In this document: positions 1 through 64,000 of the stretch, in pieces
Layout of the letters: each line of letters opens with the position of its first letter
How positions within the stretch are numbered: the first letter of the stretch is position 1
Notes under the pieces: model-generated
What the model saw: only the letters and a program-made list of their open reading frames with translations
Told to the model about the DNA's origin: nothing
The model's database searches: none
Made by a program: the position numbers and the translations under genes
Origin: Delphinus delphis
Lineage: Eukaryota; Chordata; Mammalia; Artiodactyla; Delphinidae
Reading direction: 5' to 3'
NCBI RefSeq assembly: GCF_949987515.2
Contig: NC_082683.1
Location: forward strand, 122,970,582-123,034,581
Length of the DNA: 64,000 nucleotides

Positions 1-771
1 AGGAAAATGGGTTTCTATTTTAGTATTTTGCAACCAAAGGATGTGACTGTATATCTAAGCTCTTGTACTCTTTTCTAGAAACTAGATTTTAACCAGTTTC
101 TTATTTGATTCAAATGAAAATCATGATAATAGGTTTGCTTTTTAAGTTTTATTCAAAATGTCAGTTTTTTTCTTAAAAATGTAGGCAATTAGCCAGTAGA
201 AGTGTTTGAAATTAGAAATAAGTTTTTCAAATCTGCCATAACAAGCAGCTGTTTTGTAATACTTAAAATATTGTTCTTTATAAGTGAAGAGAATATTTTA
301 GGCTCATTTTTGGTTATGTCCTTTGAGTTTTTTCCAGTCTCAGTGAAAAATATGTCCTAGTCCTTTTTTTGTTTGCCTGGGATCAGGGCTGTAGGCCTTG
401 GAACAAGGAGTTTAAGGCAGTTTTTTTAAGTAAGTTTGTAGCTTTGAATGAAAAAAATTATAGAATAAAAATTCTGTTGTAACTTTGAGGTGTGAACCTA
501 GCTAATCTCAAGTGTTACATTGTCTGAGGTTATTTGACAAAATAGGTAGTGGTAAAACCAAAAATAGAAACTTAGCTGGTGAATTAATTTCACATTTTTA
601 CTTAAGTTCTTTTTCTGGTTTGCTCATCTGATGAGTGCATTGGAATCCCTATGTGCCAGACACTCATTTGTGAGAATGTCCCTTTACTGTTTATCTTGTT
701 TCTGATTAAATTTTTAAAAAAATTATTTTTAAAGGCTTATTTTTACAGTCTTTCCAAATTAACTGATTAAC
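1..771. other. AT-rich non-coding DNA, no repeat recognised
   Basis: No open frame with codon structure, no splice-flanked exon and no recognisable interspersed repeat is visible. It ends at the target-site duplication of the neighbouring L1. It is probably intronic or intergenic DNA. Confidence 0.5.
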
Positions 772-785
772 AGAAAGTGGTTCTT
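772..785. repeat. Target-site duplication, left copy
   Basis: AGAAAGTGGTTCTT here matches AGAAAGTGTGGTTCTT at 1972-1987, with one TG difference. The pair encloses both opposed L1 pieces, so they come from one insertion. Confidence 0.7.
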
Positions 786-1680
786 TTTTTTCTAACATTT
801 TTATTGGGGTATAATTGCTTTACAATGGTGTGTTAGTTTCTGCTTTATAATAAAGTGAATCAGCTATACATATACATATATCCCCATATCTCCTCCCTCT
901 TGTGTCTCCCTCCCTCCCTCCCTATCCCACCCCTCTAGGTGGTCACAAAGCACTGAGCTGATCTCCCTGTGCTATCTGGCTGCTTCCCACTAGCTATCTG
1001 TTTTACATTTGGTAGTGTATATATGTCCATGCTACTGTCTCACTTCATCCCAGCTTACCCTTCCTCCTCCCCGTGTCCTCAAGTCCATTCTCTACACCTG
1101 CATCTTTATTCCTGTCCTGCTAGGTCCTTCAGAACCGTTTTTTTTTTAGATTCCATATATATGTGTTAGCACATGGTATTTGTTTTTCTGTTTCTGACTT
1201 ACTTCACTCTGTATGACAGACTCTAGGTCCATCCACCTCACTACAAATAATTTCATTTCTTTTTATGGCTGAGTAATATTCCATTGTATATATGTGCCAC
1301 ATCTTCTTTATCCATTCATCTGTCAGTGGACACTTAGGTTGCTTCCATGTCCTGGATATTGTAAATAGAGTTCCAATGAACATTGTGATACATGACTCTT
1401 TTTGAATTATGGTTTTCTAAGGGTATATGCCCAGTAGTGGCATTGCTGGGTCGTATGGTAGTTCCATTTTTAGTTTTTTTAAGGAACCTCCATACTGTTC
1501 TCCACAGTGGCTGTATCAATTTACATTCCCACCAGCAGTGCAAGAGGGTTCCCTTTTCTCCACACCCTCTCCAGCATTTACTGTTTGTAGATTTTTTGAT
1601 GATGGCCATTCTGACTGGTGTGAGGTGATACCTCACTGTAGTTTTGATTTGCATTTCTCTAATGGTTAGTGATGTTGACA
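786..1680 (-). mobile_element. L1 3' end (non-inverted half of a twin-primed L1)
   Basis: A poly(T) run followed by TAACATTTTTATTGGGGTAT is the reverse complement of an L1 3' end with its A-rich tail. The minus strand then reads back through the 3' UTR into the C-terminal part of ORF2. The zinc-knuckle-like [18 protein letters not shown] block is visible around 1500-1620, with one frame to 1690. The family motif [14 protein letters not shown] is present. The piece stops abruptly at about 1680, where the homology switches strand. Confidence 0.88.
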
Positions 1681-1971
1681 ATCCTCCCATTTACCATTGG
1701 AACAAAAAGAATAAAATACCTAGGAATAAACCTACCTAAGAAGACAAAAGACCTGTATAGAAAGGTCTTACAGAAAACTGTAAGACACTGATGAAAGAAA
1801 TTAAGGATGATACAAACAGATGGAGAGATATACCATGTTCTTGGATTGGAAAAATCAACGTTGTGAAAATGACTATACTACCCAAAGCAATCTACAGAGC
1901 CAGTGCAATCCCTATCAAACTACCAATGGCATTTTTCACACAACTAGAACAAAAAATTTCACAATTCGTAG
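1681..1971 (+). mobile_element. Inverted 5' half of the same L1 (ORF2 fragment)
   Basis: The + strand reads ORF2 sequence downstream of the reverse transcriptase core. It begins at the segment encoding the residues before [11 protein letters not shown] and includes [34 protein letters not shown] and LEQKISQFV (1791-1970). In an intact ORF2 this lies upstream of the minus-strand piece at 786-1680, and the stretch between them ([15 protein letters not shown] to the C-terminal domain) is missing. Inversion plus a gap at the switch point, inside one TSD, is the signature of twin priming during target-primed reverse transcription. Confidence 0.82.
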
Positions 1972-1987
1972 AGAAAGTGTGGTTCTT
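1972..1987. repeat. Target-site duplication, right copy
   Basis: AGAAAGTGTGGTTCTT, partner of 772-785. It directly follows the end of L1 homology. Confidence 0.65.
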
Positions 1988-2880
1988 AGAAACAAACCTA
2001 TTAAGGACTCTAGGAATGTTTTCTTGAGTTTTTTTTCAGACTAATTAAAACTGAGCACAATGTTTTTCATTCAGGAAACCTAAGATCCTTGGAGCTCACC
2101 AATTTAAGGGTGTCTTAAATTGCCAATTTGATAACCCTGAGAAATGTGCCAGTTAAATAAGACAAATGAGTGTATTAGAGTGACAGCTATGTCGACATAA
2201 TAACTAAAAATGCCCAGGCTAGTGCAATCAAGCTGATATTTAGGAAAAGACCGTGTTTCATACAGTAACACACTGAAGCAATTAAAATTTGATGTGGTTA
2301 CAATTTGATTAGAAGTTAAGGAATGTGCATGTAGATGTTTCAAATGCTCCTGTGCTATCTGGCCTTTTAAGAAGTAGTTACAAGTGAAATCAAGCGAAGG
2401 CTTCGTGGGCATTATGGTTTAGCACATAATATTGAAGAATTTCAAGATTGGAAGAGATTTTGATAGACTCCCCCCCCCAACCCGTATGTTCCTCTGAAGG
2501 GGAGTGCAGGTTCTGTATGTGTGTGTTGGAGTGGGGAGGAGGTAGGAGGTTTGGGCCCATCTCATTCTCCCACACTTCCCCAGAGCAGCTCTGCTTCTGT
2601 CTATTTCACTAATTAATGATTTTTGAGAGAGAAGCTCTGCTTTAAAAGGAGCAAAGCCTTAGAAACTGCTTTTAGCTTCCTGTACAAAAGGTCTGTCAGC
2701 TTTTAAAATGAAGCTTCATACACAAAAACATCATAACATTCACTTAAGGTGGAAAGAATATTAATGATCAGCAGTGCACCTGCTATCAATCAGCTGAAGA
2801 AATAGCACATTGCTGTTATCATTGAAGACCGCTATATTTTTCCCTGATTTCATCCTCCCTCTTAAGAGAACCACTGTTCT
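1988..2880. other. Non-coding DNA, nothing recognised
   Basis: No exon-like frame, RNA gene or confidently recognised repeat is visible. The frames at 2104-2412 and 2390-2575 (minus) show no family motifs and no start or splice context. A short C-run lies near 2470. Confidence 0.45.
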
Positions 2881-3740
2881 GAATTTTGTGTTAGTTCCTT
2901 TGTTTTATGAATAATTTTATGATAAATACATATTTAAATGGTGTATTTAATTCTGCTTGAACTTTGATTTAACATATTGTGTATATTTCTTGTATTTTTG
3001 TTAACTCAACAATGTCTTTTCCCCATTTCTCCATTGGATTGTTTTTCATCTTTTTTTGGTTTATGGAAGTTTATAATATGTTTTTATTGATTGTTTTAAT
3101 TGTGTGCAGATACCTGTTTGCAGTTTGTGCCTTGCATTTTTTTACTCTCTTTATGGTGTATTTTAATGAACAGAAGTTTTTATTTTTAGTTCAGTAAATG
3201 TATCTTTTCCATCATGGTTGTGGGGTTTTTTGGTCTTATTTAAGATTTCCCTTCTACTTGAAGGCCATGAAGATATATTTATTCTCTTCTATAGTTCCAA
3301 GTTCTTATTCCACCTGGAATTGACTTATGTATGATGTGAGGAAAAGATTCAGTTCCGTTTTTTTCACATGTGGATCATCAGTTGTCTCAGTGTATTTTAT
3401 TGAATAATCAATTTTTCCCCATATGTAGTGCCACCTGTATCATATCACGTTTCATTTTATGCATGAGTCTTTCTGATATCTTCTGTTCTATAGACCTGCT
3501 TGTTCTTTGGTGCCCATGTCATATGTTAAACATGATATTTTGATCGTATTTACTTGACTTTGTTCTTTTGGAATATTGTGGTTATTCTTGACTTTTTGCT
3601 TTTCCACATACAATTCAGAATCAGTTTATCATGCTTCACAAAAAGCTTGTTGAGATTTAGAATCTCAGGATTTGGAACCACAGGATTCTAATCTCAGGAT
3701 TTGGGTTTTTTTAAGGGAGTGTTTATGTATTTTTATATTT
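2880..3740 (-). mobile_element. Ancient, degenerate L1 (L1M-class) fragment
   Basis: The + strand around 3180-3420 resembles the reverse complement of old mammalian L1 ORF2. Landmarks are 'AAGGCCATGAAGATATATTT', 'TTCCACCTGGAATTGACTTA' and 'TGTATGATGTGAGGAAAAGA', in the order seen in L1M copies. Coding capacity is lost. The borders, especially the left one, are approximate. Confidence 0.6.
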
Positions 3741-4147
3741 TTAAATTTTTAAATGTTATGCAGTTTTAAAGATTACTTTCCACTTACAGATACTACAGAA
3801 TATTGGCTATATTCTCCATGTTGTACAATACATTCTTGATCCTGTCTTACAGCCAGTACTTTGTAACTCCCACTCCCCCACTCCTATATTGCACCTCTCC
3901 CACTGGTAGCCACTGGTTAGTTCTTTATATGTGTGAGTTTGCTTCTTTTATGCTATATTCGCTAGTTTGTTTTTTTAGATCCACATATAAGCGATGTCAT
4001 GCAGTATTGATCTCTCTCTGTCTGGCTTCTTCACTTAGCATAGTGCCCTCCAAGTCCATCCACGTTGCTGCACATGGCAGAATTGTGTTCTTTTCTGTGG
4101 CTGAGTAGTAGTCCTATGCATATATATATACCACAGCTGCTTCTTTA
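3741..4147 (-). mobile_element. Old L1 3' UTR/ORF2 C-terminal fragment, cut by a later L1
   Basis: Minus-strand L1 3' end of an older subfamily. The order on the + strand is 'TTGTACAATACATTCTTGAT', 'GTAACTCCCACTCCCCCACT', the 'TCCATCCACGTTGCTGCA' block and 'GGCTGAGTAGTAGTCC'. Homology stops at about 4145 with 'CCACAGCTGCTTCTTTA', where another L1 3' end begins. I did not find its continuation beyond 17990, so it may be truncated there. Confidence 0.68.
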
Positions 4148-5069
4148 ATTTTTATTTTATATTGGAATATAGTTGATTTACAACATTGTGTTAGTTTCAG
4201 GTATACAGAAAACTGATTTAGTTATACATATGTCTATTCTTCTTCAGATTCTTTTCCCATATAGGTTATTACAGAGTATTGAGTAGAGTTCCCTGTGCTA
4301 TAGAGTAGATCCTTGTTAATTATCAATTTTATGTATAGTAGCGTGTATATGTTAATCCCAAACTCCTAATTTATCCCTCCCCCCTCCACCTTTCCCCTTT
4401 GGTAACCATAAATTTGTTTTCTGAGTCTATGAATCTTTTTTAAGTAAGTTCATTTGTATCATTTTTCTTTTTTAGATTCAACATATAAGGAATATCATAT
4501 GATATTTGTCTTTGGCTTACTTCACTGAATATAATATTCTCTGGGTCCATCCATGTTGCTGCAAATGGCATTATATTCTTTCTTATGGCTGAGTATCTCC
4601 ATTGTATATGTGTACCACATCTTTATCCATTGCTCTTTTGATGGATATTTAGGTTGCTTCCTTGTCTTGGCTATTTGAAATAGTGCTACAGTGAACACTG
4701 GGGTGCATGTATCTTTTTGAAATATGGTTTTCTCTGGATATATGCCCAGGAGTGCAATTGCTAGATCATATGGCAGCTCTATTTTTAGTTTTTTAAGAAA
4801 CCTCCATACTCTTCTCCATAATGGTTGTACCAGTTTACATTCCCAGCAAGAGTGTAGGAGGGTTCCCTTTTCTCCGCAACCTCTCCAGCATTTATTGTTT
4901 GTAAACTTTTTGATGATAGCCATTCTGACGAGTGTGAGGTAATAACTCACTGTAGTTTTGGTTTACATTTCTCTCATAATTAGTGATGTTAGCATCTTTT
5001 CACGTGCTTTTTGGCCATCTGTATGTCTTCTTTGGAGAAATACATCTTTAGGCCTTCTATCCATTTTTT
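4148..5069 (-). mobile_element. Older L1, 3' part (left half of split element)
   Basis: An L1 3' end begins at 4148 (TTTTTATTTTATATTGGAATATAG). It runs through the 3' UTR into a 142-codon ORF2 C-terminal frame (4522-4950, minus) with [22 protein letters not shown] and [16 protein letters not shown]. Homology breaks at 5069, at the + strand text 'CTTCTATCCATTTTTT'. It resumes in register at 13015 ('GATTGGGTTTATTTTT'). This and 13015-17990 are therefore one element split by later insertions. Confidence 0.85.
5055..5069. repeat. Target-site duplication copy 1 of 3
   Basis: TTCTATCCATTTTTT. Related copies are CTATCCATTTTTT (11380-11392) and TTCTACCCATTTTTT (13000-13014). Together they mark the two nested insertions in the older L1. 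Confidence 0.75.
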
Positions 5070-5433
5070 TTTAACATCTTTATTGGGGTATAATTGCTTT
5101 ACAATGGTGTGTTATTTTCTGCTTTATAACAAAGTGAATCAGTTATACATATACATATGTTCCCATATCTCTTCCCTCTTACATCTCCCTCCCTCCCACC
5201 CTCCCTATCCCACCCCTCCAGGCTGTCACAAAACACCGAGCTGATCTCCCTGTGCTATGCGGCTGCTTCCCACTAGCTATCTACCTTACGTTTGGTAGTG
5301 TATATATGTCCATGCCTCTCTCTCGCTTTGTCCCAGCTCACTTTCCCCCTCCCCATATCCTCAAGTCTGCTCTCTAGTAGGTCTGTGTCTTTACTCCTGT
5401 CTTACTCCTAGGTTCTTCATGACATTTTTTTTC

Positions 5434-8400
5434 TTAAAATCCATATATATGTGTTAGCATATGGTATTTGTCTTTCTCTTTCTGACTTACTTCACTCTGT
5501 ATGACAGACTCTAGGTCTATCCACCTCATAACAAATAGTTCAATTTCGTTTCTTTTTATGGCTGAGTATTATTCCATTGTATATATGTGCCACATCTTCT
5601 TTATCCATTCATCCGATGATGGGCACTTAGGTTGTTTCCATCTCCGGGCTATTGTAAATAGAGCTGCAATGAACATTGTGGTACGTGACTCTTTTTGAAT
5701 TATGGTTTTCTCAGGGTATATGCCCAGTAGTGGGATTACGGGGTCATATGGTAGTTCTTTTTGTATTTTTTTATGGAACCTCCATACTGTTCTCTGTAGT
5801 GGCTGTACCAATTCACATTCCCACCAGCATTGCAAGAGTGTTCCCTTTTCTCCACATTCTCTCCAGGATTTGTTTCTAGGTTTTTTGATGATGGCCATTC
5901 TGACTGGTGTGAGATGATATCTCATTGTAGTTTTGATTTGCATTTCTCTAATGATTAATGATGTTGAGCATTCTTTCATGTGTTTGTTGGCAGTCTGTAT
6001 ATCTTATTTGGAGAAATGTCTGTTTAGGTCTTCTGCCCATTTTTGGATTGGGTTGTGTTTTATTATTGAGCTGCATGAGCTGCTTGTAAATTTTGGAAAT
6101 TAATCCTTTGTCAGTTGCTTCATTTGCAAATATTTTCTCCCACTCTGAGGGTTGTCTTTTGGTCTTGTTGATGGTTTCCTTTGCTGTGCAAAAGCTTTGA
6201 AGTTTCATTGGGTCCCATTTGTTTTGTTTGTTTTTATTTCCATTTCTCTAGGAGGTGGGGCAAAAAGGATCTTGCTGTGGTTCATGTCATAGAGTGTTCT
6301 GCCTATGTTTTCCTCTAAGAGTTTGATAGTTTCTGGCCTTACATCTAGGTCTTGAATCCATTGTGAGCTTATTTTTGTGTATGGTGTTAGGGAGTGATCT
6401 AATCTCAAACTTTTACACGTACTTGTCCAGTTTTCCCAGCACCACTTATTGAGGAGGCTGTCCTTTCTTCACTGTACATTCCTGCCTCCTTTATCAAAGA
6501 TAAGGTGACCATATGTGGGTGGGTATATCTCTGGGCGGCTTTCTATCCTGTTCCATTGATCTATGTTTCTATTTTTGTGCCAGTACCATACTCTCTTGAT
6601 TACTGTAGCTTTGTAGTATAGTCTGAAGTCAGGGAGCCTGATTCCTCCAGCTCCGTTTTTCGTTCTCAAGATTGCTTTGGCTATTCAGGGTCTTTTGTGT
6701 TTCCATACAAATTGTGAAATTTTTTGTTCTAGTTCTGTGAAAAATGCTAGTGGTAGTTTGATAGAGATTGCATTGACTCTGTAGATTGCTTTGGGTACTA
6801 GAGTCATTTTCACAATGTTGATTGTTCCAATACAAGAACGTGGTATATCTCTCCATCTATTTGTATCATCTTTAATTTCTTTCATCAGTGTCTTATAATT
6901 TTCTGCATACAGGCATTTTGTCGCCTTAGGTAGGTTTATTCCTAGATACTTTATTCTTTTTGTTGCAGTGGTAAATGGGAGTGTTTTCTTGATTTCACGT
7001 TCAGATTTTTCATCATTAGTGTCTGGGAATGCCAGAGATTTCTGTGCATTAATTTTGTATCCTGCTGCTTTACCAGATTCATTGATTAGCTCTAGTAGTT
7101 TTCTGGTAGCATCTTTAGGATTCTCTATGTATAGTATCATGTCATCTGCAAACAGTGACAGCTTCACTTTCTTCTTTTCCGATTTGGATTCCTTTTATTT
7201 CCTTTTCTTCTCTGATTGCTGTGGCTAAAACTTCCGAAACTATGTTGAATAAGAGTGGTGAGAGAGGGCAACCTTGTCTTGTTCCTGATCATACTGGAAA
7301 TGCTTTCAGTTTTTCACCATTGAGGACGATGTTGGCTGTGGATTTGTCATATATGGCCTTTAGAATGTTGAGGACAGTTCCCTCTATGCCTACTTTCTGC
7401 AGGGTTTTTATCATAAGTGGGTGTTGAATTTTGTCAAAAGCTTTCTCTGCATCTATTGAGATGATCATATGGTTTTTCTCCTTCAATTTGTTAATATGGT
7501 TTATCACATTAATTGTTTTGCGTATATTGAAGAATCCTTGCATTCCTGGATAAACCCCACTTGATCATGGTGTATGATCCTTTGAATGTGCTGTTGGATT
7601 CTGTTTGCTAGTATTTTGTTGAGGATTTTTGCATCTATGTTCATTAGTGATATTGGCTTGTAGTTTTCTTTCTTTGTGACATCCTTGTCTGGTTTTGGTA
7701 TCAAGGTGATGGTGGCCTGGTAGAATGAGTTTGGGAGTGTTCCTCCCTCTGCTATATTTTGGAAGAGTTTGAGCAGGATAGATGTTAGCTCTTCTCTAAA
7801 TGTTTAATAGAATTCACCTGTGAAGCCATCTGGTCCTGGGCTTTTGTGTGTTGGAAGATTTTTAATGACAGTTTCAATTTCAGTGCTTGTAATTGGTCTG
7901 TTCATATTTTCTGTTTCTTCCTGATTCAGTCTTGGCAAGTTGTGCATTTCTAAGAATTTATCCATTTCTTCCAGGTTGTCCATTTTATTGGCATAGACTT
8001 GCTTGTAGTAATCTCTCATGATCTTTTGTATTTCTGCAGTGTCAGTTGTTACTTCTCCTTTTTCATTTCTAATTCTATTGATTTGAGTCTTCTCCCTTTT
8101 CTTCTTGATGAGTCTGGCTAATGGTTTATCTATTTTGTTTATCTTCTCAAAGAGCCAGCTTTTAGTTTTCTTGATCTTTGCTATCATTTCCTTCATTTCT
8201 TTTTTATTTATTTCTGATTTGATTTTCATGATTTCTGTCCTTCTGCTAACTTTGGGGTTGTTTTGTTCTTCTTTCTCTAATTGCTTTAGGTGCAAGTTTA
8301 GGTAGTTTATTTGAGATGTTTCCTTTTTCTTAAGGTGGGCTTGTATTGCTATAAACTTTCCTCTTAGAACTGCTTTTGCTGCATCCCATAGGTTTTGGGT

Positions 8401-9246
8401 CGTCGTGTCTCCATTGTCATTTGTTTCTAGGTATTTCTTTATTCCCTCTTTGATTTTTTCAGTGATCACTTTGTTATTAAGTAGTGTATTGTTTAGCCTC
8501 CATGTGTTTGTATTTTTTACAGATCTTTTCCTGTAATTGATATCTAGTCTCATAGCATTGTGGTCGGAAATGATACTTGATACAGTTTCAATTTTCTTAA
8601 ATTTACCAAGGCATCATTTGTGACCCAAGATATGATCTATCCTGGAGAATGTTCCATGAGCACTTGAGAAAAATGTGTATTCTGTTGTTTTTGGATAGAA
8701 TGTCCTGTAAATATCCATTAAGTCCATCTTGTTTAATGTATCATTTAAAGCTTGTGTTTTCTTATTTATTTTCATTTTGAATGATCTGTCCATTGGTGAA
8801 AGTGGGGTGTTAAAGTCCCCTACTATGAATGTGTTACTGTCGATTTCCCCGTTTATGGCTGTTAGTATTTGCCTTATGTATTGAGGTGTTCCTTTGTTGG
8901 ATGCATAAATATTTACAATTGTTATATCTTCTTATTGGATCGATCCCTTGATCATAATGTAGTGTCCTTCTTTGTCTCTTCTAATAGTCTTTATTTTAAA
9001 GTCTATTTTGTCTGATATGAGAATTGCTACTCCAGCTTTCTTCTGGTTTCCATTTGCATGAAATATCTTTTTCCATCCCCTTACTTTCAGTCTGTATGTG
9101 TCTCTAGGTCTGAAGTGGGTCTCTTGTAGACAGCATATATATAGGTCTTGTTTTTGTATCCATTCAGCCAATCTGTGTCTTTTGGTGGGAGCATTTAGTC
9201 CATTTACATTTAAGGTAATTATCGATATGTATGTTCCTATTCCCAT
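5434..9246 (-). pseudogene. L1 ORF2 (endonuclease-reverse transcriptase), broken
   Basis: The start is the ATG at 9246, opening the AP-endonuclease-like domain (ITLNVNGLNAPTKRHRLAEW, LQETHF, 8932-9246). The middle (7804-8553) holds the linker and the [18 protein letters not shown] entry to the reverse transcriptase. Further on are motif A ([17 protein letters not shown], 7289-7543) and the active-site box in the form [10 protein letters not shown] (about 7140). The C-terminal cysteine-rich block is at 5569-5979. In the family this protein nicks the target DNA and copies the L1 RNA. The reading frame is interrupted many times, so no functional protein is possible. Intact ORF2 is about 1275 codons, which the span fits. 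Confidence 0.9.
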
Positions 9247-9304
9247 TTTCTAAATTGTTTTGGGTTCGTTATCGTAGGTCTTTTCCTTCTCTTGTGTTTC
9301 TTGC

Positions 9305-10193
9305 CTAGAGAAGTTCCTTTAGCAGTTGTTGTAAAGCTGGTTTGGTGGTGCTGAACTCTCTCAGCTTTTGCTTGTTTGTAAAGGTTTTAATTTCTCCATC
9401 AAATCTGAATGAGATCCTTGCTGGGTAGAGTAATCTTGGTTGCAGGTTTTTCTCCTTCATCACTTTAAATATGTCCTGCCAGTCCCTTCTGGCTTGCAGA
9501 GTTTCTGCTGAAAGATGAGCTGTTAACCTTATGGGGATTCCCTTGTGTGTTATTTGTTATCTTTCCCTTGCTGCTTTTAATATGCTTTCTTTGTATTTAA
9601 TTTTTGGTAGTTTGATTAATATGTGTCTTGGCGTATTTCTCCTTGGATTTATCCTGTATGGGACTCTCTGTGCTTCCTGGACTTGATTAATGATTTCCTT
9701 TCCCATATTAGGGAAGTTTTCAACTATAAGCTCTTCAAATATTTTCTCAGTCCCTTTCTCTTTCTCTTCTTCTGGAACCCCTATAATTCGAATGTTAGTG
9801 CGTTTAATGTTGTCCCAGAGGTCTCTGAGACTGTCCTCAGTTCTTTTTATTCTTTTTTCTTTATTCTGCTCTGTGGTAGTTATTTCCACTATTTTATCTT
9901 CCAGGTCACTTATCCGTTCTTCTGCCTCAGTTATTCTGCTATTGATCCCATCTAGAGTATTTTTCATTTCATTTATTGTGGTGTTCATCGTTGTTTGTTT
10001 CATCTTTAGTTCTTCTAGGTCCTTGTTAAATGTTTCTTGCATTTTGTCTATTCTATTTCCAAGATTTTGGATCATCTTTACTATCATTATTCTGAATTCT
10101 TTTTCAAGTAGACTGCCTATTTCCTCTTCATTTGTTAGGTCTGGGGTTTTTATCTTGCTCCTTCATCTGCTGTGTGTTTTTCTGTCTTCTCAT
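9305..10193 (-). pseudogene. L1 ORF1 (RNA-binding coiled-coil protein), broken
   Basis: The probable ATG is at 10191-10193, beginning MRRQKNTQQMKEQ. The frame is lost after about 21 codons by a small indel. The main frame resumes (9557-10087) with a heptad-like coiled coil (NRIDKMQETFNKDLEELKMK) and then the RNA-binding domain (DSLRDLWDNIKRTNIRIIGV, INPRRNTPRHILIKL). A second break after KAARER precedes the last segment, which ends at the stop near 9305. In the family the product forms trimers that coat L1 RNA. The span of about 296 codons is close to family length. Confidence 0.87.
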
Positions 10194-11379
10194 TTTGTTT
10201 ATCTTAGTGTATTTGGGGTCTCCTTTTTGCAGGCTGCAGGTTCGTAGTTCCCGTTGTTTTTCGTGTCTGTCCCCAGTGGCTAAGGTTGGTTCAGTGGGTT
10301 GTTAGGCTTCCTGGTGGAAGGGACTAGTGCCTGTGTTCTGGTGGATGATGCTGGATCTTGTGTCTCTGGTGGGCAGGTCCACATCTGGTGGTGTGTTTTG
10401 GGGTGTCTGTGCACTTATGATTTTAGGCAGCCTTTCTGCTAATGGGTGGGGTTGTGTTCCTTTCTTGCTAGTTGTTTGGCATAGGATGTCCTGCACTGTA
10501 GCTTGCAGGTCATTGAGTGAAGCTGGGTGCTGTCATTGAGATGGAGATCTCTGGGAGATTTTCGCCATTTGATATTATGTTGAGCTGGGAGCTCTCTTGT
10601 TGACCAGTGTCCTGAAGTTGGCTCTCCCACCTCAGAGGCACAGCACTGACTCCTGGCTACAGCACTAAGAGCCTTTCATCCACACGGCAATTCTAATAGT
10701 AGCTTTTACTTTTTCACCACTTCCCAAAATTATAGTTCTCTTTTTCTGTTTAGCAGCTTTGGATGGTTCCTTCACCGATGGAGAAGTTATCCAGTGGTAC
10801 TTTCGCACTGCCGTAGTCTCAAAGCTCTGTGTATGCTCTTTAGATGGTTAACACATTTACCCCAAGAGCAACGCTGCAAGCTTGGCAGGCCTGCCTCTGA
10901 GTTTGTATCCAGATACCAAATCTTGTTTACCCCAAGTTGTTGAATTTTTTCAGTTTTATCACATTGCATACTCTAGTTTGCTTCCTCTACTTAGCTTCCA
11001 AATGTTGGTTGTTGGGTTTTTACCCTCCAGGCAGGAGATTGCAATAGTCTCTTCTGGAGAAACTTCTGTGATCCTAAGCCCTTTTAAGTCAGGAACTGAG
11101 GGAGATTCTGAAACTCTTCTTGCTGTAGTCACCAGCACCAGTAGACACTGGCATCTGCAAATCCTCTCCAAAGATGATTCATGGACAGCTTTATCTCTGC
11201 TAGTGTTGGAGGGTCTCCTGCAGAGGCGGGGGGTGGCTGTGGCTCACCATGGGGACAAGGACACTGGCAGCAGAAGTTCTGGGAAGTACTCCTTGGTGTG
11301 AGCCCTCCCAGAGTCTGCCATTAGCCCCACAAAACAGCACAGGTAGGCTCCAGTGTTCGGTTGCCTCAGGCCAAACAAC
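10194..11379 (-). promoter_or_regulatory. L1 5' UTR
   Basis: About 1.2 kb upstream of ORF1 that is GC-richer than the surroundings and lacks a long credible frame. It is the region that in intact L1s carries the internal RNA polymerase II promoter. I cannot point to specific factor sites. Its full retention distinguishes this copy from the truncated copies elsewhere in the window. Confidence 0.65.
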
Positions 11380-11392
11380 CTATCCATTTTTT
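11380..11392. repeat. Target-site duplication copy 2 of 3
   Basis: CTATCCATTTTTT between the 5' end of the nearly full-length L1 and the poly(T) of the next L1. It serves both as the 5' TSD of the first and the 3' TSD of the second. Confidence 0.7.
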
Positions 11393-12999
11393 TTAACATC
11401 TTTATTGGAGTATAATTGCTTTACAATGGTGTGTTAGTTTCTGCTTTATAACAAAGTGAATCAGTTATACATATACATATGTTCCCATATCTCTTCCCAC
11501 CCTCCCTCTCCCACCCCTCTAGGTGGTCACAAACCACCGACCTGATCTCCCTGTGCTATGCGGCTGCTTCCTACGTGCTATCTGTTTTACGTTTGGTAGT
11601 GTATATATGCCCATGCCACTCTCTCACTTTGTCAGAGCTTACCCTTCCCCCTCCCCATATCCTCAAGTCCATTCTCTAGTAGGTCTGTGTCTTTATTCCC
11701 ATCTTACCCCTAGGTTCTTCATGAACTTTTTTTTTCTTAGATTCCATAGATATGTGTTAGCATACGGTATTTGTTTTTCTCCTTCTGACTTACTTCATGC
11801 TCTATAACAGACTCTAGTTCCATCCACCTCACTACAAATAACTCGATTTCGTTTCTTTTTATGGCTGAGTAATACTCCATTGTATATATGTGCCACATCT
11901 TCTTTATCCACTCATCTGTTGATGGACACTTAGGTTGCTTCCATGTCCTGGCTATTGTAAATAGTGCTGCAATGAACATTTTGGTACATGACTATTTTTG
12001 AATTATGGTTTTCTCAGGGTATATGCCCAGTAGTGGGATTGCTGGGTCGTATGGTAATTCTATTTGTAGTTTTTTAAGGAACCTCCATACTGTTCTCCAT
12101 AGTGGCTGTATCACTTTGCATTCCCACCAACAGTGCAAGAGTGTTCCCTTTTCTCCACACCCTCTCCAGCATTTATTGTTTCTAGATTTTTTTGATGATG
12201 GCCATTCTGACCGGTGTGAGATGATATCTCATTGTAGTTTTGATTTGCATTTCCCTAATGATTAATGATGTTGAGTGTTCTTTCATGTGTTTGTTGGCAG
12301 TCTGTATATCTTTGGAGAAATGTCTATTTCGGTCTTCTGCCCATTTTTGGATTGGGTTTTTGTTTGGTTTTTTGTTATTGAGTGCATGAACTGCTTGTGA
12401 ATTTTGGAGATTAATCCTTTGTCAGTTACTTCATTTGCAAATATTTTCTCCCATTCTGAGGGTTGTCTTTTGGTCCTGTTTATGGTTTCCTTTGCTATGC
12501 AAAAGCTTTGAAGATTCATTAGGTCCCATTTGTTGATTTTTGTTTTTATTTCCATTTCTCTAGGAGGTGGGGCAAAAAGGATCTTGCTGTGATTTATGTC
12601 ATAGAGTGTTCTGCCTATGTTTTCCTCTAAGAGTTTGATAGTTTCTGGCCTTACATTTAGGCCTTTAATCCATTTTGGGTTTATTTTTGTGTATGGTGTT
12701 AGGGAGTGTTCTAATTTCATACTTTTACACGTACCTGTCCAGTTTTCCCAGCACCACTTATTGAAGAGGCTGTCTTTTCTCCACTGTATATTCTTGCCTC
12801 CTTTATCAAAGATAAGGTGTCCATATGTGCATGGTTTTATCTCTGGGCTTTCTATCCTGTTCCATTGATCTGTATTTCTGTGTTTGTGCCAGTACCATAC
12901 TGTCTTGATTACTGTAGCTTTGTAGTATAGTCTGAAGTCAGGGAGCCTGATTCCTCCAGCTCCATTTTTCGTTCTCAAGATTGCTTTGGCTATTCATGG
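11393..12999 (-). mobile_element. 5'-truncated L1
   Basis: Poly(T) and TAACATCTTTATTGGAGTAT mark the 3' end. The minus strand then carries the 3' UTR and the C-terminal part of ORF2. One frame (12283-12978) reads [20 protein letters not shown] through to [11 protein letters not shown]. Another (11737-11979) carries the last ~80 codons with [20 protein letters not shown]. It is truncated at about 12999, next to TTCTACCCATTTTTT. It lacks the endonuclease, RT core, ORF1 and promoter. It closely resembles the subfamily of the macrosatellite at 27918 onward. Confidence 0.88.
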
Positions 13000-13014
13000 T
13001 TCTACCCATTTTTT
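13000..13014. repeat. Target-site duplication copy 3 of 3
   Basis: TTCTACCCATTTTTT. It joins in register with the older L1, which continues at 13015. Confidence 0.7.
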
Positions 13015-16000
13015 GATTGGGTTTATTTTTTTGATACTGAGCTGCATGAGCTGTTTGTAGGTTTGGGAGATCAATGCATTGTTGGTCACCTCATTTGGAA
13101 ATGTTTTCTCCAATTCTGTGGGTTGTCTTTCTGTTTTGTTTATGGTTTCCTTTGCTGTGCAAAAGCTTTTAAGTTTAATTCAGTCTAATTTATTTATTAT
13201 TTTTGTTTTCATTACTCTAGGATGTGAATCCAAAAAGATATTGCTGCAACTTATGTCAAAGAGTGTTCTGCCTGTTTTTTCCTCTAAGGCTTTTATAGTA
13301 TTCAGTCTTACATTGAGATCTTTAATCCATTTTGTGTTTATTTTTGTGTATGGTGTTAGAGAATGTTCTAATTTCATTCCTTTACATGTAGCTGTGTAGT
13401 TTTCCCAGCACCACTTATTGAAGAGACTGTTTTTTCTCCATTATATATTCTTGCCTTCTTTGTCGTAGATTAATTGACCATAGGTGCGTGGGTTTATTTC
13501 TGGGCTTTCTATCCTATTGCATTGAGCTATAAGTCTGTCTTTTTGCCAGCACCATTGTGTTTTGATGACTATAGCTTTGTAGTGTAGTCTGAAGTCAGGG
13601 AGCCTGATTCTTCCAACTCTGTTTTTCTTTCTCAAGATTGCTTTGGCTATTCAGGGTCTTTTGTGTTTCTGTACAAATTTTAAATCTTTTGTTCTTGATC
13701 TGCCATTAGTAATTTGATAGGGATTGCACTGAATCTGTAGACTGCCTTTGGTAGTATAGTCATTTTGACAATATTGATTCTTCCAGTCCAAGAACACAGT
13801 ATATCTTTCCATCTGTTTGTTTTTCATCTTCGATTTCTTTCATCAGTGTCTTATAGTTTTCAGAGTAAAGGCCTTTTGCCTCCTTAGGTAGATTTATTCC
13901 TAGGTATTTTATTCTTTTTGATGTAATGGTAAATGGAGTTGTTTCCTTAATTTCACTTTCTGATCTCTTGTTGTTAGTGTACAGAAATGCAAAAGATTTT
14001 GTGTATTAATTTTGTATCCTGCAACTTTACCGAATTGATGAGCACTAGTAGTTTTCTCATAGCATCTTTATGATTTCTTATGTATAGTATATGTCATATG
14101 TCTTATGTATGTATATGTCTTATGTATGTATATGTCATCTGTGAACAGTGACAGTTGTACTACTTTTCCAATTTGGATTCCTTTCTTTTTCTTCTCTGAT
14201 TGCTGTGACTAGGACTTCCAAATTATGTTGAATAAAAGTGGGGAGAGTCGACCTCCTCATCTTGTACCTGATCTTAGAGGAAATGATTTTATGTTTTCAC
14301 CATTGAGTATGATGTTGGGTTTGTTATGTTCCCTCTATGCCCACTTGCAGGAGAGTTTTTATCATCAATGGTGTTGGATTTTGTCAGAAGTTTTTCCTAC
14401 ATCTATTGAGATGATCATGTGGTTTTTCTTCTTCAATTTGTTAATGTGGTGTATCACGCTGATTGATTTGTGGATATTGAAAAATCCTTGCATCCCTGGG
14501 ATAAATCCCACTTGATCGTGGTGTATTATCCTTTTAATGTATTGTTGGATTCTGTTTGCTAGTATTTTGTTGAGGATTTTTGCGTCTATGTTCATCAGTG
14601 ATTTTGGCCTCTAATTTTCTTTTTTTGTGGTATCTTTGTCTGATTTTGGTATCAGGGTGATGGTGGCCTCATAGAATGTGTTTGGAAGTATGCCTTCGCC
14701 TGCCATTTTTTGGAAGAGTTTCAGAAGGATAGGTGTTAACTCTTCCCTACATGTTTGATAGAATTCATCTGTGAAGCCATCTGGTCCTGCACTTTTGTTT
14801 GTTGTGAGTTTTTAAATCACAGTTTCAATTTCAATACTTGTGATTGGTCTGTTCATATTTTCTATTTTTCCTGGTTCAGTTTTGGGAGATTGTACCTTTC
14901 TAAGAATTTGTCCTTTTCTTCTAGGTTGTCCATTTTATTGGCATACACTTGCTTGTAGTAGTCTCTTATGATCCTTTGTATTTCCTTGGTGTCTGTTGTA
15001 ACTTCTTTTTCATTTCTAATTTTATTGATCTGAATCCTCTCCTTTTTTTCCTTTTTGAGTCTGGCTAAAGGCTTATCAATTTTGTTTACCTTTTCTAAGA
15101 ACCAGCTTTTGGTTTCATTGATCTTTTCTGTTGTTTGCTTTGTCTCTCTTTCATTTATTTCTGCTCTCATCTTTATGATTTCTTTCCTTCTGCTAACTTT
15201 GGGTTTTGTTTGTTCTTTTTCCTTTAGTTGCTTTAGGTATAAGGTTGAGTTGTTTATTTGAGATTTTTCTTGTTTCCTGATGTAAGATTGTATTGCTGTC
15301 AACTTACCTCTTAGAACTGCTTTTGCTGAGTCCCATAGATTTTGGATAGTCATGCTTTCATTTTCATTTGCTTCTAGGTATATTTTGATTTCCTCTTTGA
15401 TTTCTTTGGTGATCCATTGGTTGTTTACTAGCATATTGCTTAGCCTCTGAGTGTTTTTGGTTTTTACTTTTTTTTTTCTTATAGTTGATTTTTTTTTAAT
15501 ATCCTAGTGTTGTGGTTGGAAAAGATGCTTGATATGATTTCAGTTTTCCTAACTTTACCCAAGCTTGCTTTGTGGCCCAGCATGTGATCTATCCTGGAGA
15601 ATGTTCCATGTGCAGTTGAGAAGAATGAGTATTGTGCTGCTTTTGGATGGAATGCTCTATAAATATCAATTAAGTCTTTCTGGTCTAATGTGTAATTTAA
15701 GGCCTGTGTTTCCTTACTGATTTTCAGTCTGGATAATCTATTCATAGATTTAAGTGGGGAGTTAAAGTTCTTTACTCTTAATTGTGTTACTGTCGATTTC
15801 TCCTTTTATGGCTGTTAGCATTTGCCTTATGTATCAAAGCACTCCTGTGTTGGCTGCATATATATTTATAATTGTTAAATCTTCTTGGATTGATCCTTTG
15901 ATCATTATATAGTGTCCTTCTTTGTCTCTTGTAACAGTCTTTATTTTGAAGTCTACTTTGTCTGATATGAGTATTGTTACTCCAGCTTTCCTTTGATTTC

Positions 16001-16199
16001 CTTTTGCATGGAATACCTTTTTCCATCCTCTCACCACTTTCAGTCTGTATGTGTCCCTAGATCCGAATTGGGTCTCTTGTAGGATATATATATATAGGTC
16101 TTGTTTTTGTATCCATTCAGCCGGCGTGTGTCTTTTGGTTGGAACATTTGATCCATTTACATTTAAGGTAATTACCCATATGTATGGTCTTATTGCCAT
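13015..16199 (-). pseudogene. L1 ORF2 of the older element (N-terminal and middle part), broken
   Basis: The endonuclease start is at 16199 (MAIRPYIWVITLNVNG, LQETQFGSRDTYRLK; 15834-16199). The region leading to the RT is at 14862-15434. RT fragments include the [20 protein letters not shown] block and a motif A with altered spacing (14365-14595). The thumb and connection pieces are at 13441-13635 and 13180-13377. The C-terminal end is the separate piece at 4522-4950. A local 17-bp duplication lies in the active-site region at 14097-14130. Confidence 0.85.
14097..14130. repeat. 17-bp tandem duplication in older L1 ORF2
   Basis: TATGTCTTATGTATGTA occurs twice in succession. It interrupts the segment that in other copies encodes the [12 protein letters not shown] box, so it postdates loss of function. 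Confidence 0.8.
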
Positions 16200-16575
16200 T
16201 TTGTTAGTTGTTTTGGATTTGTTTCTGTAGGTCTTCTTTCTAACCTTTCTCTTGTTCTCTTGTGATTTGATGACTATCTTTAGTGTTGTTTGATTTTTTC
16301 TTTTTTGTGTATATATCTATTGTAGATTTTTGGTTTGAGGTTACTAATGAGGTTTTGATATAGCAGTCTATATACATACAAGTTTGTTTTAAGCTGCTGG
16401 TCTCTCAGTTTCAAATGCATTTCCAGTGTCCTGCATTTGTACCCTCCTCATGTCAGGATTGCTGGTTTTGATACCATATTTGTAGGTGGATGATTTCCTG
16501 CCTTTATTGTATATTTACCTTTACTGGTGAGATTACTCATTTGTAATTTTCTTGTATTCTGGTGGTCTTTTCCGC

Positions 16576-16844
16576 CTAGAGAATTTCCTTTAGCATTTGT
16601 TGTACAGCAGGTTTGGTGGCGCTGAATTCTGTCAACTTTTGCTTGTCTGTAAAGCTTTTGATTTCTATGTCAAATCTGAATGAGAACCTTGCTGGGTAGA
16701 GTATTTTTGGTTGTAGGTTTTTCCCTTTCATCACTTTAAGTATATTATGTCACTCCCTTCTGGCTTGCAGAGTTTCAGCTGAACAATCAGATGATAACCT
16801 TATGGGGATTTTCTTGTATGTTATTTGTTGCTTTTCCCTTGTTG

Positions 16845-16884
<40 letters not shown>

Positions 16885-17727
16885 GGTACACGGGCCTCTC
16901 ACTGTTGTGGCCTCTCCCATTGCGGGGCACAGGCTCCGGACGCGCAGGCTCAGCGGCCATGGCTCACGGGCCCAGCCGCTCCGCGGCATGTGGGATCCTC
17001 CCGGACCGGGGCACGAACCCGTGTCCCCTGCATCGGCAGGCGGACTCTCAACCGCTGCGCCACCAGGGAAGCCCATCCCTTGTTGCTTTTAATATTTTCT
17101 TTTTGTCCTTAATTTTTGTCAAATTGATTAACATGTGTCTCAGCACATTCCTCCTTGGATTTATGCTATATGGTACTCGCTGCACTTCCTGGACTTGGGT
17201 GACTGTTTCCTTTCCCATGTTAGGGAATTTTTCAGCTACTATCTCTTCAAATGTTTTCTCAGGTCCTTTTTCTCTCTCTTCTCCTTCTGTGACCCCAATC
17301 ACGTGAATGTTTGTGCATTTAATGTTGTCCCAGAGGTCTCTTAAACTGTTTTCATTTCTTTTCATTCTTTTTTTCTTTATTCTGTTCCGTGGCATTGATT
17401 TCTACTATTCTGTCTTCCAGCTCACTTATCTATTATTCTGCCTCATTTATTCTGCTGTTTATTCTTCCCAGTGTATTTTTCATTTCAGGTATTGTATTGT
17501 TCCACTCTGTTTGTTCTTTATATTTTCTAGCTCTTGTTGAGCATTTCTTCTGTCTTCTTGGTGTGTGTCTCCATTCTTTTTCTGAGATCTTGGGTCATTT
17601 TTACTACCATTACACTCAATTCTTTTTCAGGTAGATTGCCTATCTCCACTTCACTTAGTTGTGCTTCTCGAGTTTTTATCTTGTTCCTTCATCTGGAACA
17701 TATTCTTCTGCCATCTCATTTTGTCTA
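16576..17727 (-). pseudogene. L1 ORF1 of the older element, split by a SINE
   Basis: The stop is near 16576 and the likely start is in the CATCTCATTTTG context near 17725. The RNA-binding domain frame at 17048-17395 reads NENSLRDLWDNIKCTNIHVIGV and INPRRNVLRHMLINL. A CHR SINE at 16849-17076 interrupts the domain just after the 'KATR' segment. Further frameshifts are present. Confidence 0.8.
16849..17076 (-). mobile_element. CHR-type tRNA-derived SINE
   Basis: A poly(T) of more than 30 bases (from about 16846) precedes 'GCGGTACACGGGCCTCTCAC', and the SINE ends with 'CCACCAGGGAAGCCC', the reverse complement of the family head. The tRNA-related part carries the B-box-like 'GGTTCGTGCCC' equivalent on the minus strand. 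The TSD is CCCTTGTTGCTTTT at 16836-16849 and 17077-17090. It inserted into ORF1 of the older L1. In the family these are RNA polymerase III transcripts mobilised by L1 proteins. Confidence 0.92.
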
Positions 17728-17990
17728 ACTTTCTGTGTTTATGGCCCCATAGGCTTTAGGTTTGTGGTTCCTCTTCTGGTGTCTTCCCTGTGGTAGGGGA
17801 GGCTAGTCTAAGAGTCCTGTACAGGCTTCCTGGTGGGAGGGATTGGTGCCTGCCCACTGGTGTGTGGAGCTGGGTCTTGTCCCTCTGGTGGGCAGGGCTG
17901 TGTCAATGGGTGTGTTTAGAGGCAGCTCAGGGCTCAGGAAGACTTGAAGCAGCTTGTCTGTTGATGGGTGGAGTTGTGTTCCTGCCCTGT
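17728..17990 (-). other. Partial 5' UTR of the older L1
   Basis: It matches the start of the 5' UTR of the copy at 5070-11379 (e.g. 'GGCTTCCTGGTGGGAGGGA' and the 'GATGGGTGGAGTTGTGTTCC' region). It stops near a T10 run at 17990, so the element is truncated within its 5' UTR. I could not identify a TSD. Confidence 0.65.
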
Positions 17991-18299
17991 TAGTTTTTTT
18001 TTTATCTCAGCCATTAAACTTCCTCTTCTGGAATTAGCAACTTACTCCAGGGGGAAAACTGCCCCCAGAGCTAGACTAATCTCTCTGGATTTTATAATAT
18101 TTTGCATCTTGATCTAATAATTCCTTGCTACTGCAGGTGCTATTGACATCCTAAATTTTTGTGGGAAGTTTGGTCTGAATTACTTGGTCCATATTTTACT
18201 GGAAGTAGAAGTATTCATCGTACAGTCTTTTAAAAAGCAGTCATTACTATCAAGGTCTCCAGCCTTATTAATAAACCAGATTCATGAAAGGCCACATAG
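17991..18299. other. Unique intron-like sequence
   Basis: No repeat or coding signal recognised. It precedes the MIR and the three host exons. Confidence 0.5.
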
Positions 18300-18535
18300 G
18301 AATAGTGAAAACACTGTATAGGCTCTTTCACTTAACCTCGGTTTGAGTCCTGACTCCACTGTTCACCAGCTGTTAACTTACTGCTAACTTTTGTGTTTCT
18401 CAGTTAACTTACTGCTAACTTCTGTGTTTCTCAGTTATCTCTTTTCTAATATGTGTATATTGTCTACCTCATAAGATTATGGGATAAAATATGTAAAGTA
18501 CCTAACCATAAGCAGGCTTGGTACAAGTGCTTAAA
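18300..18535 (+). mobile_element. MIR SINE with an internal 31-bp duplication
   Basis: 'GGTTTGAGTCCTGACTCCAC', 'CACCAGCTGT', 'TTTCTCAGTTATCT' and 'CTACCTCATAAGATTATG' fall in the order of the mammalian-wide MIR consensus (tRNA-related part, core, tail). A 31-bp segment (18372-18402) is repeated at 18403-18433 with one mismatch, which lengthens the element in its core. MIRs are ancient and are expected near conserved genes. Confidence 0.68.
18372..18433. repeat. 31-bp tandem duplication (2 copies)
   Basis: The unit starts GTTAACTTACTGCTAACTT. The second copy has C for T in the middle (CTTCTG versus CTTTTG). Confidence 0.9.
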
Positions 18536-18641
18536 TATGAGTTATCCACTGCTCCCTTCCTGTACCCTTACTTCTATACCTACTCCATAATATTTGTCTT
18601 AGTCAAATTTTTAACTCCTACCTACTTTTTATTTCCTTCAG

Positions 18642-18766
18642 GTGATTCTAGTCACAAGATTCCTATTTCAAACTTTGAATCTGGGTGTGACCAAGCAATG
18701 GTGTTACAAAACCTTTATAGATTCATTCATCCAAATCCAGGGAACTGGCCACCTGTCTACTGCAAG
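18642..18766 (+). CDS. Host protein gene, coding exon A (unidentified)
   Basis: A 125-bp exon with a pyrimidine-rich acceptor (TTTTTATTTCCTTCAG ending at 18641) and a donor AAG|GTAATT. The first two bases complete a codon begun in the preceding exon, and the exon ends on a codon boundary. It encodes DSSHKIPISNFESG, then CDQAMVLQNLYRFI and HPNPGNWPPVYCK. The reading phase links exactly to the next two exons. Composition and phase argue for a real, constrained gene. I do not recognise the protein, and no catalytic motif is evident. Confidence 0.75.
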
Positions 18767-19526
18767 GTAATTTCAACATAAGAATTTCTTTTAAGTCATT
18801 ACTTAGAAACCGAAAGATCCATGAAAGATACCCAAAGAAATAACTTTTGCCTGTGTATTAAAATATATATGTTCGTTCTTATTTTGAATGTAATTAGGTA
18901 TAATGCTTTTTCTTCTAAATCTCTCTGGTATTGGAGGGATTTTGAAGACTGCAAAAACTGAATGTATTTCAGCTTCGGTCAATCTCATGTTTTTAGTTCC
19001 TCCTTCTGAAATATCTTCAATTGTTTTTACTCTGAAGGATGGATTTCTAGTCTGTACACCTATTCTCCTAGGCAAGAGAATTGTTTGTTCAAAATTGTTT
19101 TTGTAGCAGTCCCTTGACCTTCCTTTTGTAATCTTTATTCTTTGTTTTGTCTAAGTTCTTCTAGGCTAGGTGTCATAGAATTGGGTTTTAACCTTACTGT
19201 TTATTAGTGTCACCATGAACACAAATCACCTTATTTATCTTTTTCTGAACATTGGTTTCTTCATTTGCTTACCCTAAGTCTCACTTGCTGTTCATAAAGT
19301 ATATTAACATTGCTTTATGAGCATAACTGGTTATTATTAGCAGTATTTTCTAGAATATGTTGCTCTGTTTTACAGTTCTTGTTTAGTTGTCACAGACTAT
19401 TCAGTATCTCCCTTCTCACCATCCTTACCCCTCCTCCTTCCCCTTCCCCCAGTTTGAAAGGACCACATTAATTAAAAGTAACAGAAGATAGGAGAAAATA
19501 AGTAAAATTTTTTTTCCCTTCTCCAG
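18767..19526 (+). other. Intron between exons A and B
   Basis: 760 bp, GT...AG, with a pyrimidine tract (TTTTTTTTCCCTTCTCCAG) at its end. It contains no recognised repeat. Frames within it on either strand have no supporting features. Confidence 0.65.
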
Positions 19527-19581
19527 TCTGATGATAGAGCCAGAGTCAACTGGTGTTTGAAGCATATGGAGAAGTCATCAG
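19527..19581 (+). CDS. Host protein gene, coding exon B (unidentified)
   Basis: A 55-bp exon between CTCCAG and the strong donor G|GTAAGT. It starts in phase 0, exactly as exon A ends, and leaves one base for the next codon. It encodes SDDRARVNWCLKHMEKSS, a basic, helix-prone segment. The small size and perfect phase fit with both neighbours support it. Confidence 0.75.
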
Positions 19582-19700
19582 GTAAGTTAAACTGGGTCAC
19601 TGCTCAAATGCATTTTAATATCTGTGTTTCCATTTTGATGTACATGTTCTGTGTACCTAAACTTACTAATTGTATGTGTGTTTCTGTTTACCAATGGAAG
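19582..19700 (+). other. Intron between exons B and C
   Basis: A short 119-bp GT...AG intron. The acceptor is GGAAG|AAATC with a weaker pyrimidine tract (TGTGTGTTTCTGTTTACC). Confidence 0.65.
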
Positions 19701-19842
19701 AAATCAGGCAAGATCTAGAACTTCTCACTGTAGAGGATCTTGTAGTAGGGATCTACCAGCAAAAATTTCTCAAGGAGCCCTCTAAGACCTGGGTTCGGAG
19801 CTTCCTAGATGTGGCCATGTGGGATTATTCTAGCAACACAAG
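19701..19842 (+). CDS. Host protein gene, coding exon C (unidentified)
   Basis: A 142-bp exon that begins in phase 1 to complete a Glu codon and ends after AG before GTATTT, leaving two bases. It encodes IRQDLELLTVEDLVVG, IYQQKFLKEPSKTWV and RSFLDVAMWDYSSNT. The protein segment is amphipathic and probably all-helical. No stop occurs across the three joined exons (about 107 codons). The next exon, which must supply one base of an Arg or Ser codon, was not found before the macrosatellite. The gene therefore probably continues to the right of the array or beyond the window. Confidence 0.75.
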
Positions 19843-20145
19843 GTATTTATAGTGATTTTGTGATAGTGATACTGTTTTCTGAACTGAAAAAATATGGTAT
19901 GATTAGTTTTTGCCTTTTTAAACAATATTTTCCTATGAAACTTCGGAATCATTGTATTTCCTTGAATATAAGATTTAATTGATTGTAAGGTACATTGTTA
20001 CTTCGTCTATCAATAAAAACAAAAAAACTACCAAATAAACTGACAGTGCTTTATCACTTAGAATTTCTGTACTAATGAAAGAATATTTTGTATTTATTTG
20101 TATAGACATTTTATTACATAGAATTCTTGTAGTTATGAGAAATAT
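19843..20145. other. Intron-like sequence
   Basis: AT-rich DNA following exon C. No repeat or exon recognised. Confidence 0.5.
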
Positions 20146-20380
20146 AGATGTGAAATAGGGCTTTCATGGTGGCGCAATGGTTGCGAGTCCGCCTGCTGAT
20201 GCAGGGGACACAGGTTCGGGCCCCGGTCTGAGAAGATCCCACATGCCGCAGAACGGCTAGGCCTGTGAGCCATGGCCGCTGAGCCTGCGCGTCTGGAGCC
20301 TGTGCTCCGCAACGGGAGAGGCCACAACAGTGAGAGGCCCGCGTACCGCAAAAAAAAAAAAAAAAAAAAGATGTGAAATA
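20146..20380 (+). mobile_element. CHR-type SINE with TSD
   Basis: The SINE proper is about 20158-20369, followed by an A-tail. The head is 'GGGCTTTCATGGTGGCGCAA' and the tail 'AGAGGCCCGCGTACCGCAAA'. The TSD is AGATGTGAAATA at 20146-20157 and 20369-20380, without mismatch. A few substitutions from the other copies suggest moderate age. Confidence 0.93.
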
Positions 20381-20690
20381 AATTGAAAGTATATTTTTTA
20401 CTTTGAAATAATTTTAGGCTTACAGAAAAGTTGCAAGACTCTAGTACAGGGAAGTTGTATATACCATTCTCAGATTCTCTAACTTAATATTTTTACATGT
20501 TTATAACTTTTTCTCTAAATATACATACACAGTTTCTTTTTCTCAGCCTCTTGAGAGCAAGTTGCTATCATGATGCCTTTTCACCCCTGAGTATCAATGT
20601 GTTTGTTCCTAAGAACAAGATCATGTATATTGCCACAATCCAGTTATCAAAACAGGATATTGCCATTGATACAGTACTACTGTCTAATCT

Positions 20691-20936
20691 AAAAGCTATA
20701 TTCAGGCTTCCCTGGTGGTGCAGTGGTTGAGAGTCCGCCTGCCGATGCAGGGGACATGGGTTCGTGCCCTGGTTTGGGAGGATCCCACGTGCCGCGGAGC
20801 GGCTGGGCCCGTGAGCCATGGCCGCTGAGCCTGCGCGTCCGGAGCCTGCGCGTCCGGAGCCTGTGCTCCGCAACGGGAGAGGCCACAGTGGTGAGAGGCC
20901 CGCGTACCGCAAAAAAAAAAAAAAAAGCTATATTCA
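20691..20936 (+). mobile_element. CHR-type SINE with TSD and internal 15-bp duplication
   Basis: The SINE body is 20705-20926. The head is GGCTTCCCTGGTGGTGCAGT and the tail ends GTACCGC plus an A-tail. The TSD AAAAGCTATATTCA is perfect at 20691-20704 and 20923-20936. CCTGCGCGTCCGGAG is present twice in a row (20830-20844, 20845-20859), where other copies in the window have it once. Confidence 0.94.
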
Positions 20937-21468
20937 TATTTTGCTAGTTGTTCTAATAATGTCTTCTATAGCCAAAAAAAAAAAAAAATTTAGGATCCAA
21001 GCCAGGACGACATGTTGCATTTAGTTATTATGTCTCTTTAGGCCCTTTAATCTGGAATAGTTCCTCAGTCTTTGACTTTCATGATCTTGACCTTTTTGAA
21101 GAGTACAGGCCCATTACTTTGCAAAATGTTTCTCAGTTTGAGTTTGCCTGTATTTCCACATGATTAGATTGAGGTTATATATTTTTAGCAGGAGTACCAC
21201 AAAAGTGATGTGTCTTCTCAGTGTGTCATATCTGGAGGCATCTGATGTCAGTCTCATTACTGACAGCTTTGATCATTTGCTTAAGATAGTGTCTGCCAAA
21301 TTTCTCTATTGAAAAGTTACTCTTTATTACCTTATAATTAATATTCTGTTGGGAGATTCTTTGAGATTTGGTAGATAATCTATTCCTCAAACTTTACTCT
21401 GCTAGTTTTAGCATCCATTGATGATTTTTGCCTGGGTCGATTATTACTATTTTTGTGAAATGATGGCT

Positions 21469-21833
21469 TTCTAATCTGATTTTTTTAAATTTATTTTTGG
21501 CTGCCTTAGTCTTTGTTGCTGCACACGGGCTTTCTCTAGTTGCGGCGAGCGGGGGCTACTCTTCGTTGTGGTTTGCGGGCTTCTCATTGGGTGGCTTCTC
21601 TTGTTGCAGAGCACGGGCTTTAGGCACGTGGGCTTCAGTAGTTGTGGCACTCGGACTCAGTAGTTGTAGCTCACGGGCTCTAGAGTGCAGGCTCCGTAGT
21701 TGAGGCATACAGGCTTAGTTGCTCCACGGCATGTGGGATCTTCCCAGACCAGGGCTCGAACCCATGTCCCCTGCACTGGCAGGTGGATTCTTAACCACTG
21801 CGCCACCAGGGAAGTCCTTCTAATCTGATTTTT
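21469..21833 (-). mobile_element. Longer CHR-related SINE with TSD
   Basis: The body is 21486-21817, about 330 bp. It ends in 'CGCCACCAGGGAAGTCC', the reverse complement of the CHR head. The left part differs from the short CHR copies, with repeated 'GTAGTTGTGGC/GTAGTTGTAGC' and 'CACGGGCT' blocks. This is the longer CHR subtype found in cetartiodactyls. The TSD TTCTAATCTGATTTTT is at 21469-21484 and 21818-21833. Confidence 0.88.
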
Positions 21834-22460
21834 GCTTCTACATTTATTAGTTAGCATTCTACTGTAAGGAGCTTTTCCTCTTTGCTGACTTTTTTTCATT
21901 TATTTATGAGTATGGAGTCATGTGTTCCTATATCTTATTCAGTCGGCCATAATCTCTTATTAACTTATTTTTATGCTCAGATTGTTTCCTTTATGGCCAG
22001 TGGAAGTCCCTTCAAAGCAGTGGTCTCTTTGTTTGGGTTTTGTTGTTGTTGTTTACATTGCTGCCTCATTCTTTGAGTGCTTCTTTGAATTAGCCATTTC
22101 TCCAAGGAGCCTTGATTCCTTTTAGTGGAAGAGTGTGCATTTAGGAGATAGAATCTGGGTGCTGGGTGTTCATTCCTATTAGACTGTCATTGATTCTAGT
22201 TCCCCTTAGTGGAAAGAGCCAGTAAATATATGTGTATACATACCTTTCATAAACATATTTATGCAGCTAGGCTCACCTGCTTGCTCCTTCCTCTCTCTCT
22301 CCCTGTCTTTATCTCACCATGAGTTCATGCTGAACCTACAATTCCAATATAAAACCATAGAATTTTCCAGTTTTCCATTTTTGTATTGCCCTTCTGAGTG
22401 GAAAAACCTGGTGCTCAACATTTTTGTTTGTCCAGTCCTAGAATGCATTAAGTTGTTTTA

Positions 22461-23080
22461 GAATTAAGTGATAACCACTATTTTTAAAAAAGGCATATTA
22501 ACAGTTTAGAATCTTCTTTCAGTTGTTTTAGTCTGAAGGTAGTCAAAATACTTTGTTCAGAAGTTATTGGAGTTGGTTCTTTTTTTCTCCTTCAGTGTGG
22601 TTAAATTATTCATTTGAAATATAGTTAAGTCTGTTTGCTTGTTTTATTCCATTTTTGGTTTTGCCCATATTTGTTGGTTTTATTATATTTTGAATGTGGA
22701 ATGTATTAGCATAGTTGAAACAAAGTATATTCAGAAGTATCACTCTTCAGTCTAGCTCCATAAAGTTCCTTGGATTGCATTAACTTTATAAATTAACTTG
22801 GAAAACTGAAACCTTTATATAATGTTGAATTCTGTTCAAAGGCAAGAGGTGTCTTTCCATTGTTCAGATCTACTTTTGGGTCTTTCAAGTCTGTTTTAAA
22901 ATTTTTCTCACACAGATTGTGCCTGTCTGGGACTGGTGAATTTTTGTGGGGCAGTTCCCACAAAAATTTGTCTGTTTCTTCTATGAAAATTGATTTGATT
23001 AGGCTTTCTGACTTTAATGGGATCAATTTTGGTAATCTGTAATTCCTTAGGAAATTATGCATTTTATATACATTTCCAAA
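22461..23080. other. Non-coding sequence with one perfect hairpin
   Basis: No gene or confident repeat. It contains the inverted repeat at 22939-22968. Confidence 0.4.
22939..22968. repeat. Perfect 12-bp inverted repeat, 6-base loop
   Basis: AATTTTTGTGGG, loop GCAGTT, CCCACAAAAATT. The stem has no mismatch. No run of T follows, and there is no sign of a functional RNA. Confidence 0.85.
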
Positions 23081-24640
23081 TTTGTTTAAGATTAAGTCTG
23101 CAAACTAGTGTTTTATAATTTTTAAAATTCCTTGTTTCACTGGTTATTTATCTCATTGTTTCTTATATATTTGTGCTTCTACCTTTTTCCCCTAAATCAT
23201 GCTAGCGTAGTGCATTGTCTGTTTTTTTGAAAACAACAGTTTATTAGATCTGCTAATTTTCTGTTCTCTTCCTCATTCATTTCTGCTTTTATATTCTTGG
23301 TACTTTGTGGTTCTTTTTTTTTAGATTTTTGGGCTCGTTATTTAGTTAATTTGGGGTTTTCTTTAAATTGGTAAGTGTTTAGTAGGGTTAATTTTCTCTT
23401 AAACATGTCTTGCAGTGCATCCCATAAGTTGTTGACGTAGTATTTTGTCATTTTTTAAAAAAATTCTGTAGTTTCAGCTCTCTTTAACCTGGGAGTTAAT
23501 ATGAGGCTTTTAAATGTCCAGATGGAAAGCTTTTTTGGTTTTTGTTAGTAAATTCTAGCATCTTTGCATTGTGATCAAAGTATTGTTTGTAATATTTCTA
23601 CCTTATGGAAGTTACTAGTGTTTTGCAGTTTTTTGGTAACTAAATATATAATCAATTTTTGTGAATGTTCTGTGGGTATGTGAGAAGAATATGTGTTTAT
23701 CTGGGTGCAACATTTGACAAGTATCCATAAGCTCTACATTATTATGTTTAAGTTGCCTTATCTCTTTATATTTTGTCTACTTGATCTGTGTTATATTGAG
23801 AGTGCTGTGAAGTCTCATTACTACTGTTTCCGTGTATGTCTCATTATATCTCCTATAGCTATAAGTGGCTGTGTTATTTGATACCTTTACAGAAAAAGTT
23901 TGCTGAATCTTGATCTAGTAGATTGATCAAGGGCTCTTGGGAATGGCAGTAACTCTGTTCTTGCATGTTTAAAATTTTTTCTGTTGGTTTACATTTTATT
24001 TCCTTGAGTTTCTAGAAAGTACAGCTGCATTGTTGTATTGCTTTATGTTGCTTCTTAGAAGTTTGTTCATTTAATTCTCTTGATCTTTTAAGTTATTTTG
24101 CTCTTTTTGCCTGGAGACCTTAAGAATGGTTTTTCATCTTTAAAGTCTAATAGTTTTACTGGAATGTTTCTCTGAGTATATTACTGCAGGTCAGTCTTCC
24201 CAAGTGTTTGGCAGGTCCTTTTAGTATGCAGAATCAGGTCTAATTTCTGGAGATTTTTCTTAGATTGTAGTTTAATATTCTATTCCATTTAATTTTTCTT
24301 AAGGATGTCCAATTATGTATGATTGGTCTTCTTTACCTTTCATTAGGTAAAGGTTTTTCATAAAGGTTTTTCTGACCCTTATTTCTTCTTTCTTTAGTCT
24401 CTTATTCTCATGGTAGTTTTCTGTTTTCTTCAGTTTCCCTTATTAACATCTCATTTGAATCTGTTCTTCCTTAGGCAGTTTGTAATTCAGTTCTTTTCCT
24501 ATATGATTTTTATTTCCTGAGTTTTGTCAACTCTTTTCTTCTTTCTGTTCTTAGTTTTGAAGTTTCTTATTCAGGCCATGTTTTTGTATCTTCAAAATTT
24601 TTGTTTAAGGATATTTAAGTCATATATTAATAACAATGTA
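23080..24640 (-). mobile_element. Ancient L1-class sequence (L1M/HAL1-like)
   Basis: The + strand shows a degenerate reverse complement of L1 ORF2 5' half. It includes 'GTGCATCCCATAAGTTGTTG', 'GCATTGTGATCAAAGTATTG', 'GTGAATGTTCTGTGGGTATG' and 'TGTGTTATATTGAGAGTGCTG'. The order matches the endonuclease/linker region of the well-preserved copy at 8300-8900. After about 23960 the similarity becomes ORF1-like and weak. Heavily mutated and non-coding. Confidence 0.55.
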
Positions 24641-25700
24641 GAATGTTACGTTATAGTGCTGTTTTATAGTTTTCGTCTCCTTCATGGTTTTTTGAGGGGT
24701 CGGGGATGGGGAGAGTTATCAACTATATAGTGATTCTCATTTTCTGTTTACCTCTTGCAGTGGCTTTCTGTTCCTTTGCATTGGTTTGAGATTTGTAGTT
24801 CAAGTGCTTCCTCTTCTGTCAGTGTAGCAAAGTATGGTTTCTTAGAATGCTTTCAGGGTGGTGGCAGTGTCGTTGTGGGTCTTTCCATTTTTTTCCTGCT
24901 TTCTTTGTCCTGGAGAATCCTAAGTTTCCCCCTCTGTGCTTTTTTTCCCCTTTCACACAGTCTCTAAAGGACTCCTTCCCTTCCTCTTGCCCTCTGCTGC
25001 CCAGAAACAATGCCTTCCAGGCTGCCTTCTAGAGTCTTCAGGCACTTTTAAGTCAGTTTCCTGTAGCCAGTGCTCTGATCTACCAGGATTCTGAATATTT
25101 ATCAACCGTCTCATTGTGGGAATGGTTGTAATTTAATCTTGGGCTCTCAATTTCCCTTCTCTCTCTTCCCCCATGTTTTCTGGGCTTCACCCTCTCTATA
25201 AAGCTATATAGAGGCTTGGGTGTGAACTTGAGAAATGACTCCATTGGAAAGTAAGGATTTTCTTTTGGTAATTGAGTCTTGTAGTTATGCTTCTCTTAGT
25301 TATGCTGCAGGTATATACTTTGTTTTGCTTAATCTTGTTAGGCTTAAAAGTTTATGGATGATGTGTTAGGATATTTGGATTTATGTACCATTGCCTCAGC
25401 TACTGGCTAAAGTATTCCTAAAATTTCACATTCAGAATCATTCATTGTCCATGTTTTCATACATTGTTGTCTCTGTGCCATCCAGGGTGGTGATGTGGCA
25501 TTTCTTAAAATGGAATTGTACTCTTGTCTCTGGATTTTCTCCCGAGCCACTCACAGACACCTTTTCTGCAAGTTTTGATGCTGGTTCTTTCTTGATCTTA
25601 TCAGATGATACCAGTAGAAGGTTTCAGAGACAAACCAATACTTTCTCAATGGTTTATTGACTAAAATGTTGAAGGATTACAGTTGTTTGGTTATCCAGAA
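24641..25700. other. Non-coding, nothing recognised
   Basis: Several short frames on both strands have no supporting motif. The apparent acceptor TTACCTCTTGCAG near 24758 would open a frame that closes quickly in the phase required by exon C. No exon is called. Confidence 0.45.
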
Positions 25701-25714
25701 TAATACTCAAAGAT

Positions 25715-26005
25715 ATATGCAGAACAGAAACAGATTAACAGATATAGAAACAAACTAGTGGTTACCAAAAGGACGAGGGTGGAGGGAGGGACAAATTAGG
25801 GATATGGGATTAACAGATACAAACTAATATTTATGCAATAGGTGAACAACAAGGATATACTGTATAGCACAGGGAATTATACCATTATCTAGTAATAACC
25901 TGTAATGGAATATAATCTGCAAAAATACTGAATCACTAAGCTGTATACCTGAAACTAACATAATATTGTAAATCAGCTATACTGCAGTAAAAACAAAAAT
26001 AAAAA
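25715..26005 (+). mobile_element. L1 3' UTR end (older subfamily), + strand
   Basis: 'CAAACTAGTGGTTACC', 'GGATATACTGTATAGCACAG', 'GAATCACTAAGCTGTATACC' and 'TGAAACTAACATAATATTGT' occur in order, followed by an A-rich tail (AAAACAAAAATAAAAATAAAA). This is the 3' UTR of an older L1 subfamily. It is the only L1 3' end in the window on the + strand. Confidence 0.78.
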
Positions 26006-26193
26006 TAAAATACTACATACCACTGCTTTAAAAAATAATAAATTTGTACATGTTTAGGCAATAGCAGTTGTAGAATACCTTAAATTGTATGATGCAGTCC
26101 AATAAATGCATTCAGTTAAAATGTGAAAAAATCATGTTTTAGAATAGAAGAAATGGTGTTGAGTCTCAGAGTACCTACAGGCTGCAACAAGAG

Positions 26194-26394
26194 TAGAGTA
26201 GCAGGGCCTTCCCTGGTGGCGCAGTGGTTGAGAGTCCACCTGCCGATGCAGGGGACATGGGTTCGTGCCCTGGTCTGGGCCGCAGAGCAGTTGGGCCCGT
26301 GAGCCGTGGCCACTGAGCCTGCGCTCCGCAACAGGAGACACCACAACAGTGAGAGGCCCACGTACTGCCAAAAAAAAAAAAAAAATAGAGTAGC
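26194..26394 (+). mobile_element. CHR-type SINE with two internal deletions
   Basis: The body is 26203-26385, only about 180 bp. The head GCGCAGTGGTTGAGAGTCC and the tail GAGAGGCCCACGTACTGCC are present. The segment carrying GGAGGATCCCACGTGCCGC and the piece GCGTCCGGAGCCTGT seen in other copies are missing. The TSD TAGAGTAGC is at 26194-26202 and 26386-26394. Confidence 0.9.
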
Positions 26395-27824
26395 TTTGGT
26401 GTAAGACATTTTTGGAGGTCTGTGCCATGGGATTTTATTAAAGATAGAACCTGTTACATAGTACTTTAAGAACTTGAATAATAACTGCTTTGGAAAGGAT
26501 GGGTCTGCCTTTTCCTGAGCTTCATAATATTGTAAGATTCCAATATATAGTATTTTACAAGGGAGTTTTGGTTGTAGCAGACAATAGGAACTATTGTTAG
26601 AATCTGTTAGTTAATATAAGCAGATAGGACTCTTTTCAAACACTGCTCTTAAACTTCTACTTAAAGGACATTAAAGTTTGTAATAAATATTTGATAAATG
26701 TTGTCTAGCTCTAGGAGAAATGGGTGGGTTTTATATTGGTGAAATAGAATACAGTTACACAAAAAGTATCAGAATCTTAAATAAGCAGGCTGTTAATGAC
26801 TATCATGTTACTTTGAAGGCTAGAGTATAACCTTTATAGATACCCCATTCTCCTTGTTGCTTCCTGTCATAATTGTCCTTGGATTAATTCACTGTGACCT
26901 GCTGACTGAAACAAGGCAGCTTTTATTTAATCAACGAATATTTATTGAGCATCTCCTCTGTCCCTGTGAGCAGAGATTTGGGTTGAAGGAAGGACCTTTC
27001 CAAGAGAAGAAAATGGGCAAACCAGTGACTCGGGAATGAAAACATAGAGACCGTTTAAGAAAAAAACAGTGAGTCAGTTTGACGAGAGCAAAGAGCATCT
27101 GTAACTGTCGGATGACAGTGGTTCCTGAGAAAGGGAAAGGCAGGGTTATCCTTGAAAAGGAGAAACTTAACCGTGAAATAAGAGGAAAAGAGATCGCTGA
27201 GACCTTTGGAAATCAAGAGGAAAAGGGTGTAAAAAAGGCCTTTATGCTGCACATTATTTTAGTGAATGAGGTGGTGGTGAAACTTTGGGAGTAAATTGCG
27301 AACTTAGCAGACATATTCACTTACACCCTTATGTCACTACTTTGGAGTGGAATTTCATAAAAGAAACGTTGGAAATCATTCAAATTGAAGCTATATTTCA
27401 GGCTGCATAATGAATATTAATAGCGTAACAGTGTACATAGCTGTTCTGATAATTGTTAGATTTTTAGAATATGAATCTTCCTTTGCTAGAAAATTCACTC
27501 ATATTTTGGGATGATTTGGAGGAAGAGGACCAATAAGTATAAATAAAAACACATCCAAATAATGTCATTTTTAATAGTATAACTAGATTTGGAGACGTTT
27601 TTCCCTGGAGTCAGACTTTAATGGGTTTGTTGTTGTTGTTGTAGTTTGTTTTAATACTGTGGTACATTGTTAGTTTTTTAACTGCTTTCAATTAAAATAT
27701 GAACTCCAATGGAACATGTGTATATGAAGTAGGTACTCTGGAGATTAAGTTCTGAACAAGGAGCAAAACTAACTGGAAATTTAAAATTACTTGATTCCAC
27801 ATGGGCATGTAAGGACTTAGTTTT
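26395..27824. other. Non-coding, nothing recognised
   Basis: Intron-like sequence. The frames at 26854-27039 and 27079-27294 were inspected and lack splice or start support. A short (TTG)n tract occurs near 27630. Confidence 0.45.
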
Positions 27825-27917
27825 TTTGTTTTCTTATTGGAGTGCAGTTGACTTAAAATGTTAAGTTAGTTTCAGATGTACAGCAAAGTGATTCAGTTAT
27901 ACATATACATATATCTG
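27825..27917 (-). mobile_element. Older L1 3' end, interrupted by the L1 array
   Basis: 'TTCTTATTGGAGTGCAGTTG', 'TTAGTTTCAGATGTACAGCA' and 'AGTGATTCAGTTATACATAT' are the outermost 3' UTR of an older L1 on the minus strand. Homology stops at CATATATCTG, where the first array monomer begins with its poly(T). Its remainder should reappear at the right edge of the array, outside the window. Confidence 0.7.
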
Positions 27918-30701
27918 TTTTTTTAACATCTTTATTGGAGTATAATTGCTTTACAGTGGTGTGTTATTTTCTGCTTTATAATAAAGTGAACCAGTTATAC
28001 ATATATATATGTTCCCATATCTCTTCCCTCTTATGTCTCCCTCCCAACCCCCCTCCCTATGCCACCCCTCCAGGCGGTCACAAAGCACCAAGCTGATCTC
28101 ACAGTGCTATGCGGCTGCTTCCCACTAGCTATCTACCTTACGTTTGGTAGTGTATATATGTCCATGCCTCTCTCTCGCTTTGTCACAGCTCACCTTCCCC
28201 CTCCCCATATCCTCAAGTCCGTTCTCCAGTAGGTCTGTGTCTTTATTCCTGTCTTACCCCTAGGTTCTTCATGACATTTCTTTCCTTAAATTCCATATAT
28301 ATGTGTTAGCATACGGTATTTGTCTTTCTCTTTCTGACTTACTTCACGCTCTATGACAGATTCTAGTTGCATCCACTTCACAACAAATAACTCAGTTTCA
28401 TTTCTTTTTATGGCTGAATAATACTCCATTGTATATATGTGCCCCGTCCTCTTTATCCACTCATCTGTTGATGGACACTCAGGTTGCTTCCACGTCCTGG
28501 CTATTGTAAATAGAGCTGCAATGAACATTTTGGTACATGACCCTTTTTGAATTATGGTTTTCTCAGGGTATATGCCCAGCAGTGGGATTGCTGGGTCATA
28601 TGGTAGTTGTATTTGCAGTTTTTTAAGGAACCTCCATACTGTTCTCCATAGTGGCTGTACCAATTCACATTCCCACCAGCAGTGCAGGAGTGTTCCCTTT
28701 TCTCCACACCCTCTCCAGGATTTATTATTTCTAGATTTTTTGACGAAGGGCATTCTGACTGGTGTGAGGTGATATCTCATTGTAGTTTTGATTTGCATTT
28801 CCCTAATGATTAATGATGTTGAGCGTTCTTTCATGTGTTTGTTGGCAGTCTGTAATATCTTCTTTGGAGAAATGTCTATTTAGGTCTTCTGCCCATTTTT
28901 GGATTGGGTTGTTTGTTTTTTTGTTATTGAGCTGCATGAGCTGCTTGTAAATTCTGGAGATTAATCCTTTGTCAGTTGCTTCATTTGCAAATATTTTCTC
29001 CCACTCTGAGGGTTGTCTTTTGGTCTTGTTGATGGCTTCCTTTGCTGTGCAAAAGCTTGGAAGTTTCATTAGGTCCCATTTGTTTATTTTTGTTTTTATT
29101 TCCATTTCTCTAGGAGGTGGGGCACGAAGGATCTTGCTGTGATTTATGTCATAGAGTGTTCTGCCTATGTTTTCCTCTAAGACTTTGATAGTTTCTGGCC
29201 TTACATTTAGGTCTTGAATCCATTTTGAGCTTATTTTTGTGTATGGTGTTAGGGAGTGATCGAATCTCATACTTTTACACGGACCTGTCCAGTTTTCCCA
29301 GCACCACTTATTGAAGAGGCTGTCCTTTCTCCACTGTACATTCCTGCCTCCTTTATCAAAGATGAGGTGACCGTATGTGCGTGGGTTTATCTCTGGGCTT
29401 TCTGTCCTGTTCCATTGATCTGTGTTTCTGCTTTTGTGCCAGTAGCATACTCTCTTGATTACTGTAGCTTTGTAGTATAGTCTGAAGTCAGGGAGCCTGA
29501 TTCCTCCAGCTCCGTTTTTCGTTCTCAAGATTGCTTTGGCTATTCGGGGTCTTTTGTGTTTCCATATAAATTGTGAAATTTTTCGCTCTAGTTCTGTGAA
29601 AAATACCAATGGTAGTTTGATAGGGATTGCATTGAATCTGTAGATTGCTTTTGGTAGTAGAGTCATTTTCACAATGTTGATTCTTCCAATCCAAAAACAT
29701 GGTATATCTCTCCATCTATTTGTATCATCTTTAATTTCTTTCATCAGTGTCTTATAATTTTCTGCATACAGGTCTTCTGTCTCCTTAGGTAGGTTTATTC
29801 TTTTTGTTGCCATGGTAAATGGGAGTGTTTTCTTGATTTCACGTTCAGATTTTTCATCATTAGTGTATAGGAATGCCAGAGATTTCTGTGCATTAATTTT
29901 GTATCCTGCTGCTTTACCAGATTCATTGATTAGCTCTAGTAGTTTTCTGGTAGCATCTTTAGGATTCTCTATGTATAGTATCATGTCATCTGCAAACAGT
30001 GACAGCTTTACGTTCTTCTTTTCCGATTTGGATTCCTTTTATTTCCTTTTCTTCTCTGATTGCTGTGGCTAAAACTTCCAAAACTGTGTTGAATAAGAGT
30101 GGTGAGAGTGGGCAGCCTTGTCTTGTTCCTGATCGTAGTGGAAATGCTTTCAGTTTTTCACCATTGAGGACGATGTTGGCTGTGGATTTGTCATATATGG
30201 CCTTTATAATGTTGAGGAAAGTTCCCTCTATGCCTACTTTCTGCAGGGTTTTTTTATCATAAATGGGTGTTGAACTTGCTCGAAAGCTTTCTCTACATCT
30301 ATTGAGATGATCATATGGTTTTTCTCCTTCAGTTTGTTAGTATGGTTTATCACATTAATTCTTCTGCGTATATTGAAGAATCCTTGCATTCCTGGAAGAA
30401 ACCTCACTTGATCATGGTGTATGATCCTTTGAATGTGCTGTTGGATTCTGTTTGCTAGTATTTTGTTGAGGTGTTTTGCATCTGTGTTCATCAGTGACAT
30501 TGGCCTGTAGTTTTCTTTGTGGCATCCTTGTCTGGTTTTGGTATCGAGGTGATGTTGGCCTCGTAGAACGAGTTTGGGAGTGTTCCTCCCTCTGCTATAT
30601 TTTGGAAGAGTTTGAGAAGGATAGGTGTTAGCTCTTCTCTAAAGGTATGATAGAATTCGCCTGTGAAGCCGTCTGGTCCTGGGCTTTTGTTTGTTGGAAG
30701 A
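27918..30701 (-). mobile_element. Array monomer 1 (left edge, divergent 3' end)
   Basis: ORF2 pieces are at 28803-29984 and 28286-28834. From about 28480 rightward it is nearly identical to the other monomers. The outer part (27918 to about 28480) differs at dozens of positions. Examples are AAGTGAACCAG versus ACGTGAATCAG, GCACCAAGCTGATCTCACAG versus GCACCGAGCTGATCTCCCTG, and no CC between the 3' UTR end and the A-tail. It also keeps states shared with the dispersed L1 at 5070-11379, for example GTGGATTTGTCAT instead of GTGGGTTTGTCAT. It is 2784 bp long with a shorter tail. Confidence 0.95.
28286..29984 (-). pseudogene. ORF2 C-terminal half in monomer 1 (model for all monomers)
   Basis: The 393-codon frame (28803-29984) starts at the Met of [12 protein letters not shown], so the RT active-site box ([10 protein letters not shown]) straddles its start. 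It continues through the thumb and connection regions ([48 protein letters not shown]) and ends at [12 protein letters not shown] frameshift there moves the sequence to a second frame of 182 codons (28286-28834, overlap 32 bp). That frame holds the C-terminal block [22 protein letters not shown] region and [15 protein letters not shown]. The same frameshift is in every monomer. Upstream, RT motif A reads [12 protein letters not shown] in most monomers, with Glu where the family has Asp after AF. There is no endonuclease. In the family ORF2 copies L1 RNA into DNA, but this fragment cannot do so. Confidence 0.9.
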
Positions 30702-30721
30702 TTTTTTTTTTTTTGGAACAT
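30491..30721 (-). other. Junction-spanning open frame (monomer 1/2 boundary)
   Basis: A 76-codon frame whose ATG lies in the last bases of the 3' UTR of monomer 2. It then translates that monomer's poly(A) tail as lysines (MFQKKKN) and runs into the RT fragment [11 protein letters not shown] of monomer 1, ending TTGQCH. The same frame is present at all 12 junctions (33285, 36080, 38871, 41665, 44460, 47254, 50045, 52840, 55634, 58429 and 61223 are the left ends). Only two have FKKKK instead of FQKKK (38871 and 50045). It is a product of the fusion, and there is no evidence of translation. Confidence 0.6.
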
Positions 30722-33495
30722 CTTTATTGGGGTGTAATTGCTTTACAACGGTGTGTTAGTTTCTGCTCTACAGCAACGTGAATCAGTTACACATATACAG
30801 ACGTTCCCATATGTCTTCCCTCTTACGTCTCCCTCCCTCCCACCCTCCCTATCCCACATCTCCAGGCGGTCACAAAGCACCGAGCTGATCTCCCTGTGCT
30901 ATGCGGCTGCTTCCCACTAGCTATCTACCTTACGTTTGGTAGTGTATATATGTCCATGCCTCTCTCTCACTTTGTCACAGCTCACCCTTCCCCCTCCCCA
31001 TATCCTCAAGTCCGTTCTCCAGTAGGTCTGTGTCTTTATTCCTGTCTTACCCCTAGGTTCTTCATGACATTTTTGTTTTCTTAAATTCCATACATATGTG
31101 TTAGCATACGGTATTTGTCTTTCTCTTTCTGACTTACTTCACGCTCTATGACAGACTCTACTTCCGTACACCTCACTACAAATAACTCGATTTCGTTTCT
31201 CTTTATGGCTGAGTAATACTCCATTGTATATATGTGCCCCGTCTTCTTTATCCACTCATCTGTTGATGGACACTCAGGTTGCTTCCACGTCCTGGCTATT
31301 GTAAATAGAGCTGCAATGAACATTTTGGTACATGACCCTTTTTGAATTATGGTTTTCTCAGGGTATATGCCCAGCAGTGGGACTGCTGGGTCATATGGTA
31401 GTTGTATTTGCAGTTTTTTAAGGAACCTCCATACTGTTCTCCATAGTGGCTGTACCAATTCACATTCCCACCAGCAGTGCAGGAGTGTTCCCTTTTCTCC
31501 ACACCCTCTCCAGGATTTATTGTTTCTAGATTTTTTGACGATGGGCATTCTGACTGGTGTGAGGTGATATCTCATTGTAGTTTTGATTTGCATTTCCCTA
31601 ATGATTAATGATGTTGAGCGTTCTTTCATGTGTTTGTTGGCAGTCTGTAATATCTTCTTTGGAGAAATGTCTATTTAGGTCTTCTGCCCATTTTTGGATT
31701 GGGTTGTTTGTTTTTTTGTTATTGAGCTGCATGAGCTGCTTGTAAATTCTGGAGATTAATCCTTTGTCAGTTGCTTCATTTGCAAATATTTTCTCCCACT
31801 CTGAGGGTTGTCTTCTCGTCTTGTTGATGGCTTCCTTTGCTGTGCAAAAGCTTGGAAGTTTCATTAGGTCCCATTTGTTTATTTTTGTTTTTATTTCCAT
31901 TTCTCTAGGAGGTGGGGCACGAAGGATCTTGCTGTGATTTATGTCATAGAGTGTTCTGCCTATGTTTTCCTCTAAGACTTTGATAGTTTCTGGCCTTACA
32001 TTTAGGTCTTGAATCCATTTTGAGCTTATTTTTGTGTATGGTGTTAGGGAGTGATCGAATCTCATACTTTTACACGGACCTGTCCAGTTTTCCCAGCACC
32101 ACTTATTGAAGAGGCTGTCCTTTCTCCACTGTACATTCCTGCCTCCTTTATCAAAGATGAGGTGACCGTATGTGCGTGGGTTTATCTCTGGGCTTTCTGT
32201 CCTGTTCCATTGATCTGTGTTTCTGCTTTTGTGCCAGTAGCATACTCTCTTGATTACTGTAGCTTTGTAGTATAGTCTGAAGTCAGGGAGCCTGATTCCT
32301 CCAGCTCCGTTTTTCGTTCTCAAGATTGCTTTGGCTATTCGGGGTCTTTTGTGTTTCCATATAAATTGTGAAATTTTTCGCTCTAGTTCTGTGAAAAATA
32401 CCAATGGTAGTTTGATAGGGATTGCATTGAATCTGTAGATTGCTTTTGGTAGTAGAGTCATTTTCACAATGTTGATTCTTCCAATCCAAAAACATGGTAT
32501 ATCTCTCCATCTATTTGTATCATCTTTAATTTCTTTCATCAGTGTCTTATAATTTTCTGCATACAGGTCTTCTGTCTCCTTAGGTAGGTTTATTCTTTTT
32601 GTTGCCATGGTAAATGGGAGTGTTTTCTTGATTTCACGGTCAGATTTTTCATCATTAGTGTATAGGAATGCCAGAGATTTCTGTGCATTAATTTTGTATC
32701 CTGCTGCTTTACCAGATTCATTGATTAGCTCTAGTAGTTTTCTGGTAGCATCTTTAGGATTCTCTATGTATAGTATCATGTCATCTGCAAACAGTGACAG
32801 CTTTACTTTCTTCTTTTCCGATTTGGATTCCTTTTATTTCCTTTTCTTCTCTGATTGCTGTGGCTAAAACTTCCAAAACTGTGTTGAATAAGAGTGGTGA
32901 GAGTGGGCAGCCTTGTCTTGTTCCTGATCGTAGTGGAAATGCTTTCAGTTTTTCACCATTGAGGATGATGTTGGCTGTGGGTTTGTCATATATGGCCTTT
33001 ATAATGTTGAGGAAAGTTCCCTCTATGCCTACTTTCTGCAGGGTTTTTTATCATAAATGGGTGTTGAATTTGCTCGAAAGCTTTCTCTACATCTATTGAG
33101 ATGATCATATGGTTTTTCTCCTTCAGTTTGTTAGTATGGTTTATCACATTAATTCTTCTGCGTATATTGAAGAATCCTTGCATTCCTGGAAGAAACCTCA
33201 CTTGATCATGGTGTATGATCCTTTGAATGTGCTGTTGGATTCTGTTTGCTAGTATTTTGTTGAGGTGTTTTGCATCTGTGTTCATCAGTGACATTGGCCT
33301 GTAGTTTTCTTTGTGGCATCCTTGTCTGGTTTTGGTATCGAGGTGATGTTGGCCTCGTAGAACGAGTTTGGGAGTGTTCCTCCCTCTGCTATATTTTGGA
33401 AGAGTTTGAGAAGGATAGGTGTTAGCTCTTCTCTAAAGGTATGATAGAATTCGCCTGTGAAGCCGTCTGGTCCTGGGCTTTTGTTTGTTGGAAGA
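30702..33495 (-). mobile_element. Array monomer 2 (2794 bp)
   Basis: ORF2 pieces are at 31598-32779 and 31081-31629. Diagnostic states on the + strand are GTCTTCTCGTC, ACGGTCAG, GAGGATGATG, TTTACTTTC, a T6 run before ATCAT and GAATTTGCTCG. Confidence 0.95.
30715..30732 (-). promoter_or_regulatory. L1 poly(A) signal at a monomer 3' end
   Basis: TTTATT on the + strand (AATAAA on the minus strand) lies within GGAACATCTTTATTGGGG, about 8 bases before the A-tail. The same site recurs at the 3' end of every monomer. The monomers thus place a polyadenylation signal every 2.79 kb on the minus strand. Confidence 0.75.
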
Positions 33496-36290
33496 TTTTT
33501 TTTTTTTTGGAACATCTTTATTGGGGTGTAATTGCTTTACAACGGTGTGTTAGTTTCTGCTCTACAGCAACGTGAATCAGTTACACATATACAGACGTTC
33601 CCATATGTCTTCCCTCTTACGTCTCCCTCCCTCCCACCCTCCCTATCCCACATCTCCAGGCGGTCACAAAGCACCGAGCTGATCTCCCTGTGCTATGCGG
33701 CTGCTTCCCACTAGCTATCTACCTTACGTTTGGTAGTGTATATATGTCCATGCCTCTCTCTCACTTTGTCACAGCTCACCCTTCCCCCTCCCCATATCCT
33801 CAAGTCCGTTCTCCAGTAGGTCTGTGTCTTTATTCCTGTCTTACCCCTAGGTTCTTCATGACATTTTTGTTTTCTTAAATTCCATACATATGTGTTAGCA
33901 TACGGTATTTGTCTTTCTCTTTCTGACTTACTTCACGCTCTATGACAGACTCTACTTCCGTACACCTCACTACAAATAACTCGATTTCGTTTCTCTTTAT
34001 GGCTGAGTAATACTCCATTGTATATATGTGCCCCGTCTTCTTTATCCACTCATCTGTTGATGGACACTCAGGTTGCTTCCACGTCCTGGCTATTGTAAAT
34101 AGAGCTGCAATGAACATTTTGGTACATGACCCTTTTTGAATTATGGTTTTCTCAGGGTATATGCCCAGCAGTGGGACTGCTGGGTCATATGGTAGTTGTA
34201 TTTGCAGTTTTTTAAGGAACCTCCATACTGTTCTCCATAGTGGCTGTACCAATTCACATTCCCACCAGCAGTGCAGGAGTGTTCCCTTTTCTCCACACCC
34301 TCTCCAGGATTTATTGTTTCTAGATTTTTTGACGATGGGCATTCTGACTGGTGTGAGGTGATATCTCATTGTAGTTTTGATTTGCATTTCCCTAATGATT
34401 AATGATGTTGAGCGTTCTTTCATGTGTTTGTTGGCAGTCTGTAATATCTTCTTTGGAGAAATGTCTATTTAGGTCTTCTGCCCATTTTTGGATTGGGTTG
34501 TTTGTTTTTTTGTTATTGAGCTGCATGAGCTGCTTGTAAATTCTGGAGATTAATCCTTTGTCAGTTGCTTCATTTGCAAATATTTTCTCCCACTCTGAGG
34601 GTTGTCTTCTGGTCTTGTTGATGGCTTCCTTTGCTGTGCAAAAGCTTGGAAGTTTCATTAGGTCCCATTTGTTTATTTTTGTTTTTATTTCCATTTCTCT
34701 AGGAGGTGGGGCACGAAGGATCTTGCTGTGATTTATGTCATAGAGTGTTCTGCCTATGTTTTCCTCTAAGACTTTGATAGTTTCTGGCCTTACATTTAGG
34801 TCTTGAATCCATTTTGAGCTTATTTTTGTGTATGGTGTTAGGGAGTGATCGAATCTCATACTTTTACACGGACCTGTCCAGTTTTCCCAGCACCACTTAT
34901 TGAAGAGGCTGTCCTTTCTCCACTGTACATTCCTGCCTCCTTTATCAAAGATGAGGTGACCGTATGTGCGTGGGTTTATCTCTGGGCTTTCTGTCCTGTT
35001 CCATTGATCTGTGTTTCTGCTTTTGTGCCAGTAGCATACTCTCTTGATTACTGTAGCTTTGTAGTATAGTCTGAAGTCAGGGAGCCTGATTCCTCCAGCT
35101 CCGTTTTTCGTTCTCAAGATTGCTTTGGCTATTCGGGGTCTTTTGTGTTTCCATATAAATTGTGAAATTTTTCGCTCTAGTTCTGTGAAAAATACCAATG
35201 GTAGTTTGATAGGGATTGCATTGAATCTGTAGATTGCTTTTGGTAGTAGAGTCATTTTCACAATGTTGATTCTTCCAATCCAAAAACATGGTATATCGCT
35301 CCATCTATTTGTATCATCTTTAATTTCTTTCATCAGTGTCTTATAATTTTCTGCATACAGGTCTTCTGTCTCCTTAGGTAGGTTTATTCTTTTTGTTGCC
35401 ATGGTAAATGGGAGTGTTTTCTTGATTTCACGGTCAGATTTTTCATCATTAGTGTATAGGAATGCCAGAGATTTCTGTGCATTAATTTTGTATCCTGCTG
35501 CTTTACCAGATTCATTGATTAGCTCTAGTAGTTTTCTGGTAGCATCTTTAGGATTCTCTATGTATAGTATCATGTCATCTGCAAACAGTGACAGCTTTAC
35601 GTTCTTCTTTTCCGATTTGGATTCCTTTTATTTCCTTTTCTTCTCTGATTGCTGTGGCTAAAACTTCCAAAACTGTGTTGAATAAGAGTGGTGAGAGTGG
35701 GCAGCCTTGTCTTGTTCCTGATCGTAGTGGAAATGCTTTCAGTTTTTCACCATTGAGGACGATGTTGGCTGTGGGTTTGTCATATATGGCCTTTATAATG
35801 TTGAGGAAAGTTCCCTCTATGCCTACTTTCTGCAGGGTTTTTTTATCATAAATGGGTGTTGAACTTGCTCGAAAGCTTTCTCTACATCTATTGAGATGAT
35901 CATATGGTTTTTCTCCTTCAGTTTGTTAGTATGGTTTATCACATTAATTCTTCTGCGTATATTGAAGAATCCTTGCATTCCTGGAAGAAACCTCACTTGA
36001 TCATGGTGTATGATCCTTTGAATGTGCTGTTGGATTCTGTTTGCTAGTATTTTGTTGAGGTGTTTTGCATCTGTGTTCATCAGTGACATTGGCCTGTAGT
36101 TTTCTTTGTGGCATCCTTGTCTGGTTTTGGTATCGAGGTGATGTTGGCCTCGTAGAACGAGTTTGGGAGTGTTCCTCCCTCTGCTATATTTTGGAAGAGT
36201 TTGAGAAGGATAGGTGTTAGCTCTTCTCTAAAGGTATGATAGAATTCGCCTGTGAAGCCGTCTGGTCCTGGGCTTTTGTTTGTTGGAAGA
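33496..36290 (-). mobile_element. Array monomer 3 (2795 bp)
   Basis: ORF2 pieces are at 34392-35573 and 33875-34423. States are GTCTTCTGGTC, TATATCGCTCC (Ser for Arg in NRWRDIP), ACGGTCAG, GAGGACGATG, TTTACGTTC, a T7 run and GAACTTGCTCG. Confidence 0.95.
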
Positions 36291-39081
36291 TTTTTTTTTT
36301 TTTGGAACATCTTTATTGGGGTGTAATTGCTTTACAACGGTGTGTTAGTTTCTGCTCTACAGCAACGTGAATCAGTTACACATATACAGACGTTCCCATA
36401 TGTCTTCCCTCTTACGTCTCCCTCCCTCCCACCCTCCCTATCCCACATCTCCAGGCGGTCACAAAGCACCGAGCTGATCTCCCTGTGCTATGCGGCTGCT
36501 TCCCACTAGCTATCTACCTTACGTTTGGTAGTGTATATATGTCCATGCCTCTCTCTCACTTTGTCACAGCTCACCCTTCCCCCTCCCCATATCCTCAAGT
36601 CCGTTCTCCAGTAGGTCTGTGTCTTTATTCCTGTCTTACCCCTAGGTTCTTCATGACATTTTTGTTTTCTTAAATTCCATACATATGTGTTAGCATACGG
36701 TATTTGTCTTTCTCTTTCTGACTTACTTCACGCTCTATGACAGACTCTACTTCCGTACACCTCACTACAAATAACTCGATTTCGTTTCTCTTTATGGCTG
36801 AGTAATACTCCATTGTATATATGTGCCCCGTCTTCTTTATCCACTCATCTGTTGATGGACACTCAGGTTGCTTCCACGTCCTGGCTATTGTAAATAGAGC
36901 TGCAATGAACATTTTGGTACATGACCCTTTTTGAATTATGGTTTTCTCAGGGTATATGCCCAGCAGTGGGACTGCTGGGTCATATGGTAGTTGTATTTGC
37001 AGTTTTTTAAGGAACCTCCATACTGTTCTCCATAGTGGCTGTACCAATTCACATTCCCACCAGCAGTGCAGGAGTGTTCCCTTTTCTCCACACCCTCTCC
37101 AGGATTTATTGTTTCTAGATTTTTTGACGATGGGCATTCTGACTGGTGTGAGGTGATATCTCATTGTAGTTTTGATTTGCATTTCCCTAATGATTAATGA
37201 TGTTGAGCGTTCTTTCATGTGTTTGTTGGCAGTCTGTAATATCTTCTTTGGAGAAATGTCTATTTAGGTCTTCTGCCCATTTTTGGATTGGGTTGTTTGT
37301 TTTTTTGTTATTGAGCTGCATGAGCTGCTTGTAAATTCTGGAGATTAATCCTTTGTCAGTTGCTTCATTTGCAAATATTTTCTCCCACTCTGAGGGTTGT
37401 CTTCTGGTCTTGTTGATGGCTTCCTTTGCTGTGCAAAAGCTTGGAAGTTTCATTAGGTCCCATTTGTTTATTTTTGTTTTTATTTCCATTTCTCTAGGAG
37501 GTGGGGCACGAAGGATCTTGCTGTGATTTATGTCATAGAGTGTTCTGCCTATGTTTTCCTCTAAGACTTTGATAGTTTCTGGCCTTACATTTAGGTCTTG
37601 AATCCATTTTGAGCTTATTTTTGTGTATGGTGTTAGGGAGTGATCGAATCTCATACTTTTACACGGACCTGTCCAGTTTTCCCAGCACCACTTATTGAAG
37701 AGGCTGTCCTTTCTCCACTGTACATTCCTGCCTCCTTTATCAAAGATGAGGTGACCGTATGTGCGTGGGTTTATCTCTGGGCTTTCTGTCCTGTTCCATT
37801 GATCTGTGTTTCTGCTTTTGTGCCAGTAGCATACTCTCTTGATTACTGTAGCTTTGTAGTATAGTCTGAAGTCAGGGAGCCTGATTCCTCCAGCTCCGTT
37901 TTTCGTTCTCAAGATTGCTTTGGCTATTCGGGGTCTTTTGTGTTTCCATATAAATTGTGAAATTTTTCGCTCTAGTTCTGTGAAAAATACCAATGGTAGT
38001 TTGATAGGGATTGCATTGAATCTGTAGATTGCTTTTGGTAGTAGAGTCATTTTCACAATGTTGATTCTTCCAATCCAAAAACATGGTATATCTCTCCATC
38101 TATTTGTATCATCTTTAATTTCTTTCATCAGTGTCTTATAATTTTCTGCATACAGGTCTTCTGTCTCCTTAGGTAGGTTTATTCTTTTTGTTGCCATGGT
38201 AAATGGGAGTGTTTTCTTGATTTCACGGTCAGATTTTTCATCATTAGTGTATAGGAATGCCAGAGATTTCTGTGCATTAATTTTGTATCCTGCTGCTTTA
38301 CCAGATTCATTGATTAGCTCTAGTAGTTTTCTGGTAGCATCTTTAGGATTCTCTATGTATAGTATCATGTCATCTGCAAACAGTGACAGCTTTACTTTCT
38401 TCTTTTCCGATTTGGATTCCTTTTATTTCCTTTTCTTCTCTGATTGCTGTGGCTAAAACTTCCAAAACTGTGTTGAATAAGAGTGGTGAGAGTGGGCAGC
38501 CTTGTCTTGTTCCTGATCGTAGTGGAAATGCTTTCAGTTTTTCACCATTGAGGACGATGTTGGCTGTGGGTTTGTCATATATGGCCTTTATAATGTTGAG
38601 GAAAGTTCCCTCTATGCCTACTTTCTGCAGGGTTTTTTATCATAAATGGGTGTTGAATTTGCTCGAAAGCTTTCTCTACATCTATTGAGATGATCATATG
38701 GTTTTTCTCCTTCAGTTTGTTAGTATGGTTTATCACATTAATTCTGCGTATATTGAAGAATCCTTGCATTCCTGGAAGAAACCTCACTTGATCATGGTGT
38801 ATGATCCTTTGAATGTGCTGTTGGATTCTGTTTGCTAGTATTTTGTTGAGGCTTTTTGCATCTGTGTTCATCAGTGACATTGGCCTGTAGTTTTCTTTGT
38901 GGCATCCTTGTCTGGTTTTGGTATCGAGGTGATGTTGGCCTCGTAGAACGAGTTTGGGAGTGTTCCTCCCTCTGCTATATTTTGGAAGAGTTTGAGAAGG
39001 ATAGGTGTTAGCTCTTCTCTAAAGGTATGATAGAATTCGCCTGTGAAGCCGTCTGGTCCTGGGCTTTTGTTTGTTGGAAGA
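36291..39081 (-). mobile_element. Array monomer 4 (2791 bp, 3-bp deletion)
   Basis: ORF2 pieces are at 37187-38368 and 36670-37218. It has GTCTTCTGGTC, ACGGTCAG, GAGGACGATG and a T6 run. Its distinctive change is ATTAATTCTGCG (TTC missing, near 38743), removing one Arg from the RRRINVINH segment. From there rightward it belongs to a distinct variant block that continues into monomer 5. Confidence 0.95.
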
Positions 39082-41875
39082 TTTTTTTTTTTTTTGAACA
39101 TCTTTATTGGGGTGTAATTGCTTTACAATGGTGTGTTAGTTTCTGCTCTACAGCAACGTGAATCAGTTACACATATACAGACGTTCCCATATGTCTTCCC
39201 TCTTACGTCTCCCTCCCTCCCACCCTCCCTATCCCACATCTCCAGGCGGTCACAAAGCACCGAGCTGATCTCCCTGTGCTATGCGGCTGCTTCCCACTAG
39301 CTATCTACCTTACGTTTGGTAGTGTATATATGTCCATGCCTCTCTCTCACTTTGTCACAGCTCACCCTTCCCCCTCCCCATATCCTCAAGTCCGTTCTCC
39401 AGTAGGTCTGTGTCTTTATTCCTGTCTTACCCCTAGGTTCTTCATGACATTTTTGTTTTCTTAAATTCCATACATATGTGTTAGCATACGGTATTTGTCT
39501 TTCTCTTTCTGACTTACTTCACGCTCTATGACAGACTCTACTTCCGTACACCTCACTACAAATAACTCGATTTCGTTTCTCTTTATGGCTGAGTAATACT
39601 CCGTTGTATATATGTGCCCCGTCTTCTTTATCCACTCATCTGTTGATGGACACTCAGGTTGCTTCCACGTCCTGGCTATTGTAAATAGAGCTGCAATGAA
39701 CATTTTGGTACATGACCCTTTTTGAATTATGGTTTTCTCAGGGTATATGCCCAGCAGTGGGATTGCTGGGTCATATGGTAGTTGTATTTGCAGTTTTTTA
39801 AGGAACCTCCATACTGTTCTCCATAGTGGCTGTACCAATTCACATTCCCACCAGCAGTGCAGGAGTGTTCCCTTTTCTCCACACCCTCTCCAGGATTTAT
39901 TATTTCTAGATATTTTGACGAAGGGCATTCTGACTGGTGTGAGGTGATATCTCATTGTAGTTTTGATTTGCATTTCCCTAATGATTAATGATGTTGAGCG
40001 TTCTTTCATGTGTTTGTTGGCAGTCTGTAATATCTTCTTTGGAGAAATGTCTATTTAGGTCTTCTGCCCATTTTTGGATTGGGTTGTTTGTTTCTTTGTT
40101 ATTGAGCTGCATGAGCTGCTTGTAAATTCTGGAGATTAATCCTTTGTCAGTTGCTTCATTTGCAAATATTTTCTCCCACTCTGAGGGTTGTCTTTTGGTC
40201 TTGTTGATGGCTTCCTTTGCTGTGCAAAAGCTTGGAAGTTTCATTAGGTCCCATTTGTTTATTTTTGTTTTTATTTCCATTTCTCTAGGAGGTGGGGCAC
40301 GAAGGATCTTGCTGTGATTTATGTCATAGAGTGTTCTGCCTATGTTTTCCTCTAAGACTTTGATAGTTTCTGGCCTTACATTTAGGTCTTGAATCCATTT
40401 TGAGCTTATTTTTGTGTATGGTGTTAGGGAGTGATCGAATCTCATACTTTTACACGGACCTGTCCAGTTTTCCCAGCACCACTTATTGAAGAGGCTGTCC
40501 TTTCTCCACTGTACATTCCTGCCTCCTTTATCAAAGATGAGGTGACCGTATGTGCGTGGGTTTATCTCTCGGCTTTCTGTCCTGTTCCATTGATCTATGT
40601 TTCTGCTTTTATGCCAGTAGCATACTCTCTTGATTACTGTAGCTTTGTAGTATAGTCTGAAGTCAGGGAGCCTGATTCCTCCAGCTCCGTTTTTCGTTCT
40701 CAAGATTGCTTTGGCTATTCGGGGTCTTTTGTGTTTCCATATAAATTGTGAAATTTTTCGCTCTAGTTCTGTGAAAAATACCAATGGTAGTTTGATAGGG
40801 ATTGCATTGAATCTGTAGATTGCTTTTGGTAGTAGAGTCATTTTCACAATGTTGATTCTTCCAATCCAAAAACATGGTATATCTCTCCATCTATTTGTAT
40901 CATCTTTAATTTCTTTCATCAGTGTCTTATAATTTTCTGCATACAGGTCTTCTGTCTCCTTAGGTAGGTTTATTCTTTTTGTTGCCATGGTAAATGGGAG
41001 TGTTTTCTTGATTTCACGGTCAGATTTTTCATCATTAGTGTATAGGAATGCCAGAGATTTCTGTGCATTAATTTTGTATCCTGCTGCTTTACCAGATTCA
41101 TTGATTAGCTCTAGTAGTTTTCTGGTAGCATCTTTAGGATTCTCTATGTATAGTATCATGTCATCTGCAAACAGTGACAGCTTTACGTTCTTCTTTTCCG
41201 ATTTGGATTCCTTTTATTTCCTTTTCTTCTCTGATTGCTGTGGCTAAAACTTCCAAAACTGTGTTGAATAAGAGTGGTGAGAGTGGGCAGCCTTGTCTTG
41301 TTCCTGATCGTAGTGGAAATGCTTTCAGTTTTTCACCATTGAGGATGATGTTGGCTGTGGGTTTGTCATATATGGCCTTTATAATGTTGAGGAAAGTTCC
41401 CTCTATGCCTACTTTCTGCAGGGTTTTTTATCATAAATGGGTGTTGAATTTGCTCGAAAGCTTTCTCTACATCTATTGAGATGATCATATGGTTTTTCTC
41501 CTTCAGTTTGTTAGTATGGTTTATCACATTAATTCTTCTGCGTATATTGAAGAATCCTTGCATTCCTGGAAGAAACCTCACTTGATCATGGTGTATGATC
41601 CTTTGAATGTGCTGTTGGATTCTGTTTGCTAGTATTTTGTTGAGGTGTTTTGCATCTGTGTTCATCAGTGACATTGGCCTGTAGTTTTCTTTGTGGCATC
41701 CTTGTCTGGTTTTGGTATCGAGGTGATGTTGGCCTCGTAGAACGAGTTTGGGAGTGTTCCTCCCTCTGCTATATTTTGGAAGAGTTTGAGAAGGATAGGT
41801 GTTAGCTCTTCTCTAAAGGTATGATAGAATTCGCCTGTGAAGCCGTCTGGTCCTGGGCTTTTGTTTGTTGGAAGA
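39082..41875 (-). mobile_element. Array monomer 5 (2794 bp, variant C)
   Basis: ORF2 pieces are at 39978-41159 and 39461-40009. Variant C states are a T14 run then GAACATC, ACAATGGTG, ACTCCGTTG, GATATTTTGACGAAGGG, TTTCTTTGTTATTG, TCTTTTGGTC, TCTCTCGGC, ATCTATGTTTC and TTTTATGCCAG. After about 40620 it returns to the common states (ACGGTCAG, GAGGATGATG, T6). Confidence 0.95.
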
Positions 41876-44670
41876 TTTTTTTTTTTTTGGAACATCTTTA
41901 TTGGGGTGTAATTGCTTTACAACGGTGTGTTAGTTTCTGCTCTACAGCAACGTGAATCAGTTACACATATACAGACGTTCCCATATGTCTTCCCTCTTAC
42001 GTCTCCCTCCCTCCCACCCTCCCTATCCCACATCTCCAGGCGGTCACAAAGCACCGAGCTGATCTCCCTGTGCTATGCGGCTGCTTCCCACTAGCTATCT
42101 ACCTTACGTTTGGTAGTGTATATATGTCCATGCCTCTCTCTCACTTTGTCACAGCTCACCCTTCCCCCTCCCCATATCCTCAAGTCCGTTCTCCAGTAGG
42201 TCTGTGTCTTTATTCCTGTCTTACCCCTAGGTTCTTCATGACATTTTTGTTTTCTTAAATTCCATACATATGTGTTAGCATACGGTATTTGTCTTTCTCT
42301 TTCTGACTTACTTCACGCTCTATGACAGACTCTACTTCCGTACACCTCACTACAAATAACTCGATTTCGTTTCTCTTTATGGCTGAGTAATACTCCATTG
42401 TATATATGTGCCCCGTCTTCTTTATCCACTCATCTGTTGATGGACACTCAGGTTGCTTCCACGTCCTGGCTATTGTAAATAGAGCTGCAATGAACATTTT
42501 GGTACATGACCCTTTTTGAATTATGGTTTTCTCAGGGTATATGCCCAGCAGTGGGACTGCTGGGTCATATGGTAGTTGTATTTGCAGTTTTTTAAGGAAC
42601 CTCCATACTGTTCTCCATAGTGGCTGTACCAATTCACATTCCCACCAGCAGTGCAGGAGTGTTCCCTTTTCTCCACACCCTCTCCAGGATTTATTGTTTC
42701 TAGATTTTTTGACGATGGGCATTCTGACTGGTGTGAGGTGATATCTCATTGTAGTTTTGATTTGCATTTCCCTAATGATTAATGATGTTGAGCGTTCTTT
42801 CATGTGTTTGTTGGCAGTCTGTAATATCTTCTTTGGAGAAATGTCTATTTAGGTCTTCTGCCCATTTTTGGATTGGGTTGTTTGTTTTTTTGTTATTGAG
42901 CTGCATGAGCTGCTTGTAAATTCTGGAGATTAATCCTTTGTCAGTTGCTTCATTTGCAAATATTTTCTCCCACTCTGAGGGTTGTCTTCTGGTCTTGTTG
43001 ATGGCTTCCTTTGCTGTGCAAAAGCTTGGAAGTTTCATTAGGTCCCATTTGTTTATTTTTGTTTTTATTTCCATTTCTCTAGGAGGTGGGGCACGAAGGA
43101 TCTTGCTGTGATTTATGTCATAGAGTGTTCTGCCTATGTTTTCCTCTAAGACTTTGATAGTTTCTGGCCTTACATTTAGGTCTTGAATCCATTTTGAGCT
43201 TATTTTTGTGTATGGTGTTAGGGAGTGATCGAATCTCATACTTTTACACGGACCTGTCCAGTTTTCCCAGCACCACTTATTGAAGAGGCTGTCCTTTCTC
43301 CACTGTACATTCCTGCCTCCTTTATCAAAGATGAGGTGACCGTATGTGCGTGGGTTTATCTCTGGGCTTTCTGTCCTGTTCCATTGATCTGTGTTTCTGC
43401 TTTTGTGCCAGTAGCATACTCTCTTGATTACTGTAGCTTTGTAGTATAGTCTGAAGTCAGGGAGCCTGATTCCTCCAGCTCCGTTTTTCGTTCTCAAGAT
43501 TGCTTTGGCTATTCGGGGTCTTTTGTGTTTCCATATAAATTGTGAAATTTTTCGCTCTAGTTCTGTGAAAAATACCAATGGTAGTTTGATAGGGATTGCA
43601 TTGAATCTGTAGATTGCTTTTGGTAGTAGAGTCATTTTCACAATGTTGATTCTTCCAATCCAAAAACATGGTATATCTCTCCATCTATTTGTATCATCTT
43701 TAATTTCTTTCATCAGTGTCTTATAATTTTCTGCATACAGGTCTTCTGTCTCCTTAGGTAGGTTTATTCTTTTTGTTGCCATGGTAAATGGGAGTGTTTT
43801 CTTGATTTCACGTTCAGATTTTTCATCATTAGTGTATAGGAATGCCAGAGATTTCTGTGCATTAATTTTGTATCCTGCTGCTTTACCAGATTCATTGATT
43901 AGCTCTAGTAGTTTTCTGGTAGCATCTTTAGGATTCTCTATGTATAGTATCATGTCATCTGCAAACAGTGACAGCTTTACGTTCTTCTTTTCCGATTTGG
44001 ATTCCTTTTATTTCCTTTTCTTCTCTGATTGCTGTGGCTAAAACTTCCAAAACTGTGTTGAATAAGAGTGGTGAGAGTGGGCAGCCTTGTCTTGTTCCTG
44101 ATCGTAGTGGAAATGCTTTCAGTTTTTCACCATTGAGGACGATGTTGGCTGTGGGTTTGTCATATATGGCCTTTATAATGTTGAGGAAAGTTCCCTCTAT
44201 GCCTACTTTCTGCAGGGTTTTTTTATCATAAATGGGTGTTGAACTTGCTCGAAAGCTTTCTCTACATCTATTGAGATGATCATATGGTTTTTCTCCTTCA
44301 GTTTGTTAGTATGGTTTATCACATTAATTCTTCTGCGTATATTGAAGAATCCTTGCATTCCTGGAAGAAACCTCACTTGATCATGGTGTATGATCCTTTG
44401 AATGTGCTGTTGGATTCTGTTTGCTAGTATTTTGTTGAGGTGTTTTGCATCTGTGTTCATCAGTGACATTGGCCTGTAGTTTTCTTTGTGGCATCCTTGT
44501 CTGGTTTTGGTATCGAGGTGATGTTGGCCTCGTAGAACGAGTTTGGGAGTGTTCCTCCCTCTGCTATATTTTGGAAGAGTTTGAGAAGGATAGGTGTTAG
44601 CTCTTCTCTAAAGGTATGATAGAATTCGCCTGTGAAGCCGTCTGGTCCTGGGCTTTTGTTTGTTGGAAGA
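41876..44670 (-). mobile_element. Array monomer 6 (2795 bp)
   Basis: ORF2 pieces are at 42772-43953 and 42255-42803. States are GTCTTCTGGTC, TATATCTCTCC, ACGTTCAG, GAGGACGATG, TTTACGTTC and a T7 run. Confidence 0.95.
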
Positions 44671-47464
44671 TTTTTTTTTTTTTGGAACATCTTTATTGGG
44701 GTGTAATTGCTTTACAACGGTGTGTTAGTTTCTGCTCTACAGCAACGTGAATCAGTTACACATATACAGACGTTCCCATATGTCTTCCCTCTTACGTCTC
44801 CCTCCCTCCCACCCTCCCTATCCCACATCTCCAGGCGGTCACAAAGCACCGAGCTGATCTCCCTGTGCTATGCGGCTGCTTCCCACTAGCTATCTACCTT
44901 ACGTTTGGTAGTGTATATATGTCCATGCCTCTCTCTCACTTTGTCACAGCTCACCCTTCCCCCTCCCCATATCCTCAAGTCCGTTCTCCAGTAGGTCTGT
45001 GTCTTTATTCCTGTCTTACCCCTAGGTTCTTCATGACATTTTTGTTTTCTTAAATTCCATACATATGTGTTAGCATACGGTATTTGTCTTTCTCTTTCTG
45101 ACTTACTTCACGCTCTATGACAGACTCTACTTCCGTACACCTCACTACAAATAACTCGATTTCGTTTCTCTTTATGGCTGAGTAATACTCCATTGTATAT
45201 ATGTGCCCCGTCTTCTTTATCCACTCATCTGTTGATGGACACTCAGGTTGCTTCCACGTCCTGGCTATTGTAAATAGAGCTGCAATGAACATTTTGGTAC
45301 ATGACCCTTTTTGAATTATGGTTTTCTCAGGGTATATGCCCAGCAGTGGGACTGCTGGGTCATATGGTAGTTGTATTTGCAGTTTTTTAAGGAACCTCCA
45401 TACTGTTCTCCATAGTGGCTGTACCAATTCACATTCCCACCAGCAGTGCAGGAGTGTTCCCTTTTCTCCACACCCTCTCCAGGATTTATTGTTTCTAGAT
45501 TTTTTGACGATGGGCATTCTGACTGGTGTGAGGTGATATCTCATTGTAGTTTTGATTTGCATTTCCCTAATGATTAATGATGTTGAGCGTTCTTTCATGT
45601 GTTTGTTGGCAGTCTGTAATATCTTCTTTGGAGAAATGTCTATTTAGGTCTTCTGCCCATTTTTGGATTGGGTTGTTTGTTTTTTTGTTATTGAGCTGCA
45701 TGAGCTGCTTGTAAATTCTGGAGATTAATCCTTTGTCAGTTGCTTCATTTGCAAATATTTTCTCCCACTCTGAGGGTTGTCTTCTCGTCTTGTTGATGGC
45801 TTCCTTTGCTGTGCAAAAGCTTGGAAGTTTCATTAGGTCCCATTTGTTTATTTTTGTTTTTATTTCCATTTCTCTAGGAGGTGGGGCACGAAGGATCTTG
45901 CTGTGATTTATGTCATAGAGTGTTCTGCCTATGTTTTCCTCTAAGACTTTGATAGTTTCTGGCCTTACATTTAGGTCTTGAATCCATTTTGAGCTTATTT
46001 TTGTGTATGGTGTTAGGGAGTGATCGAATCTCATACTTTTACACGGACCTGTCCAGTTTTCCCAGCACCACTTATTGAAGAGGCTGTCCTTTCTCCACTG
46101 TACATTCCTGCCTCCTTTATCAAAGATGAGGTGACCGTATGTGCGTGGGTTTATCTCTGGGCTTTCTGTCCTGTTCCATTGATCTGTGTTTCTGCTTTTG
46201 TGCCAGTAGCATACTCTCTTGATTACTGTAGCTTTGTAGTATAGTCTGAAGTCAGGGAGCCTGATTCCTCCAGCTCCGTTTTTCGTTCTCAAGATTGCTT
46301 TGGCTATTCGGGGTCTTTTGTGTTTCCATATAAATTGTGAAATTTTTCGCTCTAGTTCTGTGAAAAATACCAATGGTAGTTTGATAGGGATTGCATTGAA
46401 TCTGTAGATTGCTTTTGGTAGTAGAGTCATTTTCACAATGTTGATTCTTCCAATCCAAAAACATGGTATATCTCTCCATCTATTTGTATCATCTTTAATT
46501 TCTTTCATCAGTGTCTTATAATTTTCTGCATACAGGTCTTCTGTCTCCTTAGGTAGGTTTATTCTTTTTGTTGCCATGGTAAATGGGAGTGTTTTCTTGA
46601 TTTCACGGTCAGATTTTTCATCATTAGTGTATAGGAATGCCAGAGATTTCTGTGCATTAATTTTGTATCCTGCTGCTTTACCAGATTCATTGATTAGCTC
46701 TAGTAGTTTTCTGGTAGCATCTTTAGGATTCTCTATGTATAGTATCATGTCATCTGCAAACAGTGACAGCTTTACTTTCTTCTTTTCCGATTTGGATTCC
46801 TTTTATTTCCTTTTCTTCTCTGATTGCTGTGGCTAAAACTTCCAAAACTGTGTTGAATAAGAGTGGTGAGAGTGGGCAGCCTTGTCTTGTTCCTGATCGT
46901 AGTGGAAATGCTTTCAGTTTTTCACCATTGAGGACGATGTTGGCTGTGGGTTTGTCATATATGGCCTTTATAATGTTGAGGAAAGTTCCCTCTATGCCTA
47001 CTTTCTGCAGGGTTTTTTATCATAAATGGGTGTTGAATTTGCTCGAAAGCTTTCTCTACATCTATTGAGATGATCATATGGTTTTTCTCCTTCAGTTTGT
47101 TAGTATGGTTTATCACATTAATTCTTCTGCGTATATTGAAGAATCCTTGCATTCCTGGAAGAAACCTCACTTGATCATGGTGTATGATCCTTTGAATGTG
47201 CTGTTGGATTCTGTTTGCTAGTATTTTGTTGAGGTGTTTTGCATCTGTGTTCATCAGTGACATTGGCCTGTAGTTTTCTTTGTGGCATCCTTGTCTGGTT
47301 TTGGTATCGAGGTGATGTTGGCCTCATAGAACGAGTTTGGGAGTGTTCCTCCCTCTGCTATATTTTGGAAGAGTTTGAGAAGGATAGGTGTTAGCTCTTC
47401 TCTAAAGGTATGATAGAATTCGCCTGTGAAGCCGTCTGGTCCTGGGCTTTTGTTTGTTGGAAGA
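44671..47464 (-). mobile_element. Array monomer 7 (2794 bp)
   Basis: ORF2 pieces are at 45567-46748 and 45050-45598. States are GTCTTCTCGTC, ACGGTCAG, GAGGACGATG, TTTACTTTC and a T6 run. It has one private change, GGCCTCATAG near 47321, where the others have GGCCTCGTAG. Confidence 0.95.
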
Positions 47465-50255
47465 TTTTTTTTTTTTTGGAACATCTTTATTGGGGTGTAA
47501 TTGCTTTACAACGGTGTGTTAGTTTCTGCTCTACAGCAACGTGAATCAGTTACACATATACAGACGTTCCCATATGTCTTCCCTCTTACGTCTCCCTCCC
47601 TCCCACCCTCCCTATCCCACATCTCCAGGCGGTCACAAAGCACCGAGCTGATCTCCCTGTGCTATGCGGCTGCTTCCCACTAGCTATCTACCTTACGTTT
47701 GGTAGTGTATATATGTCCATGCCTCTCTCTCACTTTGTCACAGCTCACCCTTCCCCCTCCCCATATCCTCAAGTCCGTTCTCCAGTAGGTCTGTGTCTTT
47801 ATTCCTGTCTTACCCCTAGGTTCTTCATGACATTTTTGTTTTCTTAAATTCCATACATATGTGTTAGCATACGGTATTTGTCTTTCTCTTTCTGACTTAC
47901 TTCACGCTCTATGACAGACTCTACTTCCGTACACCTCACTACAAATAACTCGATTTCGTTTCTCTTTATGGCTGAGTAATACTCCATTGTATATATGTGC
48001 CCCGTCTTCTTTATCCACTCATCTGTTGATGGACACTCAGGTTGCTTCCACGTCCTGGCTATTGTAAATAGAGCTGCAATGAACATTTTGGTACATGACC
48101 CTTTTTGAATTATGGTTTTCTCAGGGTATATGCCCAGCAGTGGGACTGCTGGGTCATATGGTAGTTGTATTTGCAGTTTTTTAAGGAACCTCCATACTGT
48201 TCTCCATAGTGGCTGTACCAATTCACATTCCCACCAGCAGTGCAGGAGTGTTCCCTTTTCTCCACACCCTCTCCAGGATTTATTGTTTCTAGATTTTTTG
48301 ACGATGGGCATTCTGACTGGTGTGAGGTGATATCTCATTGTAGTTTTGATTTGCATTTCCCTAATGATTAATGATGTTGAGCGTTCTTTCATGTGTTTGT
48401 TGGCAGTCTGTAATATCTTCTTTGGAGAAATGTCTATTTAGGTCTTCTGCCCATTTTTGGATTGGGTTGTTTGTTTTTTTGTTATTGAGCTGCATGAGCT
48501 GCTTGTAAATTCTGGAGATTAATCCTTTGTCAGTTGCTTCATTTGCAAATATTTTCTCCCACTCTGAGGGTTGTCTTCTCGTCTTGTTGATGGCTTCCTT
48601 TGCTGTGCAAAAGCTTGGAAGTTTCATTAGGTCCCATTTGTTTATTTTTGTTTTTATTTCCATTTCTCTAGGAGGTGGGGCACGAAGGATCTTGCTGTGA
48701 TTTATGTCATAGAGTGTTCTGCCTATGTTTTCCTCTAAGACTTTGATAGTTTCTGGCCTTACATTTAGGTCTTGAATCCATTTTGAGCTTATTTTTGTGT
48801 ATGGTGTTAGGGAGTGATCGAATCTCATACTTTTACACGGACCTGTCCAGTTTTCCCAGCACCACTTATTGAAGAGGCTGTCCTTTCTCCACTGTACATT
48901 CCTGCCTCCTTTATCAAAGATGAGGTGACCGTATGTGCGTGGGTTTATCTCTGGGCTTTCTGTCCTGTTCCATTGATCTGTGTTTCTGCTTTTGTGCCAG
49001 TAGCATACTCTCTTGATTACTGTAGCTTTGTAGTATAGTCTGAAGTCAGGGAGCCTGATTCCTCCAGCTCCGTTTTTCGTTCTCAAGATTGCTTTGGCTA
49101 TTCGGGGTCTTTTGTGTTTCCATATAAATTGTGAAATTTTTCGCTCTAGTTCTGTGAAAAATACCAATGGTAGTTTGATAGGGATTGCATTGAATCTGTA
49201 GATTGCTTTTGGTAGTAGAGTCATTTTCACAATGTTGATTCTTCCAATCCAAAAACATGGTATATCTCTCCATCTATTTGTATCATCTTTAATTTCTTTC
49301 ATCAGTGTCTTATAATTTTCTGCATACAGGTCTTCTGTCTCCTTAGGTAGGTTTATTCTTTTTGTTGCCATGGTAAATGGGAGTGTTTTCTTGATTTCAC
49401 GTTCAGATTTTTCATCATTAGTGTATAGGAATGCCAGAGATTTCTGTGCATTAATTTTGTATCCTGCTGCTTTACCAGATTCATTGATTAGCTCTAGTAG
49501 TTTTCTGGTAGCATCTTTAGGATTCTCTATGTATAGTATCATGTCATCTGCAAACAGTGACAGCTTTACGTTCTTCTTTTCCGATTTGGATTCCTTTTAT
49601 TTCCTTTTCTTCTCTGATTGCTGTGGCTAAAACTTCCAAAACTGTGTTGAATAAGAGTGGTGAGAGTGGGCAGCCTTGTCTTGTTCCTGATCGTAGTGGA
49701 AATGCTTTCAGTTTTTCACCATTGAGGACGATGTTGGCTGTGGGTTTGTCATATATGGCCTTTATAATGTTGAGGAAAGTTCCCTCTATGCCTACTTTCT
49801 GCAGGGTTTTTTATCATAAATGGGTGTTGAACTTGGTCGAAAGCTTTCTCTACATCTATTGAGATGATCATATGGTTTTTCTCCTTCAGTTTGTTAGTAT
49901 GGTTTATCACATTAATTCTGCGTATATTGAAGAATCCTTGCATTCCTGGAAGAAACCTCACTTGATCATGGTGTATGATCCTTTGAATGTGCTGTTGGAT
50001 TCTGTTTGCTAGTATTTTGTTGAGGCTTTTTGCATCTGTGTTCATCAGTGACATTGGCCTGTAGTTTTCTTTGTGGCATCCTTGTCTGGTTTTGGTATCG
50101 AGGTGATGTTGGCCTCGTAGAACGAGTTTGGGAGTGTTCCTCCCTCTGCTATATTTTGGAAGAGTTTGAGAAGGATAGGTGTTAGCTCTTCTCTAAAGGT
50201 ATGATAGAATTCGCCTGTGAAGCCGTCTGGTCCTGGGCTTTTGTTTGTTGGAAGA
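47465..50255 (-). mobile_element. Array monomer 8 (2791 bp, 3-bp deletion)
   Basis: ORF2 pieces are at 48361-49542 and 47844-48392. It shares the ATTAATTCTGCG deletion with monomer 4. It alone keeps GAACTTGGTCG (AFDQ, with the Asp expected of the family) near 49829, where others have GCTCG (AFEQ). Other states are GTCTTCTCGTC, ACGTTCAG, TTTACGTTC and T6. Confidence 0.95.
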
Positions 50256-53050
50256 TTTTTTTTTTTTTTGAACATCTTTATTGGGGTGTAATTGCTTTAC
50301 AATGGTGTGTTAGTTTCTGCTCTACAGCAACGTGAATCAGTTACACATATACAGACGTTCCCATATGTCTTCCCTCTTACGTCTCCCTCCCTCCCACCCT
50401 CCCTATCCCACATCTCCAGGCGGTCACAAAGCACCGAGCTGATCTCCCTGTGCTATGCGGCTGCTTCCCACTAGCTATCTACCTTACGTTTGGTAGTGTA
50501 TATATGTCCATGCCTCTCTCTCACTTTGTCACAGCTCACCCTTCCCCCTCCCCATATCCTCAAGTCCGTTCTCCAGTAGGTCTGTGTCTTTATTCCTGTC
50601 TTACCCCTAGGTTCTTCATGACATTTTTGTTTTCTTAAATTCCATACATATGTGTTAGCATACGGTATTTGTCTTTCTCTTTCTGACTTACTTCACGCTC
50701 TATGACAGACTCTACTTCCGTACACCTCACTACAAATAACTCGATTTCGTTTCTCTTTATGGCTGAGTAATACTCCGTTGTATATATGTGCCCCGTCTTC
50801 TTTATCCACTCATCTGTTGATGGACACTCAGGTTGCTTCCACGTCCTGGCTATTGTAAATAGAGCTGCAATGAACATTTTGGTACATGACCCTTTTTGAA
50901 TTATGGTTTTCTCAGGGTATATGCCCAGCAGTGGGATTGCTGGGTCATATGGTAGTTGTATTTGCAGTTTTTTAAGGAACCTCCATACTGTTCTCCATAG
51001 TGGCTGTACCAATTCACATTCCCACCAGCAGTGCAGGAGTGTTCCCTTTTCTCCACACCCTCTCCAGGATTTATTATTTCTAGATATTTTGACGAAGGGC
51101 ATTCTGACTGGTGTGAGGTGATATCTCATTGTAGTTTTGATTTGCATTTCCCTAATGATTAATGATGTTGAGCGTTCTTTCATGTGTTTGTTGGCAGTCT
51201 GTAATATCTTCTTTGGAGAAATGTCTATTTAGGTCTTCTGCCCATTTTTGGATTGGGTTGTTTGTTTCTTTGTTATTGAGCTGCATGAGCTGCTTGTAAA
51301 TTCTGGAGATTAATCCTTTGTCAGTTGCTTCATTTGCAAATATTTTCTCCCACTCTGAGGGTTGTCTTTTGGTCTTGTTGATGGCTTCCTTTGCTGTGCA
51401 AAAGCTTGGAAGTTTCATTAGGTCCCATTTGTTTATTTTTGTTTTTATTTCCATTTCTCTAGGAGGTGGGGCACGAAGGATCTTGCTGTGATTTATGTCA
51501 TAGAGTGTTCTGCCTATGTTTTCCTCTAAGACTTTGATAGTTTCTGGCCTTACATTTAGGTCTTGAATCCATTTTGAGCTTATTTTTGTGTATGGTGTTA
51601 GGGAGTGATCGAATCTCATACTTTTACACGGACCTGTCCAGTTTTCCCAGCACCACTTATTGAAGAGGCTGTCCTTTCTCCACTGTACATTCCTGCCTCC
51701 TTTATCAAAGATGAGGTGACCGTATGTGCGTGGGTTTATCTCTCGGCTTTCTGTCCTGTTCCATTGATCTATGTTTCTGCTTTTATGCCAGTAGCATACT
51801 CTCTTGATTACTGTAGCTTTGTAGTATAGTCTGAAGTCAGGGAGCCTGATTCCTCCAGCTCCGTTTTTCGTTCTCAAGATTCCTTTGGCTATTCGGGGTC
51901 TTTTGTGTTTCCATATAAATTGTGAAATTTTTCGCTCTAGTTCTGTGAAAAATACCAATGGTAGTTTGATAGGGATTGCATTGAATCTGTAGATTGCTTT
52001 TGGTAGTAGAGTCATTTTCACAATGTTGATTCTTCCAATCCAAAAACATGGTATATCTCTCCATCTATTTGTATCATCTTTAATTTCTTTCATCAGTGTC
52101 TTATAATTTTCTGCATACAGGTCTTCTGTCTCCTTAGGTAGGTTTATTCTTTTTGTTGCCATGGTAAATGGGAGTGTTTTCTTGATTTCACGTTCAGATT
52201 TTTCATCATTAGTGTATAGGAATGCCAGAGATTTCTGTGCATTAATTTTGTATCCTGCTGCTTTACCAGATTCATTGATTAGCTCTAGTAGTTTTCTGGT
52301 AGCATCTTTAGGATTCTCTATGTATAGTATCATGTCATCTGCAAACAGTGACAGCTTTACGTTCTTCTTTTCCGATTTGGATTCCTTTTATTTCCTTTTC
52401 TTCTCTGATTGCTGTGGCTAAAACTTCCAAAACTGTGTTGAATAAGAGTGGTGAGAGTGGGCAGCCTTGTCTTGTTCCTGATCGTAGTGGAAATGCTTTC
52501 AGTTTTTCACCATTGAGGACGATGTTGGCTGTGGGTTTGTCATATATGGCCTTTATAATGTTGAGGAAAGTTCCCTCTATGCCTACTTTCTGCAGGGTTT
52601 TTTTATCATAAATGGGTGTTGAACTTGCTCGAAAGCTTTCTCTACATCTATTGAGATGATCATATGGTTTTTCTCCTTCAGTTTGTTAGTATGGTTTATC
52701 ACATTAATTCTTCTGCGTATATTGAAGAATCCTTGCATTCCTGGAAGAAACCTCACTTGATCATGGTGTATGATCCTTTGAATGTGCTGTTGGATTCTGT
52801 TTGCTAGTATTTTGTTGAGGTGTTTTGCATCTGTGTTCATCAGTGACATTGGCCTGTAGTTTTCTTTGTGGCATCCTTGTCTGGTTTTGGTATCGAGGTG
52901 ATGTTGGCCTCGTAGAACGAGTTTGGGAGTGTTCCTCCCTCTGCTATATTTTGGAAGAGTTTGAGAAGGATAGGTGTTAGCTCTTCTCTAAAGGTATGAT
53001 AGAATTCGCCTGTGAAGCCGTCTGGTCCTGGGCTTTTGTTTGTTGGAAGA
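50256..53050 (-). mobile_element. Array monomer 9 (2795 bp, variant C)
   Basis: ORF2 pieces are at 51152-52333 and 50635-51183. It carries all variant C states of monomer 5 up to about 51790, exactly four monomers (11174 bp) away. It adds a private AAGATTCCTTTGG near 51880. Its right part has ACGTTCAG, GAGGACGATG and T7, unlike monomer 5. Confidence 0.95.
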
Positions 53051-55844
53051 TTTTTTTTTTTTTGGAACATCTTTATTGGGGTGTAATTGCTTTACAACGG
53101 TGTGTTAGTTTCTGCTCTACAGCAACGTGAATCAGTTACACATATACAGACGTTCCCATATGTCTTCCCTCTTACGTCTCCCTCCCTCCCACCCTCCCTA
53201 TCCCACATCTCCAGGCGGTCACAAAGCACCGAGCTGATCTCCCTGTGCTATGCGGCTGCTTCCCACTAGCTATCTACCTTACGTTTGGTAGTGTATATAT
53301 GTCCATGCCTCTCTCTCACTTTGTCACAGCTCACCCTTCCCCCTCCCCATATCCTCAAGTCCGTTCTCCAGTAGGTCTGTGTCTTTATTCCTGTCTTACC
53401 CCTAGGTTCTTCATGACATTTTTGTTTTCTTAAATTCCATACATATGTGTTAGCATACGGTATTTGTCTTTCTCTTTCTGACTTACTTCACGCTCTATGA
53501 CAGACTCTACTTCCGTACACCTCACTACAAATAACTCGATTTCGTTTCTCTTTATGGCTGAGTAATACTCCATTGTATATATGTGCCCCGTCTTCTTTAT
53601 CCACTCATCTGTTGATGGACACTCAGGTTGCTTCCACGTCCTGGCTATTGTAAATAGAGCTGCAATGAACATTTTGGTACATGACCCTTTTTGAATTATG
53701 GTTTTCTCAGGGTATATGCCCAGCAGTGGGACTGCTGGGTCATATGGTAGTTGTATTTGCAGTTTTTTAAGGAACCTCCATACTGTTCTCCATAGTGGCT
53801 GTACCAATTCACATTCCCACCAGCAGTGCAGGAGTGTTCCCTTTTCTCCACACCCTCTCCAGGATTTATTGTTTCTAGATTTTTTGACGATGGGCATTCT
53901 GACTGGTGTGAGGTGATATCTCATTGTAGTTTTGATTTGCATTTCCCTAATGATTAATGATGTTGAGCGTTCTTTCATGTGTTTGTTGGCAGTCTGTAAT
54001 ATCTTCTTTGGAGAAATGTCTATTTAGGTCTTCTGCCCATTTTTGGATTGGGTTGTTTGTTTTTTTGTTATTGAGCTGCATGAGCTGCTTGTAAATTCTG
54101 GAGATTAATCCTTTGTCAGTTGCTTCATTTGCAAATATTTTCTCCCACTCTGAGGGTTGTCTTCTGGTCTTGTTGATGGCTTCCTTTGCTGTGCAAAAGC
54201 TTGGAAGTTTCATTAGGTCCCATTTGTTTATTTTTGTTTTTATTTCCATTTCTCTAGGAGGTGGGGCACGAAGGATCTTGCTGTGATTTATGTCATAGAG
54301 TGTTCTGCCTATGTTTTCCTCTAAGACTTTGATAGTTTCTGGCCTTACATTTAGGTCTTGAATCCATTTTGAGCTTATTTTTGTGTATGGTGTTAGGGAG
54401 TGATCGAATCTCATACTTTTACACGGACCTGTCCAGTTTTCCCAGCACCACTTATTGAAGAGGCTGTCCTTTCTCCACTGTACATTCCTGCCTCCTTTAT
54501 CAAAGATGAGGTGACCGTATGTGCGTGGGTTTATCTCTGGGCTTTCTGTCCTGTTCCATTGATCTGTGTTTCTGCTTTTGTGCCAGTAGCATACTCTCTT
54601 GATTACTGTAGCTTTGTAGTATAGTCTGAAGTCAGGGAGCCTGATTCCTCCAGCTCCGTTTTTCGTTCTCAAGATTGCTTTGGCTATTCGGGGTCTTTTG
54701 TGTTTCCATATAAATTGTGAAATTTTTCGCTCTAGTTCTGTGAAAAATACCAATGGTAGTTTGATAGGGATTGCATTGAATCTGTAGATTGCTTTTGGTA
54801 GTAGAGTCATTTTCACAATGTTGATTCTTCCAATCCAAAAACATGGTATATCTCTCCATCTATTTGTATCATCTTTAATTTCTTTCATCAGTGTCTTATA
54901 ATTTTCTGCATACAGGTCTTCTGTCTCCTTAGGTAGGTTTATTCTTTTTGTTGCCATGGTAAATGGGAGTGTTTTCTTGATTTCACGGTCAGATTTTTCA
55001 TCATTAGTGTATAGGAATGCCAGAGATTTCTGTGCATTAATTTTGTATCCTGCTGCTTTACCAGATTCATTGATTAGCTCTAGTAGTTTTCTGGTAGCAT
55101 CTTTAGGATTCTCTATGTATAGTATCATGTCATCTGCAAACAGTGACAGCTTTACTTTCTTCTTTTCCGATTTGGATTCCTTTTATTTCCTTTTCTTCTC
55201 TGATTGCTGTGGCTAAAACTTCCAAAACTGTGTTGAATAAGAGTGGTGAGAGTGGGCAGCCTTGTCTTGTTCCTGATCGTAGTGGAAATGCTTTCAGTTT
55301 TTCACCATTGAGGATGATGTTGGCTGTGGGTTTGTCATATATGGCCTTTATAATGTTGAGGAAAGTTCCCTCTATGCCTACTTTCTGCAGGGTTTTTTAT
55401 CATAAATGGGTGTTGAATTTGCTCGAAAGCTTTCTCTACATCTATTGAGATGATCATATGGTTTTTCTCCTTCAGTTTGTTAGTATGGTTTATCACATTA
55501 ATTCTTCTGCGTATATTGAAGAATCCTTGCATTCCTGGAAGAAACCTCACTTGATCATGGTGTATGATCCTTTGAATGTGCTGTTGGATTCTGTTTGCTA
55601 GTATTTTGTTGAGGTGTTTTGCATCTGTGTTCATCAGTGACATTGGCCTGTAGTTTTCTTTGTGGCATCCTTGTCTGGTTTTGGTATCGAGGTGATGTTG
55701 GCCTCGTAGAACGAGTTTGGGAGTGTTCCTCCCTCTGCTATATTTTGGAAGAGTTTGAGAAGGATAGGTGTTAGCTCTTCTCTAAAGGTATGATAGAATT
55801 CGCCTGTGAAGCCGTCTGGTCCTGGGCTTTTGTTTGTTGGAAGA
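53051..55844 (-). mobile_element. Array monomer 10 (2794 bp)
   Basis: ORF2 pieces are at 53947-55128 and 53430-53978. States are GTCTTCTGGTC, ACGGTCAG, GAGGATGATG, TTTACTTTC and a T6 run. Confidence 0.95.
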
Positions 55845-58639
55845 TTTTTTTTTTTTTGGAACATCTTTATTGGGGTGTAATTGCTTTACAACGGTGTGTT
55901 AGTTTCTGCTCTACAGCAACGTGAATCAGTTACACATATACAGACGTTCCCATATGTCTTCCCTCTTACGTCTCCCTCCCTCCCACCCTCCCTATCCCAC
56001 ATCTCCAGGCGGTCACAAAGCACCGAGCTGATCTCCCTGTGCTATGCGGCTGCTTCCCACTAGCTATCTACCTTACGTTTGGTAGTGTATATATGTCCAT
56101 GCCTCTCTCTCACTTTGTCACAGCTCACCCTTCCCCCTCCCCATATCCTCAAGTCCGTTCTCCAGTAGGTCTGTGTCTTTATTCCTGTCTTACCCCTAGG
56201 TTCTTCATGACATTTTTGTTTTCTTAAATTCCATACATATGTGTTAGCATACGGTATTTGTCTTTCTCTTTCTGACTTACTTCACGCTCTATGACAGACT
56301 CTACTTCCGTACACCTCACTACAAATAACTCGATTTCGTTTCTCTTTATGGCTGAGTAATACTCCATTGTATATATGTGCCCCGTCTTCTTTATCCACTC
56401 ATCTGTTGATGGACACTCAGGTTGCTTCCACGTCCTGGCTATTGTAAATAGAGCTGCAATGAACATTTTGGTACATGACCCTTTTTGAATTATGGTTTTC
56501 TCAGGGTATATGCCCAGCAGTGGGACTGCTGGGTCATATGGTAGTTGTATTTGCAGTTTTTTAAGGAACCTCCATACTGTTCTCCATAGTGGCTGTACCA
56601 ATTCACATTCCCACCAGCAGTGCAGGAGTGTTCCCTTTTCTCCACACCCTCTCCAGGATTTATTGTTTCTAGATTTTTTGACGATGGGCATTCTGACTGG
56701 TGTGAGGTGATATCTCATTGTAGTTTTGATTTGCATTTCCCTAATGATTAATGATGTTGAGCGTTCTTTCATGTGTTTGTTGGCAGTCTGTAATATCTTC
56801 TTTGGAGAAATGTCTATTTAGGTCTTCTGCCCATTTTTGGATTGGGTTGTTTGTTTTTTTGTTATTGAGCTGCATGAGCTGCTTGTAAATTCTGGAGATT
56901 AATCCTTTGTCAGTTGCTTCATTTGCAAATATTTTCTCCCACTCTGAGGGTTGTCTTCTCGTCTTGTTGATGGCTTCCTTTGCTGTGCAAAAGCTTGGAA
57001 GTTTCATTAGGTCCCATTTGTTTATTTTTGTTTTTATTTCCATTTCTCTAGGAGGTGGGGCACGAAGGATCTTGCTGTGATTTATGTCATAGAGTGTTCT
57101 GCCTATGTTTTCCTCTAAGACTTTGATAGTTTCTGGCCTTACATTTAGGTCTTGAATCCATTTTGAGCTTATTTTTGTGTATGGTGTTAGGGAGTGATCG
57201 AATCTCATACTTTTACACGGACCTGTCCAGTTTTCCCAGCACCACTTATTGAAGAGGCTGTCCTTTCTCCACTGTACATTCCTGCCTCCTTTATCAAAGA
57301 TGAGGTGACCGTATGTGCGTGGGTTTATCTCTGGGCTTTCTGTCCTGTTCCATTGATCTGTGTTTCTGCTTTTGTGCCAGTAGCATACTCTCTTGATTAC
57401 TGTAGCTTTGTAGTATAGTCTGAAGTCAGGGAGCCTGATTCCTCCAGCTCCGTTTTTCGTTCTCAAGATTGCTTTGGCTATTCGGGGTCTTTTGTGTTTC
57501 CATATAAATTGTGAAATTTTTCGCTCTAGTTCTGTGAAAAATACCAATGGTAGTTTGATAGGGATTGCATTGAATCTGTAGATTGCTTTTGGTAGTAGAG
57601 TCATTTTCACAATGTTGATTCTTCCAATCCAAAAACATGGTATATCGCTCCATCTATTTGTATCATCTTTAATTTCTTTCATCAGTGTCTTATAATTTTC
57701 TGCATACAGGTCTTCTGTCTCCTTAGGTAGGTTTATTCTTTTTGTTGCCATGGTAAATGGGAGTGTTTTCTTGATTTCACGTTCAGATTTTTCATCATTA
57801 GTGTATAGGAATGCCAGAGATTTCTGTGCATTAATTTTGTATCCTGCTGCTTTACCAGATTCATTGATTAGCTCTAGTAGTTTTCTGGTAGCATCTTTAG
57901 GATTCTCTATGTATAGTATCATGTCATCTGCAAACAGTGACAGCTTTACGTTCTTCTTTTCCGATTTGGATTCCTTTTATTTCCTTTTCTTCTCTGATTG
58001 CTGTGGCTAAAACTTCCAAAACTGTGTTGAATAAGAGTGGTGAGAGTGGGCAGCCTTGTCTTGTTCCTGATCGTAGTGGAAATGCTTTCAGTTTTTCACC
58101 ATTGAGGACGATGTTGGCTGTGGGTTTGTCATATATGGCCTTTATAATGTTGAGGAAAGTTCCCTCTATGCCTACTTTCTGCAGGGTTTTTTTATCATAA
58201 ATGGGTGTTGAACTTGCTCGAAAGCTTTCTCTACATCTATTGAGATGATCATATGGTTTTTCTCCTTCAGTTTGTTAGTATGGTTTATCACATTAATTCT
58301 TCTGCGTATATTGAAGAATCCTTGCATTCCTGGAAGAAACCTCACTTGATCATGGTGTATGATCCTTTGAATGTGCTGTTGGATTCTGTTTGCTAGTATT
58401 TTGTTGAGGTGTTTTGCATCTGTGTTCATCAGTGACATTGGCCTGTAGTTTTCTTTGTGGCATCCTTGTCTGGTTTTGGTATCGAGGTGATGTTGGCCTC
58501 GTAGAACGAGTTTGGGAGTGTTCCTCCCTCTGCTATATTTTGGAAGAGTTTGAGAAGGATAGGTGTTAGCTCTTCTCTAAAGGTATGATAGAATTCGCCT
58601 GTGAAGCCGTCTGGTCCTGGGCTTTTGTTTGTTGGAAGA
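55845..58639 (-). mobile_element. Array monomer 11 (2795 bp)
   Basis: ORF2 pieces are at 56741-57922 and 56224-56772. States are GTCTTCTCGTC, TATATCGCTCC, ACGTTCAG, GAGGACGATG and a T7 run. Confidence 0.95.
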
Positions 58640-61433
58640 TTTTTTTTTTTTTGGAACATCTTTATTGGGGTGTAATTGCTTTACAACGGTGTGTTAGTTT
58701 CTGCTCTACAGCAACGTGAATCAGTTACACATATACAGACGTTCCCATATGTCTTCCCTCTTACGTCTCCCTCCCTCCCACCCTCCCTATCCCACATCTC
58801 CAGGCGGTCACAAAGCACCGAGCTGATCTCCCTGTGCTATGCGGCTGCTTCCCACTAGCTATCTACCTTACGTTTGGTAGTGTATATATGTCCATGCCTC
58901 TCTCTCACTTTGTCACAGCTCACCCTTCCCCCTCCCCATATCCTCAAGTCCGTTCTCCAGTAGGTCTGTGTCTTTATTCCTGTCTTACCCCTAGGTTCTT
59001 CATGACATTTTTGTTTTCTTAAATTCCATACATATGTGTTAGCATACGGTATTTGTCTTTCTCTTTCTGACTTACTTCACGCTCTATGACAGACTCTACT
59101 TCCGTACACCTCACTACAAATAACTCGATTTCGTTTCTCTTTATGGCTGAGTAATACTCCATTGTATATATGTGCCCCGTCTTCTTTATCCACTCATCTG
59201 TTGATGGACACTCAGGTTGCTTCCACGTCCTGGCTATTGTAAATAGAGCTGCAATGAACATTTTGGTACATGACCCTTTTTGAATTATGGTTTTCTCAGG
59301 GTATATGCCCAGCAGTGGGACTGCTGGGTCATATGGTAGTTGTATTTGCAGTTTTTTAAGGAACCTCCATACTGTTCTCCATAGTGGCTGTACCAATTCA
59401 CATTCCCACCAGCAGTGCAGGAGTGTTCCCTTTTCTCCACACCCTCTCCAGGATTTATTGTTTCTAGATTTTTTGACGATGGGCATTCTGACTGGTGTGA
59501 GGTGATATCTCATTGTAGTTTTGATTTGCATTTCCCTAATGATTAATGATGTTGAGCGTTCTTTCATGTGTTTGTTGGCAGTCTGTAATATCTTCTTTGG
59601 AGAAATGTCTATTTAGGTCTTCTGCCCATTTTTGGATTGGGTTGTTTGTTTTTTTGTTATTGAGCTGCATGAGCTGCTTGTAAATTCTGGAGATTAATCC
59701 TTTGTCAGTTGCTTCATTTGCAAATATTTTCTCCCACTCTGAGGGTTGTCTTCTCGTCTTGTTGATGGCTTCCTTTGCTGTGCAAAAGCTTGGAAGTTTC
59801 ATTAGGTCCCATTTGTTTATTTTTGTTTTTATTTCCATTTCTCTAGGAGGTGGGGCACGAAGGATCTTGCTGTGATTTATGTCATAGAGTGTTCTGCCTA
59901 TGTTTTCCTCTAAGACTTTGATAGTTTCTGGCCTTACATTTAGGTCTTGAATCCATTTTGAGCTTATTTTTGTGTATGGTGTTAGGGAGTGATCGAATCT
60001 CATACTTTTACACGGACCTGTCCAGTTTTCCCAGCACCACTTATTGAAGAGGCTGTCCTTTCTCCACTGTACATTCCTGCCTCCTTTATCAAAGATGAGG
60101 TGACCGTATGTGCGTGGGTTTATCTCTGGGCTTTCTGTCCTGTTCCATTGATCTGTGTTTCTGCTTTTGTGCCAGTAGCATACTCTCTTGATTACTGTAG
60201 CTTTGTAGTATAGTCTGAAGTCAGGGAGCCTGATTCCTCCAGCTCCGTTTTTCGTTCTCAAGATTGCTTTGGCTATTCGGGGTCTTTTGTGTTTCCATAT
60301 AAATTGTGAAATTTTTCGCTCTAGTTCTGTGAAAAATACCAATGGTAGTTTGATAGGGATTGCATTGAATCTGTAGATTGCTTTTGGTAGTAGAGTCATT
60401 TTCACAATGTTGATTCTTCCAATCCAAAAACATGGTATATCTCTCCATCTATTTGTATCATCTTTAATTTCTTTCATCAGTGTCTTATAATTTTCTGCAT
60501 ACAGGTCTTCTGTCTCCTTAGGTAGGTTTATTCTTTTTGTTGCCATGGTAAATGGGAGTGTTTTCTTGATTTCACGGTCAGATTTTTCATCATTAGTGTA
60601 TAGGAATGCCAGAGATTTCTGTGCATTAATTTTGTATCCTGCTGCTTTACCAGATTCATTGATTAGCTCTAGTAGTTTTCTGGTAGCATCTTTAGGATTC
60701 TCTATGTATAGTATCATGTCATCTGCAAACAGTGACAGCTTTACTTTCTTCTTTTCCGATTTGGATTCCTTTTATTTCCTTTTCTTCTCTGATTGCTGTG
60801 GCTAAAACTTCCAAAACTGTGTTGAATAAGAGTGGTGAGAGTGGGCAGCCTTGTCTTGTTCCTGATCGTAGTGGAAATGCTTTCAGTTTTTCACCATTGA
60901 GGATGATGTTGGCTGTGGGTTTGTCATATATGGCCTTTATAATGTTGAGGAAAGTTCCCTCTATGCCTACTTTCTGCAGGGTTTTTTATCATAAATGGGT
61001 GTTGAATTTGCTCGAAAGCTTTCTCTACATCTATTGAGATGATCATATGGTTTTTCTCCTTCAGTTTGTTAGTATGGTTTATCACATTAATTCTTCTGCG
61101 TATATTGAAGAATCCTTGCATTCCTGGAAGAAACCTCACTTGATCATGGTGTATGATCCTTTGAATGTGCTGTTGGATTCTGTTTGCTAGTATTTTGTTG
61201 AGGTGTTTTGCATCTGTGTTCATCAGTGACATTGGCCTGTAGTTTTCTTTGTGGCATCCTTGTCTGGTTTTGGTATCGAGGTGATGTTGGCCTCGTAGAA
61301 CGAGTTTGGGAGTGTTCCTCCCTCTGCTATATTTTGGAAGAGTTTGAGAAGGATAGGTGTTAGCTCTTCTCTAAAGGTATGATAGAATTCGCCTGTGAAG
61401 CCGTCTGGTCCTGGGCTTTTGTTTGTTGGAAGA
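58640..61433 (-). mobile_element. Array monomer 12 (2794 bp)
   Basis: ORF2 pieces are at 59536-60717 and 59019-59567. States are GTCTTCTCGTC, ACGGTCAG, GAGGATGATG and a T6 run. It has the same set of these states as monomer 2. Confidence 0.95.
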
Positions 61434-64000
61434 TTTTTTTTTTTTTGGAACATCTTTATTGGGGTGTAATTGCTTTACAACGGTGTGTTAGTTTCTGCTC
61501 TACAGCAACGTGAATCAGTTACACATATACAGACGTTCCCATATGTCTTCCCTCTTACGTCTCCCTCCCTCCCACCCTCCCTATCCCACATCTCCAGGCG
61601 GTCACAAAGCACCGAGCTGATCTCCCTGTGCTATGCGGCTGCTTCCCACTAGCTATCTACCTTACGTTTGGTAGTGTATATATGTCCATGCCTCTCTCTC
61701 ACTTTGTCACAGCTCACCCTTCCCCCTCCCCATATCCTCAAGTCCGTTCTCCAGTAGGTCTGTGTCTTTATTCCTGTCTTACCCCTAGGTTCTTCATGAC
61801 ATTTTTGTTTTCTTAAATTCCATACATATGTGTTAGCATACGGTATTTGTCTTTCTCTTTCTGACTTACTTCACGCTCTATGACAGACTCTACTTCCGTA
61901 CACCTCACTACAAATAACTCGATTTCGTTTCTCTTTATGGCTGAGTAATACTCCATTGTATATATGTGCCCCGTCTTCTTTATCCACTCATCTGTTGATG
62001 GACACTCAGGTTGCTTCCACGTCCTGGCTATTGTAAATAGAGCTGCAATGAACATTTTGGTACATGACCCTTTTTGAATTATGGTTTTCTCAGGGTATAT
62101 GCCCAGCAGTGGGACTGCTGGGTCATATGGTAGTTGTATTTGCAGTTTTTTAAGGAACCTCCATACTGTTCTCCATAGTGGCTGTACCAATTCACATTCC
62201 CACCAGCAGTGCAGGAGTGTTCCCTTTTCTCCACACCCTCTCCAGGATTTATTGTTTCTAGATTTTTTGACGATGGGCATTCTGACTGGTGTGAGGTGAT
62301 ATCTCATTGTAGTTTTGATTTGCATTTCCCTAATGATTAATGATGTTGAGCGTTCTTTCATGTGTTTGTTGGCAGTCTGTAATATCTTCTTTGGAGAAAT
62401 GTCTATTTAGGTCTTCTGCCCATTTTTGGATTGGGTTGTTTGTTTTTTTGTTATTGAGCTGCATGAGCTGCTTGTAAATTCTGGAGATTAATCCTTTGTC
62501 AGTTGCTTCATTTGCAAATATTTTCTCCCACTCTGAGGGTTGTCTTCTGGTCTTGTTGATGGCTTCCTTTGCTGTGCAAAAGCTTGGAAGTTTCATTAGG
62601 TCCCATTTGTTTATTTTTGTTTTTATTTCCATTTCTCTAGGAGGTGGGGCACGAAGGATCTTGCTGTGATTTATGTCATAGAGTGTTCTGCCTATGTTTT
62701 CCTCTAAGACTTTGATAGTTTCTGGCCTTACATTTAGGTCTTGAATCCATTTTGAGCTTATTTTTGTGTATGGTGTTAGGGAGTGATCGAATCTCATACT
62801 TTTACACGGACCTGTCCAGTTTTCCCAGCACCACTTATTGAAGAGGCTGTCCTTTCTCCACTGTACATTCCTGCCTCCTTTATCAAAGATGAGGTGACCG
62901 TATGTGCGTGGGTTTATCTCTGGGCTTTCTGTCCTGTTCCATTGATCTGTGTTTCTGCTTTTGTGCCAGTAGCATACTCTCTTGATTACTGTAGCTTTGT
63001 AGTATAGTCTGAAGTCAGGGAGCCTGATTCCTCCAGCTCCGTTTTTCGTTCTCAAGATTGCTTTGGCTATTCGGGGTCTTTTGTGTTTCCATATAAATTG
63101 TGAAATTTTTCGCTCTAGTTCTGTGAAAAATACCAATGGTAGTTTGATAGGGATTGCATTGAATCTGTAGATTGCTTTTGGTAGTAGAGTCATTTTCACA
63201 ATGTTGATTCTTCCAATCCAAAAACATGGTATATCGCTCCATCTATTTGTATCATCTTTAATTTCTTTCATCAGTGTCTTATAATTTTCTGCATACAGGT
63301 CTTCTGTCTCCTTAGGTAGGTTTATTCTTTTTGTTGCCATGGTAAATGGGAGTGTTTTCTTGATTTCACGTTCAGATTTTTCATCATTAGTGTATAGGAA
63401 TGCCAGAGATTTCTGTGCATTAATTTTGTATCCTGCTGCTTTACCAGATTCATTGATTAGCTCTAGTAGTTTTCTGGTAGCATCTTTAGGATTCTCTATG
63501 TATAGTATCATGTCATCTGCAAACAGTGACAGCTTTACGTTCTTCTTTTCCGATTTGGATTCCTTTTATTTCCTTTTCTTCTCTGATTGCTGTGGCTAAA
63601 ACTTCCAAAACTGTGTTGAATAAGAGTGGTGAGAGTGGGCAGCCTTGTCTTGTTCCTGATCGTAGTGGAAATGCTTTCAGTTTTTCACCATTGAGGACGA
63701 TGTTGGCTGTGGGTTTGTCATATATGGCCTTTATAATGTTGAGGAAAGTTCCCTCTATGCCTACTTTCTGCAGGGTTTTTTTATCATAAATGGGTGTTGA
63801 ACTTGCTCGAAAGCTTTCTCTACATCTATTGAGATGATCATATGGTTTTTCTCCTTCAGTTTGTTAGTATGGTTTATCACATTAATTCTTCTGCGTATAT
63901 TGAAGAATCCTTGCATTCCTGGAAGAAACCTCACTTGATCATGGTGTATGATCCTTTGAATGTGCTGTTGGATTCTGTTTGCTAGTATTTTGTTGAGGTG
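61434..64000 (-). mobile_element. Array monomer 13 (cut by the window end)
   Basis: ORF2 pieces are at 62330-63511 and 61813-62361. States are GTCTTCTGGTC, TATATCGCTCC, ACGTTCAG, GAGGACGATG and T7. The last 230 bases or so of the expected unit are outside the window, so the array continues at least to the next junction and perhaps much further. Confidence 0.93.

Follow-up and report, generated by a model that had tools for sequence, protein, structure and literature searches.

A macrosatellite built of L1 3′ sequence and its probable origin in a nested L1 insertion

The C1 locus carries a macrosatellite built of L1 sequence, with 17 head-to-tail units of ~2.79 kb each and 16 junctions extending from 27918 to ~75407 (assembly sequence, extended window coordinates). 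The window, the whole 64,000-nucleotide stretch that was analysed, contains 13 of these units, the last clipped by the window end, and 12 junctions; the adjoining sequence prolongs the array to 17 units and 16 junctions. With a probability of about 0.75, we propose that the array arose from one L1 nested in another in the same orientation, followed by unequal crossing-over, homogenisation and conversion favouring G/C. At least two further arrays, C22 and C6, are built at the ORF2 site used in C1 and have different junction letters; they suggest how jumping genes may become satellite DNA.

The array and its units

The initial annotation described head-to-tail copies of 2791-2795 bp, 36 kb or longer in total and with identical junctions, as an L1-derived macrosatellite rather than dispersed L1s. 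This description holds. Units of that length run from 27918 to the window end and beyond, and the 12 in-window junctions all fall at one ORF2/poly(A) point. The 16 junctions of the whole array have this single point in common, which rejects independent dispersed insertions. Any two of the core units 2-16 are separated by 0-19 substitutions (mean 0.29%), so that C1 combines the kilobase unit, head-to-tail order and many near-identical copies of a macrosatellite. A search of the genome against itself, with 40 of 8197 candidates scored, finds the unit at 99-100% identity in 17 places, all within C1:122,999,581-123,044,884, that is, at one genomic location.

The unit comprises the 3′ part of L1 ORF2 and the L1 3′ end, with the T-run on the plus strand, and the core consensus, built from units 2-16 of the 17, is 93-95% identical to 11 dispersed L1s. 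A pair of overlapping ORFs of 182 and 393 aa is listed in all 13 in-window units (Table 1). The 393-aa ORF matches mammalian L1 reverse transcriptase proteins, and Pfam identifies no family for either ORF. A coding or domesticated repeat is rejected by the presence of this short pair throughout the window and by the translations of units 2 and 3, in which ORF2 lies in pieces in different frames.

Table 1. Features of the C1 locus (positions in the window unless stated otherwise)
Feature	Position	Strand	Description
L1A, dispersed comparison L1 outside the array	5064..10683	-	Uninterrupted at the ORF2 site (~7859), reads GGAAGATTTTTAATGAC
Left flank	27823..27917	.	Older L1 3′ UTR piece split by the structure; continues at ~78633 (extended)
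Unit 1	27918..30701	-	2784 bp; chimeric, part outer-type 3′ end and part core sequence
Left edge of unit 1	27918..28460	-	L1 3′ end unlike that of the core, interpreted as outer L1
Two overlapping ORFs, 182 and 393 aa	28286..29984	-	Different frames; broken ORF2 C-terminal part
First in-window junction	30691..30720	-	GGAAGATTTTT (ORF2 site) fused to T-run and L1 3′ end
Units 2-12, core	30702..61433	-	2791-2795 bp each
Other 11 in-window junctions (T-run starts)	33496, 36291, 39082, 41876, 44671, 47465, 50256, 53051, 55845, 58640, 61434	-	
Unit 13	61434..64000	-	Clipped by the window end
Units 14-17, then L1 5′ half	Beyond the window, to ~78633 (extended)		

Junctions, edges and related loci

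The C1 junction falls at GGAAGATTTTT/AA, and its letters are T13-GG-AACATC in 10 of the 12 in-window junctions and T14-G-AACATC in the other two. The L1 endonuclease consensus is TTTT/AA, and C1 shows the TPRT-type arrangement of such a site with poly(A) on the matching side. Judged from the sequence, the ORF2 end of the unit is a putative TTTTT/AA endonuclease target joined to the poly(A) tail of another L1 and not an ordinary 5′ truncation. The monomer had initially been read as a plain 5′-truncated L1; this does not survive the composition of its ORF2 end and the presence of the same junction at 13 more loci. The sequence GATTTTTAA is kept in five of the seven dispersed L1s that reach the ORF2 site. 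L1A, which is 92.4% identical to unit 2 over 2812 aligned positions, contains 42 T-runs of at least five, and AA follows in two, its own 3′ end and the ORF2 site. A strong hotspot at this site is rejected, since the second TTTT/AA site of the 2.8-kb unit gives 77 exact pattern matches vs 63 dispersed ones here (outer side of 10 letters, confirmed as L1 for C22:87210781, locus L013, only). Inspection of the 77 matches by eye finds no evenly spaced cluster.

The 13 non-array loci (L012-L024), drawn from the matches listed, are ordinary L1-in-L1 nests. They have the ORF2/poly(A) junction and orientation of C1, but no arrays are present in the 13 fetched stretches. At six of the 13 an outer L1 is followed by an inner L1 and then resumes at the same ORF2 position, with exact 8-15-bp duplications at these six loci. 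L020 and L022 show no clean resumption of the outer L1, and L023 consists of three related copies of one nest that are ~85% alike. Outside arrays, the junction query is matched at 90% at best (40 scored). A chimeric DNA query designed around the ORF2 site gave 24 non-array matches, two of them across the junction, with ordinary L1s filling the rest (40 scored).

Both edges of the C1 array are diverged, unit 1 at its left end only and unit 17 at its right end only. In unit 1, 45 of the 532 sites compared in unit positions 1-543 depart from the core, against 7 of 2251 afterwards; for unit 17, the differences amount to 23 of 243 sites in the final 243 bp and 7 of 2551 elsewhere. The tree groups units 2-17 with support of 100 and leaves unit 1 outside. 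Seven derived sites are common to the left end of unit 1 and the core (21 and 19 private), compared with one to three for the ten dispersed copies with data, so the outer and inner L1s may be related or have exchanged sequence. The final part of unit 17 has no derived sites in common with the core (10 and 9 private).

The flanks of C1 fit one older L1, as their alignments indicate: when joined, they are collinear with window positions 4149-4513 (80%) and with two places in L020 (76%). A search for a target-site duplication around the whole C1 element gave nothing longer than 5 bp. After the last L1, an outer 5′ half and a clear duplication were sought at C1 and at C22, and neither was found at either locus; a nest alone predicts both.

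The C22 array, in the region C22:40.746-40.764 Mb, consists of four units in which two L1 types, different throughout unit positions 1-1819, are recombined. Unit 1 is outer-type. Units 2 and 3 are crossover chimeras that begin as inner-type and become outer-type from ~2600 and between 1819 and 1913, respectively, while unit 4 is inner-type and continues into an L1 5′ half. In the C6 array, in the region C6:81.46-81.55 Mb, seven matches to the junction are spread across 74 kb, of which 15.8 kb was read.

Origin of the array

In the reading that we favour, an inner L1 would have inserted in the same orientation into the ORF2 of an outer L1 at the TTTTT/AA endonuclease site, an insertion that presumably created the C1 junction itself. 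This would place two homologous 2.8-kb L1 3′ stretches one after the other in the same direction, joined at the inner poly(A). Each unequal crossover between the outer and the inner copy would add exactly one period, since the site lies one period away from the L1 3′ end, and would yield units that start inner-type and end outer-type. More unequal exchange and gene conversion, the latter favouring G/C in the core, may have brought the C1 core to 17 units and made it homogeneous. The outer-type left edge (first 543 bp of unit 1) and the inner-type right edge (last 243 bp of unit 17) would be leftovers of this process. The inner 5′ end and the second 5′ half were probably lost in one exchange, either with the unoccupied allele or between the two 5′ halves.

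Simple tandem duplication of one L1, in which microhomology or template switching connected the poly(A) to the ORF2 T-run, is an improbable alternative; the edges would then have drifted while the core was homogenised. It accounts without an extra step for the single interruption of the old L1 and the missing second 5′ half, and is favoured by the seven derived sites common to unit 1 and the core. On the other hand, it leaves unexplained why the junction lies at TTTTT/AA, given how rarely AA follows a T-run in L1A, and why it recurs at 13 other loci, six of them with target-site duplications. The mixing of two L1 types among the C22 units and the lack of common derived sites at the end of unit 17 also speak against it. 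We consider it still less probable that a nest elsewhere gave rise, through outer-inner recombination, to a 2.8-kb circle, and that the circle or its rolling-circle product entered a resident L1 by homologous recombination. Such an event would produce what is seen at C1, namely edges diverged because they derive from the resident L1, a junction at the site, and neither a second 5′ half nor a duplication. Yet units 1-4 of C22 form the graded series expected of local crossovers between neighbouring L1s, and a donor nest identical to the C1 junction was not seen among the 40 scored matches, the best of them outside arrays being the 90% match given above.

Least credible of all is an artefact in which the assembler multiplied a few units. 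Units 2 and 12, which have no substitution between them, are what such an error would leave, but the 28 variable alignment columns of the core units are combined as mosaics, and a simple assembly loop therefore looks unlikely. Moreover, both edges are diverged, positions 27001-79000 (extended coordinates) contain zero Ns, and arrays of this design exist at three places, with a different junction in each.

The nested-insertion reading has wider implications. We give even odds to the proposal that satellites are repeatedly seeded by L1-into-L1 insertion at an internal endonuclease site, the period being set by the distance from site to 3′ end. One genome would then show the stages together: single nests, an array of four units whose crossovers can be read, one of 17 units under GC-biased conversion, and a longer one with a dimeric period. 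Most inferences on how transposable elements turn into satellites come from arrays that are old and decayed. In this case the edges of the array are preserved together with unexpanded sibling nests and an intermediate of four units, which makes insertion, crossover and homogenisation each testable. If nests at the ORF2 site are general seeds, arrays with a ~2.8-kb period are expected in other genomes rich in this L1 family. Among the titles and abstract openings surveyed, there was no paper on nested L1s seeding arrays.

Substitution bias and comparison with other satellites

The C1 core is enriched in AT-to-GC (W>S) substitutions, with a W>S:S>W ratio of 76:16 vs 259:274 in 11 dispersed L1s (Fisher p 4e-10). 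Polarisation was limited to sites with four or more dispersed copies and 75% agreement. Five of the dispersed copies (L025, L027, L028, L029 and L030) span the unit partly, the 3′ piece of L030 was excluded, and BLAST pieces below 60-100 bp were left out. The excess persists without CpG sites (55:15 vs 212:221, p 4e-6), which rejects CpG decay in the outgroups as its source. It is uneven along the core, falling to 8:5 in positions 1501-2000. The ratio is 36:22 in C6 (consensus from three units), a borderline value (p 0.054).

The core excess suggests GC-biased gene conversion. That it reflects instead the inherited make-up of one L1 lineage is unlikely, if less so than any of the alternative origins above. 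Part of the core's branch is older than the array, the dispersed set was picked by similarity over 601 bp, and C22 (consensus from three of its four units) has no excess, at 39:52; these points favour inheritance. Against it, the unhomogenised edges of C1 give 11:14 and 6:6, and no close lineage mate of the core was seen, as the best dispersed match to the 601-bp slice is 96% (40 of 8197 scored). Derived W>S variants also seem commoner within the array than S>W variants (13 with a mean frequency of 0.62 vs four with 0.18, Mann-Whitney p 0.016; the sites are few, the units non-independent, and one site is polarised by L1A alone). As a non-coding array with internal controls, the C1 core provides a case of probable GC-biased conversion.

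The same genome contains a 1,575-1,580-bp tandem satellite on four of six sampled unplaced contigs, which we take to be the common cetacean satellite from its L1 content and size. A cetacean origin of the window is plausible. The monomer of the common cetacean satellite is ~1.58 or 1.75 kb, and the initial annotation gave 1.6-1.75 kb. Kapitonov, Holmquist and Jurka reportedly dealt with this family in 1998. Like C1, the satellite is tandemly repeated in a cetacean-like genome and its unit includes L1 3′ sequence, but the C1 unit is 2.79 kb long and is found, at 99-100% identity, in one place. The common cetacean satellite is heterochromatic; the C1 array is located within a contig of 185 Mb. 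The search of the monomer against this satellite, suggested initially and run with the genome's own 1.58-kb repeat, returned a partial alignment and no whole-length match. The nhmmer alignment is confined to unit positions 232-897 and stops short of both the L1 3′ end and the ORF2 site of the unit; in blastn, the best stretch (395 bp) matches at 62-63%. Of the two options raised in the initial annotation, a separate satellite agrees with these results. An ancestral form of the common cetacean satellite is rejected on the restricted alignment, and is unsupported because ordinary dispersed L1s match the core at 93-95% identity.

The human macrosatellites DXZ4 and D4Z4 resemble C1 in having a kilobase unit, tens of copies and one or few loci, but their units are not known to be L1 3′ fragments. 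Two reviews (PMC9659126 and PMC6947457) treat the common cetacean satellite. PMC9659126 also presents PROsat of Phodopus roborovskii as 88% similar to a small region of L1 ORF2 only; PROsat, as described there, is like the C1 unit in its similarity to ORF2, whereas the C1 unit is entirely a standard L1 3′ part.

The C1 macrosatellite and other repeats of the genome

The initial annotation described a macrosatellite built from truncated L1s, and this array is real: 17 near-identical units lie in one row on contig C1. The units run head to tail from 27918 to the end of the window (C1:122970582-123034581) in L1 minus-strand orientation, each of 2791-2795 bp except unit 1 (2784 bp). With adjacent sequence included, the array comprises 17 units and 16 junctions and ends at ~75407 (window numbering continued). 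In genome-wide searches (assembly of 2.66 Gb, 630 contigs), a 601-bp unit slice matches 17 places at 99-100% identity, all in this single row, and the closest match outside it has 96% identity (best 40 of 8197 candidates scored). Core units 2-16 differ pairwise by 0-19 substitutions (mean 0.29%). Their variants occur in mosaic combinations, and those of unit pair 4-5 are seen again in 8-9 and partly in 15-16.

A tandem satellite of 1,575-1,580 bp, which by its size we take to be the delphinid common cetacean satellite, is present on four of six sampled unplaced contigs; a 1,749-bp offset between copies also occurs in one of these samples (L038). This unit size points to a delphinid as the probable source species. 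The satellite aligns to the C1 unit over 232-897 only (nhmmer), with 62-63% identity across the best 395 bp (blastn). Given this limited alignment and its shorter unit, the C1 array is not the common cetacean satellite, and the distinction drawn in the annotation stands. One review describes the common cetacean satellite as similar to the 3'-terminal part of L1 (PMC9659126), another classes it as L1-derived (PMC6947457), and a further paper gives cetacean satellites units above one kilobase (PMC5615363). L1-derived satellites are a known kind, and the C1 array is a variant among them.

Other repeats were also observed. The stretch L040 (C600:1-4500, contig of 18 kb) carries a tandem satellite of 167-168 bp with 60% GC, for which the blastn comparison gave no L1 match. 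The window contains five copies of one interspersed repeat (~150-220 bp, both strands, 73-91% alike), presumably a CHR SINE.

Junctions at the ORF2 site

The ORF2 end of each C1 unit reads GGAAGATTTTT, and immediately after it come a T-run and the next L1, 3' end first. Where L1s are uninterrupted, they continue at this ORF2 site into AAT[C/G]AC; one of them is L1A, a dispersed copy at window 5064..10683 (-). GATTTTTAA is kept in five of the seven dispersed copies that reach the site. The L1 endonuclease consensus is TTTT/AA; L1A has 42 T-runs of at least five, and AA comes next in two, its own 3' end and the ORF2 site.

Searching with a 181-bp junction query yielded 41 matches (best 40 of 4647 candidates scored). 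Of these, 16 fall in the C1 array, 13 cross the junction at other loci with 78-90% identity, and 12 are one-sided. Sequence stretches at all 13 non-array loci were mapped against full-length L1. Six of them pass from the 3' part of an outer L1 into an inner L1 and back into the outer L1 at the same ORF2 position, with exact duplications of 8-15 bp at seven junctions, such as TGTTGGAAGATTTTT; AATCACAG directly follows the duplication in four of the seven. Junctions of the C1 kind thus do arise when L1 inserts into L1. At five loci a long inner L1 is found, with no outer resumption seen within the stretches covered, and this mapping revealed no clean resumption at L020 or L022.

Several L1 arrangements were noted in passing. 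Locus L023 (C22:76751500-76761450) holds three related L1 copies within 10 kb, ~85% alike, each with a ~109-bp nested piece at the ORF2 site, which we read as a single nest amplified locally or copied long ago. L015 and L022 show more than one successive L1 3' end at or near the junction, as if nests were stacked. Within the window, an L1 3' part at 11387-12995 (91% identical) abuts another at 13000-14804 (78% identical) with overlapping unit positions, probably a younger L1 in an older one.

The exact junction pattern has 89 matches genome-wide (reversed control, 0): 16 on C1, seven on C6, three on C22 and 63 dispersed. Stretches read at C6 and C22 confirm both as arrays. C22 has junction spacings of 2799 and 2800 and four units (L041, L043). 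On C6, five of six spacings fall close to multiples of 2.79-2.80 kb; the exception, 21,118 bp (C6:81464787-81485905), may hold an insertion, deletion or second block. Both samples taken from the C6 array (L042, 8.6 kb; L044, 7.2 kb) are tandem over their whole length, and the array goes on at 81,544,700. Within L042, no differences separate units y1 and y3, and 52 of 2791 positions set y2 apart, which makes a dimer in that sample; L044 is less regular. Junction letters differ from array to array and unit consensuses are 91.6-92.9% identical, so the three arrays look independent in origin.

The 3' 2.8 kb of another stretch, L034, contains two TTTTAA sites. The one other than the ORF2 site has 77 exact pattern matches, against the 63 dispersed matches of the ORF2 site, and inspection by eye showed no evenly spaced cluster among the 77. 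The ORF2 site is thus not specially hot, and its insertion rate by itself does not set it apart; arrays would arise at this site owing to a shared arm of ~2.8 kb rather than ~0.7 kb.

Locations and assignments of arrays, nests and repeats
Feature	Location	Description
C6 junction matches	C6:81.465-81.539 Mb	
C22 unit 1		outer type
C22 unit 2		inner to ~2600, outer beyond
C22 unit 3		inner up to a point between 1819 and 1913, outer beyond
C22 unit 4		inner, continues via GGAAGATTTTTAATTACAG into L1 5' half
Nests with outer L1 resuming	L013, L014, L016, L019, L023, L024	inner lengths mostly different
Long inner L1	L012, L015, L017, L018, L021	towards or past end of mapped L1
1,575-1,580-bp satellite	L035-L038	first 4.5 kb of C60, C130, C240, C360
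Interspersed repeat	window 16863-17074, 20158-20369, 20705-20926, 21672-21820, 26205-26385	

Origin of the arrays

The C1 array is best explained by nested insertion followed by unequal crossing-over. Unit 17 passes the ORF2 site, reading GGAAGCTTTTTATTCAC, and runs through an L1 5' half to its 5' end near 78633, with ~640 bp of the ORF1 region absent relative to L1A. When the sequences to the left and to the right of the structure (the latter from 78633) are joined, they are collinear with other old-L1 copies, at 80% with window 4149-4513 and at 76% with two places in L020. The structure therefore sits in one interruption of an old L1. Both edges diverge from the core: unit 1 at 45 of 532 sites over positions 1-543 and 7 of 2251 afterwards, while unit 17 has 7 differences among the 2551 sites before 2552 and 23 among the 243 that remain. 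Midpoint-rooted segment trees place unit 1 outside units 2-17 (first segment, support 100), unit 17 outside units 1-16 (last, 87) and all 17 units together (middle, 65). Such edges are what one would expect if an outer L1 to the left and an inner L1 to the right had crossed over unequally: the left would retain outer 3' sequence and the right inner ORF2 sequence, with core units inner-type at left and outer-type at right. The left end of unit 1 and the core have seven derived sites in common (21 and 19 private), more than the 1-3 counted for the ten dispersed copies for which data exist; for the last part of unit 17 the count is 0 (10 and 9 private). The two L1s of C1, outer and inner, may thus be related or have swapped some sequence.

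C22 retains a record of crossovers. Units 2, 3 and 4 agree over positions 1-1819, where unit 1 differs; between 1913 and ~2600, units 1 and 3 are of one type and units 2 and 4 of the other; and only unit 4 differs from ~2600 to the junction. The pattern is broken only twice, by lone differences of unit 4 between 2201 and 2600. Outer or inner type can thus be assigned to each unit; all three units preceding a junction end as outer type, and all three following one start as inner type.

Neither an outer 5' half nor a clear duplication was found after the last L1 at C1 or C22. Simple duplication of a single L1 would accommodate this absence more easily than a nest does, but it does not account for C22, where two L1 types have recombined, and we consider it an unlikely source of the arrays. 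Under nesting with unequal crossing-over, a single exchange in which the inner and the outer 5' half recombined, with an unoccupied allele or on the same chromosome, would remove the outer 5' half and the duplication. In the open-access literature we found no description of arrays that started from nested L1s, which is weak evidence of novelty; the value of the case lies in the stages that survive.

Substitution bias in the C1 core

Relative to 11 dispersed L1s, the C1 core carries 76 AT-to-GC (W>S) and 16 S>W changes (55 and 15 outside CpG), in a comparison where part of the core branch is older than the array and the dispersed set was picked by similarity over 601 bp. Dispersed copies, each against the rest, sum to 259:274 (212:221 outside CpG; Fisher p 4e-10 for all sites, 4e-6 outside CpG), and the unhomogenised C1 edges give 11:14 and 6:6. 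C22 has no W>S excess (39:52, p 0.36) and C6 is borderline (36:22, p 0.054); reasoning after the fact, no excess would be expected in an array as young as C22. The C1 excess fits GC-biased gene conversion. It is uneven along the core, at 28:0 over 544-1500 and 8:5 over 1501-2000. Among segregating sites in the array, 13 W>S variants have a mean frequency of 0.62 and four S>W variants 0.18 (Mann-Whitney p 0.016, on few sites and in units that are not independent).
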